Positions 1 through 64,000 of a DNA stretch of 64,000 bases are shown here, one piece after another (positions within the stretch are counted from its first letter, which is position 1; each line of letters starts with the position of its first letter). The notes beneath the pieces are model-generated. The model did not search any database, was not told the DNA's origin, and was given only the letters and a program-made list of their open reading frames with translations. Location: positions 620,001 through 684,000 of the forward strand of contig NZ_JAGGJF010000001.1 in NCBI RefSeq assembly GCF_030466405.1. Direction: 5' to 3'. Position numbers and translations under genes: made by a program. This DNA comes from Pseudidiomarina terrestris. GTDB taxonomy: Bacteria; Pseudomonadota; Gammaproteobacteria; Enterobacterales; Alteromonadaceae.

Positions 1-417
1 GCGCTGGGTTTAGTCGCCTGTATTGCCTTCGTCAGTCTATATCTGCCATGGCGCGACGCGGCTATCGCCGATCGCTGGTTCAGCTTCCCTGCCTCCCTCT
101 GGTTATGGATATTGCCGGTGGTGTTGGGGTTGGTAACCTTTGGCCTTTTGCGCGCCTTGAAAAAAGAGCGGCATGTCAGCCCTTACCTCTGGTCGCTTGG
201 CCTTTTTCTGGTGGCGTTTCTCGGGTTCGCCGTCAGTATCTTCCCTTATCTGGTGCCGCGTGCAATTACCTTATGGGAGGCCGCCGCGCCCGACAATAGT
301 TTAATATTCCTGCTGGTCGGTGCTGTCATCCTGTTGCCCATTATCTTTGCGTACACTGGCTACACCTATTGGGTCTTTCGTGGCAAAACCCGCGCTGATG
401 CAGGGTATCACGACTGA
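1..417 (+). CDS. cydB: Cytochrome bd-type ubiquinol oxidase subunit II, C-terminal part (partial)
   Basis: The reading frame is open from the first base, so the gene starts to the left of the window. About 138 residues are visible. They form hydrophobic membrane segments and end with the typical CydB/CioB tail: FPYLVP, then ITLWEAAAPDNSL, then a last helix running into YTGYTYWVFRGK. CydB is the second integral-membrane subunit of the bd-type quinol oxidase, which reduces oxygen with quinol in the inner membrane. The stop codon overlaps the start of the next tiny gene (TGATG), so the two are translationally coupled. Family assignment is firm from the C-terminus; the subtype (CydAB or cyanide-insensitive CioAB) cannot be settled from this fragment, although a following DUF2474 gene is commoner in Cio-type operons. 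Confidence 0.9.
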   Translation, partial: ALGLVACIAFVSLYLPWRDAAIADRWFSFPASLWLWILPVVLGLVTFGLLRALKKERHVSPYLWSLGLFLVAFLGFAVSIFPYLVPRAITLWEAAAPDNSLIFLLVGAVILLPIIFAYTGYTYWVFRGKTRADAGYHD

Positions 418-524
418 TGCAAAGGCAAAGCTGGCAACGCCTGGGCTGGTTCATACTGCTGTGGTGCCTCGGCGTGGTCGCCGTCACCGCGGTTGGACTG
501 CTGATCCGATGGGCGCTGCTCTAA
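417..524 (+). CDS. DUF2474-like small membrane protein of the bd oxidase operon
   Basis: This 35-residue frame begins MQRQSWQRLGWF and has a single hydrophobic helix of about 20 residues, rich in Leu, Val and Trp. Its ATG overlaps the cydB stop as TGATG, the usual arrangement of tiny accessory subunits (CydX, or DUF2474 in Cio operons). A short charged N-terminus with RLGWF followed by one transmembrane helix matches DUF2474. Its likely place is the inner membrane, bound to the CydAB complex; a stabilising role is inferred from the family, not seen here. The last four bases overlap the end of the convergent prephenate dehydratase gene. It is below usual length cut-offs for gene callers. Confidence 0.7.
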   Translation: MQRQSWQRLGWFILLWCLGVVAVTAVGLLIRWALL

Positions 525-1354
525 GCGGCGCCCGCATCCGGATAACTGCCCAACACCATAACTTTATTGCGCAGCTGGATCAGGGTCAGCGCTGCGCGAA
601 TGGCACTGTCGTCGCGATGCCCTTCACATTCAATATAGAAGTGGTACTGGCCAAACTTCTGCCCAGTAGGCCGTGAAACAAGTGAGGTCAGGTTCACCCG
701 ATAGGCCGCGAAGACCTGCAAATGTTCCACCAGAAGACCCGGATGATCGGTATCGTCAATAATTAATAATGAGGTTTTGTAGGTCACCTGCGGCTGCCGC
801 AAGCTCTCCTGCAGTCCCGGCATGCGTACGGCAACAAAACGGGTTTCATTATGGGCGTAGTCGGTAATGTCATGTTCAACATGGACAAAGCTATGTTCGC
901 CCAGACAATGCTCCGGCACCACTGCCGCAGCCGGTTCACGGCTTTGCTCCAGCAACTGTAAGGATTCGCTGTTACTGGCGGTATTCATAATGGGTACGTT
1001 GTAACGACTCAGACACTCGCTGCACTGACCCTGCGCAACAAACTGGGCGTAAATTTTGGTGGGCATATCGTGATTGGCGACGAGGGAAAAGCGCACCGGA
1101 ATACTCAGCTCATCGATGATCTCCAGCGGCCGCTTAACGAAGGTATCAATCACCGGCGACACCATCCCCTCCACGATATTTTCAATCGGCACCACCGCAA
1201 TATCCGCTTCATCAGGCAGCGCCTTTAGCACCCGGCCCAGGGCAGGATAGTACTGCAGAGTGTAGTTGGGTAACTGCTGCGCATACTCAAGGGCTGCCAG
1301 TTCCGAAAAAGTACCTGTGGGGCCAAGGGTTGCGATTCGTGTTGCGGTTTTCAT
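521..1354 (-). CDS. pheA: Prephenate dehydratase (monofunctional, PDT-ACT)
   Basis: The 277-residue protein turns prephenate into phenylpyruvate in phenylalanine synthesis in the cytoplasm. Residues 1 to about 180 are the PDT domain, with LGPTGTFSE near the N-terminus, VVPIENIVEGMV, and the catalytic Thr-Arg-Phe in NETRFVAV. Residues about 190 to 270 are an ACT domain with the SRPTGQKFGQYHFYIE stretch that corresponds to the phenylalanine-binding region, so feedback inhibition is likely. There is no chorismate mutase domain, unlike E. coli PheA, and the length is normal for the monofunctional type. An AGGAGG lies 12 bases before the ATG. The gene is convergent with, and overlaps by four bases, the DUF2474 gene. 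Confidence 0.93.
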   Translation of the reverse strand: MKTATRIATLGPTGTFSELAALEYAQQLPNYTLQYYPALGRVLKALPDEADIAVVPIENIVEGMVSPVIDTFVKRPLEIIDELSIPVRFSLVANHDMPTKIYAQFVAQGQCSECLSRYNVPIMNTASNSESLQLLEQSREPAAAVVPEHCLGEHSFVHVEHDITDYAHNETRFVAVRMPGLQESLRQPQVTYKTSLLIIDDTDHPGLLVEHLQVFAAYRVNLTSLVSRPTGQKFGQYHFYIECEGHRDDSAIRAALTLIQLRNKVMVLGSYPDAGAA

Positions 1355-1498
1355 AGTGAGCGGTGTCCTCCTGATTTCACTTGTTAAGGTAAACAGGAAT
1401 GGCCACCTTTACTAGTGCTTCGTGGCAAAAGCATGAATAATTGGTGACCAGCGGTTTATGTAATATGCTGAACGAAACCACTTAGGTAAGGACCCATC

Positions 1499-2893
1499 AT
1501 GTTGCGCATGTACAAAACGTTACTGCTTAGCTTTAGTCTGTTGCTGTTGGGCTGTTCCCAAGCGGCTGATGTCGCCCAGTCACAGCCGGCGAATGGACAG
1601 TCGTCAGTGCCTCCAGATACGCTCGTGACCAATGTGCAGGCGGTGATCTGGCAGGAACAACAGGCACAACTCCTGCGCAACGCCAGTATTGCGATTAAAG
1701 ACGGTGTCATTGTCGATGTCACTAGCCAGCCCGACCCGATGTTGACCGGTGCCGCTACAGAGATAATTGATGGTAAGGGTGCCTATGCCCTCGCCGGCTT
1801 TACCGAAATGCATGGCCATGTACCTGCTGCAGTCAATTTTGGCGGTATGCCCGAAACGTACGCCGACGACATGTTGTTCCTGTACATTGCCAATGGCGTT
1901 ACCACGGTGCGCGGCATGTTGGGCTACACCCGGCAATTACAGCTAAAAAAAGATATCGCTTCCGGCCAACGCATCGGTCCTAACTTATTTCTCGCCGGAC
2001 CAAGCTTTAATGACAGCACCGTTGCGTCACCAGAGCAGGCTGCTGCGCGCGTGCGCGAACATGTTGCTGAAGGCTGGGACTTACTCAAGATTCATCCTGG
2101 TCTGGAACTTGCTGAATACCGTGCTGTGGCGGCCGCCGCACGCGCCGAGGGAATTGACTTTGCCGGCCATGTGCCGGTTGCGGTAGGGATTGATGTGGCC
2201 ATGGCCGAAGGCCAGCGCACCATTGATCATCTTGATGGCTATCTGCGATATGTCGATGCCAGCAACCGTCCGATCACTGCCAGCGAGCTCGATGCACTGG
2301 TCGAACTGACACTGGCACACAATACCGCCGTGGTGCCTACCCAAGCGCTATGGGCAACCTTAATTGGTGCAGGTGATGCCGTTGCTCTGGCCAACTATCC
2401 GGAGCTGGCACTGGTGCCTGAACGCGTCAGAGAGGGCTGGTTAGACTACTACCCGAGCCGTGGCTCGAGTTATTTCAACACCGACAACGCGGCCGTGCAA
2501 CAGGACAATCGCCGCCAGCTGCTACAAGCGCTGTATGAGGGTGGAGCCACCATTATCTTCGGCACCGATGCGCCGCAGCTGTTCAGTGTGCCCGGCTATT
2601 CTATTCATCATGAGATTCGCTATATGCAAGCTGCGGGAATGCCGTTAGAGGCCATTTACTACAGTGCGACAGTGGCCGCTGGAGACTACTTTGACGACGA
2701 TGACAGCGGCGTCAGAATCGGCCATATCGCCAGCGGCTATCAAGCCGATTTCATGTTGCTTAAGGACAATCCGCTGGCTTCAGCCGCAGCCTTGCAGGAA
2801 CCACAAGGTGTGATGGTGCGCGGTCAGTGGTTTGACCGCGCTAACCTTGATGCGCGCATTGCAGAAATACGCGCACGCTATGCCAGTCCTTAG
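1499..2893 (+). CDS. Amidohydrolase-family lipoprotein
   Basis: The 464-residue protein begins with a lipoprotein signal (LLLSFSLLLLGC, lipidated Cys at about 19), so it should be anchored in the envelope facing the periplasm. The body is a metal-dependent amidohydrolase of the imidazolonepropionase/prolidase-like branch: GFTEMHGHVPA carries the first HxH pair, followed by GHVPVAVG, TIDHLDG and FGTDAPQ, whose Asp is the expected catalytic or metal-binding residue. Substrates in this branch are often dipeptides or N-acyl amino acids; the real substrate cannot be told from sequence. The start is supported by AAGGAC about 8 bases upstream; an in-frame ATG at 1508 is an alternative. It converges on the peptidoglycan locus with only two bases between the stops. 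A link to peptide turnover there is only a suggestion. Confidence 0.85.
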   Translation: MLRMYKTLLLSFSLLLLGCSQAADVAQSQPANGQSSVPPDTLVTNVQAVIWQEQQAQLLRNASIAIKDGVIVDVTSQPDPMLTGAATEIIDGKGAYALAGFTEMHGHVPAAVNFGGMPETYADDMLFLYIANGVTTVRGMLGYTRQLQLKKDIASGQRIGPNLFLAGPSFNDSTVASPEQAAARVREHVAEGWDLLKIHPGLELAEYRAVAAAARAEGIDFAGHVPVAVGIDVAMAEGQRTIDHLDGYLRYVDASNRPITASELDALVELTLAHNTAVVPTQALWATLIGAGDAVALANYPELALVPERVREGWLDYYPSRGSSYFNTDNAAVQQDNRRQLLQALYEGGATIIFGTDAPQLFSVPGYSIHHEIRYMQAAGMPLEAIYYSATVAAGDYFDDDDSGVRIGHIASGYQADFMLLKDNPLASAAALQEPQGVMVRGQWFDRANLDARIAEIRARYASP

Positions 2894-2895
2894 GC

Positions 2896-5355
2896 TTATT
2901 TCGCTTCGAGAATAGCTTCGTAAACGGCAGTCATCAGGCTGCCATAATTTCCGGTTTCAAAGCTTTTGCCGAGAAATTCAACGGCGCCGTCGACTTCCGT
3001 GGTCGGGCTGTGCCGCGCATTGGTCAACAAGATAATGCCGAGGTCGAGGGCCGGATCCACCACGGTCGCAGTGCCCGTCCAACCGGTATGGCCAAAGGCC
3101 TGATGACTGGCATAAGGACCAAAATGCCAGCGCAACTGGCCATCGGCCGCGCGTCGCCAGCCCAAGCCAAAGGTGCGCTGTTGCTGATGCGGCTTGGTAA
3201 AGGCATCCAGTACCGAAGCTTCAAACAGATGCACATCGCCGTAGCCGCCGCCATTTAGCAAGGTTTGTACCAGTACCGCTAAATCCGGCGCGGTGGCAAA
3301 CAAGCCGGCATGACCCGCCACTTCGTCCATAGCATAAAAGGCTTTCTCATCATGGACCTCGCCCTGCAGCGTATAGGTCCGCACCCCAGGGAAATCGACC
3401 ACGCCACCACGGGTATTGCCTTGCAGCTCGGTAGCAGCAATCTCACCCGGACGACGACCTTTGCGCAGCGGCGCGAAAAGTGTGTCATGCAGACCTAAGG
3501 GGACATAAATGTTCTGCTCAACGTACTGATCCAGCGGCATTCCGGTAATCCGCTCGATGATGGTACCCAGCAACATGAAATTGGTGTCACTGTAGGTCGC
3601 GCGGACACCATTGCCGACATCAAAGGGCACCTTGGTGGCCATCAGCCGCTGCGTTTTTTCTTTTTGCAGCGAATAGAAGCCTTTACCAAGCTTGTTCTCC
3701 GGATCAAAGAAATGCACCTGCGGGGCATAGCCAGAGTGATGGTTGAGTAAATCTTTTACGGTTCGTGCTTCACGTCCATCGCCGCGGTATTCAGGCAAGT
3801 AAAAGTAAATCGGCTTATTAACATCCAACTGCCCACGCTCGACCAGTTGCATCATTGCCATCGAAGTTGCAAAAGCCTTGGTATTTGACGCCACATCAAA
3901 CAAGGTACCCGGCTGCATTGGCGTCGGCGCAGCCAGTAACTGACCCTGCTCATCGTAACGGCGGGCATAGCCATAGGCGCTTTGTTTAATGATTTTTCCG
4001 TCTTTCACTACGACCAGTACCGCACCCGGAAAACCTTTGGCGATGTCGGCTTCAATCAGCTCATCCACCTCATCAAACCTGCCCTGATAGTCTGCTGTAG
4101 CATCAATCAGGCGCGGATAAGGAATTCGCACCTCCAGCGTCGCATCCGCCGGTTCAACAGCTTTGACATGGAAGGTGTTGATACCGTCCTGCGTTCGCCG
4201 ATGCAGCGAATAATCGTAAGTTTTTCCGGCCCGCAAAGGTGTGGCGATATTCAATGTTTCACCGTTGACCTCGAGTACTGCGGTCAGATCCTGCTCCGCG
4301 GACAACAGCAGCTCACCACGCCCGCGGTAGCTCTTGAAGCCGGCCTTGTCATTCACCAGTTCACGACTCGAACGCTGCGCCTCTGGCTCTGGAAAACTGG
4401 CATCAATCTGGCCATGCTTAGGCTGCCAGCGTGGAGCGGGCTGCGCGGTAAGCTCCGCCTGATAACGCGTCCACAGCTGCTCCAGTTTTTCCGGGAAATA
4501 CTTCTCCAGTAATGCGAACAAAGCCGCACTGGTCTGGCTATCAGCTTTACCGTTCACCAGCCAGGGTAAGAAGTGCATTTGAAACGCCGCTACCGTGCTT
4601 GCGGTGGTCTCATCGTAAACACCCGTCTCGGTCAGTCCGTAACCGTAGGCATGCAACGCGGCCTGTAACAAACCGGTGTTCAACGGCTGCTGATTAAAAA
4701 TCTTCCAGTATTTGCTTAAGGTATCCTGCTCGTACCAAGCGCCGACGCCATGTTGGTAGAGCTGATACCAGGGGAAGCGTGGACCTGGATCGTTTTTACG
4801 GGTGGGGGTGATATCCGAATGCCCCACTACAGCAGTTGGGTGAATGTCCGGATGGCGCTCAAGAATATCCTGCGCTAGCTCAATCACCTTTTCGATTTGC
4901 GCAGGATCGTAGTCCGGGAACACACACAGGCGGTTTTCGCCGTGCTCCGCGCGGGACGGTTGTGTGCTGGTATCCCATTCGCACTGCGGTACGTTGACGA
5001 TTTCAATGCCAATGGACTGATCATTGAGGTCACTGCGGCCCTGCCAATAGCTTGCGCCGGCGTGCCAGGCCCGCTCTGACTCGTCCACCAATTGGAAGAC
5101 CTTAAGCTCATCATGCGGATAGCTTGGATCACCAGACTCCGGCACCAGATAATGCGAACTTAGCCCTTTTGGCTCTACCAATACCTGCACGCTTTTCTGA
5201 TAGTCGATGGCCGTGTAGTGCATCACCAGAACTTTAATCCGGTGATCGTAATTCGCCGACGGCATCTGTTCATAGTCTGCGAAGCTGCTGCAGCTATTGA
5301 CGGTAAACAATGCCACTAAGGCAACGCTAAAGGGTTTGATAAAAGTTCGGATCAT
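2896..5355 (-). CDS. N-acetylmuramoyl-L-alanine amidase (AmiD-type) fused to AmiE/YfeW-like serine hydrolase
   Basis: This 819-residue lipoprotein (signal with VNSC, Cys at about 22) joins two enzymes. Residues about 40-200 are an Amidase_2/AmpD-AmiD domain: His46 in VMHYTA, Glu118 in IGIEIVN, His179 in GHSD and Asp189 in KNDPG fit zinc ligands and catalytic residues. Residues about 222-290 look like a peptidoglycan-binding helical domain. A linker with beta-rich sequence follows. Residues about 425-810 are a class C beta-lactamase-family domain with Ser490-Asn-Thr-Lys493 and a YSDTN motif near 588. E. coli YfeW (beside murQP) and B. subtilis AmiE, an N-acetylmuramoyl-L-alanine amidase, belong to that family. 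The product should remove stem peptides from MurNAc in the periplasm or at the outer membrane. Its ATG overlaps the halogenase-like gene stop. The role of the second domain is inferred. Confidence 0.88.
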   Translation of the reverse strand: MIRTFIKPFSVALVALFTVNSCSSFADYEQMPSANYDHRIKVLVMHYTAIDYQKSVQVLVEPKGLSSHYLVPESGDPSYPHDELKVFQLVDESERAWHAGASYWQGRSDLNDQSIGIEIVNVPQCEWDTSTQPSRAEHGENRLCVFPDYDPAQIEKVIELAQDILERHPDIHPTAVVGHSDITPTRKNDPGPRFPWYQLYQHGVGAWYEQDTLSKYWKIFNQQPLNTGLLQAALHAYGYGLTETGVYDETTASTVAAFQMHFLPWLVNGKADSQTSAALFALLEKYFPEKLEQLWTRYQAELTAQPAPRWQPKHGQIDASFPEPEAQRSSRELVNDKAGFKSYRGRGELLLSAEQDLTAVLEVNGETLNIATPLRAGKTYDYSLHRRTQDGINTFHVKAVEPADATLEVRIPYPRLIDATADYQGRFDEVDELIEADIAKGFPGAVLVVVKDGKIIKQSAYGYARRYDEQGQLLAAPTPMQPGTLFDVASNTKAFATSMAMMQLVERGQLDVNKPIYFYLPEYRGDGREARTVKDLLNHHSGYAPQVHFFDPENKLGKGFYSLQKEKTQRLMATKVPFDVGNGVRATYSDTNFMLLGTIIERITGMPLDQYVEQNIYVPLGLHDTLFAPLRKGRRPGEIAATELQGNTRGGVVDFPGVRTYTLQGEVHDEKAFYAMDEVAGHAGLFATAPDLAVLVQTLLNGGGYGDVHLFEASVLDAFTKPHQQQRTFGLGWRRAADGQLRWHFGPYASHQAFGHTGWTGTATVVDPALDLGIILLTNARHSPTTEVDGAVEFLGKSFETGNYGSLMTAVYEAILEAK

Positions 5356-6917
5356 GGTGCCTTACAATGCTTCTGAATAAATTGTTCATGAGTCGGAAGT
5401 TGCGCGACAGATTGCGCAAAGATCCGCTGGACCGTTTGCAGGTGCTGCTGCATTTCCGCTGCTGGCATCTGCTCTGCTAAAGGATGCACCTGGGCGGGCC
5501 GGAGCCCCTGGCCCTGGAACATGGAAAACCAGCTGATTTCGTTAAATAGCTCGTTATTACTGTTTTTAAATACGCTGGCGTTCTCGCGGTACAGGTCAAG
5601 CCGCTCCTGCAGGGAGTCCGGCACTTCCATGTCACGGCAATAGCGCCAGAACTCCGAGTCATCCCGCTCAGTCAGCTTATAGTGACACATGACAAAATCA
5701 CGAATGTTGGTGATTTCCTCCGCGGTGTACTTATTAAACGCTGCCGCCCGTTCGCTGAGTTCACCTGGCCCCGGTAACAAGCTGATTAAGCGCATAATGC
5801 CTGACTGAGTCAGTTGTAACCCGGTCGACTCCAGCGGCTCAATAAATCCGGCGGACAAGCCGATGGCAACACAGTTATGACGCCAGGCCTGGTCGCGACG
5901 GCCATTTATCCAGCGCAAATGATTAGCTTTACTGTCGTGATTGCCGATGGTCTGGCGAAAATCACGCTCGGCTTGCTCCGTATCCGTGAAGCGACTCGAA
6001 TACACCCAGCCCTCGCCAGTGCGGTGCTGCAAAGGGATCCGCCAGCGCCAGCCCTCATGATGGGCGATCGAGCGTGTATACGGCAGAATAGCATCGTTAT
6101 GGTGCTGACCGGGTAAGGCGACAGCGCTGTCACACGGCATCCATTTACGCCAGTCGTGATAGCTGACGCCCAGAGCTTCACCAATCAGCAGCGCTTTAAA
6201 ACCACTGCAGTCAATGAAAAAGTCGCCGTTAAGTTCGCCGTGCTGCTCGAGCATTAAGGCATCGATTGGGCCTTGCTCGACGCGTTGCTTGGCACTGACC
6301 ATGCGGTCTTCCAGGGCGACAACACCCCGCTGCGTGGCATAGCGCTTAAGATAGTGAGCGTATTTCAGCGCATCAAAATGATACGCATATTTGATGTGCC
6401 CCAACGGACTGCGTTTATCTGCAATGGGCCGGCTAAACTTGTGTTCGATGGCGGCACGCCATTCTAAATTGAGATCGCTAAGCGGGATGGCATTGGCCTC
6501 GCCCTGCTCGCGAAGGTGGCGTAAGTAATAATGATGAAAAGGCACGCCGTTTAAGGTAACGCCATAAGGACCAAACGGATGCATATAGAAATCACCGATG
6601 TTCTGCCAGTTTTCAAACGCAATGCCCAGCTTGAAGGAGCCATTGGTTTCCCGCAGAAAGTCATCTTCATTGATTTCAAGAAGTTGATTGAATTCCCGAA
6701 TGCCCGGGATGGTGGCTTCGCCGACGGACACGGTGCCGATAGCTGCCGATTCCACTAAGGTGATTCGGTACTTTTGCCGGTCAAGGACTTTGCTTAACGC
6801 TGCAGCAGTCATCCAGCCTGCCGAGCCCCCACCTAAGATAACGATTTGATACGGATGCGTCATCGAATTGTTCATCAGAGGACCAAAATAGATGCGGCCA
6901 GCCGAAGCTGACCGCAT
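5352..6917 (-). CDS. Flavin-dependent tryptophan-halogenase-like protein
   Basis: The frame codes for 521 residues with the FADH2-dependent halogenase fold: nucleotide-binding GGGSAGW at about 29-35, SVGEATIPGI, the SFKLGI lysine (about 96) matching the catalytic Lys of PrnA, the halogenase signature WRWRIP, and GFIEPLESTG with the Glu that pairs with that lysine. All key residues of a true halogenase are therefore present. Genes of this family often stand next to TonB-dependent receptors in sugar-utilisation loci of Xanthomonas, Caulobacter and Alteromonadales, where their role is not established. Here it lies between the TonB receptor and the amidase fusion in one leftward operon. The start is uncertain: ATG at 6917 has GGTGA ten bases upstream, but homologues usually begin near MTHPYQIVILGGG, for which ATGs at 6875 or 6863 would serve. 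Confidence 0.88.
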   Translation of the reverse strand: MRSASAGRIYFGPLMNNSMTHPYQIVILGGGSAGWMTAAALSKVLDRQKYRITLVESAAIGTVSVGEATIPGIREFNQLLEINEDDFLRETNGSFKLGIAFENWQNIGDFYMHPFGPYGVTLNGVPFHHYYLRHLREQGEANAIPLSDLNLEWRAAIEHKFSRPIADKRSPLGHIKYAYHFDALKYAHYLKRYATQRGVVALEDRMVSAKQRVEQGPIDALMLEQHGELNGDFFIDCSGFKALLIGEALGVSYHDWRKWMPCDSAVALPGQHHNDAILPYTRSIAHHEGWRWRIPLQHRTGEGWVYSSRFTDTEQAERDFRQTIGNHDSKANHLRWINGRRDQAWRHNCVAIGLSAGFIEPLESTGLQLTQSGIMRLISLLPGPGELSERAAAFNKYTAEEITNIRDFVMCHYKLTERDDSEFWRYCRDMEVPDSLQERLDLYRENASVFKNSNNELFNEISWFSMFQGQGLRPAQVHPLAEQMPAAEMQQHLQTVQRIFAQSVAQLPTHEQFIQKHCKAP

Positions 6918-6939
6918 TGTTTCATTTTCACCGTGCGAC

Positions 6940-9819
6940 TTAGAAGTTGTAAGTCAACTGCAGGGTGTATGAACGCCCGCGTGGATCTGCTACGCGAGGG
7001 TCAAACGCTGCACCAGGTGAATAATCGTTCTGGTGTGCAGTGAACGGTGGATCGCGGTCAAACAGGTTCTTGATGCCGAAGGTCACATCAAGGTCTTCCC
7101 ACGCCAGGTAGCGAACACTGTAGTTGTAGATTGTATAGCTACCAACTTCACCATCGTAGTACGCAGGGTTTGCGATACCTGAACGAACACCTGGTGGTGT
7201 TTCATCATCGTAGCTATGACGATAAATCTGCGTCAGGTTATGTGCAAAGTCGCCTTTAGCGTAGTTGAACATAATGGTGTGCTTCCAGCGCAGAGGAATG
7301 TTACCGCGTGAGTGGGTACCCACCAGGTTGTCACCCCATGCTGCGTTGTCGAGCAGTTTCTTCTTATCTTCAATCAGATAGCTACCATTGAAGTTCACGT
7401 TCCAGAGACCACCGGCAAGTTCACCGTTGCTCTGAATACCCACTTCAATACCGCTGGTTTCACGTTCACCGGCGTTGATGTAACGGGTATCGATGGTTAC
7501 CAGTTCGCCAGCTTCATTACGGATGAAGTTCTCTTCGAACAGCTCGTAGTTTTCCAGCAAGTCGCGGAAACCTGGGATCTGAATGGTGCCGTCGATGACG
7601 ATACGCCACCAGTCGACATTCATTGAGAAGCTATCGGTCGGTGCATAAACGACACCAAAGCTTTGTTGCTTCGATTCCTCAGGACCTAAATCTTCTTTAC
7701 CACCGAATAAACGGGTTGGCGTGATAGGTGTATCACAGTTCGGGTCGCTGGCGTCGACTTCACCACCAGGGCAGTCACGCGGATCAGCAAGATCCTGACC
7801 TGTGTAAGGTTGCTCAGAAACGCCGTTAAACAGTTGGTTAAATGACGGTGTACGGAAGCCAGTACTGTAGGCACCACGTACTAAGACTTCCTCCACTGGG
7901 GTCCACACTAAGCCTACTTTCGGGTTAGTGGTGCCACCAAAACCATCGTAATGGTCATAGCGAACCGCTAGGTTCATTTCAAACGTCTCAACTACCGGCA
8001 CCAGTGCTTCGGTAAATACCGCTTTTACAGTGCGGTCAACATCGTCAAGCTCGTTGGCGTTGTCAAATGGCGCACCATAAATTTCCGGACGATCTGCAGC
8101 TGCACGACGGTCACCGTTGAATTCATAACCTTCGTTACGAATATCAACACCACCGGCTACATAAACGTTATCGCCACCCCAACCAAGGCTCCAACCTGTA
8201 TCACCCGTGATCGACGCATCGAACTGGGTCATCGTGGTTTTACCACCGTACAGGATAACGCCTTCAGCAGAAGCTGCGGCTAAAGCATCCATACCGGCTT
8301 GAGTTTGTGACTGGTCCGGCAATAAGAATGGGTTAATCGCGCCACTACCAATGCCTTGTGCAAGCATTGAGGTGTAGTGATAACCACCGCCAAGCTGCGA
8401 CTCGGATTCGTTGGTAGCATGGCCTAAGCCAACACGGTAATCCCAAAAACCGATAGTGCCTTCAACACCGAACTGAATCTTCATTGCTTCAGTTGTGGTT
8501 TCGATTTCACGAGGTCCACAATCCATACAACGCCAGCGATACGCAATCGGGGCGCCGATGTTTAACTGATCGGCGCCGTAAAACGCTGATAACGCATCAA
8601 CAATATAGTCATAAGACGCACCAGTACTTGGGTAATACCCCTCAGAACCGATTGACCATGGTGTGATCTGGTTTGGCTCAAAGACTTTTTGTGAAGTCAC
8701 TTCTGAACCCAGAACTTCGACAAAACCTTCAGCATTATCGCCCAGAACCATAGTTCCGCGTGCAACGAAATCAAAACTGTCGACCGGCTGCTGCAATGCT
8801 GCGGCACGCGGATAATCCCATGCACAGCTCACACCTGAGTTACGTTCACGGTTCCACAGTTCCGCTGCATCAGGGCCCATGTTCGGATAGACATCACAAC
8901 CGGGCATACCAGGGAGAGCAAGCACGTTGAGTACGTCATTAATCCGATCAGGGTCGCCCGGGTATTGTAAACCGGTACCGATCAAGTTGTAGTTTGGTGA
9001 GTTAGGATCATCACCGCCTGGACGGTTGTTCAGTGATGCGAATGGCGTACCACGCGTATCTGGTGACAAACCACTTTCTGGCTGGAAGGTGTTGGTGAAA
9101 TCACGATCGACACCGCGCAGGATTTCTGCTTTACGATACGAGAGTGAAGCCATCACATTGTAGCCATCAGAATATAAATCGCCTTTACCTGCTAAGACGT
9201 TGAAACGGTAAATGTTACCGCCGCCGTTCTCAGTATGATCTGCGAAGGCGCCAACTTGCGCGCCCTGAAAATCTTTTTTCAGGATAAAGTTGATAACACC
9301 ACCGATTGCATCAGTACCGTATACGGCAGAAGCGCCGTCACGTAATACTTCAACTCGCTCGATGGCAGAGAAAGGAATTGAGTTCAGGTCAACTGAACGC
9401 CCCTGGAGGCCGTGAGTTGCAGTACGACGACCGTTCAAAAGAACCAGTGTCGACCCTGAACCTTGTTGTCGCAAGTTAGCTGTTGAAGCACCGTTGTTAC
9501 CGCGCTCTTCACCACTTACGATACCTGTGTTACTGGCCAGGTTGTCATTTGAGTTTGAAGCAACGTTAAGTTGTAACAATAACTGTTCTGCAGTGGTAAT
9601 ACCCTGTGCATCAATCTCGTCACGCGAAATAACGGTCAGCGGTAAATCGCTTTCCATCGCTGTACGTTTGATACTTGAACCTGTTACCTGAATTCGTTCA
9701 ACTTTCTCTGCTTCTTCGTTTTGCTGTGTGTTCTCTTCTTGATCGACATCCTGAGCATAAGCGAGGCCGCTCATACTTGTAGTCAATCCCAGCACGAGTG
9801 CTATTTTATTGAGTTTCAC
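6940..9819 (-). CDS. TonB-dependent outer-membrane receptor
   Basis: I place the start at a GTG at 9819, which has GGAG eight bases upstream and is directly followed by a signal peptide ending LAYAQ; a longer frame to 9909 would put 30 charged residues before the signal. The mature protein, about 940 residues, has a plug domain (TVISRDEIDAQG, LVLLNGRR, VEVLRDGASAVYGTDAIGG) and a 22-strand-type barrel ending YTLQLTYNF with the usual terminal Phe. Such receptors take up large ligands across the outer membrane using TonB energy. Being first in an operon with wall amidase and halogenase-like genes, its ligand is probably a muropeptide or glycan fragment; this is inference. There is no N-terminal anti-sigma signalling extension. 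A predicted MurR-type operator lies about 150 bases upstream. Confidence 0.93.
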   Translation of the reverse strand: MKLNKIALVLGLTTSMSGLAYAQDVDQEENTQQNEEAEKVERIQVTGSSIKRTAMESDLPLTVISRDEIDAQGITTAEQLLLQLNVASNSNDNLASNTGIVSGEERGNNGASTANLRQQGSGSTLVLLNGRRTATHGLQGRSVDLNSIPFSAIERVEVLRDGASAVYGTDAIGGVINFILKKDFQGAQVGAFADHTENGGGNIYRFNVLAGKGDLYSDGYNVMASLSYRKAEILRGVDRDFTNTFQPESGLSPDTRGTPFASLNNRPGGDDPNSPNYNLIGTGLQYPGDPDRINDVLNVLALPGMPGCDVYPNMGPDAAELWNRERNSGVSCAWDYPRAAALQQPVDSFDFVARGTMVLGDNAEGFVEVLGSEVTSQKVFEPNQITPWSIGSEGYYPSTGASYDYIVDALSAFYGADQLNIGAPIAYRWRCMDCGPREIETTTEAMKIQFGVEGTIGFWDYRVGLGHATNESESQLGGGYHYTSMLAQGIGSGAINPFLLPDQSQTQAGMDALAAASAEGVILYGGKTTMTQFDASITGDTGWSLGWGGDNVYVAGGVDIRNEGYEFNGDRRAAADRPEIYGAPFDNANELDDVDRTVKAVFTEALVPVVETFEMNLAVRYDHYDGFGGTTNPKVGLVWTPVEEVLVRGAYSTGFRTPSFNQLFNGVSEQPYTGQDLADPRDCPGGEVDASDPNCDTPITPTRLFGGKEDLGPEESKQQSFGVVYAPTDSFSMNVDWWRIVIDGTIQIPGFRDLLENYELFEENFIRNEAGELVTIDTRYINAGERETSGIEVGIQSNGELAGGLWNVNFNGSYLIEDKKKLLDNAAWGDNLVGTHSRGNIPLRWKHTIMFNYAKGDFAHNLTQIYRHSYDDETPPGVRSGIANPAYYDGEVGSYTIYNYSVRYLAWEDLDVTFGIKNLFDRDPPFTAHQNDYSPGAAFDPRVADPRGRSYTLQLTYNF

Positions 9820-9963
9820 TTTGCAATCTCCGCTCGTTGTAAGAATCTGATGCGTATCGTGACTACGCTTTCTTTTTATAATCTCTGCCGCTAATCGACG
9901 AGTTACCACAACCGATGAAAAAATCCATCATGAGTTGAAAGTACCACATATTCTTATAATGTA

Positions 9964-9981
9964 AATAATAAATTATTCCAA
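9964..9981 (-). promoter_or_regulatory. Predicted MurR-type operator, site A (TonB receptor operon)
   Basis: Read on the minus strand this is TTGGAATAATTTATTATT. The 13-base core GGAATAATTTATT is identical to site B on the other strand. It lies upstream of the leftward TonB receptor operon. Assignment to the MurR-like regulator is inferred from recurrence within the locus only. Confidence 0.55.
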
Positions 9982-10194
9982 GTTGTTTAGTGAGTAATTT
10001 TTATGCGTCAGGTCAAGAGTGCTGTTTTTACACTCAATTTTTATGATTAATTACCGCCGCTTATGGGTGTCAGCCAATTTTGTTGCGGAATGTTTCTTGC
10101 GCCAGAAGCGTCAACTCCCACGCCTGTTATGTCAATTTATTCTAACAAATGGTGCTTTTATTCAACTCCTGAGATGAGATAAATCCCTTTACTA

Positions 10195-10210
10195 AGGAAT
10201 AATTTATTTT
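10195..10210 (+). promoter_or_regulatory. Predicted MurR-type operator, site B (nagZ promoter)
   Basis: The sequence AGGAATAATTTATTTT carries the shared core. A possible -10 element, TAGGAT, lies at 10226-10231, which would put the operator over the -35 region, so binding would be expected to repress nagZ. The core is seen directly; the promoter assignment is inference. Confidence 0.5.
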
Positions 10211-10278
10211 TCGGGGCAGCTGAAGTAGGATAGCTGACCAGAAATCTATCACCCGAACTTAATTTAAAGAGTGTAACC

Positions 10279-12144
10279 ATGTTTCGTACCTTTGCTTTTC
10301 TTGCTGCGACCGCGTTTGTGATTGCCAGTATTGCCGCCTGTTCGCCGCAAAGCGAGCCGCCAACGCCAACCTCGGAGGTACGACAGCTGCTGGGTCAGAA
10401 GCTGATGCTGGACTTCCGCTACTTTTGTGACGATGGCACCGCCGCGGAAAAGTGCCAGCAAGCAGTGACGGAACTTCCTGAAGAGCTGGCCGAAGTGCTT
10501 CGCGAGGGTGTGATCGGCGGCGTGATCGTGTTTTCTGAAAACCTGCAAAGCGTACCGCAGATCATGACTCTGATTGATGAAATGCAGGACGTCATGCGCG
10601 CAAGCGGTCACCCGCCACTCTTTATTGCCTTGGATCAGGAAGGTGGCCGCGTGGCCCGCTTACCTGATGACATCGCCACGCGTTTTGCCGGCAATATGGC
10701 CATTGGCGCAACTTACCCACAGCGCCAGACCGAATTTGCTGAGCAAGTAGGCGCTGGCATTGGCAAAGCTGTTAAATCACTAGGCTTTAACGTGAACTTT
10801 GCCCCCACCGTCGACGTTAACGTGAATCCGGAGAACCCGGTCATCAATGTCCGCAGTTACGGTGAGGACGCTGAGCTGGTGGCCACCCTTGGCATGGCCA
10901 CTGTCAAAGCCATGCAGGCACAGGGCGTGATGAGTGCGCTTAAACACTTCCCGGGGCACGGCGACACCCATGTGGATAGTCACACCGGCTTGCCCCGCGT
11001 AGATCATGACCGCGCCACTATTGACGCAGTTGACTTGCTGCCATTTCAGCGCAGTATTGCCAGCAGCACGCCACCGGCGATGATTATGACCGCGCATATT
11101 CAATACCCGCAATTAGATGACACCACCTTTGTCGCGAAAGATGGTCAGGCCACGGTCGTGCCGGCCACCATGTCGCAGAAAATTTTAACCGGCGTATTGC
11201 GTGATGAACTTGGCTATCGCGGTGTCATCATCACCGACGCGCTCGACATGGCAGGAATTGCTCATTACTTTGAACCACTGGCGGCGACCATTCAAACCTT
11301 CAACGCCGGTTCCGATATAGCATTAATGCCGTTCACTATCCGTAACAATGCGGATATTGATGCCTTTTGGCAGTATTTCGAAGGGTTGGAGAGGGCTGTT
11401 CAAGCTGGGCAACTTGATTTGGAACAGTTGCGCGTGTCCGGCGCCCGCATCGCCGACCTGAAACAGCGCTATGGACTTCTGTCATCAGCATCTCTGCCGC
11501 TGGCTGAACGAATTCAGTATGTCCAGAATAAGCTGCCCCTGGCGGCTAACAAAGAGCTTGAACGCAAGCTGGCAGCGGCTTCTGTTACTAAGGTCTGGGA
11601 CAACGCCCTATTGCCGATAACGACGAAAGCCTGGCAGCTGGTCATGCCCGATACACTGCGTTGTGTTGCTTTTGAACAAGCGATCCTTGCACAACAGCCT
11701 GGTGCTGAAGTGAACTGTGTCAGCTTGAGCAAATTACCTGAGGGCCAGCCATGGCAGGACTGGAATCCGGACGCGACACTGGTCATCGGCGATATAACCC
11801 CGCACCACAGTCTGGCAGAGATGGGTGGGATGGACGATTTGGCGAACTGGCGCGAACGGCCCAGTAAAGCAGACCAGTACCTGTGGCTGGAACAGGTACT
11901 CGCTGTGGCTAAGCAGCGTCAGCAACCTACTGTGCTGGTCGCCCTGCGCGCTCCTTATGTGCTGTCACGTTACCGGGACGTCGCTGATGCCGCGCTTGCC
12001 AGTTACGACTACAGTGCGCATGGTTCTGAAGACAGCAGCGCACGGATTCATAGCCCCAGTATCGATGCCATCGTCGCCGTTTTATTAGGCGAGCAGGCAC
12101 CGGGTGTGCTGCCGGTGACAGTATTCCCGTCTGCGCCTAACTAA
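10279..12144 (+). CDS. nagZ: Beta-N-acetylglucosaminidase, GH3 NagZ-type lipoprotein
   Basis: The 621-residue protein starts with a lipoprotein signal (SIAAC, Cys21). The GH3 barrel covers about 33-370: ALDQEGGRVARL, NFAPTVDVN, the loop KHFPGHGDTHVDSH with the Asp233-His235 dyad that serves as acid/base in NagZ enzymes, and Asp320 in VIITDALDM as the likely nucleophile. These positions nearly equal those of B. subtilis NagZ (His234, Asp318). A C-terminal domain of about 230 residues makes it two-domain like B. subtilis NagZ, unlike the 341-residue cytoplasmic E. coli enzyme. It should release GlcNAc from the non-reducing end of muropeptides in the periplasm. It has its own promoter region with operator site B, and its stop overlaps the convergent M14 peptidase gene by four bases. 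Confidence 0.92.
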   Translation: MFRTFAFLAATAFVIASIAACSPQSEPPTPTSEVRQLLGQKLMLDFRYFCDDGTAAEKCQQAVTELPEELAEVLREGVIGGVIVFSENLQSVPQIMTLIDEMQDVMRASGHPPLFIALDQEGGRVARLPDDIATRFAGNMAIGATYPQRQTEFAEQVGAGIGKAVKSLGFNVNFAPTVDVNVNPENPVINVRSYGEDAELVATLGMATVKAMQAQGVMSALKHFPGHGDTHVDSHTGLPRVDHDRATIDAVDLLPFQRSIASSTPPAMIMTAHIQYPQLDDTTFVAKDGQATVVPATMSQKILTGVLRDELGYRGVIITDALDMAGIAHYFEPLAATIQTFNAGSDIALMPFTIRNNADIDAFWQYFEGLERAVQAGQLDLEQLRVSGARIADLKQRYGLLSSASLPLAERIQYVQNKLPLAANKELERKLAAASVTKVWDNALLPITTKAWQLVMPDTLRCVAFEQAILAQQPGAEVNCVSLSKLPEGQPWQDWNPDATLVIGDITPHHSLAEMGGMDDLANWRERPSKADQYLWLEQVLAVAKQRQQPTVLVALRAPYVLSRYRDVADAALASYDYSAHGSEDSSARIHSPSIDAIVAVLLGEQAPGVLPVTVFPSAPN

Positions 12145-13298
12145 AGGCCCGCCTGTACAGGTTTGAGTGACGCAACCAATTCGGTTGCGTCATCGCCGAT
12201 GTTGATAAGCTCCGGCAGTTGCTGCTGCCGGGCGTCATATTCAGTAAAGCCGTGGATACCACGCGCATCACCGATAAATTCCACCCGTAGCAACTCATCA
12301 CCTTTTTCCCGTGACAAACAGATATCCGTTTGAAAAGGCGCATGAGTACCATCGTCGATGGTCACCTGACAGATCTTTATGTCGCAAAAGCCATCCGCCG
12401 TATTGGCTGGAATAGAGTAATAGTCAGCTAACGTGTAGTTTCGGTGTGCATCGGTAAACAGGGCCTCCAACGCCACCTGCAGCGCAATTACATTCATACG
12501 CCGGGCAATCTGTCGATGCGGATCCTGACGGTGTGCACCGCTTTCGATCAAGATGGTACTTGCTCCTGTACCGGCAATGTTGTCGCCAAACGAGCGTTCT
12601 GAATAGCTGTCGTCGTACCGGGCAATGCCGCCTGGCAGCCAGTGCGACAACATTTGTCGCATGTGGGCAATCATCTGTTTGGCTTGTAAGCGTGCACTAT
12701 CGACATGTTTGTCCGGATGATAAGCAGGCGCCAGAAAAGCAACGGTCGCCGGTTCCGCGCTGTTCCCCACCGCATAATAAGGGTTCTGATCATGCAGATT
12801 AAACGCCAGCGTCGGCTGTAAGCTCTGCACTTGTTGCCATAATAAACGCCCTTCCGGGCTTTGCCTGGCCAGTGCATCGCGGTTGATGTCGATGCCTTGG
12901 GCATTCTGCCGTGTGCGTTGCGCCGCTCCGTCGGGATTTAGCATCGGCACCACATGCAAGGTGAGCAGCTGCTGCCAGTCGTTGGGTAAGCCCGACAATT
13001 GCTGCGTCAGCAGCAACTGCAGCCAATCCAGTACCGCTGCTGTTGCCGTGGGTTCATCGCCATGCATCTGCGTCCACGCCAACACCACCAGAGGTCCATT
13101 GCCAAGGGTGAGCCGGCGAATCGGTGTGCCCAGGTAGGACGCGCCGATATGAGTCACTCGCAGTGCCGCATGCCTGGCCAGCTCGTCCATAACCGGAGCG
13201 ATATCAGCATAGGTCAGGTGCCTGCGATCAAGTTGTGGCCACTGCACAGCGCTAATTTGCTGCTCCAGTTCAGCAATGGCAACGTTGGGATGGGTCAT
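12141..13298 (-). CDS. M14-family zinc carboxypeptidase-like protein (possible murein peptide amidase)
   Basis: The 385-residue protein has the M14 metal site: His79 and Glu82 in QMHGDEP, a third histidine in FNLHDQNPY, and a probable catalytic glutamate in ILIESGAHRQD; NPDGAAQRTRQNAQGIDINRD is the typical substrate-binding Arg region. There is no signal peptide, so it is likely cytoplasmic. M14 members such as MpaA cut the gamma-D-Glu-mDAP bond of free murein peptides, and such a role fits this locus, but the exact bond is inferred. Its ATG overlaps the D-lactate dehydrogenase stop (ATGA) with AAGGAG upstream, so the two genes are coupled in one leftward transcript controlled from the region of site C. 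Confidence 0.8.
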   Translation of the reverse strand: MTHPNVAIAELEQQISAVQWPQLDRRHLTYADIAPVMDELARHAALRVTHIGASYLGTPIRRLTLGNGPLVVLAWTQMHGDEPTATAAVLDWLQLLLTQQLSGLPNDWQQLLTLHVVPMLNPDGAAQRTRQNAQGIDINRDALARQSPEGRLLWQQVQSLQPTLAFNLHDQNPYYAVGNSAEPATVAFLAPAYHPDKHVDSARLQAKQMIAHMRQMLSHWLPGGIARYDDSYSERSFGDNIAGTGASTILIESGAHRQDPHRQIARRMNVIALQVALEALFTDAHRNYTLADYYSIPANTADGFCDIKICQVTIDDGTHAPFQTDICLSREKGDELLRVEFIGDARGIHGFTEYDARQQQLPELINIGDDATELVASLKPVQAGL

Positions 13299-16078
13299 GA
13301 CGAAACTCCTTTAGAACTGTCTTTTTGCTGGCTGATGGCATCGAGTAGAAAAGCAATATGCTGATAGTCCAGGCCACTGTGCTGCGCGAGGCCTATTTCA
13401 CAGGTGCGGCTATTGCTGATTGCGGTCTTACAGCCGCTGGGTATTTGGCTTGCCAGGGGGCCGAGCGCATGCTTGTTCAAGTCGGGTAAGGTAAAGCCTT
13501 TATCGCCGGCAAAACCGCAGCACTGAATACCGTCCGGTTCTATCACCTGCTCACTGCACAGCTGCGCCAACCCGCGCAACGTCGCGCCCCCATCAATCCG
13601 GCGACTACTACAGGTGACGTGCAGCATCACCGGCTCCTCAGTAGGCCGAATATCAAGCGCAGGCGCTACCTGTCGATAAAGAAAGTCACTCAGTTCCAGC
13701 ACCTTGAGATCTTTGGCATCACTCAGCTGTAATGCACATGGACTCGCGTCGAGCACCACTGGCCAGCGGCCCTGCTCACTGGCCTGCCATAACAACTCCA
13801 GCAAGTGGTTTTTGCGTTCACTTGCCTGGTCCGGATAACCTTTACTTTGCCAGGGCTGCCCACAGCAGGACTCACTTGCGGTATCTGCCAAAATCACCTC
13901 GATGCCGGCCTTATTGCAAAGTCGGATCACCGTATCTGGCAAGCTATCTCCGGCGCTCTTCTGATAACCAAACAGACGATTTGGACAGGTCACCAGGTAC
14001 ACCACTTTGCTGGCGGCCTTGCGAGCTTTTAATGTGACCTCGCCGGTTGCTACTGGCGGTAACGCCGGCATTCCCCGGGGGCTAAATTTTTGATACAGGA
14101 CCGGGGCTAGCCTGGCGACATTGCGCGCTGCACTCATCCCAAACCTTGCGATCTGCAGGCTACCTTTCAGGTGTTGCGCGGACCACCGTGCCAGACGCGG
14201 ATATCGAGCCTGCTCTGCGCGCAACTGCTGCACCCAGGTGCCGGTGTTGATGCCGACTGGACAAGCACTGGCACACAGCCCTGTCGCCGCACACGAATCG
14301 ATACCTAAGTGCTGGAAATCCTGTTCAACGGTGCGTTTATCCGCCGCATTGAGGTGCTGCGCACGTCGCATCAGCGCAATTCGCTGACGCGGTGACAGCG
14401 TGTAATGCAACGACGGGCACTGCGGCTCACAAAAGCCACATTCAATGCAAGCGTCCACGATGGGATCAACCGCAGGCAGTTGTTTCAGGTCCTCAATGTG
14501 AGCTGTCGGACTGGCATTAATGATGACGCCCGGATTTAAAATCCCAACCGGGTCGATCAGTTGCTTTAACTTTTGCATGACGGCAAGCCCTGCCCCACCC
14601 CATTGCGCATAAAGGTAAGGCGCCATATTCCGGCCGGTGCCGTGCTCTGCTTTCAGGGTGCCGTCGAAACGTTCGGTGACCAGCGCCACCACTGCGGCCA
14701 TAAAGTTGGCATAGCGCTCAGTTTCGGTGGCCGTCGCGAACGCCTGAGTAAAGACGAAGTGGACGTTGCCATCCAGCGCATGTCCAAAAATAATCGCCTC
14801 ATGGTAGCCGTGCTCGATAAATAATTCCTGCAAGGCCGTGACCGCTGCAGGGAGTTGAGACAAGGGAAATGCCACGTCCTCGATGATGACCGTGGTGCCG
14901 CTGGCCCGCACTGCCCCCACGGCGGGGAATAAACCCTTACGGATCTGCCAGAGCGCCGCCACGGTGGCAGGGTCATCGGAAAATTCACACAAGGCCCGCA
15001 CACCCGCTACCCCGGCGAAACACTCTTCAATACTTGCTAAGGCTTGGTGCAGCTGGGCGGAGGAGTCACGGCCCACATCGACCAACAAGGCGACCGCATC
15101 GCGATCAGGCAGGACGCTGGTGTGGGCTGCCAGTAGGTCACTCACCGACGCCAGCGAGCGGCCATCCATAAATTCCACAGCATTCACGCCAATCGCTTTT
15201 AGGTCAGCGATTACCGCGCAGGCAGCGTGACTATCTGCGAACAGATAAAGCCCCGTCGCACTGGCTTTGGGAAGTGCTATGGTGTGGTAGGTAATATCCG
15301 CGATAAAACCCAGCGTGCCCTCAGAGCCAATCAATAAATGAGTTAAAATCGCCACCGGATCCTGGTAGTCGAGTAAGGCATTCAAACCATAGCCCATGGT
15401 GTTTTTCAGGCGGTACTGATGGGTGATTTTGCTGCTGAGATCGGCGTCGTCGCGCACCTCTTGCGCCAGCTCCGCGAGCGCCTGCAGTAACTCGGCATGA
15501 CTCGCGCGGAACGCTGCAACCGAAGCCGCGTCGCTGGTGTCTACCCGGGTGCCGTCGGCCAGCACAAAGGTGAGTTCCTGCAACGTATGGTAACTGTTGT
15601 GACGCACGCCACAGCACATGCCTGAGGCATTGTTGGCGGCAATGCCGCCGATTTTACAGGTGTTAATTGACGCCGGGTCCGGGCCAATTTTACGGCCATA
15701 AGCCGCCAGTTTACGGTTGGCCTCAGCGCCAATCACGCCAGGCTGCAAACGCACGCGCTCGCCTTTGTCCAGAATCGCAATACCCTGCCAGTCACGGCTC
15801 AGCACCACCAATACTGAATCTGAAATCGCCTGCCCGGACAAACTGGTGCCCGCAGCGCGGAAGGTTAATGCGACTTTATGCTGTTGCGCCAGGCGCAGCA
15901 GCTGCTGCAGTTCCGCAACATCGACAACCTCCACCACCAGCTGCGGCACTTTATGGTAGAAACTGGCGTCGGTGCTATGCGCAAGGCGACGGGTCAGATC
16001 CGTCATCCGTCGCTCGGGCGGAAGCAGCTCCTGAATACCCTGCATAAAGGCATTAGTTAGCGCTGAGGATTGAGGCAC
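13295..16078 (-). CDS. FAD/Fe-S D-lactate dehydrogenase (Dld-II/YdiJ-like)
   Basis: The 927-residue protein starts at GTG with AGGAG six bases upstream. Residues about 20-540 are an FAD-binding type-4 oxidase (FRAAGTSLSGQA, IGGIAANNASGMCCG, GSEGTLGFI, KAEHGTGRN). Residues about 545-650 hold two iron-sulphur motifs, CIECGFCEPQCPS and CAATGLCASACPVG. The C-terminal part has two CCG cysteine-rich repeats (SCCGQPW, QCCGFAG). This architecture is that of membrane-associated quinone-linked D-2-hydroxyacid dehydrogenases of the Dld-II type. In a locus with MurQ it makes sense: MurQ splits D-lactate off MurNAc-6-phosphate, and this enzyme would turn it into pyruvate. The family is clear; D-lactate as the physiological substrate rests on context. 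Confidence 0.88.
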   Translation of the reverse strand: MPQSSALTNAFMQGIQELLPPERRMTDLTRRLAHSTDASFYHKVPQLVVEVVDVAELQQLLRLAQQHKVALTFRAAGTSLSGQAISDSVLVVLSRDWQGIAILDKGERVRLQPGVIGAEANRKLAAYGRKIGPDPASINTCKIGGIAANNASGMCCGVRHNSYHTLQELTFVLADGTRVDTSDAASVAAFRASHAELLQALAELAQEVRDDADLSSKITHQYRLKNTMGYGLNALLDYQDPVAILTHLLIGSEGTLGFIADITYHTIALPKASATGLYLFADSHAACAVIADLKAIGVNAVEFMDGRSLASVSDLLAAHTSVLPDRDAVALLVDVGRDSSAQLHQALASIEECFAGVAGVRALCEFSDDPATVAALWQIRKGLFPAVGAVRASGTTVIIEDVAFPLSQLPAAVTALQELFIEHGYHEAIIFGHALDGNVHFVFTQAFATATETERYANFMAAVVALVTERFDGTLKAEHGTGRNMAPYLYAQWGGAGLAVMQKLKQLIDPVGILNPGVIINASPTAHIEDLKQLPAVDPIVDACIECGFCEPQCPSLHYTLSPRQRIALMRRAQHLNAADKRTVEQDFQHLGIDSCAATGLCASACPVGINTGTWVQQLRAEQARYPRLARWSAQHLKGSLQIARFGMSAARNVARLAPVLYQKFSPRGMPALPPVATGEVTLKARKAASKVVYLVTCPNRLFGYQKSAGDSLPDTVIRLCNKAGIEVILADTASESCCGQPWQSKGYPDQASERKNHLLELLWQASEQGRWPVVLDASPCALQLSDAKDLKVLELSDFLYRQVAPALDIRPTEEPVMLHVTCSSRRIDGGATLRGLAQLCSEQVIEPDGIQCCGFAGDKGFTLPDLNKHALGPLASQIPSGCKTAISNSRTCEIGLAQHSGLDYQHIAFLLDAISQQKDSSKGVSS

Positions 16079-16116
16079 CAGAAACTCCTTTTGATATTCG
16101 CGTCAACTCGTTTATA

Positions 16117-16135
16117 TTTGAATAAATAATTCCAC
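16117..16135 (-). promoter_or_regulatory. Predicted MurR-type operator, site C (murR / D-lactate dehydrogenase)
   Basis: On the minus strand it reads TGTGGAATTATTTATTCAAA, one base different from the common core. It lies 13 bases before the murR start and about 40 bases before the divergent dehydrogenase start, so it could serve autoregulation and control of the leftward pair. Confidence 0.5.
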
Positions 16136-16148
16136 AGGGTAGGGCATC

Positions 16149-16997
16149 ATGTCCGCATTTGCGAAAATAAAAGCAATACAACATTCATTATCGGCCAGCG
16201 AAGCTAAGCTTGCGTCGTTTACCCTTACCTCGCCGAGTGCCATGCGTGATATGTCATCGTCGCAATTGGCAAAAACTGTTGGCGTCAGCCAGTCCAGCGT
16301 GGTCAAATTCGCCCAGAAGCTTGGCTATAAAGGTTATCCGGCATTTAAGCTATCCGTTGTTGATGCACTCAACAAAAAAGCGCACCAAGCCGCCCGCTTA
16401 CATGGCGAAATCACCCTCGAGGATGATTTCAACGACATGGCGGATAAATTACTGGCCGCCAAAATCAATGTGCTCAGCGAAACCCGCAACCTGAATGAGA
16501 AAGAATCTTTCCGTGACGCTGTTCAGCGAGTATTGGCTGCCGATCGCATTCTTATCAGTGGCATTGGCGGCTCGGCCCTGGTCTGCAAAGACCTCTGCTA
16601 CAAGCTGCAGAAACTCGGCTTGCAAGCTCAGGCCGATGCCGACAGTCATATCCAGCTTGCTATCGCGGCCACCCTGAGCGCCAACGATGTAGTAATTGCC
16701 ATCAGTGAATCGGGCACCACCCGCGAGGTGACCCGGGTCATCAAAGAAGCGCAGCGTCATCAGTGCCAGGTGATCTCCATCACCCGTTACGGTAAAACTG
16801 CCGTCAATCAGTTAGCCGATGTAAAACTCTATTCCGTTGCCGAAAGCGAGTCGACGCGGCTTTCATCTATTCACGCCCGCACCGCACAAAACTTGATTAT
16901 CGATCTGCTCTTTATCGCGTTGATTCAGGCATCGGAAGCGGGCCGAACCACACTGGCGCAGACCAACAAAGCTTTTCAGCGGCTGCGCGGCAACTAA
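16149..16997 (+). CDS. murR: RpiR/MurR-family transcriptional regulator (HTH + SIS)
   Basis: The 282-residue protein has an N-terminal RpiR-type helix-turn-helix (about 1-80, with SSSQLAKTVGVSQSSVVKFAQKLGY cut here to its core AKTVGVSQSSVVKF) and a C-terminal sugar-phosphate-binding SIS domain (about 110-260, ISGIGGSALV and AISESGTTREV). MurR of E. coli is a repressor released by MurNAc-6-phosphate. Its placement between the catabolic units of this locus and the repeated operator next to its own start support the same role. The start ATG follows AGGG. It is convergent with namZ, with six bases between stops. Ligand and DNA site are inferred, family membership is clear. Confidence 0.87.
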   Translation: MSAFAKIKAIQHSLSASEAKLASFTLTSPSAMRDMSSSQLAKTVGVSQSSVVKFAQKLGYKGYPAFKLSVVDALNKKAHQAARLHGEITLEDDFNDMADKLLAAKINVLSETRNLNEKESFRDAVQRVLAADRILISGIGGSALVCKDLCYKLQKLGLQAQADADSHIQLAIAATLSANDVVIAISESGTTREVTRVIKEAQRHQCQVISITRYGKTAVNQLADVKLYSVAESESTRLSSIHARTAQNLIIDLLFIALIQASEAGRTTLAQTNKAFQRLRGN

Positions 16998-17003
16998 ACT
17001 GGA

Positions 17004-18173
17004 TCACGGGTACAGCAAATACGGCTCACGTCGCGCTTTAAATCGCGCCAGATCCGCTTGCCAGGAGGCCCTTATTTCTGCCTCGGACTGCCCTGCCTCG
17101 ATGGCTTTGCGCAAAGCGTCTGTGCCACTTAGTTTATCCATAAAATCGGGCGCGGTGAAAAAGGTCACGCCCGCCTTCGTAAAAGCTTGGTGCGCACTTA
17201 TCAGTAAACTCAGATCCAGTCCCTGCAGATCACTGTCGCGCAGGTCTTTACCATAAACAATCTGACCTTCGAGTTTCGGTGACGGCGCGCTCTTCGGCAT
17301 GCTGCGCGGACTGAACTTAAAATCGCCTAAGTGCACTTCATCATGGCCCATGACCTGAAATGGGAAATCCGTACCGCGACCAATACTGACCGCTGTGGCT
17401 TCGAACAGACACAGGGACGGATACAGTTGAATCGCCTGATCATTGGGCAAATTTGGACTCGGCGCGACTGGCAACGAATACGCCTCCGTGCGCGCATAGT
17501 CCGCCACAGGAATAACTGTCAGACTCAGGTCCTGTGCCTGTTGAATCCAGCCTTCGCCTTTAATCATCAGCGCCAGCTCGCCAACGGTCATGCCATGCAA
17601 CAGAGGAATTTCGTGCATACCCACAAAGGACTGAAAGGCAGGTTCCAGTACCGGGCCATCGACAAAAGCACCATTGGGGTTCGGCCGATCCAGTACCATC
17701 ATGGCGATACCCTGCTCCGCCGCAGCTTCCATCACGTAATGCATGGTGCTGATATAGGTGTAAAAGCGTGCGCCCACGTCCTGAATGTCGAAAACGATGG
17801 TATCGACATCCGCCAGCATTGCCGGCGATGGTTTTTTGGTTTTGCCATAAATCGATAAGATCGGCAGTCCGGTGCGCGGGTCAATAGCATCAGTAATGGT
17901 TTCGCCGGCACCAGCGTCGCCGCGAAAGCCATGTTCAGGGGCCAGCACTTTGACCACCTCTATGCCTTCGGCTAAGAGGTAATCGACCAGGTGCTGCTCA
18001 CCCACGCGCGAGGTTTGATTAACCACCAGCGCCACGCGCTGGCCGCGCAAGGAGGGTAAGTACTTACTTGCTTGCTCTGCAGCAACAGTGGTCGCCTGTG
18101 CCTTACCTGGCAAGGCAAAGGCACTGAGACTTAGCAGGCAAATGATAAGCGTCAGGCGCTGCCAAAGATTCAT
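17004..18173 (-). CDS. namZ: Exo-beta-N-acetylmuramidase, NamZ-type (GH171, DUF1343)
   Basis: The 389-residue protein has a cleavable signal peptide (about 26 residues, ending PGKAQA) and then the DUF1343/GH171 fold: [65 protein letters not shown] and [17 protein letters not shown], all characteristic of the family. B. subtilis NamZ releases MurNAc from the non-reducing ends of glycan chains, and length and motifs agree with this. It acts in the periplasm and should feed the symporter with MurNAc. Its ATG overlaps the murQ stop by four bases, making symporter-murQ-namZ one leftward operon. Assigned by family; the activity of this protein is not proven. Confidence 0.9.
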
Positions 18174-19102
18174 AATTTTTGCTCCACCGCACGGCGCAGG
18201 AAACCATCTTGCTGGTCAAGCAGCGCTTCAGCTTCCGCCAGCTCGGCACCGGTTAAAATCATTAAAATGGCGAGCTTGGCACGGTTCTTAGCCGCTTTTA
18301 AGGCCGCTTCTGCCGTTTCACGGGAACAGTCTGTGGCCTGCATGACAATTCGAATCGCCCGCGCGCGCAGCTTTTCGTTACTGGCGTTGACATCGACCAT
18401 CAGGTTTTCATAGGTTTTGCCAAGGCGAATCATGCTGGCGGTGCTAAGCATGTTGAGCACTAGCTTTTGCGCCGTGCCCGATTTCATGCGGGTCGAACCG
18501 GTCAGAGCCTCAGGCCCCACCACCGGACAAATGCCAATCTGCGCAGTGGTCATCAGTGGTGAGTCAGGATTACAGGTCACCGATACCGACACACAACCGA
18601 TGGCATTCGCATACTCAAGGGCTGCGACCACATAAGGCGTGCGGCCACTGGCGGAGAGTCCTACCAATACATCCTTGCTGGATAAATGAACGGCTTTGAC
18701 ATCGGCAATCCCCGCTTCGCGGTCATCTTCGGCGCCTTCAACGGCGAACTGGATGGCGTGCTCGCCCCCGGCAATGATGCCCTGTACCAGATCATCGGGT
18801 ACGCTGAACGTAGGCCGGCACTCTACTGCGTCGAGAATGCCGAGTCGGCCACTGGTGCCGGCACCAATATAAAATAGCCGGCCTCCGGCTTGCAGACGTT
18901 CGACAATGGCGTCGACGGCCTCAGCAATGCTGGGGATTTGGGAAGCCACCGCGGGTGCGACGTGCGCGTCTTCATGATTGAGCTTACGCAAAATCCCCTC
19001 ACTGGAGAGGATATCGATTTCCATCGTCTCTGGGTTACGTCCCTCTGAAACGATTTTATTCAGTTGCGCCAGCAGTTCGGCAGTGCGTTTTGAATCTTCC
19101 AT
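18170..19102 (-). CDS. murQ: N-acetylmuramic acid 6-phosphate etherase
   Basis: The 310-residue cytoplasmic SIS-domain enzyme cleaves the lactyl ether of MurNAc-6-phosphate, giving GlcNAc-6-phosphate and D-lactate. Signatures are the start [11 protein letters not shown], the SIS core [23 protein letters not shown] (key part GAGTSGRLG and the catalytic Glu in DAVEC), AVEGAEDD with the second glutamate, [24 protein letters not shown] and the C-terminal UBA-like helices. Length equals E. coli MurQ (298) within a few residues. It sits between the symporter (eight bases) and namZ (overlap). This is the defining gene for MurNAc use and anchors the reading of the whole locus. Confidence 0.96.
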
Positions 19103-19110
19103 AAGTACTC

Positions 19111-20691
19111 TTATACGTTGCGCTCGTTGCCGTTAGCTTCCTTAGCTGACGAGCCGGTCAAACAAATCAGGGTTGAGATGGCAGTGCCAATCATCAATTG
19201 CCAGGTAAAGCCGATATCGGTCACCCACGCCGTGGGCCAGATGGCGTCCATGACATAGGGTTGCATCAGCAGTGGCACAATAAAGCCAATCACCAGCGCT
19301 GCGGCGACAGATGCCGGGCTACCGCGCTTACTAAACAAAGTCACAAAGTAGACGCCCAACAGACCACTGTAGGAGAACACCATGACACTTAAGGCAAACT
19401 GCAGCAATGGCGTATCCGTGTACTGTTGCCAGTAATAGCACAGGCAGGCCATCAGTGCTAAAGCGGCCGCGACCAGGGTCATACCTAACTGACCGGCACG
19501 CACGAAGTGCTTTTCGCTGGCATCGGCGCGCCGACGCAGCTTCCAGGGCCGGTAAATATCCTGGATCAGGACGCTGGACATGGAGTTCAGGCCCGAGTTC
19601 AGGGTCGACAATGCGGCGGCAATAATACCTATGGTGACCAAACCACGGACGCCCGCAGGGATTTCCGTGAGCACGTAATACATGAAAATGGTGACCGCTT
19701 CGCCGGCAAACGTTGGCACCGGTCCATCGCCCTGGCCACTGGCCATGATATCCGGACGCTGATAGTAAATGTAAAGCAGCAGGCCGATGACAATAAAGAG
19801 CAGCATGACAGGAATAACCATGACCACCGACATCAGCATGGCTTTACTGCCTTCTTTGGCATTTTTACAGGTCAATACCCGTTGGGTCATGTCCTGATCC
19901 AGACCAAAGGCGGCAATATTCAGTAGCACGAAGCCCGTTAATACTGACCAGATGTTGAAGACGCCCGCGCTGCTGAAATCCATTTCCGTATCAATCAGCT
20001 GCAGCTTCGAGGGAGCCCCCGGTGCGGGATTTTGCAGGGCACTGACCAGCTCGCTAAAACCAATCGGAATCGCATTATAAAGTACGATGATGACCGCGAT
20101 GGCGGCACTGACATAAATAACAGCCTGCAGGACATCCGAGTAAATAACCGTACGGATCCCACCATAAACTGTATACAACAGGCCAGCTAAGGTGATGATG
20201 AGCGTCGCCGCGATAACGCTACTAGCAGCAAAATCGCCAAACAGAATCATCGCCACGGCAATCGCCGCCATATACAGCCGCGCCCCGCTGGCAAAGATAC
20301 GTCCAAACAGGTACATGACCCCCGCCTGACGCTTCGCCGCCGCGCCAAAACGCTGTTCCAGTAACTCATAGACGGTGTAGACGCGGAACTGGTAAAACTT
20401 GGGGATCAGGAAGATGGCAACAAAGCCGACCGCGATAAACGCACCAATGTTGGTCGCCAGATAGGTTAAATCACCGCGATAGCCCTGATCCGGGCCACCC
20501 AGGAAGGTTGCCGCGGACTGTGACGTCGCCAGTACCGAAATCGCCACCACCCACATCGGCATTTTGTTGCCGCCAAGGAAGTAATCCTGCGTTGACGCAT
20601 TACGACGATTAAACAGCCAGCCGCTGCCCAGCAGCACCAGCCCATAAGCAATAAACACCAACACGTCTGCAAACGAATAATAGCCGAGCAT
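19111..20691 (-). CDS. Sodium:solute symporter (SSS family), candidate MurNAc importer
   Basis: The 526-residue protein has about 13-14 hydrophobic segments and SSS-family landmarks: [18 protein letters not shown] in the first helices, a [16 protein letters not shown] stretch, [35 protein letters not shown] and [24 protein letters not shown]. The family takes up sugars, sialic acid and amino acids with sodium. It is first in the operon with murQ and namZ, behind operator site D; no PTS transporter (MurP) is present, so it is the best candidate for MurNAc or anhydro-MurNAc import across the inner membrane. Substrate is inferred from context alone. Confidence 0.85.
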
Positions 20692-20723
20692 AAAGTCTTT
20701 TCGGGTTAAATGATTTACCAGTT

Positions 20724-20741
20724 AGAATAGATTATTCCAAC
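20724..20741 (-). promoter_or_regulatory. Predicted MurR-type operator, site D (symporter-murQ-namZ)
   Basis: On the minus strand the site reads TTGGAATAATCTATTCTAA, a good inverted repeat (TTGGAATA facing TATTCTAA). It lies about 33 bases upstream of the symporter ATG. Confidence 0.55.
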
Positions 20742-20770
20742 TTTAATGTATACCAGGAATATAAAATGGA

Positions 20771-20795
20771 AAAAGGAAGGGCTGCCCTTCCTTTT
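20771..20795. terminator. Rho-independent terminator between serine hydrolase and symporter operon
   Basis: AAAAGGAAGGG and CCCTTCCTTTT form a perfect 11-base stem with a three-base loop. On the minus strand it is followed by further T residues, so it most likely ends the leftward serine-hydrolase transcript, ten bases after that gene's stop. Confidence 0.85.
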
Positions 20796-20804
20796 GCCAG
20801 GCCG

Positions 20805-22115
20805 CTAGTTTGCGGGATTTGTGAGAAGTGCCTGTACGGTTTCGGTCAGCAGACGCTCAAGTTTTGCGCCAGCAATGCCTACGTTTTCATAGCTGTTGCC
20901 TGCGACTGAGGCTTGTGCGGCGACGGTAAATTCGCGGGTGCCAGAGGCCAGTGGCAGGCAAACGTGCGCCAACGCTACGACTTCACTGGTACCGCGAGTT
21001 TCACTGGGACCGGCACCAAGTTTATGGAAGATCCGCCAGTTGCCTGCGGTTGCCTGATCGAGAACTTGCTGGGTGCTGAGTTCCGCCAGTTCCGGCAAGT
21101 GGGTTTTTAATGCTGCGGCGATGGCCCGATGGGGCATCAGGCTGGCTCCGGCCATCATCCCGCCGGCGTTGGCACTATTAGCACTGTGTCCCGGACCGTA
21201 AAACAACATCATCACGGCATCATCCGACAGGCCCGGCATACGCGTTTCCGGCACGCGTTTATGGGTCGCCAGCCGTTTGAGGAACTCAGCCGAAGCCAGT
21301 GTCGTCATCGGTTTATTGCCGGTCAGCCCGCAGTCTTCACAACGATAACCGAGCATGCCGGGGTCACTGTCATCGGGCACAAAAGCCGCACTGACGGCGC
21401 GTGATGGCGTGCGCCAAAAGCGATCGACCGGGGCATAAGCTGCAGGTCCGTAGGCACCGCGGAACTTGACCTGGGGCTGGCCGATGTGCAGCCAGGAGTC
21501 ATGGAACAACGCAGTTAAGTAATCGCGCCCGGCGAGGTTAGCAAGGTAATAGGCGTAGGCGTTGGAATTTCCATCTGCAGCACCTGAAGCCTCGTAACTA
21601 TGCACGCTGGTGATTAAATCCGCTAGTTTCAGGTCGCCCACAGTCGTATCAGGCTGCGCAAAATTGTCGCTCAGCAGCGACAACGCGCCGCTGTACGCCA
21701 TAATTTTTGACGAGCTCCACGGCTCATACAGATCATCATGGGTCTGCGCATTGGCAAGGTAGCGAAACGCCAGTTCCTCGCCCTTGCGGGCGTAATCGAT
21801 CACTAATACTTTGCCATCTTCGGCACTGGCATCAAAAAAGCTCCAGTCATGCACACTGCGCTCCACCCAGCCCTTGCTCACCCCGCTTTCCCTAACCGTT
21901 TTGTAGGAATCACTCGCTGGCGCAATCGCCGGAGCACAGGCCTGCCAGCGTTGCTCGGCGTTTGCTGGTAACAACGGCGGTGCCCCCATCACCTGCTCGT
22001 AATAGGCTTCCCCCTGCGGACCTTCATGTTTGGCGATGGCGGTCCCGGCGAAAACCGCGGCGCTAGCAAAGACACCCACCACCGTCGTAGAAATTGCATT
22101 TGTTGTTTTTTTCAT
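20805..22115 (-). CDS. Exported beta-lactamase-fold serine hydrolase of unknown substrate
   Basis: The 436-residue protein has a signal peptide (about 28 residues, ending GTAIA) and a penicillin-recognising serine-hydrolase pattern: Ser134-Ser-Ser-Lys137 (SxxK), GNSNAYAYYLANLAG where class A enzymes have Ser-Asp-Asn, and HKLGAGPSETRG in the place of Lys-Thr-Gly. This looks like a remote class A beta-lactamase/transpeptidase relative. A pair RCEDCG plus Cys60 could form disulphides. It is transcribed alone from the operator site E region and ended by a strong terminator. In this locus an amidase, esterase or DD-peptidase acting on muropeptides is plausible, or a beta-lactam-sensing or hydrolysing role; I cannot decide. 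An AAGGAA Shine-Dalgarno supports the ATG. Confidence 0.75.
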   Translation of the reverse strand: MKKTTNAISTTVVGVFASAAVFAGTAIAKHEGPQGEAYYEQVMGAPPLLPANAEQRWQACAPAIAPASDSYKTVRESGVSKGWVERSVHDWSFFDASAEDGKVLVIDYARKGEELAFRYLANAQTHDDLYEPWSSSKIMAYSGALSLLSDNFAQPDTTVGDLKLADLITSVHSYEASGAADGNSNAYAYYLANLAGRDYLTALFHDSWLHIGQPQVKFRGAYGPAAYAPVDRFWRTPSRAVSAAFVPDDSDPGMLGYRCEDCGLTGNKPMTTLASAEFLKRLATHKRVPETRMPGLSDDAVMMLFYGPGHSANSANAGGMMAGASLMPHRAIAAALKTHLPELAELSTQQVLDQATAGNWRIFHKLGAGPSETRGTSEVVALAHVCLPLASGTREFTVAAQASVAGNSYENVGIAGAKLERLLTETVQALLTNPAN

Positions 22116-22143
22116 CGATCGATTCCTTGTTATTCCTGAAACA

Positions 22144-22161
22144 AGAATAAAGTATTACAAC
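22144..22161 (-). promoter_or_regulatory. Predicted MurR-type operator, site E (serine hydrolase / nag operon)
   Basis: Minus strand TTGTAATACTTTATTCTT, the weakest match to the shared motif, with two differences in the core. It lies 29 bases before the serine-hydrolase start and about 80 bases before the divergent kinase gene, so it could serve both. Confidence 0.45.
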
Positions 22162-22239
22162 TCATAGAGCAAAGTATGGCAGTATGTTGTCCATTCGCTG
22201 GCACAAAAACTGAAATTTCCCAAACGAAAAAGTGAGGCC

Positions 22240-23136
22240 ATGAAGCAAGCAACCTCTTCTCTTTATTATGTGGGCGTAGATGGCGGCGGCACCAAATGCC
22301 GCGCCGAGCTCTACAACGTTCAGGGCGAACGGCTTGGCGCTGGTATAGCCGGCTCGGCCAACATTGCCCGGCAGGGCAATACCGCTCAACAGTCCATTCT
22401 TACCGCGGTAAGCAATGCGTTTGCCGACGCCTGTCTGAGTCAGGAACATTTTGCCGAGACCACGGTCTGCGCCGGTCTGGCCGGGGCTAACTTGCCCTCT
22501 GCTGCCGCGCAGTTACGTGCCTGGCCGCACCCTTTTAAAGCTTTTCACTTCACCTCAGACCTGCACACTGCTTTATACGGTGCCCATGCCGGCGCGAATG
22601 GGTCGGTGCTGGTCATGGGCACGGGTTCCTGCGCTGCTGCTTTGGTTGACGGCAAACTGGTGCAGTTCGGCGGGCATGGTTTCTTACTTGGCGATAAAGG
22701 CAGCGGTGCCTGGCTGGGCAAACAAGCGGTGATGCATACTCTTGAAGCCCTCGACGGCATTGTTCCCCGTGGCGAGCTGGCAGAGGCAGTGTGCCGTCAC
22801 TACCAGTGCAGCACCGCGACGGACATTGTTGATCGACTGATTCAGGCCGCTCCCGGTGAGTTTGGTCAAATCTGTCCGAAAATTTTAGAGCTTGCCAGTC
22901 AGCACGAAAGCACCGCTCTGGCCCTGGTTGAACGCGGCAGCAGTTATCTCAGCGCCATTGCCCGCCAAGCCCTGCAACTTAGCGGTGGCAAGCTGGTGAT
23001 CGCCGGCGGTGTCGCCGCCGCAATGACCCCCTGGCTTGATGACGACATTCGTGCTGCGCTCCAGGACACCCAATTTGGTCCTGAATGGGGCGCAGTGCTA
23101 CTCCACCAAAACGGCGGCCTGGGAGACGTATCATGA
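22240..23136 (+). CDS. nagK: Amino-sugar kinase, BadF/BadG family (NagK/MurK-type)
   Basis: The 298-residue protein is an ASKHA-fold kinase: GVDGGGTKCRAELYN is the phosphate-1 loop, VCAGLAGANLPS follows, GTGSCAAALVDG and GGHGFLLGDKGSGAWLG are the usual BadF/BadG segments, and VIAGGVAAAM is the adenosine loop. It should phosphorylate GlcNAc at C6, and related MurK enzymes also take MurNAc. Since this is the only sugar kinase in the locus and both MurNAc and GlcNAc are expected to enter unphosphorylated, a double role is attractive but inferred. It starts the rightward nagK-nagB-nagA-nagP operon; its stop overlaps nagB (ATGA). Confidence 0.88.
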   Translation: MKQATSSLYYVGVDGGGTKCRAELYNVQGERLGAGIAGSANIARQGNTAQQSILTAVSNAFADACLSQEHFAETTVCAGLAGANLPSAAAQLRAWPHPFKAFHFTSDLHTALYGAHAGANGSVLVMGTGSCAAALVDGKLVQFGGHGFLLGDKGSGAWLGKQAVMHTLEALDGIVPRGELAEAVCRHYQCSTATDIVDRLIQAAPGEFGQICPKILELASQHESTALALVERGSSYLSAIARQALQLSGGKLVIAGGVAAAMTPWLDDDIRAALQDTQFGPEWGAVLLHQNGGLGDVS

Positions 23137-24125
23137 GCCAGCAAATGTTTGACGAAGCCACCTCAGCCCCTGACATTATCGCCCAGCAGCTGCACAATAA
23201 CGCTGCCCGCTGCGAGGACATTGCCAGTCAGCTCAGATCGCAGCCGCCGCGCACCATCATGATGATCGGCCGCGGCACTTCAGATCATGCCGGCGTGTTC
23301 GCCAAATACCTGTTCGAAGTGAGCTGTGGTATTCCAGTAGTTGCCGCCGCGCCCTCCGTTGCCGGGGTGTATAAACGCACCCTGAACCTCGAGGGTTGTC
23401 TGGCGATTTGTATTTCGCAGTCCGGGCAAAGCCCTGACATCGTGCAGCAGGCGCAACTGGCGAAAGCTGGCGGTGCGCGTCTGCTGGCGCTGGTCAATGT
23501 AGTGGACTCCCCACTAGGTCGACTGGCCGACGAAGTCCTGCCGCTGCATGCTGGCCCCGAACTTGCTGTGGCAGCGACCAAAAGTTACCTGGCCAGCCTC
23601 AGCGCACTGTGCCAGCTATGTGCGTACTGGCAACAGGATCGCGACTTACTGCAAGCGCTGGAGCAATTGCCGGAGGCCCTGCGCGAGGGCCAGCAACTGC
23701 CCGCCCAACTCGAAGCCACGCAACTCGATGGCTTAAAGCATTGCGTGGTGTTGGGCCGCGGCTTTGGTTATGCCATCGCCCGCGAGGTCGCGCTGAAGCT
23801 GAAAGAAGTGCTGAGTATTCACGCCGAAGCCTTTAGCAGCGCAGAATTTCTGCATGGCCCGGTAACACTGGCAGAAAAACAGCTATGCATTATCGACCTG
23901 CAGATTGATGATGAAGGCGGCCCTACTCATCAGGAACAAATGCAGGGTATTGCCGCACGCGGCGCCCAACTCATTCGTATGCACGTTCCGGTTGCCCCCC
24001 ATCCGCGGCTGCAACCTCTGGTACTGATGCAGCGTTTTTATTTAGACATCGAACGGGCTGCGAGGCAGCTGGGCCTCGACCCAGACTCTCCTCCGGGCCT
24101 GAAAAAAGTAACGGAAACCCGCTAA
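23133..24125 (+). CDS. nagB-II: Glucosamine-6-phosphate deaminase, NagB-II (SIS) type
   Basis: The start is the ATG at 23133 (MSQQMFDEATSAP), which overlaps the kinase stop and follows GGGAGA; a longer frame upstream is a by-product. The 330-residue protein consists of two SIS domains as in the isomerase half of GlmS: MMIGRGTSDHAG, CISQSGQSPDIV, AVAATKSYLASL, then VLGRGFGYAIAREVALKLKEV (core ALKLKEV) and EAFSSAEFLHGP. It lacks the GlmS glutaminase domain. NagB-II converts glucosamine-6-phosphate to fructose-6-phosphate and ammonia, replacing the classical NagB in Shewanella and other marine gammaproteobacteria. The next gene begins at TAATG. Confidence 0.92.
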   Translation: MSQQMFDEATSAPDIIAQQLHNNAARCEDIASQLRSQPPRTIMMIGRGTSDHAGVFAKYLFEVSCGIPVVAAAPSVAGVYKRTLNLEGCLAICISQSGQSPDIVQQAQLAKAGGARLLALVNVVDSPLGRLADEVLPLHAGPELAVAATKSYLASLSALCQLCAYWQQDRDLLQALEQLPEALREGQQLPAQLEATQLDGLKHCVVLGRGFGYAIAREVALKLKEVLSIHAEAFSSAEFLHGPVTLAEKQLCIIDLQIDDEGGPTHQEQMQGIAARGAQLIRMHVPVAPHPRLQPLVLMQRFYLDIERAARQLGLDPDSPPGLKKVTETR

Positions 24126-25249
24126 TGTTTGTATGCGACCAGGTACTTACGCCACAAGGTTGGCGCCAGAACCAACTCATTGAAGTTGCAGCCGGGGTGA
24201 TTACCGCGATCAGCGACGCCCCCGCCCAGCATAATTATCCCAGTTACCAGGGCCAGTTAGTGCCGGGCTTTATCGACGTGCAGGTGAATGGCGGCGGCGG
24301 CGTGTTGTTTAATCAGCACCGCAGCGCCAGTGCCTTAGAGCGCATTATGGCCGCCCATCGCGAGCACGGCACCACCGCGCTGCTACCCACCTTGATCACC
24401 GATAGCTACAGTGCAATGCATGATGCTGCAGCCGCCATGAAAGCGGCAAAAGCAGAAGGAATTCCAGGCATCATCGGCGTCCACTTCGAAGGCCCCTGGC
24501 TGAGCACCGCCCGCAAAGGCGTGCACAGCGAGCAGTTTATCCGGCCACCGAGTGCGGATGAGATCGCCCTGCTAAGCGACCCTGCGCTGGGCACTGTGAT
24601 GGTGACAGTGGCGCCCGAGAATGTATCTGTCGAGGTGATCAAAAAGCTGAGCGCGGCCGGCATTAAGGTCTTTTTAGGTCACTCGGATGCCAGCGCCGCG
24701 CAGGTTAATGCCGCACTGGACGCCGGCGCTATCGGCTTTACCCATCTATACAACGCCATGTCGCCGCTGCAGTCACGCGCGCCCGGCATGGTCGGCGTTT
24801 GCCTGGCGCGGGACTGTTATGCCGGCTTGATTGTTGATGGCTATCACGTGGATCCGCAAGCCTGTCAGGTGGCCTTCCGCGCCAAGGGTAAAACACAAAT
24901 GATGCTGGTGACTGATGCCATGGCGTTAGCGGCGACAGACGCCACCGAAGTACCTTTCTTCGATACCCGTATTGTTCGCGATGGTGACAAGCTGACCACG
25001 CCTGACGGCACCCTCGCAGGTTCCTGCCTGACCATGATCGATGCCGTTCGCAATACGGTTCAGCAGTGCGCTGTCAGTCTCGCGGATGCGGTTGAAATGG
25101 CCAGCCTTACCCCGGCCCGAATGCTGGGTCTGGACCACATGCTCGGGAGTATAGAGGTCGGTAAGCAGGCCGACTTTATGCTGCTCGACTCTGAACTCAA
25201 CATCGTGCAACTGTGGCAACAGGGCACCCCGATTCGAAAGGACGCCTGA
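24125..25249 (+). CDS. nagA: N-acetylglucosamine-6-phosphate deacetylase
   Basis: The 374-residue cytoplasmic amidohydrolase removes acetate from GlcNAc-6-phosphate, which arises both from GlcNAc and, via MurQ, from MurNAc. Visible signatures: VPGFIDVQVNGGGG, HFEGPWLS with the metal-binding Glu, GHSDAS and THLYNAMSP with two metal-binding histidines, DGYHVDP, and VTDAMALAA with the catalytic Asp. Length matches the family. The ATG overlaps the nagB-II stop by one base (TAATG) and nagP follows after one base, so the four genes are tightly coupled. Confidence 0.95.
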   Translation: MFVCDQVLTPQGWRQNQLIEVAAGVITAISDAPAQHNYPSYQGQLVPGFIDVQVNGGGGVLFNQHRSASALERIMAAHREHGTTALLPTLITDSYSAMHDAAAAMKAAKAEGIPGIIGVHFEGPWLSTARKGVHSEQFIRPPSADEIALLSDPALGTVMVTVAPENVSVEVIKKLSAAGIKVFLGHSDASAAQVNAALDAGAIGFTHLYNAMSPLQSRAPGMVGVCLARDCYAGLIVDGYHVDPQACQVAFRAKGKTQMMLVTDAMALAATDATEVPFFDTRIVRDGDKLTTPDGTLAGSCLTMIDAVRNTVQQCAVSLADAVEMASLTPARMLGLDHMLGSIEVGKQADFMLLDSELNIVQLWQQGTPIRKDA

Positions 25250-25250
25250 T

Positions 25251-26528
25251 ATGCGCACTTTGATCCCCATGACCACCATAGGTATCTTGTTTTTTATTTT
25301 CGGCTTTGTGACCTGGCTCAACGGCGCGTTGATCCCGTTTCTGCAGATCATTTCCGATCTGAGTGAGTTTCAGGCACTCCTGGTCGCCTTCTGTTTTTAT
25401 ATCGCTTACGTGGTCATGGCTTTGCCCATGTCGTGGATCCTCGACCATACCGGCTACAAAAACGGTATGGTGTTAGGCTTGGCGTTGGTAGGTCTCGGCT
25501 TGTTCCTGTTCGTACCGGCTGCGAAAACTCACTATTTTAGTATTTTCCTGTTTGCCCAATTTGTGGTGGGCTCAGGGCTCACACTTTTGCAGACCGCCTC
25601 CAACCCTTACATTGTGCGCATTGGTCCACATGAGTCAGCGGCCGCGCGTATCGCCATTATGGGCATCCTCAACAAACTGGCTGGCGTCTTTGCCCCGCTG
25701 TTTTTCACCTGGCTGGTACTCGCCGACTTTCCAAATGTGAGTGCGGCGAGCATTGCCGAGCTAAGCGCGAGTGAGCGCGCAGCACAGGTCAGCGCCATGG
25801 CAGCGAACATCATTCCGCCCTATGTGGGCATGGGGATCGCTATGTTTGTGCTGGCCCTGGGCTTATTCGGTATTAAGCTTCCTCATATCCGCGAAGAAGC
25901 GCCTTCCGGTGCTGATGTTCATACATCGGTGCTGCGCTACCCGCAACTGGTGCTGGGCGCCATGGCCTTATTTTTCTATGTCGGTGTGGAAGTTATCGCC
26001 GGCGATACCATTGGTATGTACGGCTCACGGCTGGGCCTGGCCAATTACTCCAGCCTGACCTCCTATGTCATGGCGGCCATGGTGATCGGTTATGTGTTGG
26101 GCCTGTTGCTCATCCCTCGTTTACTCAGCCAACAGCAGGCGCTGACAGCTTCAGCTGCGCTTGGTTTGCTGTTCAGTGGCGCTTTACTGATGAGCTCCGA
26201 CACCAGCACCGCCATTGCCAGCCTGTTGTGGGGCTGGAGCAGCGTTCCTGTGGTCCCCAACTCCGTTGCCCTACTGGCGCTGCTGGGCCTTGCCAACGCC
26301 ATGGTCTGGCCGGCCATCTGGCCGCTGGCACTTGCCGATTTGGGTAAGTTCACCGCCCGCGGTTCCGCCATACTGATTATGGGTATCGCTGGTGGCGCCG
26401 TCTTGCCACTGGTCTATGGCGGGCTTGCCGACGCGTTCAGTGCTAAACATGCCTACCTGTTACTGCCAGTAGGCTACGCCGTGATTGGCTGGTACGGACT
26501 GGTCGGACATAAGAAGCGGAGCTGGTGA
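25251..26528 (+). CDS. nagP: N-acetylglucosamine transporter NagP (MFS, FHS family)
   Basis: The 425-residue membrane protein has 12 hydrophobic segments and FHS/FucP-type landmarks: FFIFGFVTWLNGALIPFLQ (first helix, shortened to FGFVTWLNGALIP), PMSWILDHTGYKNGM, LLQTASNPYIVRIGP and EVIAGDTIG. It is the MFS importer that brings free GlcNAc into the cytoplasm in PTS-independent Nag pathways of Shewanella and Xanthomonas. It is the last gene of the nagK operon. A short GTGAAA/TTTCAC hairpin follows the stop but has no T run, so I do not call a terminator. Confidence 0.92.
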   Translation: MRTLIPMTTIGILFFIFGFVTWLNGALIPFLQIISDLSEFQALLVAFCFYIAYVVMALPMSWILDHTGYKNGMVLGLALVGLGLFLFVPAAKTHYFSIFLFAQFVVGSGLTLLQTASNPYIVRIGPHESAAARIAIMGILNKLAGVFAPLFFTWLVLADFPNVSAASIAELSASERAAQVSAMAANIIPPYVGMGIAMFVLALGLFGIKLPHIREEAPSGADVHTSVLRYPQLVLGAMALFFYVGVEVIAGDTIGMYGSRLGLANYSSLTSYVMAAMVIGYVLGLLLIPRLLSQQQALTASAALGLLFSGALLMSSDTSTAIASLLWGWSSVPVVPNSVALLALLGLANAMVWPAIWPLALADLGKFTARGSAILIMGIAGGAVLPLVYGGLADAFSAKHAYLLLPVGYAVIGWYGLVGHKKRSW

Positions 26529-26590
26529 AATTCGTGCTTTCACGCTAAGCTGATAGCTAATAAAAACTATAACGAGAGTCGACGACGCAC

Positions 26591-27745
26591 GTGCCATTCC
26601 ACTTACCTACGTTGATCATTACTGTCATCAGCCTGAACCTCATGCTAGGCGGCCTGATGCTGGTGATCTACGAGGTTCGTAAAACCCAGAAATGCTTCTT
26701 TACCTGGGGGATTTCCTGTTTCATATTTGGCATCGCCGTCGGACTCGCCGGCATGCAAACGTACTTTGATCAGGCATGGCTGACCATATTTGTCGCTGAC
26801 GTGCTGATTATCCTGACACCGTTGTTGTTGTTACATGGGTTGCGTCAGTTCCAGATGCAGCGGCCTGTTTCCTACAAATTAGTAGCGCTGGTACTGAGTT
26901 ATAGCGCGCTACCGCTGGTGCTACTTTATACCGCCCCCATACATGCCCAGACCTTCACTGCTGTGGTCTGTGCAGCAATCTTTTTGTATGCCGCAATTTA
27001 CATACTGACCATCCAGCAAGCACCCACCCTGATGCGTTGGATGCTGTTCTTGCTGTTTCTTGCCCACGGCGCGCTGATGCTGACCCAGAGCGGTATGTTG
27101 GTACAGAATTTGGCGTTAAAGAATGTGCTCATGCTGCCCTCATCGTTCGAATGGCTACTGATAGGTCACCTGGCGTTAACCACAGGGACCGCGACTCTAT
27201 TTCCGCTGCTCGCCTTCGCGATGAGTGAGAAACGTCTGCTCGAGGTCACAAATTTTGATGAGTTAACGCATATGCTTAACCGTCGCGGGTTTCTTGAGCG
27301 CACTGGCTTATTGCTGGCGAAAAATCGCATTCAGCGACGGCCGTTTTGTGTGTTAGTGGTTAATCTTGACCAGTTCAAAAACATCAATGCCAACTATGGC
27401 GACGCAACTGGCGAGGAGTGCCTGCGTCAAGTTGCTGATATTATTCAGGGTCACCTACGGGAACATGACGTTGCCGCGCGCATCGGCGGTGAGAAGTTTG
27501 CCGTCGCTTTAGCGGATGTTGACCGCAATCAGGCTGAACTGATTAGTTACCGCTTGTGTGATCGTATTGGCAAAGCGACCTTAAGCATTCAGGGCGAAAT
27601 CTTAAAGCTCACAGCAAGCATTGGCGGGATTCACAGCCGCTCGAGCCGCTGTGAATTAGGCGATTTATTGCGGACCGCAGATGAAGCCCTCTACCGCGCT
27701 AAATCAACTGGCCACAATCGTTTTGTACTGGCGACTCAAGCTTAA
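26591..27745 (+). CDS. Membrane GGDEF-domain protein with degenerate GGEKF site
   Basis: The 384-residue protein begins at a GTG. Residues 1 to about 215 contain six or seven hydrophobic segments (a membrane sensor of unknown type). Residues about 220-380 are a GGDEF domain (FDELTHMLNRRGF, LVVNLDQFKNIN), but the active loop reads RIGGEKFAV: the fourth residue of GG(D/E)EF is Lys, not Glu. That Glu takes part in metal binding and catalysis, so cyclase activity is doubtful and the protein may only bind or sense. It follows nagP by about 60 bases on the same strand; co-transcription is possible but unproven. Confidence 0.85.
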   Translation: MPFHLPTLIITVISLNLMLGGLMLVIYEVRKTQKCFFTWGISCFIFGIAVGLAGMQTYFDQAWLTIFVADVLIILTPLLLLHGLRQFQMQRPVSYKLVALVLSYSALPLVLLYTAPIHAQTFTAVVCAAIFLYAAIYILTIQQAPTLMRWMLFLLFLAHGALMLTQSGMLVQNLALKNVLMLPSSFEWLLIGHLALTTGTATLFPLLAFAMSEKRLLEVTNFDELTHMLNRRGFLERTGLLLAKNRIQRRPFCVLVVNLDQFKNINANYGDATGEECLRQVADIIQGHLREHDVAARIGGEKFAVALADVDRNQAELISYRLCDRIGKATLSIQGEILKLTASIGGIHSRSSRCELGDLLRTADEALYRAKSTGHNRFVLATQA

Positions 27746-27826
27746 CCTACAGGTTTAATAACTGTTGTGATTGGCCGTCATTTAATCAACGCGATCGCAG
27801 CGGTTACTATCACGAGGACTTTACTA

Positions 27827-29362
27827 ATGAACAAATTCCTAAAGGTGTTGAGCTTCAGCGTACTCGGCGCAACAACCTTCATCAGCGCTCCTGTGGCGGC
27901 GCAAACTGCAGAAGATATCCGCGCGACCGCCAGACAAACCCTCGAGGCGTTTAATATTCCTGGTATTGCCGTAGTCGCGGTGAAAGATGGTGAAGTCATT
28001 CTGGCGGAAGGCTTTGGCGTGCGCGATGTTGCCACCGGCGGACCCGTGACCGCTGATACCTTATTCGGTATCGCCTCCAACACCAAAGCCTTCACCTCAG
28101 CCGCGATTGCAACTCTGGTTGAGGACGGCAAGCTCGACTGGGATGACAAAGTCATCGACTATATACCCGAGTTTCGCTTAGCCGACGAATCGATCAGCAA
28201 CCAACTCACCCTGCGCGACATGTTAAGCCACCGGTCCGGTCTGGGCTTAGGCGCGGGCGATTTGATGGTCTGGCCCGACACCGACAAAGGCATGGACGAC
28301 TTAATCAAAGGACTGGCGAAAGTGCCAGTGCGGGGAGCGTTACGCCAGGGGTTTGCTTACAACAACCTGATGTTTATTCTGGCTGGAGAAGTCATCGCCC
28401 GCGTCAGCGGCATGCCTTATCATGAGTACATTCGACAAGAATTCCTGCAGCCCCTCGGAATGGATGCGACTGCGGTCGGTTATTCTAATATTCCGGAAGG
28501 TTACGACAATGTCGCGGTTGGCACCATCGAGTACTACGGCGAACTTAAGCGTTTCCCTCTCGATTTTCTCGAAGACTTTAGCTCCGCCGGAGCCATGGCA
28601 AGTACCGTTAATGATCTGAGCCAGTGGCTGCTGACCCAGCTTAACCAAGGCGTGACACCTGGCGGCGAGCGCTTATTCAGTGAAGCTTCGCAACACACCA
28701 TGTGGAGCGTCGCAACACCGTTAACCAGCAACGGTGACCCGGCCACGAACTTCCGCGGTGCCGGTCTGGGCTGGTTCGTTAAGGACTATCACGGCGTCAA
28801 GCATGTTTCTCATAGCGGTGGCATCCTGGGTATGTTGTCCCTGACCACGCTCATTCCTGAACACAACTTCGGCATGGTGGTGCTGAGCAATCAGCAAGCC
28901 TTTGGCGGCCTGACCGCTATCACCGAAGAGACGCTGGAGGATTTGCTGGCTCTGGAAGATCGGGACTGGGTGACGGAAGAGCAGGAGCGTTATCGGCAGG
29001 CGCTGCAAGAAAAAACCGACTTCGTGTTACAGCAGCCGACGACCACCCGTCCGGCACTACCGCAAGAGAGCTATGCTGGAACCTATCGTGATCCCTGGTA
29101 CGGCGACGTGTTGGTGACACTGGAGGACGACCAGTTGCGCATCAACTTTACCCACACCGAATTGCTGGAGGGCCGGCTTGAGCATTATAACGCCGATACC
29201 TTTGTGGTGCGCTGGGACGAGCCGCTGCTCGAAGCCGATGCTTTTGTCGAGTTTCAGGTGACGCGTGACAACGACGTGCAAGGCGCGCGCATGGAAGCCG
29301 TGGCACCTTTTACCGACTTCAGCTTCGACTTCCACAATTTACGCCTTGAAAAAGTACAGTGA
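27827..29362 (+). CDS. Exported serine hydrolase, beta-lactamase class C family
   Basis: I choose the ATG at 27827, preceded by GAGG nine bases away and followed by a clean signal peptide ending APVAAQ; the frame is open for 20 codons further upstream without reason to start there. The 511-residue protein has the class C fold: IASNTKAFTSAA with Ser-Asn-Thr-Lys, YNNLMFILAGEVIARVSG with the Tyr-x-Asn motif, and SHSGGILG in the KTG position (HSG). A C-terminal beta-rich domain (DUF3471-like, about 400-511) follows. Such proteins include D-aminopeptidases, DD-peptidases and esterases. It may help process wall peptides, but nothing in its sequence shows the substrate. Confidence 0.88.
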   Translation: MNKFLKVLSFSVLGATTFISAPVAAQTAEDIRATARQTLEAFNIPGIAVVAVKDGEVILAEGFGVRDVATGGPVTADTLFGIASNTKAFTSAAIATLVEDGKLDWDDKVIDYIPEFRLADESISNQLTLRDMLSHRSGLGLGAGDLMVWPDTDKGMDDLIKGLAKVPVRGALRQGFAYNNLMFILAGEVIARVSGMPYHEYIRQEFLQPLGMDATAVGYSNIPEGYDNVAVGTIEYYGELKRFPLDFLEDFSSAGAMASTVNDLSQWLLTQLNQGVTPGGERLFSEASQHTMWSVATPLTSNGDPATNFRGAGLGWFVKDYHGVKHVSHSGGILGMLSLTTLIPEHNFGMVVLSNQQAFGGLTAITEETLEDLLALEDRDWVTEEQERYRQALQEKTDFVLQQPTTTRPALPQESYAGTYRDPWYGDVLVTLEDDQLRINFTHTELLEGRLEHYNADTFVVRWDEPLLEADAFVEFQVTRDNDVQGARMEAVAPFTDFSFDFHNLRLEKVQ

Positions 29363-29367
29363 TCAGG

Positions 29368-29835
29368 CTACTTGTCCTGCTCCATGTTCTGCCAGTGATG
29401 TTGCATTTCAAGGAAGGAAAGCGAGGCTGACCAAGTAATCATCATGAAGCCCAGCAGGCCCTCTGTGCCGTATAAAAAGCGCAAAGGGCCCATGGGATAA
29501 GCGTCAGCAAAGCCAACAGTGGTGTAGCTGGCAATCGACAAAAAGACAAAATCAAATAAATCAGGATTTGCCAGCGCACCGATACCACCCGAGGGCGCTA
29601 AGTCTGCATAATTAAATAACAGCCAGCCACCCACGCCAAACAGCCAAACTTCGCCAATGTGAGCGAAGAACAGCCCGATCAGCAAAACCATGATACGCGC
29701 CCGACGCCGCAGCGAACGATTTCGCTGCAGCAGTCTACGCAGTCGGAACGACGCTTCGTAGTGCATAAGAATAACAAGCAGCACCAACACTAAGGTGGTT
29801 ACTGCGACAATCCAGTGAGCACCAGCGAGCATCAT
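29368..29835 (-). CDS. Potassium-channel-like (Ion_trans_2) membrane protein
   Basis: The 155-residue protein has three or four hydrophobic segments with a pore loop SIASYTTVGFADAYPMG, where TTVGFAD resembles the TTVGYGD potassium filter. There is no cytoplasmic RCK regulatory domain. It would sit in the inner membrane as a multimeric ion channel. It follows the aminopeptidase gene by eight bases on the same strand and converges with the serine hydrolase gene. The Tyr-to-Phe and Gly-to-Ala changes in the filter make strict potassium selectivity uncertain. Confidence 0.8.
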   Translation of the reverse strand: MMLAGAHWIVAVTTLVLVLLVILMHYEASFRLRRLLQRNRSLRRRARIMVLLIGLFFAHIGEVWLFGVGGWLLFNYADLAPSGGIGALANPDLFDFVFLSIASYTTVGFADAYPMGPLRFLYGTEGLLGFMMITWSASLSFLEMQHHWQNMEQDK

Positions 29836-29843
29836 TCTCCCTC

Positions 29844-31418
29844 CTAGTCAGCGCTTACCGAAGACGCTGAGTTGTAGTTCTCGACCCACTCGCTCAGCAG
29901 GCGCACGCCATAACCGTTGCCACCAGCCGGGTGAATGCCACTGGCACTGGTGCCGTAGGCATTGCCAGCCATGTCGATGTGGATCCATGGCGTATCTTTC
30001 GCAAAGTGCTGGAGCAGTCGCGCACCGGCCTGAGCGCCCGGCGAGCCGACGTTCTGAATATCCGCCAGCCAGCTGTCGATAATGCCGTCATAAGGCCCCA
30101 GTGGTAGCTGCCAGACCAGTTCGCCGGTGCTTTCTCCCGCCGCTTTCATGGTGCTAATCAGAGCATCATGCTCGGAGAAGATAGCGGCATAATCGGTACC
30201 TAACGCCCGCACTTTCGATCCTGTTAGCGTCGCGATATCGGCAATTGCCCGCGCCTTCAGGCGATCGCGCGCGTACCAGATACCATCCGCCAGAATCAGA
30301 CGGCCTTCGGCATCAGTGTTGACCACTTCAATACGGGTACCGTCTGCCGCATGCAAAACATCGCCCGGTAAGGTCGCACTGCCTGAGATCAGGTTATGCG
30401 ATAAGGGCACAACACCGGCAACATTAAGCTCGGCATCTTTGCCGGCAAGCGCCATAACCGCGCCAAGTACAGCCGCACCGCCGGCTTTGTCAGTTTGCAT
30501 ACGAACAATAGAGCTGCCCGAGGTTTTCAGGTTGTAGCCACCGGTATCAAAGGTATTACCTTTGCCCACCAGAGCAATTGGCGCTTCATTGCCGCCACCT
30601 TGGTACTCGACTACCAATAGATGCGATTTATGCTGACTGCCCTGGCTTACGCCATACAGCGCGCCCATGCCCATCTCTTTGACTTGTTCGGGTGTGTAGA
30701 CCGTGGCTTTGATGTCGTAATTACTCACCGCAGTTTGCGCAAGTTCGGCGATTGCCTTGGGGTAGCCATCACTACCTGGTAAGTTGATGATATCGCGCGC
30801 CACAAATACGCCGTGCGCCAAGGGCTGCGTATCAGCGTAGGCTTGCGCTGCCGCATCGCTCTGGTCGCTGTGCCAGTGGACGGTATAGTCGGGCCGCTCA
30901 GCCGGCTCACTCTTGTAGCGGTCGAAGCGATAATTGCGTAAGTCCATACCGTGCGCCATCGCAGCGACCTGAGTATCACTGAACCCTTTCGCGTGCACGA
31001 CAACAGTGTCAGCGGCCTCACCTACCTGCGCCGCTACCTGTGCACCAAGCTTTTCAGCATCAGCACGCGTCATAGCGGTACCGGTGCCCACCACCCATAA
31101 ACGTTTCGCATAAAAGCCAGGTAGGGCCAGCAGTTCAACCTGTTGCCCATGCTTACCGGTAAAGTCTTCCAGCGCCAAAGCACTCTGAACAATACTGCGT
31201 ACCTGTGGATCCCACATTTCCGGTAAGTGAATCGCGCCGTCTTCCGTTTCGGATGCAAGCAACACCAGAACATCGGCATCGTCCTTATGCTTATGTGCAA
31301 AGTGATGCTGGGTCTTTACATAATCACTAAAAGCGGCTTGCGCCTGAACATCTGTGCTGAGCGTTGCGCCGCCTGCCAGAGCAGCAGTTAACAGCACCGC
31401 CGTTATGCTTTTTTTCAT
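29844..31418 (-). CDS. Exported leucyl aminopeptidase (M17 family)
   Basis: The 524-residue protein carries the M17 catalytic region at about 285-390: VGKGNTFDTGGYNLK, MQTDKAGGAAV and the signature NTDAEGRLILADG with Asp and Glu metal ligands. The N-terminal macro-like domain is present. Unlike the usual cytoplasmic PepA it has a signal peptide (MKKSITAVLLTAALAGGATL, cleavage after VQAQA), so it should act in the periplasm or outside. It trims N-terminal residues from peptides with two metal ions. A neighbouring set of serine hydrolases and dipeptidase-like proteins suggests an exported peptide-degrading suite. Confidence 0.9.
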   Translation of the reverse strand: MKKSITAVLLTAALAGGATLSTDVQAQAAFSDYVKTQHHFAHKHKDDADVLVLLASETEDGAIHLPEMWDPQVRSIVQSALALEDFTGKHGQQVELLALPGFYAKRLWVVGTGTAMTRADAEKLGAQVAAQVGEAADTVVVHAKGFSDTQVAAMAHGMDLRNYRFDRYKSEPAERPDYTVHWHSDQSDAAAQAYADTQPLAHGVFVARDIINLPGSDGYPKAIAELAQTAVSNYDIKATVYTPEQVKEMGMGALYGVSQGSQHKSHLLVVEYQGGGNEAPIALVGKGNTFDTGGYNLKTSGSSIVRMQTDKAGGAAVLGAVMALAGKDAELNVAGVVPLSHNLISGSATLPGDVLHAADGTRIEVVNTDAEGRLILADGIWYARDRLKARAIADIATLTGSKVRALGTDYAAIFSEHDALISTMKAAGESTGELVWQLPLGPYDGIIDSWLADIQNVGSPGAQAGARLLQHFAKDTPWIHIDMAGNAYGTSASGIHPAGGNGYGVRLLSEWVENYNSASSVSAD

Positions 31419-31508
31419 CGTCGGGTTTACTCCATGTTTTGATTATTCACTAAGTGTAAACATGCAACAGCGAGAACGCCAAAACAAGTGATTAATCGTT
31501 GAAGTGGG

Positions 31509-31537
31509 TAGACAATGCGGCGGTTTTTCCCTAGAAT
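31509..31537 (+). promoter_or_regulatory. Sigma-70 promoter of tRNA-Arg
   Basis: TAGACA and TAGAAT are separated by 17 bases, and the discriminator is GC-rich (TCCCGCC), as in stringently controlled stable-RNA promoters. It lies about 45 bases before the tRNA. Confidence 0.7.
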
Positions 31538-31581
31538 TCCCGCCTGCTTGTTCGCAGGCAGATTCATTTCCTATTTAATGC

Positions 31582-31658
<77 letters not shown>

Positions 31659-31712
31659 TTTTTACTGGCCTGTAGCTCATCCTTGCGTCTTTATAGTGCT
31701 GACAACTCACAA

Positions 31713-31733
31713 AGCCCCACATTGAGTCCCACA
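31713..31733 (-). repeat. Two imperfect direct repeats beside the tRNA
   Basis: Read on the minus strand, TGTGGGACT and TGTGGGGCT are spaced by 12 bases, 55-75 bases beyond the tRNA end. Short direct repeats here could be arm-type recombinase sites left by an integrated element. No integrase gene is present in the window, so this remains a guess. Confidence 0.35.
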
Positions 31734-31775
31734 CTTTTGTGATTTTCGCTGATTTGTCTTGGTGACGGGCCCCCA

Positions 31776-31999
31776 TTATTGACTAGGCTCGTCCGCTTCA
31801 GCTGGTTCCGCCCGGAAACTAGCGTTCTTTGCGCGCAATATAAAAGCAAAAAGAAGCAAAGTTATTACAGGGAAAATCACGACAAAATAAACCAAAATCG
31901 ATTGAATCATTGGCGGTAAAAGTACTAACGCCACTATCGCCAGGCTTTCGACAATGACCGCGAATGAAGCAACGGTTTTTAGTGAATCATTTTTTTCAT
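31776..31999 (-). pseudogene. Small two-helix membrane protein, apparently frameshifted in an A7 tract
   Basis: A well-placed ATG at 31999 (AAGG seven bases upstream) is followed at once by seven A bases and then runs into a stop after six codons. If the tract had eight A bases, the frame would continue for 74 residues: NDSLKTVASFAVIVE, two hydrophobic helices (AIVALVLLPPMIQSILVYF and VIFPVITLLLFAFIL) and a charged tail ending ADEPSQ. The clean downstream frame suggests a real small inner-membrane protein with a one-base deletion, a sequencing error, or slippage in the A run. No family recognised. Confidence 0.5.
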
Positions 32000-32341
32000 G
32001 ACTTACCTTATTAGTTATCTGGCTTAAATTTTTTGGGTGTTACTGCAGTGGCTTTCTCTGAGCCTACGATCCGACTACCCACACATAATCACGCTAACAT
32101 ATCAAGTTAGCAGTCTTTGACTGTAGTGCTCAACATAAGCCGGACTCTTTTCAGTTAATTTCTCAGCTTGCGCCTGTCAAAAGACTGAACGCTCATCGAA
32201 AATAGTGTCCGCTTTCACGGGAAAGGCCAAAGCCCGCCAATGCAGTAAAAACAATGAATCTGAACTTTTGCTGAACAAATTGACTAAGCTTTTAAATAGT
32301 CCATAAATTGCTTTGTATTTTATTACTCGGGAGGCGGGAGC
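32000..32341. other. AT-rich intergenic stretch in the accessory segment
   Basis: About 340 bases without a supportable gene. It presumably carries the promoters of the small membrane gene (leftward) and the EEP-family gene (rightward; GGAGG lies at its end). A 70-codon frame on the minus strand overlaps the next gene's start and has no family features. Confidence 0.5.
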
Positions 32342-33079
32342 GTGCTTAAACCCAAAGTCGTGGTTCCTCAACAGTTCATACATGAGCACCCTATTGTTCG
32401 TGGTGAGGAGTTTGGCGTGCTGTGTTGGAATACTCAGAAGCTTACCGAAACACCCAGGTTTCAGCGCGCTCTGGCAGGCGTTTTGGCCGACTTCCCTTGC
32501 TTATTTTTAGTGCTTCAGGAGGTAAAGCTTCGTGCGAAGGATAATTGGTTACTCCCGCATTGGTCTTTTGCTGTCGCTCCGAATATACAAACACGGCGGT
32601 CTATTTATGGTGTGCTCACCGCGAGCCAATATGCCTTTACCGAGGCGCAAGCACGATTGAGCAAAAAGCGCGAAGGTATGTTCGCCACACATAAAAGTTA
32701 TATGCTCTCGTATCACTCACTCGCAGAGGGCGGCTCGCTGTTAGTCGTCAATGTCCACGCGATAAACTTCGTTCGTACGCATCAGTTTTCGCAGGAAATA
32801 GAACTCATCAAAGCAGAGTTATTAGAGCACAGAGGGCCACTCATCGTGGCGGGTGATTTTAACGTGTGGAGCCGCCAACGCCGCTTGCGCTTGCTGCAAT
32901 TCTGTCGCAGCGTCGGCCTCAAACACGCTATTATGGCCGACCCACATCATATTAAAACCTACCGCCAACATCCTCTGGATTTCATCTTCTACCGCGACCT
33001 TTCGCTGCAGAAAGCGTTAGCGATTGATACCAGTACGGTGTCCGACCATAACCCCCTTTATGCGCGATTTAAGCTATAG
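32342..33079 (+). CDS. Endonuclease/exonuclease/phosphatase (EEP) family protein
   Basis: The 245-residue protein starts at GTG with GGGAGGCGGGAG just upstream. It shows the EEP/DNase I-like pattern: LCWNTQKL at the N-terminus (metal-binding Asn), LVLQEVKL with the catalytic Glu, VVNVHAINF, GDFNVWS with Asp and Asn, and SDHNPLYARF with the terminal catalytic Asp-His. There is no signal peptide. Such proteins cut phosphodiester or phosphomonoester bonds in nucleic acids, lipids or inositides; the substrate here is unknown. It stands alone between the tRNA-proximal region and the mer genes. Confidence 0.85.
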   Translation: MLKPKVVVPQQFIHEHPIVRGEEFGVLCWNTQKLTETPRFQRALAGVLADFPCLFLVLQEVKLRAKDNWLLPHWSFAVAPNIQTRRSIYGVLTASQYAFTEAQARLSKKREGMFATHKSYMLSYHSLAEGGSLLVVNVHAINFVRTHQFSQEIELIKAELLEHRGPLIVAGDFNVWSRQRRLRLLQFCRSVGLKHAIMADPHHIKTYRQHPLDFIFYRDLSLQKALAIDTSTVSDHNPLYARFKL

Positions 33080-33225
33080 CGATATAGGGTTCAATCGCGC
33101 TCATATCAAATGCGACTAACTGCGGCTTAAAATGTGGGCATGGCCTTAACGTTCTTCGGATCTCGCCGAACCAACCCAACAGCACTTAGACAGTGGCCAC
33201 AACCCGAGCCAGTCAACACTCGATC

Positions 33226-33507
33226 TCAACTAGCGCCTTGCTCGTCATGCTTCATTATCTCCTCGTGAGGCGGGGGAATTTCCTCGCATTCATCCCACGC
33301 TTCATAGGCGCTGGTCGGGCCGCTCACCTCTAGTTCCTTATTGAAGGAATAAGGCATCATGCCGGACAACGCCAGTTTTGAATTTACGCTGTAGCCCGTA
33401 CCCTGCCCAGGGCCTGCACGGAGACTTCAGAAACCATGGCACTACTGGCCGAACGCTTGCGCAATATCAGCTGCTAGCGCCAACAATATGACAAGTCTGG
33501 TACACAT
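33226..33507 (-). pseudogene. Decayed small exported protein behind a MerR-type promoter
   Basis: From ATG 33507 the frame reads MCTRLVILLALAADIAQAFGQ then TAG, CHGF then TGA, and then an open stretch of about 65 codons in the same frame, including GTGYSVNSKLALSGMMPYSF and a Pro/Glu/His-rich tail ending HDEQGAS. The start looks like a signal peptide. Two in-frame stops suggest a broken gene of about 94 codons; alternatively only the short 21-residue piece is made. It lies directly downstream of a strong MerR-type promoter, so it was probably once metal-induced. No family recognised. Confidence 0.4.
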
Positions 33508-33541
33508 AATGAAACCTCTGTGTTGCCACCAATATAGCTTT

Positions 33542-33572
33542 AGCGTAGTACCTGGAGTGAACTCCAGGTCAA
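33542..33572 (-). promoter_or_regulatory. MerR-family promoter/operator with 19-base spacer
   Basis: On the minus strand, TTGACC and TACGCT are 19 bases apart, the long spacing typical of MerR-family activators. The spacer contains a perfect inverted repeat, CCTGGAGT-TC-ACTCCAGG. The half-site differs from the mer operator at 35711-35741, so another metal regulator such as a CueR/PbrR/ZntR relative may be used. Confidence 0.75.
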
Positions 33573-33592
33573 GAATTGGATGAAATAAATTA

Positions 33593-35309
<1,717 letters not shown>

Positions 35310-35322
35310 AAAGGTCCCCCTG

Positions 35323-35673
35323 TTAATAAAATAGCGGCAAGATATAGGGAAAAATCAGCGCGGCCAGCACAAGTAGTGACATCATCCAAAATCCCAATTT
35401 GTAGACAAAACGCGATTTAGGTGCCGCGCATATATTTTTCGGACTGCAGTTATCCTGCGCACGAAAAATTTGATGCCAGGCAATAAACATCGCGATCAAT
35501 GCAATACCAATAAAGACGGGACGGTAAGGCTCCAACGCCGACAAGTTCCCAATCCAGGCGCCAGACACGCCTAACATAACCAGTAGCAGTGGCCCTAAAC
35601 AGCAGCCTGCGGCTAGAACAGCACCGATTGTGCCCATCGCTAACGACGTTTTTTTTGAATCGAATTTGGCCAT
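35323..35673 (-). CDS. merT: Mercuric ion transporter
   Basis: I take the ATG at 35673, giving 116 residues, the normal MerT length; a longer frame would run through the mer promoter. The protein has three hydrophobic segments, with the Cys-Cys pair in AAGCCLGPLLLVMLG on the first helix and a second cysteine pair in the loop (NCSPKNICAAP), both used to hand Hg(II) across the inner membrane to MerA. It is the first structural gene of the operon. Confidence 0.93.
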   Translation of the reverse strand: MAKFDSKKTSLAMGTIGAVLAAGCCLGPLLLVMLGVSGAWIGNLSALEPYRPVFIGIALIAMFIAWHQIFRAQDNCSPKNICAAPKSRFVYKLGFWMMSLLVLAALIFPYILPLFY

Positions 35674-35710
35674 TATCTTTAAAACTTTCCCTTTTGCGTT
35701 TACTCCAGTA

Positions 35711-35741
35711 AGCTTAGCCCCGTAGTTAGGTACGGAGTCAA
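35711..35741 (-). promoter_or_regulatory. mer promoter and MerR operator
   Basis: Minus-strand TTGACT and TAAGCT are 19 bases apart, with the inverted repeat CCGTA-N6-TACGG between them, very close to the classical mer operator. It drives merTPA leftward and lies just before the divergent merR start, so MerR can also control its own expression. Confidence 0.88.
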
Positions 35742-35746
35742 GCGTA

Positions 35747-36166
35747 ATGGACGATAAATCAGAAAGGGTAACCATTGGAGGCCTGGCCAAGGCAGCTGAG
35801 GTGAATGTAGAAACAATCCGTTATTATCAGCGAAGGGGATTGCTGAATGAACCGGTACGCCCGGCCGGCGGCATTCGATATTATGGCTCTGCTGATATTG
35901 CTCGACTAGTATTTATTAAAACAGCACAAAAATTAGGCTTTACCCTGAGCGAAGTGAGCGACCTGTTGCGCCTGGATGATGGCGCGCACTGTGTTGAAGC
36001 TAGTGAGCTCGCAGCGCGAAAATTGCACAATGTAAGGGGCAAGATTGATACGTTAAAGCGGATCGAAGAATTGTTAAGTGAGATGGTCACTCGCTGCCAT
36101 ACGCAACAAGAGACCGTCGCTTGTCCGTTAATCTCTTCGTTGTACAAGGGGGTCGGCATATTGTGA
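35747..36166 (+). CDS. merR: Mercury-responsive regulator MerR
   Basis: The 139-residue protein has the MerR winged-helix start (TIGGLAKAAEVNVETIRYYQRRGLL), a long dimerisation helix, and the three mercury-binding cysteines in HCVEAS, TRCHTQ and ACPLI at the spacing of Tn501 MerR. It activates merTPA by untwisting the 19-base-spaced promoter when Hg(II) binds. Gene order merR facing merTPA is standard. Confidence 0.95.
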   Translation: MDDKSERVTIGGLAKAAEVNVETIRYYQRRGLLNEPVRPAGGIRYYGSADIARLVFIKTAQKLGFTLSEVSDLLRLDDGAHCVEASELAARKLHNVRGKIDTLKRIEELLSEMVTRCHTQQETVACPLISSLYKGVGIL

Positions 36167-36479
36167 TCCCCCCGCTTGAAGCAGCAGCTATTCGTAGAAA
36201 TTAAATGAGCCGCTTGCGTTAATTGTTTAGGAGAAATCCTCCAATGGCCCTATTCGTCCTCTCATGGTTACCCAGCCAAAGCCATTCCGTGTCAACGGTA
36301 ACCTTGTTTTCACCCGCCTGTGGGTCAGTTTTAAAATTGTCGGTGACAGCACGACTAAGCGGAGAGCGTCCGCACAAGTCAATCCACTAAGCGAGTGGCT
36401 CTTAAAAAATGGGGGCCTGTCAGGTCGTCAGGTGAGCCATTTTCAGCTGAATCGCACCATCCAAACAGTCCCAGCTCAC
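36167..36479. other. Intergenic stretch after merR
   Basis: About 310 bases with no recognisable gene. Two rightward frames (from 36244 and 36264) can be read, but neither shows a family motif and the second overlaps the oxygenase gene antisense. No terminator is clear. Confidence 0.4.
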
Positions 36480-37535
36480 TTAAACCCGACAGTCGTCACA
36501 GATTTCAGCCGTTGGCATGTAAGCAAAGCTCTTGTCGAGCAGATGCCGTAAAGGTTCATCGCAATAATGTTTCCTGGTGACATGCGGGTGCGAGCGCAAG
36601 CGCCCTTTCAACACGTTATTGCCGACATCGGTCAGCAATGGATTCGCAGGGTCAATCGATGGTCCTGTTGCTCGTGTCTTCAGCTCCGGTGGTAAAGCCA
36701 ATACCGGCACTGTCGCTGATAATTGCGCGGCCATAAAAAACGCAATCGAATAGCGCTCACCACCTTGTACAGGACTCTCAACTTTATGATTTGTGGCTTT
36801 CAAAAAGCCATCCGAGGCCAGCTCCAATAGCTCGCCAATATTCACCACAAGTGCGCCTGGAATTGGCTCGACGTCTACCCACTCGTCGCCCCGCTCCACC
36901 TTGAGCCCACTTTGTGAGTCCTGCATTACCAGGGTCAGGTAACCCGGATCTTTGTGCGCGCCAACCCCTTGCTGGGTCGATTGCTGTGCCGGATAACGGA
37001 TGAGCTTGGCATGAGTATAGGGCTGTTCACCCAGGGTTGCGTCAAGAGCATTGCGGTCGACACCCAGCGATTCGCAGAGTTTCTGCAATACATTCACCGT
37101 GATGTCACTCAATTTACGTTGCAGTGTCAAAAGCGTCGGTTTCAGGATTGGCATAGCGTCAGGCCATAAGTTAGGGCCAATTAATTTTTGCCATGGGTAC
37201 TGAAGTTGCTCTGGTGCAAGCGCCAGCTCTTCATTCATCCAGTCAAATTGCTCGCGTGCATCGAGCCGCCCGGCAGTCATTTCATTGCCCACTGAGTTAT
37301 AACCGCGAAAATGGGGCGAATGAATCATATCAACGCTTTGCTTTTCTTCGTTCGATAGCTGAAAGAACTGCTTGCTCAACGCCAGGTAGTCTTGCTGCGC
37401 TTCATTGCTTAAACCGTGATCGACAAGATAGAAAAAGCCGACGTCACTGGCGGCATGACGCAATTGCGCCAGGCCTTCGTCAGAATCAAGCGATGTCATT
37501 GAGATAATGGGTAGTGGCGCAGCGTAAGCGTGCAT
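36480..37535 (-). CDS. 2-oxoglutarate/Fe(II)-dependent dioxygenase (isopenicillin N synthase-like)
   Basis: The 351-residue protein has an N-terminal DIOX_N part (PIISMTSL, GFFYLVDHGLS) and a 2OG-Fe(II) oxygenase core with the metal-binding HxD in GAHKDPG, the second His in TNHKVESP, and the co-substrate Arg in RYSIAFF. Family members oxidise small molecules, among them amino acids, ethylene precursors, antibiotics and pollutants. No neighbour shows its substrate. Length and domain order are normal. It is transcribed alone toward merR; a link with metal resistance is not evident. Confidence 0.88.
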   Translation of the reverse strand: MHAYAAPLPIISMTSLDSDEGLAQLRHAASDVGFFYLVDHGLSNEAQQDYLALSKQFFQLSNEEKQSVDMIHSPHFRGYNSVGNEMTAGRLDAREQFDWMNEELALAPEQLQYPWQKLIGPNLWPDAMPILKPTLLTLQRKLSDITVNVLQKLCESLGVDRNALDATLGEQPYTHAKLIRYPAQQSTQQGVGAHKDPGYLTLVMQDSQSGLKVERGDEWVDVEPIPGALVVNIGELLELASDGFLKATNHKVESPVQGGERYSIAFFMAAQLSATVPVLALPPELKTRATGPSIDPANPLLTDVGNNVLKGRLRSHPHVTRKHYCDEPLRHLLDKSFAYMPTAEICDDCRV

Positions 37536-37642
37536 AAGTAAGCGCTCCTTATTTGGGTAACCGCGCTCAATATAGGCCTCTGCGCATAATTTATGAACGA
37601 ACCAATATCTCTAAGTTAGATTGTTTCGCTATAGCGGCTGTT

Positions 37643-37738
37643 TTACAGCACCTTTTGCGCACGTCTGGAAATTTGAAGACAGCTAAGCACGATGAAAAAC
37701 ACCGCAAGCACGAAAACTATGAATCCTAATCTAAGCAT
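37643..37738 (-). CDS. Possible 31-residue single-helix membrane protein
   Basis: A short frame beginning MLRLGFIVFVLAVFFIVLSC has one strong hydrophobic helix and a positively charged tail (RRAQK), fitting an inner-membrane miniprotein. The Shine-Dalgarno is weak and no family is known to me. It lies in an otherwise empty 330-base region between two genes; the rest of that region carries a possible -10 element, TATACT, at 37816-37821 for the STAS-like gene. Confidence 0.3.
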   Translation of the reverse strand: MLRLGFIVFVLAVFFIVLSCLQISRRAQKVL

Positions 37739-37866
37739 AAATACCGATCACGATAAATTATCCGACAACACGACATTGGCCGGACTCACTTATCAAGTTC
37801 GGCAATGCCTTTTGCTATACTCATGGATAACCTGATTTTTGCGTAAAGGAACAGGAGGATTTCAAT

Positions 37867-38226
37867 ATGATCGACATTCTAGACGCCAATAAAGAAAATC
37901 TGATTGCAATTAAGTTGACCGGTAAAGCCACCCAAGCAGACATGGAGAGGATTCACGAGCTTATTCACGGTATTGTGGATAAGGGTCAACAAGTGGATTT
38001 CTATATGGAGTTTGAAAACTTCCACGGCTATGACATGAAAGGGTTATGGGAAGACCTGAAAATAGACACGGCTCATTTCTCAGACTACGGAAGGATGGCT
38101 TTTGTTGGTGACAAGAAGTGGCTCGAAAGCGCTGCAAAGGCAACGGATTTTTTTACTGCTTCGGATGTGCGGTATTTCGATCGCGACGATAAACAGTCTG
38201 CCAAAGAATGGTTAGAAGCCGAATAG
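37867..38226 (+). CDS. SpoIIAA/STAS-SEC14-like protein
   Basis: The 119-residue protein belongs to the SpoIIAA-like family: AIKLTGKATQADMERI, FYMEFENFHGYDMKGLWEDLK, then RMAFVGDKKWLESAAKATDFFTASDVRYFD (cores FENFHGYD and VGDKKWLE). These small alpha/beta proteins resemble STAS or SEC14 lipid-binding domains; their role is unknown. A strong AGGAGG sits nine bases before the ATG. It is a single-gene unit with a weak hairpin after the stop (GATTGAGT/ACTCAATC at 38235-38258). Confidence 0.8.
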   Translation: MIDILDANKENLIAIKLTGKATQADMERIHELIHGIVDKGQQVDFYMEFENFHGYDMKGLWEDLKIDTAHFSDYGRMAFVGDKKWLESAAKATDFFTASDVRYFDRDDKQSAKEWLEAE

Positions 38227-38273
38227 ACCCTAGCGATTGAGTATGCACTCACTCAATCAACACTTTAATTGGT

Positions 38274-39197
38274 TTAACTGAGCCTCGCGAGAATCTTGGC
38301 CGCGATCGGTGAGGTAATCATCTGAATTACCGCAAAAAACGCAGCAGGAATCGCGATCTCTGCTGGCAACCCAGATGCCGCAACAAAAGCAGCAGCAATA
38401 CTGAACTCCTTTTTACTGACGGTAAAAAGGTACGCGATGACCTCACCGCGGTCAGTGGTGACCAACAAGGAAACCATTCCTAGTAGATAGCCAATCAGGT
38501 TTAGGCATAATGCCGCCCCCGCAATCACAAACGCATACCAGCCATAACCTATAATGGTTGCTGCGTTCGGTCCGACAACTGCGAGCAGAATAAGAAGATA
38601 TAAAATGGATCCAAGCCCAGCATAAGCCGCATCATGCTGGGCAAAAAAGTTAGGAAATCGCGTGCGTAAGCTTACACCCAAGACCGTAGGAACAAGAACA
38701 ACTAACACCAATTCCAGAATAATCGCGTCTAGGGGAACCTCGAGTTGAACGCCTGTCAGCCATAAAAATAAGACAGGAACGATAAACGGAGATAACGCCG
38801 TATTGACTGCATTGAAAACAGCAGCCAGGGCCACATTACCTCGTGCCATGAGAACCAAAAGTGGGGATGAAACATCCGTTGGTAGCGTGCCAAGCAAGGT
38901 TTGGCCGGCGGCCAGAGGACCGCTCCCAAAAAAAAGACGCCCCGTCAGTAACCCCCCAATCGACATAGGCCCGTAGACAAGGACCATCGCCAAAAGCTGT
39001 CGAGAAGGTTTACGCAGCACCAATCGCACATCGTTAGCGTCGAAAGTCAGGCTAATAATAAGCATCAGTAACGCAAGTAATGGCCCAATGGAGCTCTCGA
39101 AGAACTTACCAATTTCTGGAACGATCAATCCTAGCCCGGCTGTAACAATGACAAACAATACAAGATTGGCTTCGACAAATGAGATGAGTCGGGTCAT
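38274..39197 (-). CDS. Bile acid:sodium symporter (BASS) family transporter
   Basis: The 307-residue protein has nine or ten hydrophobic segments and BASS/NTCP-like features: GTLPTDVSSPLLVLMARGNVALA (core LPTDVSSPLLV) in the crossover helix and FTVSKKEFSIAAAFVAASG in the later helix, both lined with residues that bind sodium in structures of the family. Substrates range from pantoate and pyruvate to bile acids and arsenite (the related Acr3 group). A cysteine typical of Acr3 is not seen, so I do not call arsenite efflux. It lies alone between the STAS-like gene and the czc operon. Confidence 0.83.
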   Translation of the reverse strand: MTRLISFVEANLVLFVIVTAGLGLIVPEIGKFFESSIGPLLALLMLIISLTFDANDVRLVLRKPSRQLLAMVLVYGPMSIGGLLTGRLFFGSGPLAAGQTLLGTLPTDVSSPLLVLMARGNVALAAVFNAVNTALSPFIVPVLFLWLTGVQLEVPLDAIILELVLVVLVPTVLGVSLRTRFPNFFAQHDAAYAGLGSILYLLILLAVVGPNAATIIGYGWYAFVIAGAALCLNLIGYLLGMVSLLVTTDRGEVIAYLFTVSKKEFSIAAAFVAASGLPAEIAIPAAFFAVIQMITSPIAAKILARLS

Positions 39198-39539
39198 GTT
39201 AATGAATTAACGTTATCGGTTGATATGGGCACTCTTCGCATTTGGCGAGCAATCATTTCAATATCTCGACGCAGATTTAAAATCTGAAGTTTACTTGTGG
39301 TAAATATTGGTTCAAGTGTACTTGCATTAGTCAGGTATATCTAATTCAGACGGTCCATAGCTCTGGATCTTTCCGAACAGACGTTTGTGCACTGACACTG
39401 ATCACAACATTTTTCGACGTCCAAGGCCTAACTATCAAACTTCTGCATACCTGATCTTTACTCTCGAGTCTGTATTGAGTCTTGAGGGTATGTCTGTTAT
39501 TTTGCAAACGCTATCTGCCTCTTTCAAAGGTTACTTTTT
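39198..39539. promoter_or_regulatory. Promoter region of the czc operon
   Basis: A 342-base noncoding stretch. A plausible sigma-70 promoter is TTGAGT (39475-39480), 17 bases, TATTTT (39498-39503), about 36 bases before the first operon gene. The repeated words GAGTCTGTATTGAGTCTTGAGG may be a regulator site, but I cannot assign one. Confidence 0.45.
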
Positions 39540-39863
39540 TTGCCCAAGCGTGTCTGGTCCTTGATCATCGTTATGTTTTTTCACAGTCTCTTCACCTGTG
39601 CGGTTTCGGCCGGGCACGTGGAAATCACTGACCATACGTTCGATTATGCCTATCAAAATCATGCCCATGCGGAACACCAGTCGGACTCCTATGACCGCTT
39701 CGAATCAGACCACCAGCATCAATTTCACGCGCATATTAGCTGTATCACCGGATATGCAACCTTTAATCCGGAAGCACCTTCACCAACACTCGCCATAGCA
39801 CATCAACTGCTGCCTTTTGACAGTAACGACAACCAGCCACCAGTTCCTCCGCCTAATTCTTAG
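39540..39863 (+). CDS. Small His-rich exported protein (CzcI-like) leading the czc operon
   Basis: The 107-residue protein starts at TTG (AAAGG about 12 bases upstream) or at ATG 39573. A hydrophobic signal segment (LIIVMFFHSLFTCAVSAG) is followed by a mature part rich in His, Asp and Glu (HAHAEHQSD, DHQHQFHAH), a likely low-affinity metal buffer. It ends in a proline tail. Small His-rich periplasmic proteins (CzcI/CnrX-type) head several czc/cnr operons. It precedes czcC by 56 bases on the same strand. Function by position and composition only. Confidence 0.7.
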   Translation: MPKRVWSLIIVMFFHSLFTCAVSAGHVEITDHTFDYAYQNHAHAEHQSDSYDRFESDHQHQFHAHISCITGYATFNPEAPSPTLAIAHQLLPFDSNDNQPPVPPPNS

Positions 39864-39919
39864 TCTTCACCTTTAGAATCTGTGCGTAAAGCACTCTCTT
39901 TTTATTGTGGAGATAAATC

Positions 39920-41163
39920 ATGAAATTACTTTATTTCGTGGTTGCTGCAGTGGTGGGCTCAGTGGTTTTGCCTGCTTCAGCAATCGCGAACGACTTGACC
40001 TTAGGCAACGCCTTAGAACGGGTGTTGCAAAATAATCCGGTCTTACAAAAATACCCGTATCAACAAAGGATGGCTGAAGCTGAAAAACTTCAGGCTTCCT
40101 TAACGCCTAACCCGAAGATTGGATTAGAGCTTGAGAATTTTGCGGGTAGTGGCACCAATCGCGGATTCGAAAATGCACAAGCAACCTTATCTCTGAGCCA
40201 GCTCATTGAGTTAGGCGGAAAACGTGAGCAACGCATTGAACTTGCGTCAGTTAAACAGCGCCAGCTTAATGCAGAGTTTGATTACAGCAAGTTAGCGGTA
40301 TTTGCAGAAACTGCACATCGCTTCTATCAGTTAATCCGACTGCAAGTGTTGGCGGACTGGAGCCAGCAACAGAAGCTCCGCCTCGATGAGGCCTTGAGGG
40401 TAGCGTTGGAACGTGTGGAAGCTGGCGCCGTCCCCCCGTCTGAGGTAACGAGAATTCGATTGCAACAGCAACAAGTGATCGCCAAAACTGAAGAAATAAC
40501 TGGCCAAATTCAAGTTGCTAAGTCGAATCTTAGCGCGATGTGGGCTTCTGCACCTGACTTTACCCAAGTGACCGGTAAGTTTAGCAGTTCATTGCGCCTG
40601 CCCACAGATGTTGAGGTTGAAGAAGCCGTCAATCAGGCACCAGAGTTCCTCCGTCTAGTGGATTCAGAACATTTGTTAGCAGCCCGGGTGAGTACTCTGA
40701 AAGCCGAGGCTATAGCAGATGTTACGCTTGGAGTTGGTGTCCGCTATGACAATCAGCTCAACGATTCCGGCCTCGTCGTGCAGGCGTCGATGCCATTGCA
40801 ATTAACAAACCCAAACCTGGGCTTCATTCAAGCAAAGCAAGCAGAAAGAGACCTCATTCTCGATCAACAGCGGGTCGTGCGCCAGCAACTGCGCGCAGAC
40901 GCCCGAACGCTTCTCGCGCGCTTGCAAGCTAACCGCAACTACTTAGAACGTATTCGACTTGATTTACTGCCTATTGCCCGACAGTTAGAGCAAGAGACAA
41001 AGGCTGGATATGCAAAAGGAATACATAGCCTGTTGATGGTGCTTGATGCACAAGAAGAGCTTGCACAGTTGGAATATCAGCAAATTAATCGCCGTTACGC
41101 TATTTATCAGGACCTCCTTGAACTTGAGCGAATGACGGGGCAATCATTTTTGGGACCAGAATT

Positions 41164-41167
<4 letters not shown>
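39920..41167 (+). CDS. czcC: Outer-membrane efflux channel CzcC
   Basis: The 415-residue protein has a signal peptide (ending PASAIA) and the TolC/OEP fold with two coiled-coil repeats: LERVLQNNPVLQKYPYQ and NPKIGLELENFAGSGTNRGF are typical of CzcC, and SLSQLIELGGKREQRIELA is the conserved OEP segment. It forms the outer-membrane channel of the Czc-type tripartite pump. Its last four bases overlap czcB (ATGA). GGAGA precedes the ATG. Confidence 0.92.
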
Positions 41168-45539
<4,372 letters not shown>

Positions 45540-45550
45540 GAGTCAGATAA

Positions 45551-45576
45551 AAAGTTGGGTCTTGTGACCCAACTTT
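45551..45576. terminator. Bidirectional terminator after czcA
   Basis: AAAGTTGGGTC and GACCCAACTTT form a perfect 11-base stem with loop TTGT. The T run is better on the minus strand (TTTTTAT), so it can end both the czc operon and the convergent protease-like gene. Confidence 0.87.
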
Positions 45577-45597
45577 GTTGATATCACTTCCCTGCGC

Positions 45598-46515
45598 TCA
45601 GTCTGCGCAAACGTGCAGTGTCTGGGTCGAGTATGCTATGACCATCGGGCAATCTGCCATGAATGCCGCCCCGACAAGCATGGCTGGCTGATCCGCAATC
45701 CCTAGAACACTGAAAACCGGAAGATCCGCGATCTTAACGTTCATAGACAAATAACAGCGTTCGCCCAGACAGATGTTGCTAACTGGAGCAGTGAAACTTT
45801 CAGTGCCTATGCCATCGATACCCCGCGATCCCCCTTCTTTTATTGTGACCGCGTCGCTATCTGGAAATAGTCGGGCGAGACTTGCCGCCTGCCAGTTGAT
45901 AGTGCCAACCCGAGCCGCGCTATCAAGCACTGCCGCGACCGGTGTTCCTTCCAACATCACATTAAACTGCACAAAGCCAGGCTGGACTCCAGAGTGAAAT
46001 TCCAGCCCTGTTTCGTTTACACCCAGCTCAGAATATGAAGTCCCATCTTGCAATAGCGAGACCGTCGCGCCGGGCACATCAATTGCAACGTCATAGCGCG
46101 AGAGTACATCGACCCCAAGAATACCCTCAACCTGCCGCCCGTCATACTCGCGAAAGGAACTGAGGTCAGCGACCACGGCACTCACATCCTTCTGCGGTAG
46201 CTCGCCGAGGGACAGCCCTGACAGGGTAACAACCTCCAGGGTGATCGCGCCAGTTGCGCCCTGTACCTCAAGCTGACTTATATCCTCTGGGGTGAGGTCC
46301 AGCTCGGCGCGTAGGTCTGCGGAAATCACTGACCGCCCCGCGGCGGTGTCAAGAATGAAAAAGCGCTCGCCAACGCCCTCGATCTCAACCGGAAGCAGAA
46401 TCCGTTCTTCCAGATAACTGATCGGAATATGTACCGGCTCTGCGGTAAGCGCAAAAGCAGGTGTGGATATAAAAAAGAGTCCGGACAACACGCCGCCCAA
46501 GTAACGAAATAGCAT
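45598..46515 (-). CDS. Exported retropepsin-like aspartyl protease-family protein
   Basis: I start at ATG 46515, with GGAG upstream, giving 305 residues with a signal peptide ending STPAFA; upstream codons in the same frame carry no signal. Two retropepsin-like halves can be seen: FFILDTAAGRSVIS and AAVLDSAARVGTIN, each with Asp-Thr/Ser-Ala in place of Asp-Thr-Gly, plus GILGVDVLSRYDVAIDV as the usual hydrophobic-Gly segment. The GLY-to-ALA changes at both catalytic triads make protease activity uncertain. Two cysteine pairs near the end may form disulphides. The partner is unknown. Confidence 0.75.
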   Translation of the reverse strand: MLFRYLGGVLSGLFFISTPAFALTAEPVHIPISYLEERILLPVEIEGVGERFFILDTAAGRSVISADLRAELDLTPEDISQLEVQGATGAITLEVVTLSGLSLGELPQKDVSAVVADLSSFREYDGRQVEGILGVDVLSRYDVAIDVPGATVSLLQDGTSYSELGVNETGLEFHSGVQPGFVQFNVMLEGTPVAAVLDSAARVGTINWQAASLARLFPDSDAVTIKEGGSRGIDGIGTESFTAPVSNICLGERCYLSMNVKIADLPVFSVLGIADQPAMLVGAAFMADCPMVIAYSTQTLHVCAD

Positions 46516-46676
46516 AATCAGATACTCCGCAAAAATTAAAGCCAGATAACACAGGTTAGATTTAGCCAAGCATACTCTTCTTTCCACGATCATCCACCTG
46601 TTGCTTTTACGAAACAACTCGCTTACAACTGCTACTTCATCGCAACGGTAATGTTTTTTTGGGAAAAATCAGAGCC

Positions 46677-47567
46677 ATGCTGGCAACGCTAATAAAAACC
46701 ACACGCCCTTCTTTTTTGTTGCTTACCCTCGCGATGGTGGCATTGGCTGCTGCCCTTGCCGAAAGCAATGGCTTTTCAGTTGCTACGACCGTGTTCAGCC
46801 TGGTCGCGCTTGGCGCAGTCAGTGCTCATGCTTGCGTTAACGTACTCAATGAAGTGCATGATGCCCGCTCTGGTCTCGACGATCTGACTCAACGCACACC
46901 TTTTAGCGGCGGTAGTGGCGCACTGCAGGCTAATCCCCAGGCGCTAAAGGCCGCGAGCCGTCTGGGTAAAGCTCTACTGGCGCTGCTTATCACCATTGGC
47001 TGTTATTTCATTTACCTGCGCGGCTGGAGTTTGCTCCCGTTAGGGATCGCAGGCATGGTATTAGTGATGGCCTACACGCCTATGCTCACTCGTCGGCCCT
47101 GGCTCTGTCTGATCGCGCCTGGATTAGGGTTTGGTCCGTTGATGCTGACAGGCAGCTACTTTGTTCTGACTGGCGAGTATTCCTGGAGCGTGTTGGCGGT
47201 ATCACTGATACCTTTTTTCCTGGTGAATAACTTGCTGCTGCTCAATCAGTTTCCGGACCTGACCGCAGATGTTCAGGTGGGGCGGAGAAATCTACTCATT
47301 ACCTCCGGCCCGGGGATAGCGCTGCGGATCTTTCGCTGGTTTTTATTTGCTGCGTATAGCGTTTTAGCAATACTTGTAGCTGTGGGTATCTTGCCGCCTC
47401 TGGCACTGCTAGGTATGCTAAGTCTTAGTCTGGCAATCCCCCTCTATTATGGTATCGCTAACTTAAATAAGCCACAGCAGGTTCCGCACCGCCTGCTGGG
47501 TTTAAATGTTGCGATAAACATCAGCCTGCCGCTGCTGATAGCAATAGGTCTCGCGCTGAGCTCATAA
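46677..47567 (+). CDS. UbiA-family prenyltransferase (MenA-like)
   Basis: About 296 residues from ATG 46677 (a TTG at 46659 is an alternative start). Eight or nine hydrophobic helices carry the two aspartate-rich motifs: NVLNEVHDARSGLD (the N(D/E)xxDxxxGxD type seen in MenA) and DLTADVQVGRRNL. Such enzymes attach a prenyl chain to an aromatic or other acceptor in the inner membrane, for menaquinone, ubiquinone or heme O. Beside the cytochrome oxidase operon a role in quinone or heme chemistry is possible, but heme O synthase signatures are not evident, so the acceptor is left open. Confidence 0.8.
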   Translation: MLATLIKTTRPSFLLLTLAMVALAAALAESNGFSVATTVFSLVALGAVSAHACVNVLNEVHDARSGLDDLTQRTPFSGGSGALQANPQALKAASRLGKALLALLITIGCYFIYLRGWSLLPLGIAGMVLVMAYTPMLTRRPWLCLIAPGLGFGPLMLTGSYFVLTGEYSWSVLAVSLIPFFLVNNLLLLNQFPDLTADVQVGRRNLLITSGPGIALRIFRWFLFAAYSVLAILVAVGILPPLALLGMLSLSLAIPLYYGIANLNKPQQVPHRLLGLNVAINISLPLLIAIGLALSS

Positions 47568-47576
47568 GCCAGCCGC

Positions 47577-48395
47577 CTAACCCGACAACATGCGGCGGTT
47601 GAGGTGTTTATACCAGCGATTACCCGCCCACAGCGCGCCGACGATATAAGGAATGCCGCCTAGCACCCACATGATCAAGCCCGCCAGTTGCTGATCCTGA
47701 AGGTGCCGAGCTTCGCCATACAAAGGTTCGCCGGCGAAGGTGAGTAAGGCCCCTAAAAAACCAGTGTGCATGAGGGTGAAAAGCAGCGCCAGCAATGCAA
47801 ACGGCGCTTTTCTGGCGCTTGCGTACAACACCGCCCACCAGAACCACACCGCCGTGATTAAAAAGCAGGCGTGTTCAAACACGTGAATCCAGGGGTCGTC
47901 TACGGCCAGCATATAAAAGACCGGGATATGCCAGAACCAAATCATGAAGCCATGGAGATAGGCACACAGCATAGGGTAACGCGTGATCTTAAACGCCAGG
48001 CCCCAAAATCGTCGACCATGTCTGCCAAAAGCGACAAATAATTGTGGTAACGGCTTACATAACGCAAACAGTGGCGCGATCACGACCATCATAAACATGT
48101 GCTGGGTCATATGGGCAGCAGCGCTTACTTCGGCCCATTCATCCAGCGGGCCCAAAATCGTGAAGAGAGTGATGAGAGCTGTGCCGTGAAAAAGCCATCG
48201 TTGCCATGCCCGTGTCGGGCTTCGCCGTGTTCCCACAACATACATCAACCAGAACACCACAACCACCAGCGCCGTCAGTCCTGAGGCTAGTCTATCCTGT
48301 CCTTCACTGGTCACCGGATTGTGCGCGAAGGCTGCCGGCACCCAAAGTGCCGCAAATCCTGCTACTAGTGCTGCGAAAAGAAGCGCTAAACGCAT
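47577..48395 (-). CDS. ctaG: Cytochrome c oxidase assembly protein, CtaG (caa3-type)
   Basis: The 272-residue membrane protein has a signal-like first helix and about seven hydrophobic segments of the caa3_CtaG family: AAAHMTQHMFMMVVIAPLFALCKP (core HMTQHMFMM), GFMIWFWHIPVFY and WIHVFEHACFL, with conserved histidines that are probable metal ligands. B. subtilis CtaG is needed to make cytochrome caa3. It ends the leftward oxidase operon and overlaps the preceding small gene by ten bases. Confidence 0.9.
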   Translation of the reverse strand: MRLALLFAALVAGFAALWVPAAFAHNPVTSEGQDRLASGLTALVVVVFWLMYVVGTRRSPTRAWQRWLFHGTALITLFTILGPLDEWAEVSAAAHMTQHMFMMVVIAPLFALCKPLPQLFVAFGRHGRRFWGLAFKITRYPMLCAYLHGFMIWFWHIPVFYMLAVDDPWIHVFEHACFLITAVWFWWAVLYASARKAPFALLALLFTLMHTGFLGALLTFAGEPLYGEARHLQDQQLAGLIMWVLGGIPYIVGALWAGNRWYKHLNRRMLSG

Positions 48396-48727
48396 GGCGG
48401 GTAAATCACGCTTTGTAAGCCTATCGCCAGAACAGCGATGGTCGCCACCAGATAAACGCCCGTCGAAACCTTGAGGATAAAACGTCCATTACCTGATTCA
48501 GCCGGTGTAGAGCGGTGCGCCAGCCAGGTCAGATAAAGCAATACCACAGCGAACACCAGGGTATGCAGCAGTAGTAAGCCGTTGAGCCAGGTCCACACCC
48601 CCGCATTAGCAGGCGGCGGTGCGGTTTCACAGCCCAGCGCCTGTCCGCTGTAGAGCACCACATACCAGATCGCCCATAGCAATGGCCCGGCGAACAAATG
48701 CAGCGGATGAGCGCGCAATGTTTTCAT
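48386..48727 (-). CDS. Small membrane protein of the cytochrome oxidase operon
   Basis: The start is the ATG at 48727, overlapping the ctaD-E stop (ATGA). The 113-residue protein has three hydrophobic segments (LHLFAGPLLWAIWYVVLYSG, LNGLLLLHTLVFAVVLLYLTW, VSTGVYLVATIAVLAIGLQS) with a cysteine-proline loop (GCETAPPPANAG). Its position between ctaE and ctaG, and its overlap with both, suggest an assembly factor or a fourth subunit. No named family recognised. Confidence 0.75.
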   Translation of the reverse strand: MKTLRAHPLHLFAGPLLWAIWYVVLYSGQALGCETAPPPANAGVWTWLNGLLLLHTLVFAVVLLYLTWLAHRSTPAESGNGRFILKVSTGVYLVATIAVLAIGLQSVIYPPCV

Positions 48728-51225
48728 GCAGCCCCCCACGCTATCGGTAGTAATAAGAAAGACGCGACGCTGCACCAGAAGGTGGCGAGGCTGAAGAGCC
48801 ACAGGGGTTGCAAAACCACCGGCTCATACGGCAGCTCTTTGCTGACGTAGCCGTAACGAACCCGCAGCGCCTGCAGCGCCGTTGCAATCACGCTTATGCT
48901 GCTATGAAAGATAAGGAACATGAGCATCACCAGCAGCACGGCGTCATGGGCTAATTCCGTAATCGCTAATGGTGAAACCAGAGTAACGCCGACTAATAAA
49001 ACAAGGTGTATCGCCCCTGCCGCCGTGACCACCCAGAACCGGGTCTGCAGTCCGGTATCGTCTCCGGCTTTGAGTTGCTTCACCGCCCGACAATACCACC
49101 AGGTCGCAAAGGTCAAGAAAGCTCCGCTCCAGGCCATGACGGGCAGCGAGACCAGCGACTCATCCGGCAATGTCCAGTTCGGTGCCACTGCCCATAAATA
49201 CAACCAGCCAAACAATAACGCTAAAAATAGGGCGCCATCCGCCAGCAAGGTAATCACCATGCCCCACAAGCCGGAACCGTCCAGAGTACGCGATTGTAAT
49301 GGCGCTTCTACAGGCTCTTTATCACCCAGGGGCGCAGCTAGCGGATGCCCGCCATTTTCCCAGCTCCAGCGGAACAGAAAAATGGCTGCCACAATCGTGA
49401 TGACCACAGCAGCCAGATAACTGCGCGTGAGCAGGCTGATACAGACCACCGCAAGGCTGGAAGCAACCAGCAACGGAAGCCATGAGTTGGTCGGCAACAG
49501 CATCACCTCTTTCAGTTTGCCGGTGATGGCATCGGTTCCAAAGGTTTCGCGGCGGCCATGTTCAATCTGCGTTAACCCATGCTCGCCAGCAGGAATGCTC
49601 TGCAACAGCTCAGGGTTATCCCATAACGGATGCCGGCTGTTTATCTCGGGCAGACTAGCAAAGTTGTACATTGTCGGAGGCGTACCGGTGGTCCACTCCA
49701 GCGTGTCCGCATTCCAGGGGTTGTTGCCGGCTTTGCGACCAAAACGAAAGTGCAGCAGCACATCAATAATGATAATGGCAACACCCATGGCAATGACAAA
49801 ACTGCCCACAGAAGAAAGCATATTCAGCCAGTCCCAGCCGAACCCCGTTTCGTAGGTATCGACACGCCTTGGCATGCCCAACAAGCCGGTCAGGTGCATT
49901 AGGAAAAAGGTGGCATTAAAGCCAACAAACACCAAGCCGAAGCCCCAGCGGCCGAGACGTTCTGACGGCATGCGTCCGGAAAAATGAGGCAACCAGTAAT
50001 ACAAGCCGCCGATTAATGGAAACAGCATGCCGCCGACTAATACATAGTGCAGATGCGCAACAACAAAGTGGGTATCGTGAACCTGCCAGTTAAAGGGGAC
50101 CATCGCCAGCATCACGCCGGTGAGTCCGCCCAAGACAAAGACAAACAAAAAGCCAAACACCCATAACATAGGCAGGCTGTAAACGACCCGCCCGGCCCAT
50201 AGAGTCGCCAGCCAGGCGAAAACCTGAATCGCTGTAGGAATGGCCACCAGCATGCTTGCCATTGAGAAAAACGCCTGCGCCAGTTGCGGGATCCCCACGG
50301 TAAACATATGGTGAGCCCAAAGCCCGAAACTGATAAAACCTGTCAGAATCACCGCCATGACAACCCAGCGGTACCCCACCAGCGGACGACCGGTAAACAC
50401 CGGCAAAATAGTAGAGACAATGCCGGCCGCGGGCAGAAAGATGATGTAAACCTCGGGGTGGCCGAACAGCCAGAACAGGTGCTGCCACAGCACAGGATCG
50501 CCGCCAGCGGCTACGTCAAAAAAGGGCATGCCCGCAGCACGTTCCAGCTCCAACAGAATGCTGGCAAGAATTAATGGTGGGAAACCGAAGACAATCATCA
50601 GCGCCGTCACCAGAATATACCAACAGAAAATTGGCATCTTACTGAGTGTCATTCCCGGCGTGCGCGAGCGGAGTATAGCAACGACCAGTTCAATACCTGC
50701 AGACACAGACGATATTTCTACAAAGGTGATACCCAATAACCAAAAGTCCGAGCCGGGCCCCGGCGAAAATTCAGTGCTGCTTAGCGGTGTATACATAAAC
50801 CAGCCGGAACTTGGCGCCATGCCCAGCAGCAGACTCGAAATAACAATGATGCCGCCAAATAAATAACAGTAATACCCGAGGGCTCCAAGGCGCGGAAATA
50901 TCAGGTCCCGGGCACCTATCATTTTCGGGATCAGGTAAATGGCCGCCCCTTCCAGGATAGGAATAGCAAACAGGAACATCATTACGGTGCCATGCATCGT
51001 AAACACCTGACTGTAGACATCAGGATTTAAGAACTCCTGGCCGGGCAACGCGAGCTGCATGCGGATAAGTAGTGCCAGCAGCCCACCTATCAGAAAGAAG
51101 ATTGCGCCTGTTAACATAAATCGGCGCCCGACCGACGTATGGTTAACTGCTGCTAAGGTGCCCCAACCCGGGAGGTTGCGCCAGACTTTATTAAACCGCT
51201 GATGTAAAGCTTCCTGTTCAGTCAT
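48724..51225 (-). CDS. ctaD: Cytochrome c oxidase subunit I fused to subunit III (CtaD-CtaE)
   Basis: The start is taken at ATG 51225 (MTEQEALHQRFNKVW), overlapping the ctaC stop. Residues 1 to about 545 are heme-copper subunit I: TMHGTVMMFLFAIP with a heme ligand, WLFGHPEVYIIFLPAAG with the CuB-Tyr site, LWAHHMFTVG with the two CuB histidines, and HDTHFVVAHLHYVLVGG with heme ligands. Residues about 600-833 are a subunit III-like part (seven-helix pattern) ending in LLPIAWGAA. This joined I-III arrangement is known in some caa3-type oxidases. It reduces oxygen and pumps protons in the inner membrane. Confidence 0.92.
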   Translation of the reverse strand: MTEQEALHQRFNKVWRNLPGWGTLAAVNHTSVGRRFMLTGAIFFLIGGLLALLIRMQLALPGQEFLNPDVYSQVFTMHGTVMMFLFAIPILEGAAIYLIPKMIGARDLIFPRLGALGYYCYLFGGIIVISSLLLGMAPSSGWFMYTPLSSTEFSPGPGSDFWLLGITFVEISSVSAGIELVVAILRSRTPGMTLSKMPIFCWYILVTALMIVFGFPPLILASILLELERAAGMPFFDVAAGGDPVLWQHLFWLFGHPEVYIIFLPAAGIVSTILPVFTGRPLVGYRWVVMAVILTGFISFGLWAHHMFTVGIPQLAQAFFSMASMLVAIPTAIQVFAWLATLWAGRVVYSLPMLWVFGFLFVFVLGGLTGVMLAMVPFNWQVHDTHFVVAHLHYVLVGGMLFPLIGGLYYWLPHFSGRMPSERLGRWGFGLVFVGFNATFFLMHLTGLLGMPRRVDTYETGFGWDWLNMLSSVGSFVIAMGVAIIIIDVLLHFRFGRKAGNNPWNADTLEWTTGTPPTMYNFASLPEINSRHPLWDNPELLQSIPAGEHGLTQIEHGRRETFGTDAITGKLKEVMLLPTNSWLPLLVASSLAVVCISLLTRSYLAAVVITIVAAIFLFRWSWENGGHPLAAPLGDKEPVEAPLQSRTLDGSGLWGMVITLLADGALFLALLFGWLYLWAVAPNWTLPDESLVSLPVMAWSGAFLTFATWWYCRAVKQLKAGDDTGLQTRFWVVTAAGAIHLVLLVGVTLVSPLAITELAHDAVLLVMLMFLIFHSSISVIATALQALRVRYGYVSKELPYEPVVLQPLWLFSLATFWCSVASFLLLPIAWGAA

Positions 51226-51934
51226 TCTTATCAGAGTCCTCCTGCTGTAGTAACCACTCCTCAAAGTCTTCAGCACTATGCGCAATCACTTTAAATTGCA
51301 TCGCGGTGTGCCCCTGACCACAGTACTCTGTGCATAGCCCCCGGTATTCACCGACCTCATCCGCCTCAAGCCGGACCACGTTAGTGCGGCCGGGAATCGC
51401 ATCGATTTTGCCCCCCAGACGCGGCGCCCAGAACGAATGAATAACGTCTTCGCTGGTAATATGGAAGTCGACAGGGGTATTCACCGGAATGTGGATTTCA
51501 TCGGTCAATTCGATCTTGCGCTCCGGGTAAGAAACACGCCAGAACCACTGTCGGGCTTTAACATCGACACGCATCACCTCCCCTTCCTGAAAAGGTAAGG
51601 GCAACAGGCTGTGGCCAATCGGAATGCCAAAGGCGAGCAGTGTCGTGATCGCCACGGTGGGTAAGGCAATGCCACCGGCGATAATCCAGCGGTTCTGCAG
51701 CCGCTGAACTTCGGCGTCGCTGATATCCTTGCTATTACGACGCACCGCAAACACGCACAGCACAATGAGACCGACGAACACCGCCAGCGCGACAATGATC
51801 ATGGCCAAGGTCAGTGGCAGCACCGATCCTGCTGCCGGCCCTGCTGGGTCAAGGGTAGAAAATGCTCCGCTGCAGCCACTTAAAAGCAGCACGGTGGCAG
51901 CGCCAGTAACTTTTGCTATGCTCTTTATGTCCAC
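51218..51934 (-). CDS. ctaC: Cytochrome c oxidase subunit II (CtaC), lipoprotein
   Basis: The 238-residue protein has a lipoprotein signal (LLLSGC), two transmembrane helices and a periplasmic cupredoxin domain with the CuA site: DVIHSFWAPRLGGK carries the first His, and RGLCTEYCGQGHTAMQFKV the two Cys, the second His and Met. It lacks a C-terminal cytochrome c domain, so it is a CuA oxidase subunit fed by soluble or separate cytochrome c. It overlaps ctaD by eight bases, and the preceding membrane gene overlaps its start by ten. Confidence 0.93.
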   Translation of the reverse strand: MDIKSIAKVTGAATVLLLSGCSGAFSTLDPAGPAAGSVLPLTLAMIIVALAVFVGLIVLCVFAVRRNSKDISDAEVQRLQNRWIIAGGIALPTVAITTLLAFGIPIGHSLLPLPFQEGEVMRVDVKARQWFWRVSYPERKIELTDEIHIPVNTPVDFHITSEDVIHSFWAPRLGGKIDAIPGRTNVVRLEADEVGEYRGLCTEYCGQGHTAMQFKVIAHSAEDFEEWLLQQEDSDKND

Positions 51935-52368
51935 GGCATCATCTCCGACAGTTGCGGTTTGGCTAACGCCAACCAGATAACCGTCGTCATTAACAGCATC
52001 AGCACTACAGAAGCCAGTGCGCTCATAAGCCGTAAGTGCTTATATTGCTTACGCTCGGCCCGACGAATTAAAACCCACAGCAATACATGAATCAGCGCCA
52101 CACTACTGACCAGTGTCAACTTCGCGATGAACCAGAATTCGCTGGTTTGATTGAACAGGAAAGCCATGGCGCCCGAGACGATAGCAACCAGCGCCGCCGG
52201 GGTGGCTATATAGGTAAAGACGAAACGTGCGGCCGAATCATGACTGCCAGAGCTGCTCTCAAACTCATCGTCTGCTCTACTCGCTCCGGCCAGCATCACA
52301 GGAATATATAAAATTCCTGCCCCCCACATTAATAAAGCGATGATATGAAGTAATAAGAGCCATATCAC
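51925..52368 (-). CDS. CopD/HemJ-like membrane protein
   Basis: The 147-residue protein has four hydrophobic segments: LLLHIIALLMWGAGILYIPVML with a His and Trp pattern typical of CopD/DUF2269/HemJ-like proteins, a loop DDEFESSSGSH, FTYIATPAALVAIVSGAMAF and two later helices. It leads the oxidase operon and overlaps ctaC by ten bases. Roles in heme or copper supply would fit, but the sequence does not decide among the related families. Confidence 0.65.
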   Translation of the reverse strand: MIWLLLLHIIALLMWGAGILYIPVMLAGASRADDEFESSSGSHDSAARFVFTYIATPAALVAIVSGAMAFLFNQTSEFWFIAKLTLVSSVALIHVLLWVLIRRAERKQYKHLRLMSALASVVLMLLMTTVIWLALAKPQLSEMMPWT

Positions 52369-52625
52369 GTGTTAGCACTCCCTTCGCGCTGGCGTTGTCC
52401 CCAAACCTTAAACGATTCGACTTTTTAGTTTTTTTTCATACAAAACAGTACTTAGCTTTGCAGGCAAAACCTATTTTTGCAAGTTGACACCTTGGTGCTA
52501 AGCTGACTCTCCTTGCCCCCTGCAGGCGTCTCACATCGGACGAAAAATGAAGGCTCCACATATAGTTATCCATTCAGACGAGCGCGTGATAAAGTTAATC
52601 CTTTCAAGCTTAGGGAGTGCAATAG

Positions 52626-53900
52626 ATGGATTCTCAGGTAAATCAAGAATTGTTCGAGCTTGCCGTAGAGCAGGCCTACGATTCTGTTTTGATCACCACC
52701 GCAGAGCTTGATCTTCCCGGTCCCCAAATTATTTACGCCAACGATGCTTTTTGTAAAAAGACCGGCTACAGCCGGGAAGAGCTGATCGGCAAAACTCCCC
52801 GCATTCTGCAAGGCCCGCTAACGGATCGCGGCGTTCTGCAGCGGCTTCGGCAGAATCTGGAAAACGGCACCAGGTTTGAAGATTCAACGGTGAACTACCG
52901 TAAAGATGGCTCGACCTATGTGGTTCATTGGAGCATTAGCCCAATGCGCGACAACGAGGGCAAAATTACTCATTTTGTCTCGGTGCAACGAGATGTGACG
53001 CAGACAGTGCAGCTGGAACACTTTAACCAACGCTTATTGGAGCATCTGGCTGAGGGAGTTATTGGCATCAATCACGAAGGTCAATGTACGTTCGTAAATC
53101 CGTCCGCGATAAGGATCCTCGGTTTTCCTGATGAAGACACACTCATTGGCCGTTGCAGTCACGACGTCATTCACCATTCCCATGCTGATGGCAGCGCGTA
53201 CCCTAAATCTGAATGTCCGATCCATCAAATGCTGCACGACGGCGTAGCACCCGAACCCTGGCGTGACTATTTCTGGTCCTATTCTGACAAACCTGTCCCC
53301 GTCGAAGTCTCTGCCACGCCCATGCGCTACAATAGTGACCCGGTGTTTGGTGGGGTTTTTATCTTCCGTGATATTTCCGAACAATTGGAGCTTGAGCAGC
53401 AGCTGCATAAAGCCGCAAGTCACGATCAGTTAACAGGCACTTATAACCGCCGCTTCGGCGACCATGTGCTGGGCAAGGAGTATGCCCGGGTAGAGCGGGA
53501 GGAAAGCCAGGTCGCGGTGATTCTCGCTGACATTGATCACTTCAAAGACATTAATGACACATTTGGCCACCTGGTTGGCGATCAGATTCTAAAGCAATTC
53601 ACCGAAGTCCTGCAGTCGCGCTTACGTGCTATGGATTCCCTGATACGCTGGGGCGGCGAAGAATTTTTAATCGTGCTGCCCGATACCGATCTCAAAGGTG
53701 CACAGACACTTGCTGAAGATCTCTGTCAGGCGATTGAAAATCACCATTTCGAGGCTGATGTTGACCGCCTAACAGCTTCATTTGGCGTGAGTTTATTGCG
53801 CGCAGCGGGTTCTATCGAAGCCTCCATTAAACAAGCCGATCAGGCACTTTATGCAGCCAAACAAAGTGGTCGTAACTGCGTTATTGCTGAATCGTCATAA
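52626..53900 (+). CDS. PAS-PAS-GGDEF diguanylate cyclase
   Basis: The 424-residue soluble protein has a PAS domain (about 10-125, NDAFCKKTGYSREELIGKTPRILQG; LOV-like but without the reactive Cys), a second PAS with PAC (about 130-250) and a GGDEF domain (about 255-420) with RWGGEEFLIVL, an intact GGEEF active site. A primary inhibitory RxxD site is not obvious. It should make c-di-GMP in response to a ligand or redox signal. The start has GGGAG just upstream. It faces the katG-egt unit and is followed by its promoter. Confidence 0.9.
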   Translation: MDSQVNQELFELAVEQAYDSVLITTAELDLPGPQIIYANDAFCKKTGYSREELIGKTPRILQGPLTDRGVLQRLRQNLENGTRFEDSTVNYRKDGSTYVVHWSISPMRDNEGKITHFVSVQRDVTQTVQLEHFNQRLLEHLAEGVIGINHEGQCTFVNPSAIRILGFPDEDTLIGRCSHDVIHHSHADGSAYPKSECPIHQMLHDGVAPEPWRDYFWSYSDKPVPVEVSATPMRYNSDPVFGGVFIFRDISEQLELEQQLHKAASHDQLTGTYNRRFGDHVLGKEYARVEREESQVAVILADIDHFKDINDTFGHLVGDQILKQFTEVLQSRLRAMDSLIRWGGEEFLIVLPDTDLKGAQTLAEDLCQAIENHHFEADVDRLTASFGVSLLRAAGSIEASIKQADQALYAAKQSGRNCVIAESS

Positions 53901-53950
53901 TGCCTTTTTTTCACTTTGGACGTGCCGGCTTCCTCTTTGCAACCATGGGA

Positions 53951-53996
53951 TTGGATACCGAGTTGATCTCTGGCTATAGTTAGACTCGTATAGTCT
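53951..53996 (+). promoter_or_regulatory. Candidate katG promoter with small inverted repeat
   Basis: TTGGAT and TATAGT are 18 bases apart; right after them AGACT-N5-AGTCT forms an inverted repeat (53982-53996). An OxyR site would be expected here, but the match to its ATAG/CTAT pattern is too poor to claim. Confidence 0.4.
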
Positions 53997-54046
53997 GTTA
54001 GTAGACAGACAACTCGATTTTTAAAGTCCAAGTCAAGGAGGTACAT

Positions 54047-56245
54047 GTGTCTGACCAGGAGCCAAAACGACAAGAGTGGGGTGCGCGCACCACGCCCCGT
54101 TTGCAAGGCAACGAACATTGGTGGCCCGACCAACTCAATCTAAATATTTTGCATCAAAAGCATCCCGACTCCAGCCCTTTTGGTCCAGACTTCAGCTACG
54201 CCGACGCTTTCGCTGAAATTGACGTCGACCAACTCAGTGCTGATGTCGATGCCTTAATGACCGACTCCCAGGACTGGTGGCCGGCCGACTGGGGCCACTA
54301 CGGTCCTTTCTTTATTCGCATGTCCTGGCACGCCGCAGGTACCTATCGCGCCGTAGACGGCCGCGGTGGCGGCGGCACTGGGGCACAACGTTTTGCCCCC
54401 CTCAACAGCTGGCCTGACAATGGCAATCTCGACAAAGCAAGGCGCCTACTCTGGCCGATCAAACAAAAATACGGTGAGAAAATCTCCTGGGCCGATTTGA
54501 TGGTCTTCGCCGGTAACCGCGCTTTGGAAACCATGGGCTTTCGTACCTTTGGTTTCGGCTTCGGTCGCGCTGATATCTGGGCGCCGGAAGACGATATTTA
54601 CTGGGGACCCGAGACCGAGTGGCTGGCGACCCAAGACGAGCGCTACACCGGCAGTTTCGAAGACGGTAACCGAGTTCTCGATAACCCTCTCGCAGCGGTT
54701 CAGATGGGCCTGATTTACGTGAACCCAGAAGGTCCTAACGGTGTCCCTGACGCGCTGAAATCCGCTCAGGATGTGCGTGAAACATTTGCTCGTATGGGTA
54801 TGAATGATCGCGAAACCGTCGCACTTACCGTTGGGGGTCATACCTTCGGCAAAATGCATGGCCGCGGCAAAGAAGAGATGGTAGGTGAAGCTCCCGAAGC
54901 CGCCAAGATCCATCAGCAAGGTTTTGGCTGGGCCAACAAGAATGAAACTGGTCTGGGAGAATACACTGTCACCTCAGGCCTTGAAGGCGCATGGACACCG
55001 ACGCCAACCAAGTGGGATAACTCCTACCTGGAGACCATTTTTGCGCACCAGTGGGAAGTGAAGAAATCACCCGCCGGCGCCAATCAGTGGGAACCTGTTG
55101 AAGTGAAAGAGGGTTACTGGGTGCCCGATGCTCATGTTGAAGGCCGCAAAAATCCACCTGTCATGACCACCGCTGATATGGCCATGATCACTGACCCTGA
55201 CTATCTCGAAATTTCAAAAGAGTTTCATGCCAATCCTGATGTACTCGCCGATGAGTTTGCCCGCGCCTGGTACAAGCTACTCCATCGTGACATGGGTCCA
55301 CGCGACCGCTACCTCGGCTCGCAGGTTCCTGACGAAGTTCTGATCTGGCAGGACCCTGTTCCTGAACATGAGGGGCCGCTGGTGAACGATGAGCAGATCG
55401 CAAGCCTGAAGCAGAACATTGCCGACTCGGGTCTTACCGCGAAGGAACTGGTAACCACTGCCTGGGCGTCAGCCTGCACCTATCGTCAGACCGACCATCG
55501 TGGTGGTGCGAATGGCGCGCGCATCCGACTTGCGCCGCAGGTCAGCTGGGACATTAATAAGCAATCCGGTGTCACCGATGTCATCGACCGTCTGGAGCAA
55601 CTAAAAGACGCTAGTGATGCCAATATTTCGCTGGCAGACATGATTGTGCTCGGCGGTAGCGTGGGAGTCGAAATGGCTGCCAAGGCCGCTGGACACAGTA
55701 TTGAGGTGCCCTTTACCCCGGGTCGCACCGATGCCAGTCAGGATATGACCGAGGTCGATACGCATGCGTACCTGGAGCCTCGCCATGATGCGTTCCGCAA
55801 TTACTTGCAGAAGCAAGCAAGCTCAATCCCCGCCGAACACCTGATGGTTGATCGGGCATTTTTGCTCAATCTCAGCGTTCCGCAGATGACCGCACTGCTC
55901 GGCGGTATGCGCGCCATCGGCGCCAATGCCGGTGACAATCAGGACGGCATTCTTACCGATCGCGAGGGTCAACTGAGCAACGATTTCTTTGTGAACCTGG
56001 TCGACATGGGTACCGTCTGGGAGCCGATCGATGATAATGAAGAACGCTTTGAAGGTCGGATCCGTGCCAGCGGCGAAGCAAAGTGGACGGCGACACGGGT
56101 TGATCTCATTTATGGTTCAAACTCACAGTTGCGCGCCATCGCCGAAGAGTTTGCTGCGCATGGCGGCGAGCAGAAAATGCTGGATCACTTCGTCAAAGGC
56201 TGGGTAAAGGTCATGGAGAATGACCGCTTCGACCTGCATCGTTAA
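54047..56245 (+). CDS. katG: Catalase-peroxidase KatG
   Basis: The start is a GTG (AAGGAGG seven bases upstream); an ATG two bases earlier is out of frame. The 732-residue protein has the duplicated class I peroxidase structure. The active site is [11 protein letters not shown] (Arg, Trp and distal His), the proximal heme His is in [12 protein letters not shown], and [13 protein letters not shown] contributes the Tyr that, with Trp and Met, forms the cross-linked adduct needed for catalase activity. It removes hydrogen peroxide in the cytoplasm. It is followed by egtB after about 60 bases, giving a joined peroxide and thiol defence unit. Confidence 0.97.
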
Positions 56246-56307
56246 TTGGTGCACAAGAAAATTATGCAGACTTAGCGAATCCACTTGCAGTACAGGAGGT
56301 TTAGCCG

Positions 56308-57579
56308 ATGCCAAATGTTGCAGCATCCTTTGCTTCGGACGGCGCGCCCGATGAGCCAATTTTGGCGCAGTACGAGCGTGTCCGTGCGCAAAGTATGGGC
56401 CTGATCAAGGGACTCAGTGCAGAAGACATGATGTTGCAGTCTATGCCCGACGCGAGCCCGACCAAATGGCATCTTGCGCATACCTCCTGGTTTTTTGAAA
56501 CCTTCTTACTGCAGCCCCACCTGACTGGCTATCAGTCCTTTGACGATGCCTATCAGTATTTATTTAATTCCTACTATGACACGGTCGGCGAGCGCCATCC
56601 GCGGCCTCAACGTGGTTTGCTGTCGCGCCCGTCATTAGAGGAGGTCATCGCTTATCGGCATCATGTCGATGAGGCCATGCAGCAGTTACTTCACACAACC
56701 GATGCCGAGATTGAGGCTGCAGTGACCATTGGCTTGCACCATGAAATGCAGCATCAGGAACTGCTGCAAACTGACATTAAACATGCGTTATCGCTGAATC
56801 CCTACGCGTTACCCACGTCCAATACTACTCGTGCGCCTTCGCGAACCCCGGACAGTGCTGACTTCGTTGAGTTTGAAGGCGGTTTGTCCTGGCTGGGCAC
56901 TAACGCAGAGTCGAGTTTTGCCTACGATTGCGAACAGCCCCGCCACCAGGTGTTTGTCCCTGATTTCAGCCTTTGTGAACGGCTGGTGACCAATGCCGAA
57001 TGGCTGGAGTTCATGGCCGACAATGGCTATCAACGGCCCAAGCTCTGGCTCTCCGATGGCTGGGCAACTGCGCAACAAGAGAACTGGCAAGCCCCATTGT
57101 ACTGGCACCGGCAGGATAGCCAGTGGTGGACCATAGCCGGACAGCAACGACGCCCATTGGATCCGAACGCACCGGTCTGTCATATTAGCTATTATGAAGC
57201 CGACGCATTTGCGCGCTGGCGTGGTTGCCGCTTACCCACCGAGTTCGAATGGGAACATGCCGCCCGTGCTATGGATTTAAAGGGGCATTTTTTAGAATCC
57301 GGCCATTCACTACCCCAGCCAGCAACTAGCCAAGCTAAGGGTCTTAAACAAATGTTTGGCGATGCCTGGGAGTGGACGCAAAGTCCGTTTACTCCCTATC
57401 CAGGCTTCAAGACGCCGGAGGGCGCGCTGGCTGAATACAATGGCAAGTTTATGGCCAATCAGTGGGTCCTGCGGGGCGGTTCATGCGCCACCGCAGCGCA
57501 GCAGATGCGGCTGACCTACAGAAACTTCTTCTATGCGCATCAGCGCTGGCAGTTTACCAGCCTGCGTTTAGCAAAATAA
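56308..57579 (+). CDS. egtB: Ergothioneine sulfoxide synthase EgtB
   Basis: The 423-residue protein has an N-terminal DinB-like helical domain with the iron-binding His set KWHLAHTSWFFETF and LHHEMQHQELL, and a C-terminal formylglycine-generating-type fold (about 190-423; GCRLPTEFEWEHAAR, GDAWEWTQSPF, VLRGGSCAT). It joins a cysteine-type thiol to hercynine with oxygen. AGGAGG stands ten bases upstream. EgtD follows after 22 bases. Whether it takes cysteine or gamma-glutamylcysteine cannot be told here. Confidence 0.93.
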   Translation: MPNVAASFASDGAPDEPILAQYERVRAQSMGLIKGLSAEDMMLQSMPDASPTKWHLAHTSWFFETFLLQPHLTGYQSFDDAYQYLFNSYYDTVGERHPRPQRGLLSRPSLEEVIAYRHHVDEAMQQLLHTTDAEIEAAVTIGLHHEMQHQELLQTDIKHALSLNPYALPTSNTTRAPSRTPDSADFVEFEGGLSWLGTNAESSFAYDCEQPRHQVFVPDFSLCERLVTNAEWLEFMADNGYQRPKLWLSDGWATAQQENWQAPLYWHRQDSQWWTIAGQQRRPLDPNAPVCHISYYEADAFARWRGCRLPTEFEWEHAARAMDLKGHFLESGHSLPQPATSQAKGLKQMFGDAWEWTQSPFTPYPGFKTPEGALAEYNGKFMANQWVLRGGSCATAAQQMRLTYRNFFYAHQRWQFTSLRLAK

Positions 57580-57601
57580 CAACAAAGAGCCAGGATAAGT
57601 T

Positions 57602-58543
57602 ATGGACCACGTGTTTTTACAGGATGTTTTGGCGGGCTTACGACTGCCGCAAAAAGCGCTGCCGCCTAAATACTTTTATGACCAGCAAGGGTCAGCTTAT
57701 TTTGATCAAATTTGTCAGCTCGATGAATATTATCCCTACCGTACCGAGCTGGGCTTATTGCCAGAAGTGGCGCGCGAACTAAAGCACTATTTTGAGCGTG
57801 CCTCAGTGAGCAGTCTTCAACTGGTCGAATTCGGCGCCGGCTCGCTGCATAAAGTTAAGCCCGTGCTGGAAGAGCTCAGCATGGTAGACGAATTTGTTGC
57901 GCTGGATATTTCCGGAGAGCATTTAAAAGAAGCCTCATCGGATCTAGCTGAGGCTTTTCCACAGCTGACCATCAAGGTTGTACAGGGTGACTTTACCCAA
58001 CCGATGCAGATGGAGCTGTCATCCGCGACACCCATGGGGTTTTTCCCGGGTTCGACCATCGGTAATTTCGAACCAGAGGAAGCCGTTGAGTTTCTCTGCA
58101 ACGCGGGGACAACCCTCGGTGAAGAAAGCTATCTACTGCTCGGTGTAGATACCAAAAAAGATCGCGCCATCCTTGAGCCTGCCTACAATGACAGTAAAGG
58201 CGTAACAGCGCTGTTCAACAAAAATATTTTAACCCGTATCAACCGTGAACTTGATGGCAATTTCGATTTAGATCAGTTTGAGCATACTGCCATTTATAAT
58301 CAGCAGCTTGGCCGTATTGAAATGCATTTACGCAGCCTCACCAAGCAGGAAGTCTCCATCGCTGGCGAGCGATTTCAGTTTGCCGAAGGCGAAACTATTC
58401 ATACAGAGAACTCCTATAAATACCATCCGGAAGAATTCGAACGGCTGGCCAGCCGCGCAGGCTGGTCGCCTGAGTCTGTCTGGCTCGCTGCGGACGGTAT
58501 CTTCGCAATTATGTTGCTACGTCGCTCAGCTGCAGGGCGTTGA
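57602..58543 (+). CDS. egtD: L-histidine N-alpha-methyltransferase EgtD
   Basis: The 313-residue SAM-dependent methyltransferase trimethylates histidine to hercynine. Signatures are LPPKYFYDQQGSAYFDQI, EYYPYRTE, LVEFGAGSLHKV with the SAM-binding loop, FFPGSTIGNFEPEEA, LLLGVDTKKD and ETIHTENSYKY. Length is normal for the family. Only egtB and egtD are visible here; the C-S lyase EgtE and the egtA/egtC genes of mycobacteria are not, so the last step must be encoded elsewhere. It converges with the GAF-GGDEF-EAL gene, one base between stops. Confidence 0.95.
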   Translation: MDHVFLQDVLAGLRLPQKALPPKYFYDQQGSAYFDQICQLDEYYPYRTELGLLPEVARELKHYFERASVSSLQLVEFGAGSLHKVKPVLEELSMVDEFVALDISGEHLKEASSDLAEAFPQLTIKVVQGDFTQPMQMELSSATPMGFFPGSTIGNFEPEEAVEFLCNAGTTLGEESYLLLGVDTKKDRAILEPAYNDSKGVTALFNKNILTRINRELDGNFDLDQFEHTAIYNQQLGRIEMHLRSLTKQEVSIAGERFQFAEGETIHTENSYKYHPEEFERLASRAGWSPESVWLAADGIFAIMLLRRSAAGR

Positions 58544-58544
58544 T

Positions 58545-60299
58545 TTAGGCGAGGGTTCCATGATGCCAGCGTCCAAAGTCGTCGGCCGACATAGGCTTGG
58601 CAAAGAAATAGCCCTGTACTTCGTCACATCCGAGTGATTTCAGAAACTCATGGGCAGCTTCAGTCTCCACGCCTTCAGCAACCACGCGATAACCGAGATC
58701 CCGGGTCATGGCCACCATGGCCCTGACCAGTGCCTGGTTCCGAGGTTTGCTCTCAATCTCATCGACGAAGCTGCGGTCAATTTTCACCACCCGCGCTGGA
58801 ATCGTCTGCAAGTACGACAAACTACTATATCCCGTACCAAAGTCGTCAATAGCCAATGAAAGACCACTGTCGGCGATACACTGTAACTGCTGACTGGCCT
58901 TATGATTATTGTTCATTAAACTGCTCTCGGTCAGCTCCAGCTCAATCGCTGAACGCTCCAGCCCGGCGTCACTCAGGTAGGTCAACAGGCGTTCACAAAA
59001 GCTATCTTCTTCCAGGTTGGCCGCTGCAATATTGATCGAGAGCTGCAGAGTATGGCCTTCGTTATGCCAGTGCTGCGCCTGTTGGATGGCATTGCGTAAG
59101 ACCCAGTCGGTAAGTTCTTTTGCCAGAGGCGTCTTTTCAATCAAAGGCACAAACTCTGCGGGCCCAATATTACCGAGCGTAGGATGCTGCCAGCGCAGCA
59201 ATGCTTCTGCGCCGACACATTTCCCCGAGGCATTATCCAGCCGCGGTTGATACACCAGATAAAGTTCATTCGGCGCTTTTAGCGCATCAGCAAAGTTCGC
59301 GATCAACCCGAACCGCCGTTGATGCGACTGATCCGATTCTTCATTGTACCAACCGACAGCAACTTCCTCGCTACGCGCGTCACGCGAAGCGCTGTGCGCT
59401 AGTCGCAAAATATTACCTGGCGGATTCACGCCCACCTGAAATGGCGCCACACCTATCACCGGGCGCAACATAAAGGGAGAAGCGTCATTTAAACGAATCG
59501 CCAACAGTGTCTCATAAAGGTCATTCGCCTGCTGCGCAATGTGCTGTTTTGAACCGCTGTCAACAAACGCAAACTGACCGGGGCCAATATGATAGATGCG
59601 CGCTTTGGCGCCCAGCATTTCTTGTAGGACTTCACTACCAGCAATGGACAAGTTTTCAAGATAAGACGGCCCCATTACCCGTTGCAATGCGCTTGCTTCA
59701 CTTAAGTCAATGAGCTCTACACTCATAGCGTAATAAGTTTGCTTTGGATTGTCCCGTGCCAGATCTTCCAGATCTTCGACAAACTGCAGATAGTTAGGTA
59801 AACCCGTGCCCGAGTCCACTCGCCCGACCGCGTGCTGCAGCTCAATCTGCGACATCACCATTTTTGACAAATCGTGCAGAGCGCTAAGCTCTTGCTCTGT
59901 GACGTCGCGCGGCTCGGTGCCGAGCACACACATCGCACCCAGCGAAAAGCCATCACGGGTCATTAATGGAGCACCGGCATAAAAGCGGATACCGGAATCG
60001 GCCAAAACGCTGTCTTTGTAGTAGTCCGAGGCCAGTAAGTCATTCACGACGACTACATCTGCAGTATCTGCAACTTCGCCGCAGCAGGTTTTTTCCCGGG
60101 GGATCTCCCAGTGCTCAACGCCCACTCGTGACTTGAACCACTGCCGGTCTTCATCGGTAAGTGATACAGCGGCAATAGGCAGATCAAAAATCTGGCTCGC
60201 CATGCGGGTAATACGATCGAAACTTTCGTTCGTGGGTGTGTCCAATAAGTCCAGACCACGTAACCGTTTCAAGCGCTCTTTTTCGTACTCAGTTGTCAT
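58545..60299 (-). CDS. GAF-GGDEF(degenerate)-EAL c-di-GMP phosphodiesterase
   Basis: The 584-residue cytoplasmic protein has a GAF domain (about 1-155; CCGEVADT and FYAGAPLMTRDGFSLG), a degenerate GGDEF (about 165-330; the active loop reads HIGPGQFAFV, so no cyclase activity) and an EAL domain (about 340-580) with AEALLRWQHP, the metal-binding set in ELTESSLMNN, DDFGTGYSSLSYL, KIDRSFV and EGVETEA. The EAL site looks complete, so the protein should break down c-di-GMP, with the GAF sensing a small ligand. Single gene, no operon partner. Confidence 0.9.
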   Translation of the reverse strand: MTTEYEKERLKRLRGLDLLDTPTNESFDRITRMASQIFDLPIAAVSLTDEDRQWFKSRVGVEHWEIPREKTCCGEVADTADVVVVNDLLASDYYKDSVLADSGIRFYAGAPLMTRDGFSLGAMCVLGTEPRDVTEQELSALHDLSKMVMSQIELQHAVGRVDSGTGLPNYLQFVEDLEDLARDNPKQTYYAMSVELIDLSEASALQRVMGPSYLENLSIAGSEVLQEMLGAKARIYHIGPGQFAFVDSGSKQHIAQQANDLYETLLAIRLNDASPFMLRPVIGVAPFQVGVNPPGNILRLAHSASRDARSEEVAVGWYNEESDQSHQRRFGLIANFADALKAPNELYLVYQPRLDNASGKCVGAEALLRWQHPTLGNIGPAEFVPLIEKTPLAKELTDWVLRNAIQQAQHWHNEGHTLQLSINIAAANLEEDSFCERLLTYLSDAGLERSAIELELTESSLMNNNHKASQQLQCIADSGLSLAIDDFGTGYSSLSYLQTIPARVVKIDRSFVDEIESKPRNQALVRAMVAMTRDLGYRVVAEGVETEAAHEFLKSLGCDEVQGYFFAKPMSADDFGRWHHGTLA

Positions 60300-60455
60300 A
60301 ATTCGCCATCCCTCAGCTGACTAACCAGACTAAAAGTATAGTCAATTAGTCGCTGAATGCTATTTCAGATAGTGCGCATCATAGTCATAACTGGCTTCGA
60401 CTCAACTGATAAAAAACGAACACCCTAAATTGTTTTACTGATTAGAATGGCCGGT

Positions 60456-63400
60456 TCATGAACCGCTCAGCACAGCATCAACTTGCGCTGCCACGACCTG
60501 ATTACGGCCATCCGCTTTGCCTTGGTAAAGCGCAGCATCGGCCTGCTTAAGGCAATCAACGAGTGTCGCCGCAACATCATCGGTTGCGGTCACGCCGAAG
60601 GTGGCAGTGACTTGCACATGATGTCCTTCTGCAGCTGTCACCAGACTCGCAATGCCCTCGCGCAGGGCTTCACAGACGCCAGTCGCACTGGTTAAATCCG
60701 TATTGGGTAGCATCACGATGAATTCCTCTCCGCCCCAACGTCCGGCAATGTCCTGTTTTCGCAACCTTTCACCAAGTACTCCAGCTATTTGCTTAAGTAC
60801 CTGATCGCCGACATCGTGACCGAGCTGGTCATTCACTTGTTTGAAATGATCGACGTCCAGCAACACCAGCGCCAGCGGCTGCTGGAGACGCCGGAAGCGC
60901 TCGCTGAAGCCGCGGCGGTTCAGCAAGCCTGTCAAGGGTTCCGTCTCGGACTGGGTCCGCAGCTGCGCATTAGCTAGCTCCAGTTCACGGGTACGCGCCT
61001 GAACTTCGTCATCCAGCCTCTTGTTCGCAGCTTCAAGAGCACGAAAACGCAGCCGCAGCAGCACATACAGACTTAATGCCAGTAGTGCCAGTGCCAGCCC
61101 TATCGCCCATGAAGTTTGCCACCAGGGCTTTAATACCCGGATTTTTAATTCTGCTGGCAGCCCGGAGACAATACCTTGGCTATTACGCCCTTCTATTTGC
61201 AGCACATAATCCCCTGGCGCTAAGCTAGCGAACGAAATTTCGCGGCTCAAGCTCCATTCGCTCCACTCATCACTTGCACCAAGTAAGCGGAAACGCCCGC
61301 TATTACGCGCAGTATCGTGAAAATCCATCACACTGTAGTGCACCGTAAAACTTCGGTCTTCTGGTGCCAAAGTCATTGCATAGTTGCTAAAACCCAGCAG
61401 GGATGTACTGTCCTGACCACTTATCATAAGTTTTGTCAGTGCAACCTGTGGCGGTTGTGTATTCAGGGTCAACTCCGCAGGTGTGTAGCTAAAAGCACCT
61501 TGCACCGAGCCCACCGTCATTTCGCCCGCTGGACTTTGGCTTACAGCCTGGCGCAGCATCGCCTCGGAGGGTAAACCATCGTTGAGGCCAAAGTTAATGA
61601 TGCTATCCGCCGCTTCATCATATCGGGCAAAGCCAAGGCTGGTAAGCAACCAGGTGTAACCCTGTTGATCACTATAAATGCCGACCACGCGATCCGATGG
61701 CAAGCCATCAGCCATACTGATCAGGGTACGACTGCGATCAGCCAGATTGATGCGCCAGGCACCTTCACTGCTGCACAACCATAGTGTTGCCGGTGGTTCT
61801 GCATAGGCGCATAGATAATCATCGCCGCCATTTTCTTTTATCTTATAGGACTGCCACTGCTGGCTATATGGCGAGCGCTGAAATACACCCGAGTAGCGGG
61901 TCACCATAAATTGCCCGTACTGGGGCAAATGCACCAGGTCATAGACTTGATTACCGCGCAGTCCCTGTAACTCACGAAATTGCCATTCTGCTTGTTGCTG
62001 CACCGGATTATAGGTCGCAATCCCCTGTCCCCAAAAGCCGAGCAGCAGTTGGTTTTGGTCGGTTTCAAGAATAGCATTGACGGCCTGATCACTGAGTTCG
62101 AGCTGGTCGTGGATATGCGTCACCCGTCTCAGTTGTTCGGGTTTGTCTACATGCGTCCGGTATAAGCGGGTATTGGTCGCCACCCAGAGGTTGCCATGGG
62201 AATCTGAGTAGATGGTTTCGACTTGGTTCACAGACTCGTCGTCAGGGAAGGATAATAAACGCCAGTTCTGGCTCTGCGCATCGCGATGTGCGACTCCAGC
62301 AGTTGTACCGAGCCATAGGTCATTGTTGGCGCTGTAATGAACAGCATAGGTTGCACGCTGCTCTGCCAATCCGAGCTGGCTGAGGTGAGCAGCACTGAGC
62401 GTCTCTGTAAAGTCCTGACGATCGCGGCGGCCAACAAAAATACCCTGGTCGCGCGCGCCTACCCACATATCACTGACACTATCGAAAGCAATCGCGCGCA
62501 CGTCTACGCCCTTGAGTTTACCCCACTCCTGATCAAGCCTGACGTACTCTCTGCGTTGCCGGTCAATCAAATGCAGACCATCGGACCCTCCGGACCAGAA
62601 GGTATTGGCGTCCGTTGCAAATGGATCCTGGGCCAGCACATTAGAGCGAACCTGCCCTAGATTTTCGTAACCTTGTGGATAACGAACAGGAACGAACTCT
62701 TCGTGCTGTTGATCAAAGAAGAACACTCCGAAATCGGTGCCAACCCAGACTTCACTATCGAAAACCGCCAAGGTACGGATTTCATTTCGACGATTCGGCC
62801 CCTGTTCAGCCGGATTGAGCAGATAGTGCTGCCACTCCTTCAAATCAGGGGTTAAACGGTACAAGCCCTGAGAGGTGGCCACCCATAGATAATCACTCGA
62901 CTCTGTCAGCCACCAGATACGTTCTGTGCGCAAGGGATGCCCTGCCGGCAACCCACGCGTTTGCCACTTTGCTTTGTCGGTCATTACCAGGTAGCTGAGC
63001 CCATTCAGGGTGCCGACCCAGAGCCGTTCTTTTGCATCGTAATAAAGGGTCTGCACCCGATCGTCGCGCAGCGAGGAGGGATCCTCCGGACGGAGTGAAA
63101 AACTCCCGGCGGCGCTCGCAGCAACATGCCAGTTGGCGAGACCATGGCCCCATGTCGCCGCCCATAAAGTATCGTCTGGGGTGATGAGCAGGGATGAATA
63201 GCTGACACGTTCACCGCTGGGAATGAGTTGCGACGACCAGGACACATAATCGTAGCCATCGTAACGCAGGACGCCATCGGTATCTGATGCGAACCAGAGG
63301 AAATCATTGGCGCCACGATAGATAGCGTAAACAGAGGATTGACGACCGCCGAGTTGCTCTGAGAGTCGGTGGAACTCGTCAAATTCGCTGGCTTGCGCTG

Positions 63401-63461
63401 TGGTCAGCAGCGATAGCCAGCTTAACGCCGTCAGGAAAAGTGTATAAATCGATGTTCGCAT
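60456..63461 (-). CDS. Exported beta-propeller (Reg_prop)-Y_Y_Y-GGDEF diguanylate cyclase
   Basis: The 1001-residue protein has a signal peptide (MRTSIYTLFLTALSWLSLLTTAQA), about 14 Reg_prop-type repeats (motif family LWVGT.NGL.., for example RLWVGTLNGLSYL and DLWLGTTAGVAHR) forming two periplasmic propellers, a Y_Y_Y domain (about 700-770), one transmembrane helix (IGLALALLALSLYVLLRL), a coiled coil and a GGDEF domain with RWGGEEFIVML. The sensor part resembles hybrid two-component systems of Bacteroidetes that bind glycan pieces, but the output is c-di-GMP. It likely senses a periplasmic ligand. An intact GGEEF suggests activity. Confidence 0.9.
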   Translation of the reverse strand: MRTSIYTLFLTALSWLSLLTTAQASEFDEFHRLSEQLGGRQSSVYAIYRGANDFLWFASDTDGVLRYDGYDYVSWSSQLIPSGERVSYSSLLITPDDTLWAATWGHGLANWHVAASAAGSFSLRPEDPSSLRDDRVQTLYYDAKERLWVGTLNGLSYLVMTDKAKWQTRGLPAGHPLRTERIWWLTESSDYLWVATSQGLYRLTPDLKEWQHYLLNPAEQGPNRRNEIRTLAVFDSEVWVGTDFGVFFFDQQHEEFVPVRYPQGYENLGQVRSNVLAQDPFATDANTFWSGGSDGLHLIDRQRREYVRLDQEWGKLKGVDVRAIAFDSVSDMWVGARDQGIFVGRRDRQDFTETLSAAHLSQLGLAEQRATYAVHYSANNDLWLGTTAGVAHRDAQSQNWRLLSFPDDESVNQVETIYSDSHGNLWVATNTRLYRTHVDKPEQLRRVTHIHDQLELSDQAVNAILETDQNQLLLGFWGQGIATYNPVQQQAEWQFRELQGLRGNQVYDLVHLPQYGQFMVTRYSGVFQRSPYSQQWQSYKIKENGGDDYLCAYAEPPATLWLCSSEGAWRINLADRSRTLISMADGLPSDRVVGIYSDQQGYTWLLTSLGFARYDEAADSIINFGLNDGLPSEAMLRQAVSQSPAGEMTVGSVQGAFSYTPAELTLNTQPPQVALTKLMISGQDSTSLLGFSNYAMTLAPEDRSFTVHYSVMDFHDTARNSGRFRLLGASDEWSEWSLSREISFASLAPGDYVLQIEGRNSQGIVSGLPAELKIRVLKPWWQTSWAIGLALALLALSLYVLLRLRFRALEAANKRLDDEVQARTRELELANAQLRTQSETEPLTGLLNRRGFSERFRRLQQPLALVLLDVDHFKQVNDQLGHDVGDQVLKQIAGVLGERLRKQDIAGRWGGEEFIVMLPNTDLTSATGVCEALREGIASLVTAAEGHHVQVTATFGVTATDDVAATLVDCLKQADAALYQGKADGRNQVVAAQVDAVLSGS

Positions 63462-63548
63462 TCTGTCCCGCCGGCATCTGACAAACTAACGTCAAAACAA
63501 TCAAAAAAGATGCCGTATTGTGACTAATTTATAACACTTTTCCCACCC

Positions 63549-64000
63549 TTATTTCGAATCTTTCCGATGCTGCGCCTGATTCAGTGCCTGAATCGCAAAG
63601 CTTCCCAGCCAGTGCCCGCCTTCATAACTGTCGCCAATCAGGTTCGGGTACGAATAGGCAAAATGCGCATCTGCTACGTCTCGTAAATGACTGTATTGCG
63701 GGTATTCATTGGCAAGTGCATACAGGTTCCACGCCCGACTAAAATTCAGACCGTCCAGATGAACCAGTTTGCCGTCGGTACGGTCACTGACGCGTCCAAC
63801 CTCGAGACTGTAATCCTCATCAGCAAGTTGTGGCATAAAATCAGCCAGCCATGGCAGAAACTCTTCTTTGCTCAGCACACGTTGCATCAGCCCAATCTCT
63901 TCCAGGCAAGGTGAGATGAAATCATAACCACTTGGCTCCCAACTTATCGGGCAATTTTTGTCGTCAATAAAGTAGGCTTTGGCCCGCTGTCTGATGAGCT
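63549..64000 (-). CDS. DUF2891-family protein, C-terminal part (partial)
   Basis: The frame is open through the right edge of the window, so the gene begins outside; an internal ATG at 63887 is not the real start. About 150 residues are visible, among them KNCPISWEPSGYDFISPCLEE, GLNFSRAWNLYALA and GHWLGSFAIQAL (cores WEPSGYDFISPCLEE and EGGHWLGSFA), all typical of DUF2891, an alpha/alpha-barrel-like family of unknown function. It is near the beta-propeller-GGDEF gene on the same strand, with about 90 bases between them. Confidence 0.85.
   Translation of the reverse strand, partial: LIRQRAKAYFIDDKNCPISWEPSGYDFISPCLEEIGLMQRVLSKEEFLPWLADFMPQLADEDYSLEVGRVSDRTDGKLVHLDGLNFSRAWNLYALANEYPQYSHLRDVADAHFAYSYPNLIGDSYEGGHWLGSFAIQALNQAQHRKDSK

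Follow-up and report, generated by a model that had tools for sequence, protein, structure and literature searches.

The 64-kb window of Pseudidiomarina DNA analysed here (64,000 nucleotides in all) carries a locus that, with a probability of roughly three in four, is one regulon through which the cell feeds on cell-wall fragments. A candidate gene is present for each step from the outer membrane to fructose-6-phosphate and pyruvate, and these genes lie in operons that share one motif (Table 1). The genes, their tight spacing, the common motif, and the patterns of co-occurrence and exclusion among genomes are directly seen. The genes listed in an earlier note on this DNA (2896-26528) are all intact open reading frames, and the list was right: Pfam confirms the domain identities across the locus, with MurQ assigned by NCBIfam instead. 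The list left out a tryptophan-halogenase-like gene and an exported protein outside Pfam, termed UnkS here. Thirteen genes occur in identical order in seven named Pseudidiomarina loci (NagB is not found in one, L036), which stop short of the halogenase and amidase-fusion genes, and the order is partly kept in Alteromonas, Pseudoalteromonas, Paraglaciecola and Rheinheimera.

Table 1. Genes and operator-like sites of the locus, in window coordinates; scores are given against model cut-offs.
Feature	Position	Strand	Basis
Exported amidase/PBP4B fusion (Amidase_2 + PG_binding_1 + Beta-lactamase)	2896-5355	-	Pfam, NCBIfam
Flavoprotein of the tryptophan-halogenase family, flanked by the TonB receptor and fusion genes	5352-6917	-	PF04820, E 1e-170
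TonB-dependent outer-membrane receptor, proposed muropeptide/disaccharide importer	6940-9909	-	Pfam
Operator-like motif, upstream of TonB operon	9964-9982	+	30.0 bits
Operator-like motif, upstream of GH3	10193-10211	-	26.7 bits
Two-domain NagZ-type GH3, lipobox-like IAAC (18-21)	10279-12144	+	Pfam
M14 zinc carboxypeptidase-like	12141-13298	-	Pfam
FAD + 4Fe-4S 2-hydroxyacid dehydrogenase, proposed D-lactate dehydrogenase	13295-16078	-	FAD_binding_4/FAD-oxidase_C/Fer4/CCG
Operator-like motif, between dld-like and murR-like genes	16118-16136	+	23.6 bits
RpiR/MurR-like regulator (HTH_6 + SIS)	16149-16997	+	Pfam
NamZ of the GH171 exo-beta-N-acetylmuramidases, with an apparent Sec signal peptide	17004-18173	-	Pfam
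MurQ, MurNAc-6-P etherase	18170-19102	-	TIGR00274, 418 vs 302 bits
SSS-family sodium symporter (SSF), proposed MurNAc importer	19111-20691	-	Pfam, neighbourhood
Operator-like motif, upstream of SSS-murQ-namZ	20723-20741	+	22.1 bits
UnkS, exported, predicted PBP/beta-lactamase fold	20805-22115	-	Structure model + motifs
Operator-like motif, between UnkS gene and nagK-BAP	22143-22161	+	27.4 bits
NagK-like sugar kinase of the BadF type ('type A'), proposed 6-kinase for GlcNAc and MurNAc	22240-23136	+	Pfam, NCBIfam
NagB-II glucosamine-6-P deaminase (SIS)	23085-24125	+	NCBIfam, 485 vs 430
NagA GlcNAc-6-P deacetylase (amidohydrolase)	24125-25249	+	NCBIfam, 303 vs 226
NagP-like MFS GlcNAc permease	25251-26528	+	NCBIfam NagP (SO3503), 472 vs 625 (below cut-off)

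In the proposed pathway, muropeptides or disaccharides would cross the outer membrane through the TonB receptor, peptides would be stripped or trimmed by the amidase/PBP4B fusion and UnkS, and the glycan would be split into GlcNAc and MurNAc by the exported NagZ and NamZ. The two sugars may then enter by the SSS carrier and NagP and be converted to 6-phosphates by the BadF-type kinase; MurQ would yield GlcNAc-6-P and D-lactate, NagA and NagB-II would lead on to fructose-6-P, and the FAD/Fe-S enzyme would oxidize D-lactate to pyruvate. The substrates, the MurNAc activity of the kinase, and the identity and ligand of the regulator are what we infer. To call the locus complete is an overstatement: every step has a candidate gene, but phosphorylation of MurNAc is putative, and no lysozyme, lytic-transglycosylase or endopeptidase domain is found by Pfam among the locus proteins, which indicates that the locus takes fragments rather than intact wall. 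Growth with peptidoglycan as sole carbon and nitrogen source is described for Pseudoalteromonas CF6-2 in the part of the source consulted, which credits amino acids (PMC6962226), a comparison made on reported growth.

The C-terminal part of the fusion is a PBP4B/AmiE-like serine hydrolase (PBP4B model 462 against a cut-off of 385, NCBIfam) with the motifs S490-N-T-K493 and H756-T-G758, and its amidase part is of the AmpDh3/AmiD type, with H46, H179 and D189 as likely zinc ligands, judging from the motif. The GH3 protein aligns to B. subtilis YbbD (3bmx) over residues 35-617 (E 1e-98), the two-domain BsNagZ type. NamZ belongs to GH171, scoring 267 against 26.9 bits for NamZ_N and 103 against 25 bits for NamZ_C, and matches PDB 4jja over residues 28-388. 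The M14 protein shows no signal peptide, is distant from MpaA, and is not found in genomes G026 and G165. The TonB receptor reaches 23.6 bits against a cut-off of 368 with the SusC model and no SusD domain is found among the locus proteins, so that the SusC plus SusD partner arrangement of a Bacteroidetes-type PUL is not seen. The receptor, whose co-occurrence with GH171 and the SSS symporter was suggested earlier as a check, is present in all seven Pseudidiomarina loci and gives one weak match (26%, L045) among the other 73 named loci. It is conserved only in Pseudidiomarina, which is one of the weak points of the main reading.

UnkS has no Pfam, NCBIfam or PDB sequence match, and assignment by sequence was abandoned in favour of fold and motifs. 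Its structure model (pLDDT 67.5) superimposes on OXA-10 with a Z score of 14.0 over 214 residues (rmsd 3.6), and the best Foldseek E value is 1.1e-3, which places it, as a prediction, in the PBP/serine beta-lactamase superfamily. The motifs are S134xxK137, N183-S-N185 as the candidate second motif, and K365xG367, in a model whose active-site region is low in pLDDT. Among 17 aligned rows, SxxK is kept in 16 (L052 has G) and KxG in all, as is N-S-N, which is not a canonical SxN/YxN. UnkS is present in 23 of the 147 family genomes, every one of which has both MurQ and NamZ.

The independence from the PTS that had been claimed for the locus is supported, since the sole enzyme I detected in the genome is PtsP, of the nitrogen-PTS type (893 against a cut-off of 583 with PRK11061; 428 against 824 with the PtsI model). 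No sugar-PTS enzyme I is found in the genome, and the other frames score low and resemble PEP synthase. The SSS gene adjoins murQ on the same strand with an 8-base gap, the pairing recurs in relatives, and SSS, MurQ and NamZ likely form one operon. The NagK, NagP and E. coli MurR models all score below cut-off, which limits these proteins to family-level assignment; all NCBIfam models are likewise below cut-off for the D-lactate-dehydrogenase-like enzyme.

The kinase scores 296 against a cut-off of 370 bits with the NagK (SO3507) equivalog, has a probable GlcNAc kinase as its nearest PDB relative, and falls outside the MurQ-linked kinase clade, which counts against the main reading. As a query against its own genome it finds only itself, so that any MurNAc kinase activity would fall to this protein alone. 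At the MurK specificity positions its residues are permissive, but human NAGK passes that test as well. Eight long MurQ frames were found, and each of the six that were sampled joins MurQ to a kinase of the BadF type, which indicates that in those fusions the product of such a kinase is passed on to MurQ. The kinase may instead act on GlcNAc alone, with free MurNAc no substrate and only anhydro-MurNAc phosphorylated by AnmK reaching MurQ, as the resemblance to the GlcNAc kinase and the NagK model and the presence of AnmK in 26 of 26 genus genomes would allow. This is unlikely, in that the NamZ family is known to release MurNAc, not anhydro-MurNAc, from non-reducing ends, and a type A kinase adjoins SSS-NamZ without nagB, nagA or nagP matches in L038, L041, L050 and L060 (MurQ is not found in L060).

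Joint control of the operons is suggested by five copies of one motif, of the AATAAATTATTCC type, which precede every operon of the locus and recur in relatives. All five sites (22-30 bits) lie inside the locus, the next best score in the 64 kb being 14.5 and the top score among 20 Markov-1 random sequences 18.0; the promoter region of SSS-murQ-namZ was left out of motif training. With each locus held out in turn, five sites are recovered in six of seven Pseudidiomarina loci and four in the seventh. From these patterns in the DNA, the operons look jointly controlled. The regulator scores 172 bits against a cut-off of 408 for the E. coli MurR equivalog (NCBIfam) and is therefore called MurR-like only; it would probably repress the operons at the motif and release them on binding a MurNAc-6-P-like ligand.

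MurQ and NamZ occur together in 12 of 26 genus genomes and MurU, of the anabolic recycling route, in the other 14, the two sets being disjoint. Across the family, exactly one of MurQ and MurU is present in 135 of 147 genomes and both in 11, and NamZ tracks MurQ (62/70 MurQ-positive against 4/77 MurQ-negative genomes), with eight MurQ genomes lacking NamZ and four the reverse. These exceptions count against the main reading, as do L060, L074, L076, L077 and L078, which carry SSS and NamZ with no MurQ match, and the many loci, mainly of Bacteroidota, in which NamZ stands alone. The available text of PMC5371407 reports the MurQ/MurU exclusion for Beta- and Gammaproteobacteria and links the anabolic route to intrinsic fosfomycin resistance.

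Because locus-bearing genus genomes lack MurU and AnmK is kept throughout, MurQ probably also handles MurNAc-6-P from the cell's own wall, and the earlier phrase "rather than only recycle" is overstated. Scavenging as the sole reading was dropped in view of the exclusion; feeding and the recycling of the cell's own wall are probably both functions of the locus. In locus-bearing members, MurNAc-6-P made by AnmK during wall turnover would also pass to MurQ, and the AmgK-MurU branch would have been given up. The same exclusion and the universal AnmK could mean that catabolic MurQ replaced AmgK-MurU mainly for own-wall recycling, with scavenging minor. We consider this quite unlikely: AnmK recycling needs no NamZ, exported two-domain NagZ, TonB receptor, SSS carrier or NagP, yet these genes share the operator-like motif, and NamZ accompanies MurQ in 62 of 70 genomes. 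It is very improbable that this is a general GlcNAc-glycan or chitin-fragment locus with the MurNAc genes as passengers, since, although nagK-nagB-nagA-nagP resemble by NCBIfam name the Shewanella GlcNAc set and chito-oligosaccharides are possible GH3 substrates, no chitinase domain is found by Pfam among the locus proteins, NamZ, MurQ, amidase and PBP4B indicate peptidoglycan, and SSS-MurQ-NamZ is kept without nagB, nagA and nagP in the fetched stretch of, for example, L039, L044 and L048.

An orphan AmgK is kept in nine of the 12 genus genomes with MurQ and NamZ, with two motif aspartates replaced (TGFHHA in G149). It is apparently under purifying selection: dS is saturated in six of ten pairs, and the other four give dN/dS of 0.03-0.07, two of them with dS near 3 and only G154/G102 with low dS (0.22). 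The genus tree (25 rows; G162, in which the region is absent, left out, and G163 with 40% of columns) needs two changes, of which the starred branches force only one, so that gain or loss took one or two switches. A tentative and rather doubtful extension is that gain of the scavenging regulon rewired recycling in the genus, with MurU lost, AmgK turned into a non-enzymatic MurNAc/GlcNAc-binding sensor or regulator, and UnkS, as a new PBP-fold family, recruited for the trimming of foreign muropeptides.

The common motif, the MurQ/MurU split, the altered orphan AmgK and UnkS are new here. The portion of PMC6336423 consulted describes Idiomarina as a genus in which carbohydrate genes were lost in favour of feeding on protein; for a marine relative of that genus, the locus suggests that sugar may come from wall debris. 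One genus offers a natural contrast of two recycling routes, together with three leads: a kinase that may have dual specificity, an AmgK that looks inactive, and a family with the PBP fold that Pfam does not cover.

Among known systems, the Shewanella set (SO3503, SO3506, SO3507) has the same NagK, NagB-II and NagP types, with NagA, whereas in Pseudidiomarina the nag genes, with NagK and NagP below the equivalog cut-offs, are joined to mur genes and the common motif. B. subtilis murQRP-amiE-nagZ-namZ works by PTS import through MurP and without an outer membrane; NamZ, a two-domain lipoprotein NagZ, an AmiE/PBP4B-like hydrolase, MurQ and an RpiR-type regulator are shared, and SSS, TonB receptor and a separate kinase stand in Pseudidiomarina against MurP. 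E. coli murR-murQP-yfeW also uses PTS import and shares MurQ, an RpiR regulator and a PBP4B (YfeW) homologue, but its PBP4B is not known to be fused to an amidase, nor its NagZ to be exported, as they are in Pseudidiomarina, and NamZ has no match in the E. coli control genome. As in murTKQ-type systems, MurQ exceeds its equivalog cut-off, SSS lies beside murQ, and no sugar-PTS enzyme I is detected. T. forsythia murTKQ, described in the available part of PMC5790795 as a sodium-symporter-family MurNAc importer, a kinase and an etherase, already provides PTS-independent MurNAc uptake in a Gram-negative, so that the "Gram-negative equivalent" of the earlier note has a precedent. According to the accessible text of PMC7670621, T. 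forsythia is a MurNAc auxotroph in which murTKQ serves wall building, with no AnmK predicted. Both systems are Gram-negative and PTS-independent, with a sodium-symporter-family carrier, a kinase and MurQ, and T. forsythia feeds on foreign wall as is proposed here (PMC5790795, PMC10465942 and PMC7670621, in the parts consulted). Unlike murTKQ, the Pseudidiomarina locus has a NagK-like kinase and brings NamZ, NagZ, the TonB receptor, the D-lactate-type enzyme, the nag genes and the regulator under one motif.

Among the 26 genomes of the genus, NamZ occurs in 12 and MurQ, the catabolic MurNAc-6-phosphate etherase, exceeds its cut-off in those same 12, whereas MurU, of the anabolic recycling route, exceeds its cut-off in the remaining 14; AnmK is present in 26/26, and completeness is below 90% in three of the 26. 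Across the 147 family genomes, 76 hold MurU only, 59 MurQ only, 11 both and one neither; the 11 with both (e.g., G009, G021, G054 and G127) run against the usual exclusion. In a tree of seven proteins (25 rows), the MurQ genomes fall into two sets (3 and 9 rows), which requires two changes, although a single change on the genus tree could still be accommodated.

MurU is gone from the lptD-amgK-murU-djlA order in 11 of the 12 MurQ-bearing genus genomes, where the region reaches djlA; in the twelfth (G163) the contig ends. AmgK is retained in nine of these genomes and lost in two (G026 and G165). In all nine copies, HRD of the putative catalytic loop is changed to HRK and IDF to TGF (TGFHDA in eight, TGFHHA in G149); HRD and IDFQDA are intact in all 14 copies from MurU-bearing genomes and likewise in the solved homologue 3csv. 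By comparison with aminoglycoside-phosphotransferase-type kinases, the changed aspartates are presumably catalytic and metal-binding. Both forms score below the NCBIfam cut-off for AmgK (196 and 272 bits, where 550 is required), and the name is therefore based on the best match and the adjoining MurU, which exceeds its own cut-off (308 vs 250 bits). The frames of the orphan AmgK are open, with dN/dS of 0.03-0.07 in the 4 of 10 pairs that allow its computation, dS being mostly high; the median dN is 0.130 for orphan pairs vs 0.124 for MurU-bearing pairs. The genome of the window carries an AmgK-like orphan of its own, without MurU and with HRK and TGF in place of HRD and IDF. A literature search, with most subscription papers beyond its reach, nowhere paired AmgK with "pseudokinase".

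The genes named in the earlier note have unbroken reading frames at the positions assigned to them, and their domains are borne out; that list lacked two genes, one of the tryptophan-halogenase family and UnkS. Because the genes are closely spaced, the arrangement suggests four operons: TonB receptor-halogenase-like-amidase/PBP4B, dld-like-M14, SSS-murQ-namZ and nagK-nagB-nagA-nagP. The genome comprises 2.63 Mb in 14 contigs, and the nearest named relatives of its NamZ gene are from Pseudidiomarina (P. halophila, 81%). In this genome, TIGR01417 matches PtsP (757 aa; PRK11061, 893 vs 583 bits) and lower-scoring PEP-synthase-like frames, none of which reaches the PtsI model (428 vs 824 bits).

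Features discussed in the text (positions in the window unless a handle for another fetched stretch is given)
Feature	Position	Strand	Remark
Tryptophan-halogenase-family gene	5352-6917		between TonB receptor and amidase fusion
SSS symporter	19111-20691		proposed MurNAc importer
UnkS	20805-22115	-	exported, 436 residues
BadF-type NagK-like kinase	22240-23136	+	type A
Operator-like motif sites	9964, 10193, 16118, 20723, 22143		22-30 bits
GGDEF and beta-lactamase/DUF3471 proteins	26591-29362		directly after nagP
tRNA-Arg	31582		
Genes in a stretch of lower G+C	33593-45539		near tRNA-Arg
FGE-sulfatase/DinB_2 protein and histidine-specific methyltransferase	56308-58543		adjoining, after a peroxidase
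AmgK-like orphan	L129:12304-13341 (C9)		same genome, outside the window
UnkS homologue	L052:1951-3249		Gly for the SxxK serine

For free MurNAc, a 6-kinase is required ahead of MurQ. In many relatives, a BadF-type kinase (type B) lies between SSS and MurQ, and all six sampled long MurQ frames (of eight in all) are kinase-MurQ fusions. These fusions (L168-L173, from six family genomes) span 615-701 residues; in L171, where the NagK model is silent at 1e-15, the DGGG motif and the tree identify the kinase half. The window contains only the type A kinase, a clade apart with 100/100 support in a tree of 33 rows (26 of the 32 named NagK-like matches, the window and the six fusions), and its own genome has no other match to this kinase at E <= 0.01. 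Type A adjoins SSS-NamZ in L038, L041, L050 and L060, loci without nagB, nagA or nagP matches. The accessible part of PMC10465942 gives S133-P134-L135 and T94 as specificity determinants of MurK and argues that human NagK is able to accept MurNAc. In an alignment via human NAGK, G144-G145-H146 and S106 of the window kinase fall at these positions, the pairing of T94 with S106 being inferred from the adjacent catalytic aspartate. Phosphorylation of MurNAc by this kinase is thus no more than plausible.

Sequence searches with UnkS returned no match. An alignment of 17 rows reveals S134xxK137 and K365xG367, with N183-S184-N185 in place of the canonical SxN or YxN; in L052, G replaces S134, and this homologue is possibly inactive, judging from its sequence. 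Confidence in the structural model is intermediate (pLDDT 67.5), with values below 50 in parts including 129-136 and 170-187, so the active-site geometry is unreliable. Foldseek yields nothing at E <= 0.001 (best 1.1e-3); 49 of the best 50 rows are titled beta-lactamases, penicillin-binding proteins or peptidoglycan synthases, the title of 6gth being uninformative, and VIA-align against OXA-10 gives Z 14.0 across 214 residues. At E <= 1e-15, the UnkS profile matches 23 of the 147 genomes, all of which have MurQ and NamZ (hypergeometric 4e-9, uncorrected for kinship). In 12 of these 23, UnkS lies more than 15 kb from murQ or on a separate contig, and it therefore tracks the pathway, not neighbourhood alone. 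UnkS may trim the peptides of muropeptides.

The 110 NamZ neighbourhoods comprise 80 named loci (the best 80 matches, a biased set) and 30 of ~3.6 kb, including the window's own; presence in the named loci means a tblastn match at E <= 1e-5 without a coverage filter, and some contigs are short. SSS is matched in 42 of the 80; the TonB receptor is matched in all seven Pseudidiomarina loci and elsewhere only weakly, in L045 (26%). MurQ is matched in 37 of the 80, the NagK-like kinase in 32, MurR in 27, GH3 and the amidase fusion in 25 each, M14 in 20 and UnkS in 16, and most Bacteroidota loci have NamZ alone. MurQ is not matched in the fetched stretches of L060, L074, L076, L077 and L078, although SSS and NamZ are there. 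Gene order is kept in 7/7 named Pseudidiomarina loci, which stop short of the halogenase and amidase-fusion genes; NagB was not found in L036. These seven are apparently among the 12 MurQ-bearing genus genomes, and the two sets are not independent. Among the 11 MurQ-bearing genus loci available as longer stretches (G163 is a short contig), M14 is not matched in G026 and G165.

A motif matrix built from 38 intergenic sites of other species, none from the window, yields five sites across the 64 kb; the sixth-best scores 14.5 bits, and the top of 20 Markov-1 random sequences 18.0. For four of the five, orthologues of the surrounding region had served in training; the exception is 20723, before SSS-murQ-namZ. 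When each locus is held out in turn, five sites above 18 bits are recovered in six of the seven Pseudidiomarina loci and four in L032. Of 31 loci scanned in other genera, 19 carry one or more such sites, in most cases ahead of SSS, the amidase fusion, UnkS or MurR, and 12 have none; L043, L046, L060 and L077 have none above 13 bits. From the position of the sites, we infer that the MurR-like protein binds them. No site precedes the GGDEF and beta-lactamase/DUF3471 genes among the window's 16 best.

Elsewhere in the window, the lower G+C stretch encodes a pyridine-nucleotide oxidoreductase, MerT, a dioxygenase, an SBF transporter and an RND efflux set (OEP, HlyD, AcrB), and may be a mercury/efflux island. 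Additionally, the FGE-sulfatase/DinB_2 and methyltransferase pair resembles the ergothioneine genes egtB-egtD.

No account of the present locus was found in the literature searched, most subscription papers being out of reach: a search joining NamZ, MurNAc and TonB returned only Anabaena work, and one on MurNAc, sole carbon source, TonB-dependent and peptidoglycan returned titles not about MurNAc scavenging. According to the accessible parts of the sources, PTS-independent MurNAc import via a sodium-symporter-family protein is already known in a Gram-negative bacterium (PMC5790795), and transcripts for breaking down peptidoglycan and metabolising MurNAc are reported from other genera in the deep sea (PMC11044484). 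The exclusion of MurQ and MurU is likewise in print for Beta- and Gammaproteobacteria in the portion available of PMC5371407; the present analysis adds the split within one genus, together with the 11 exceptions.
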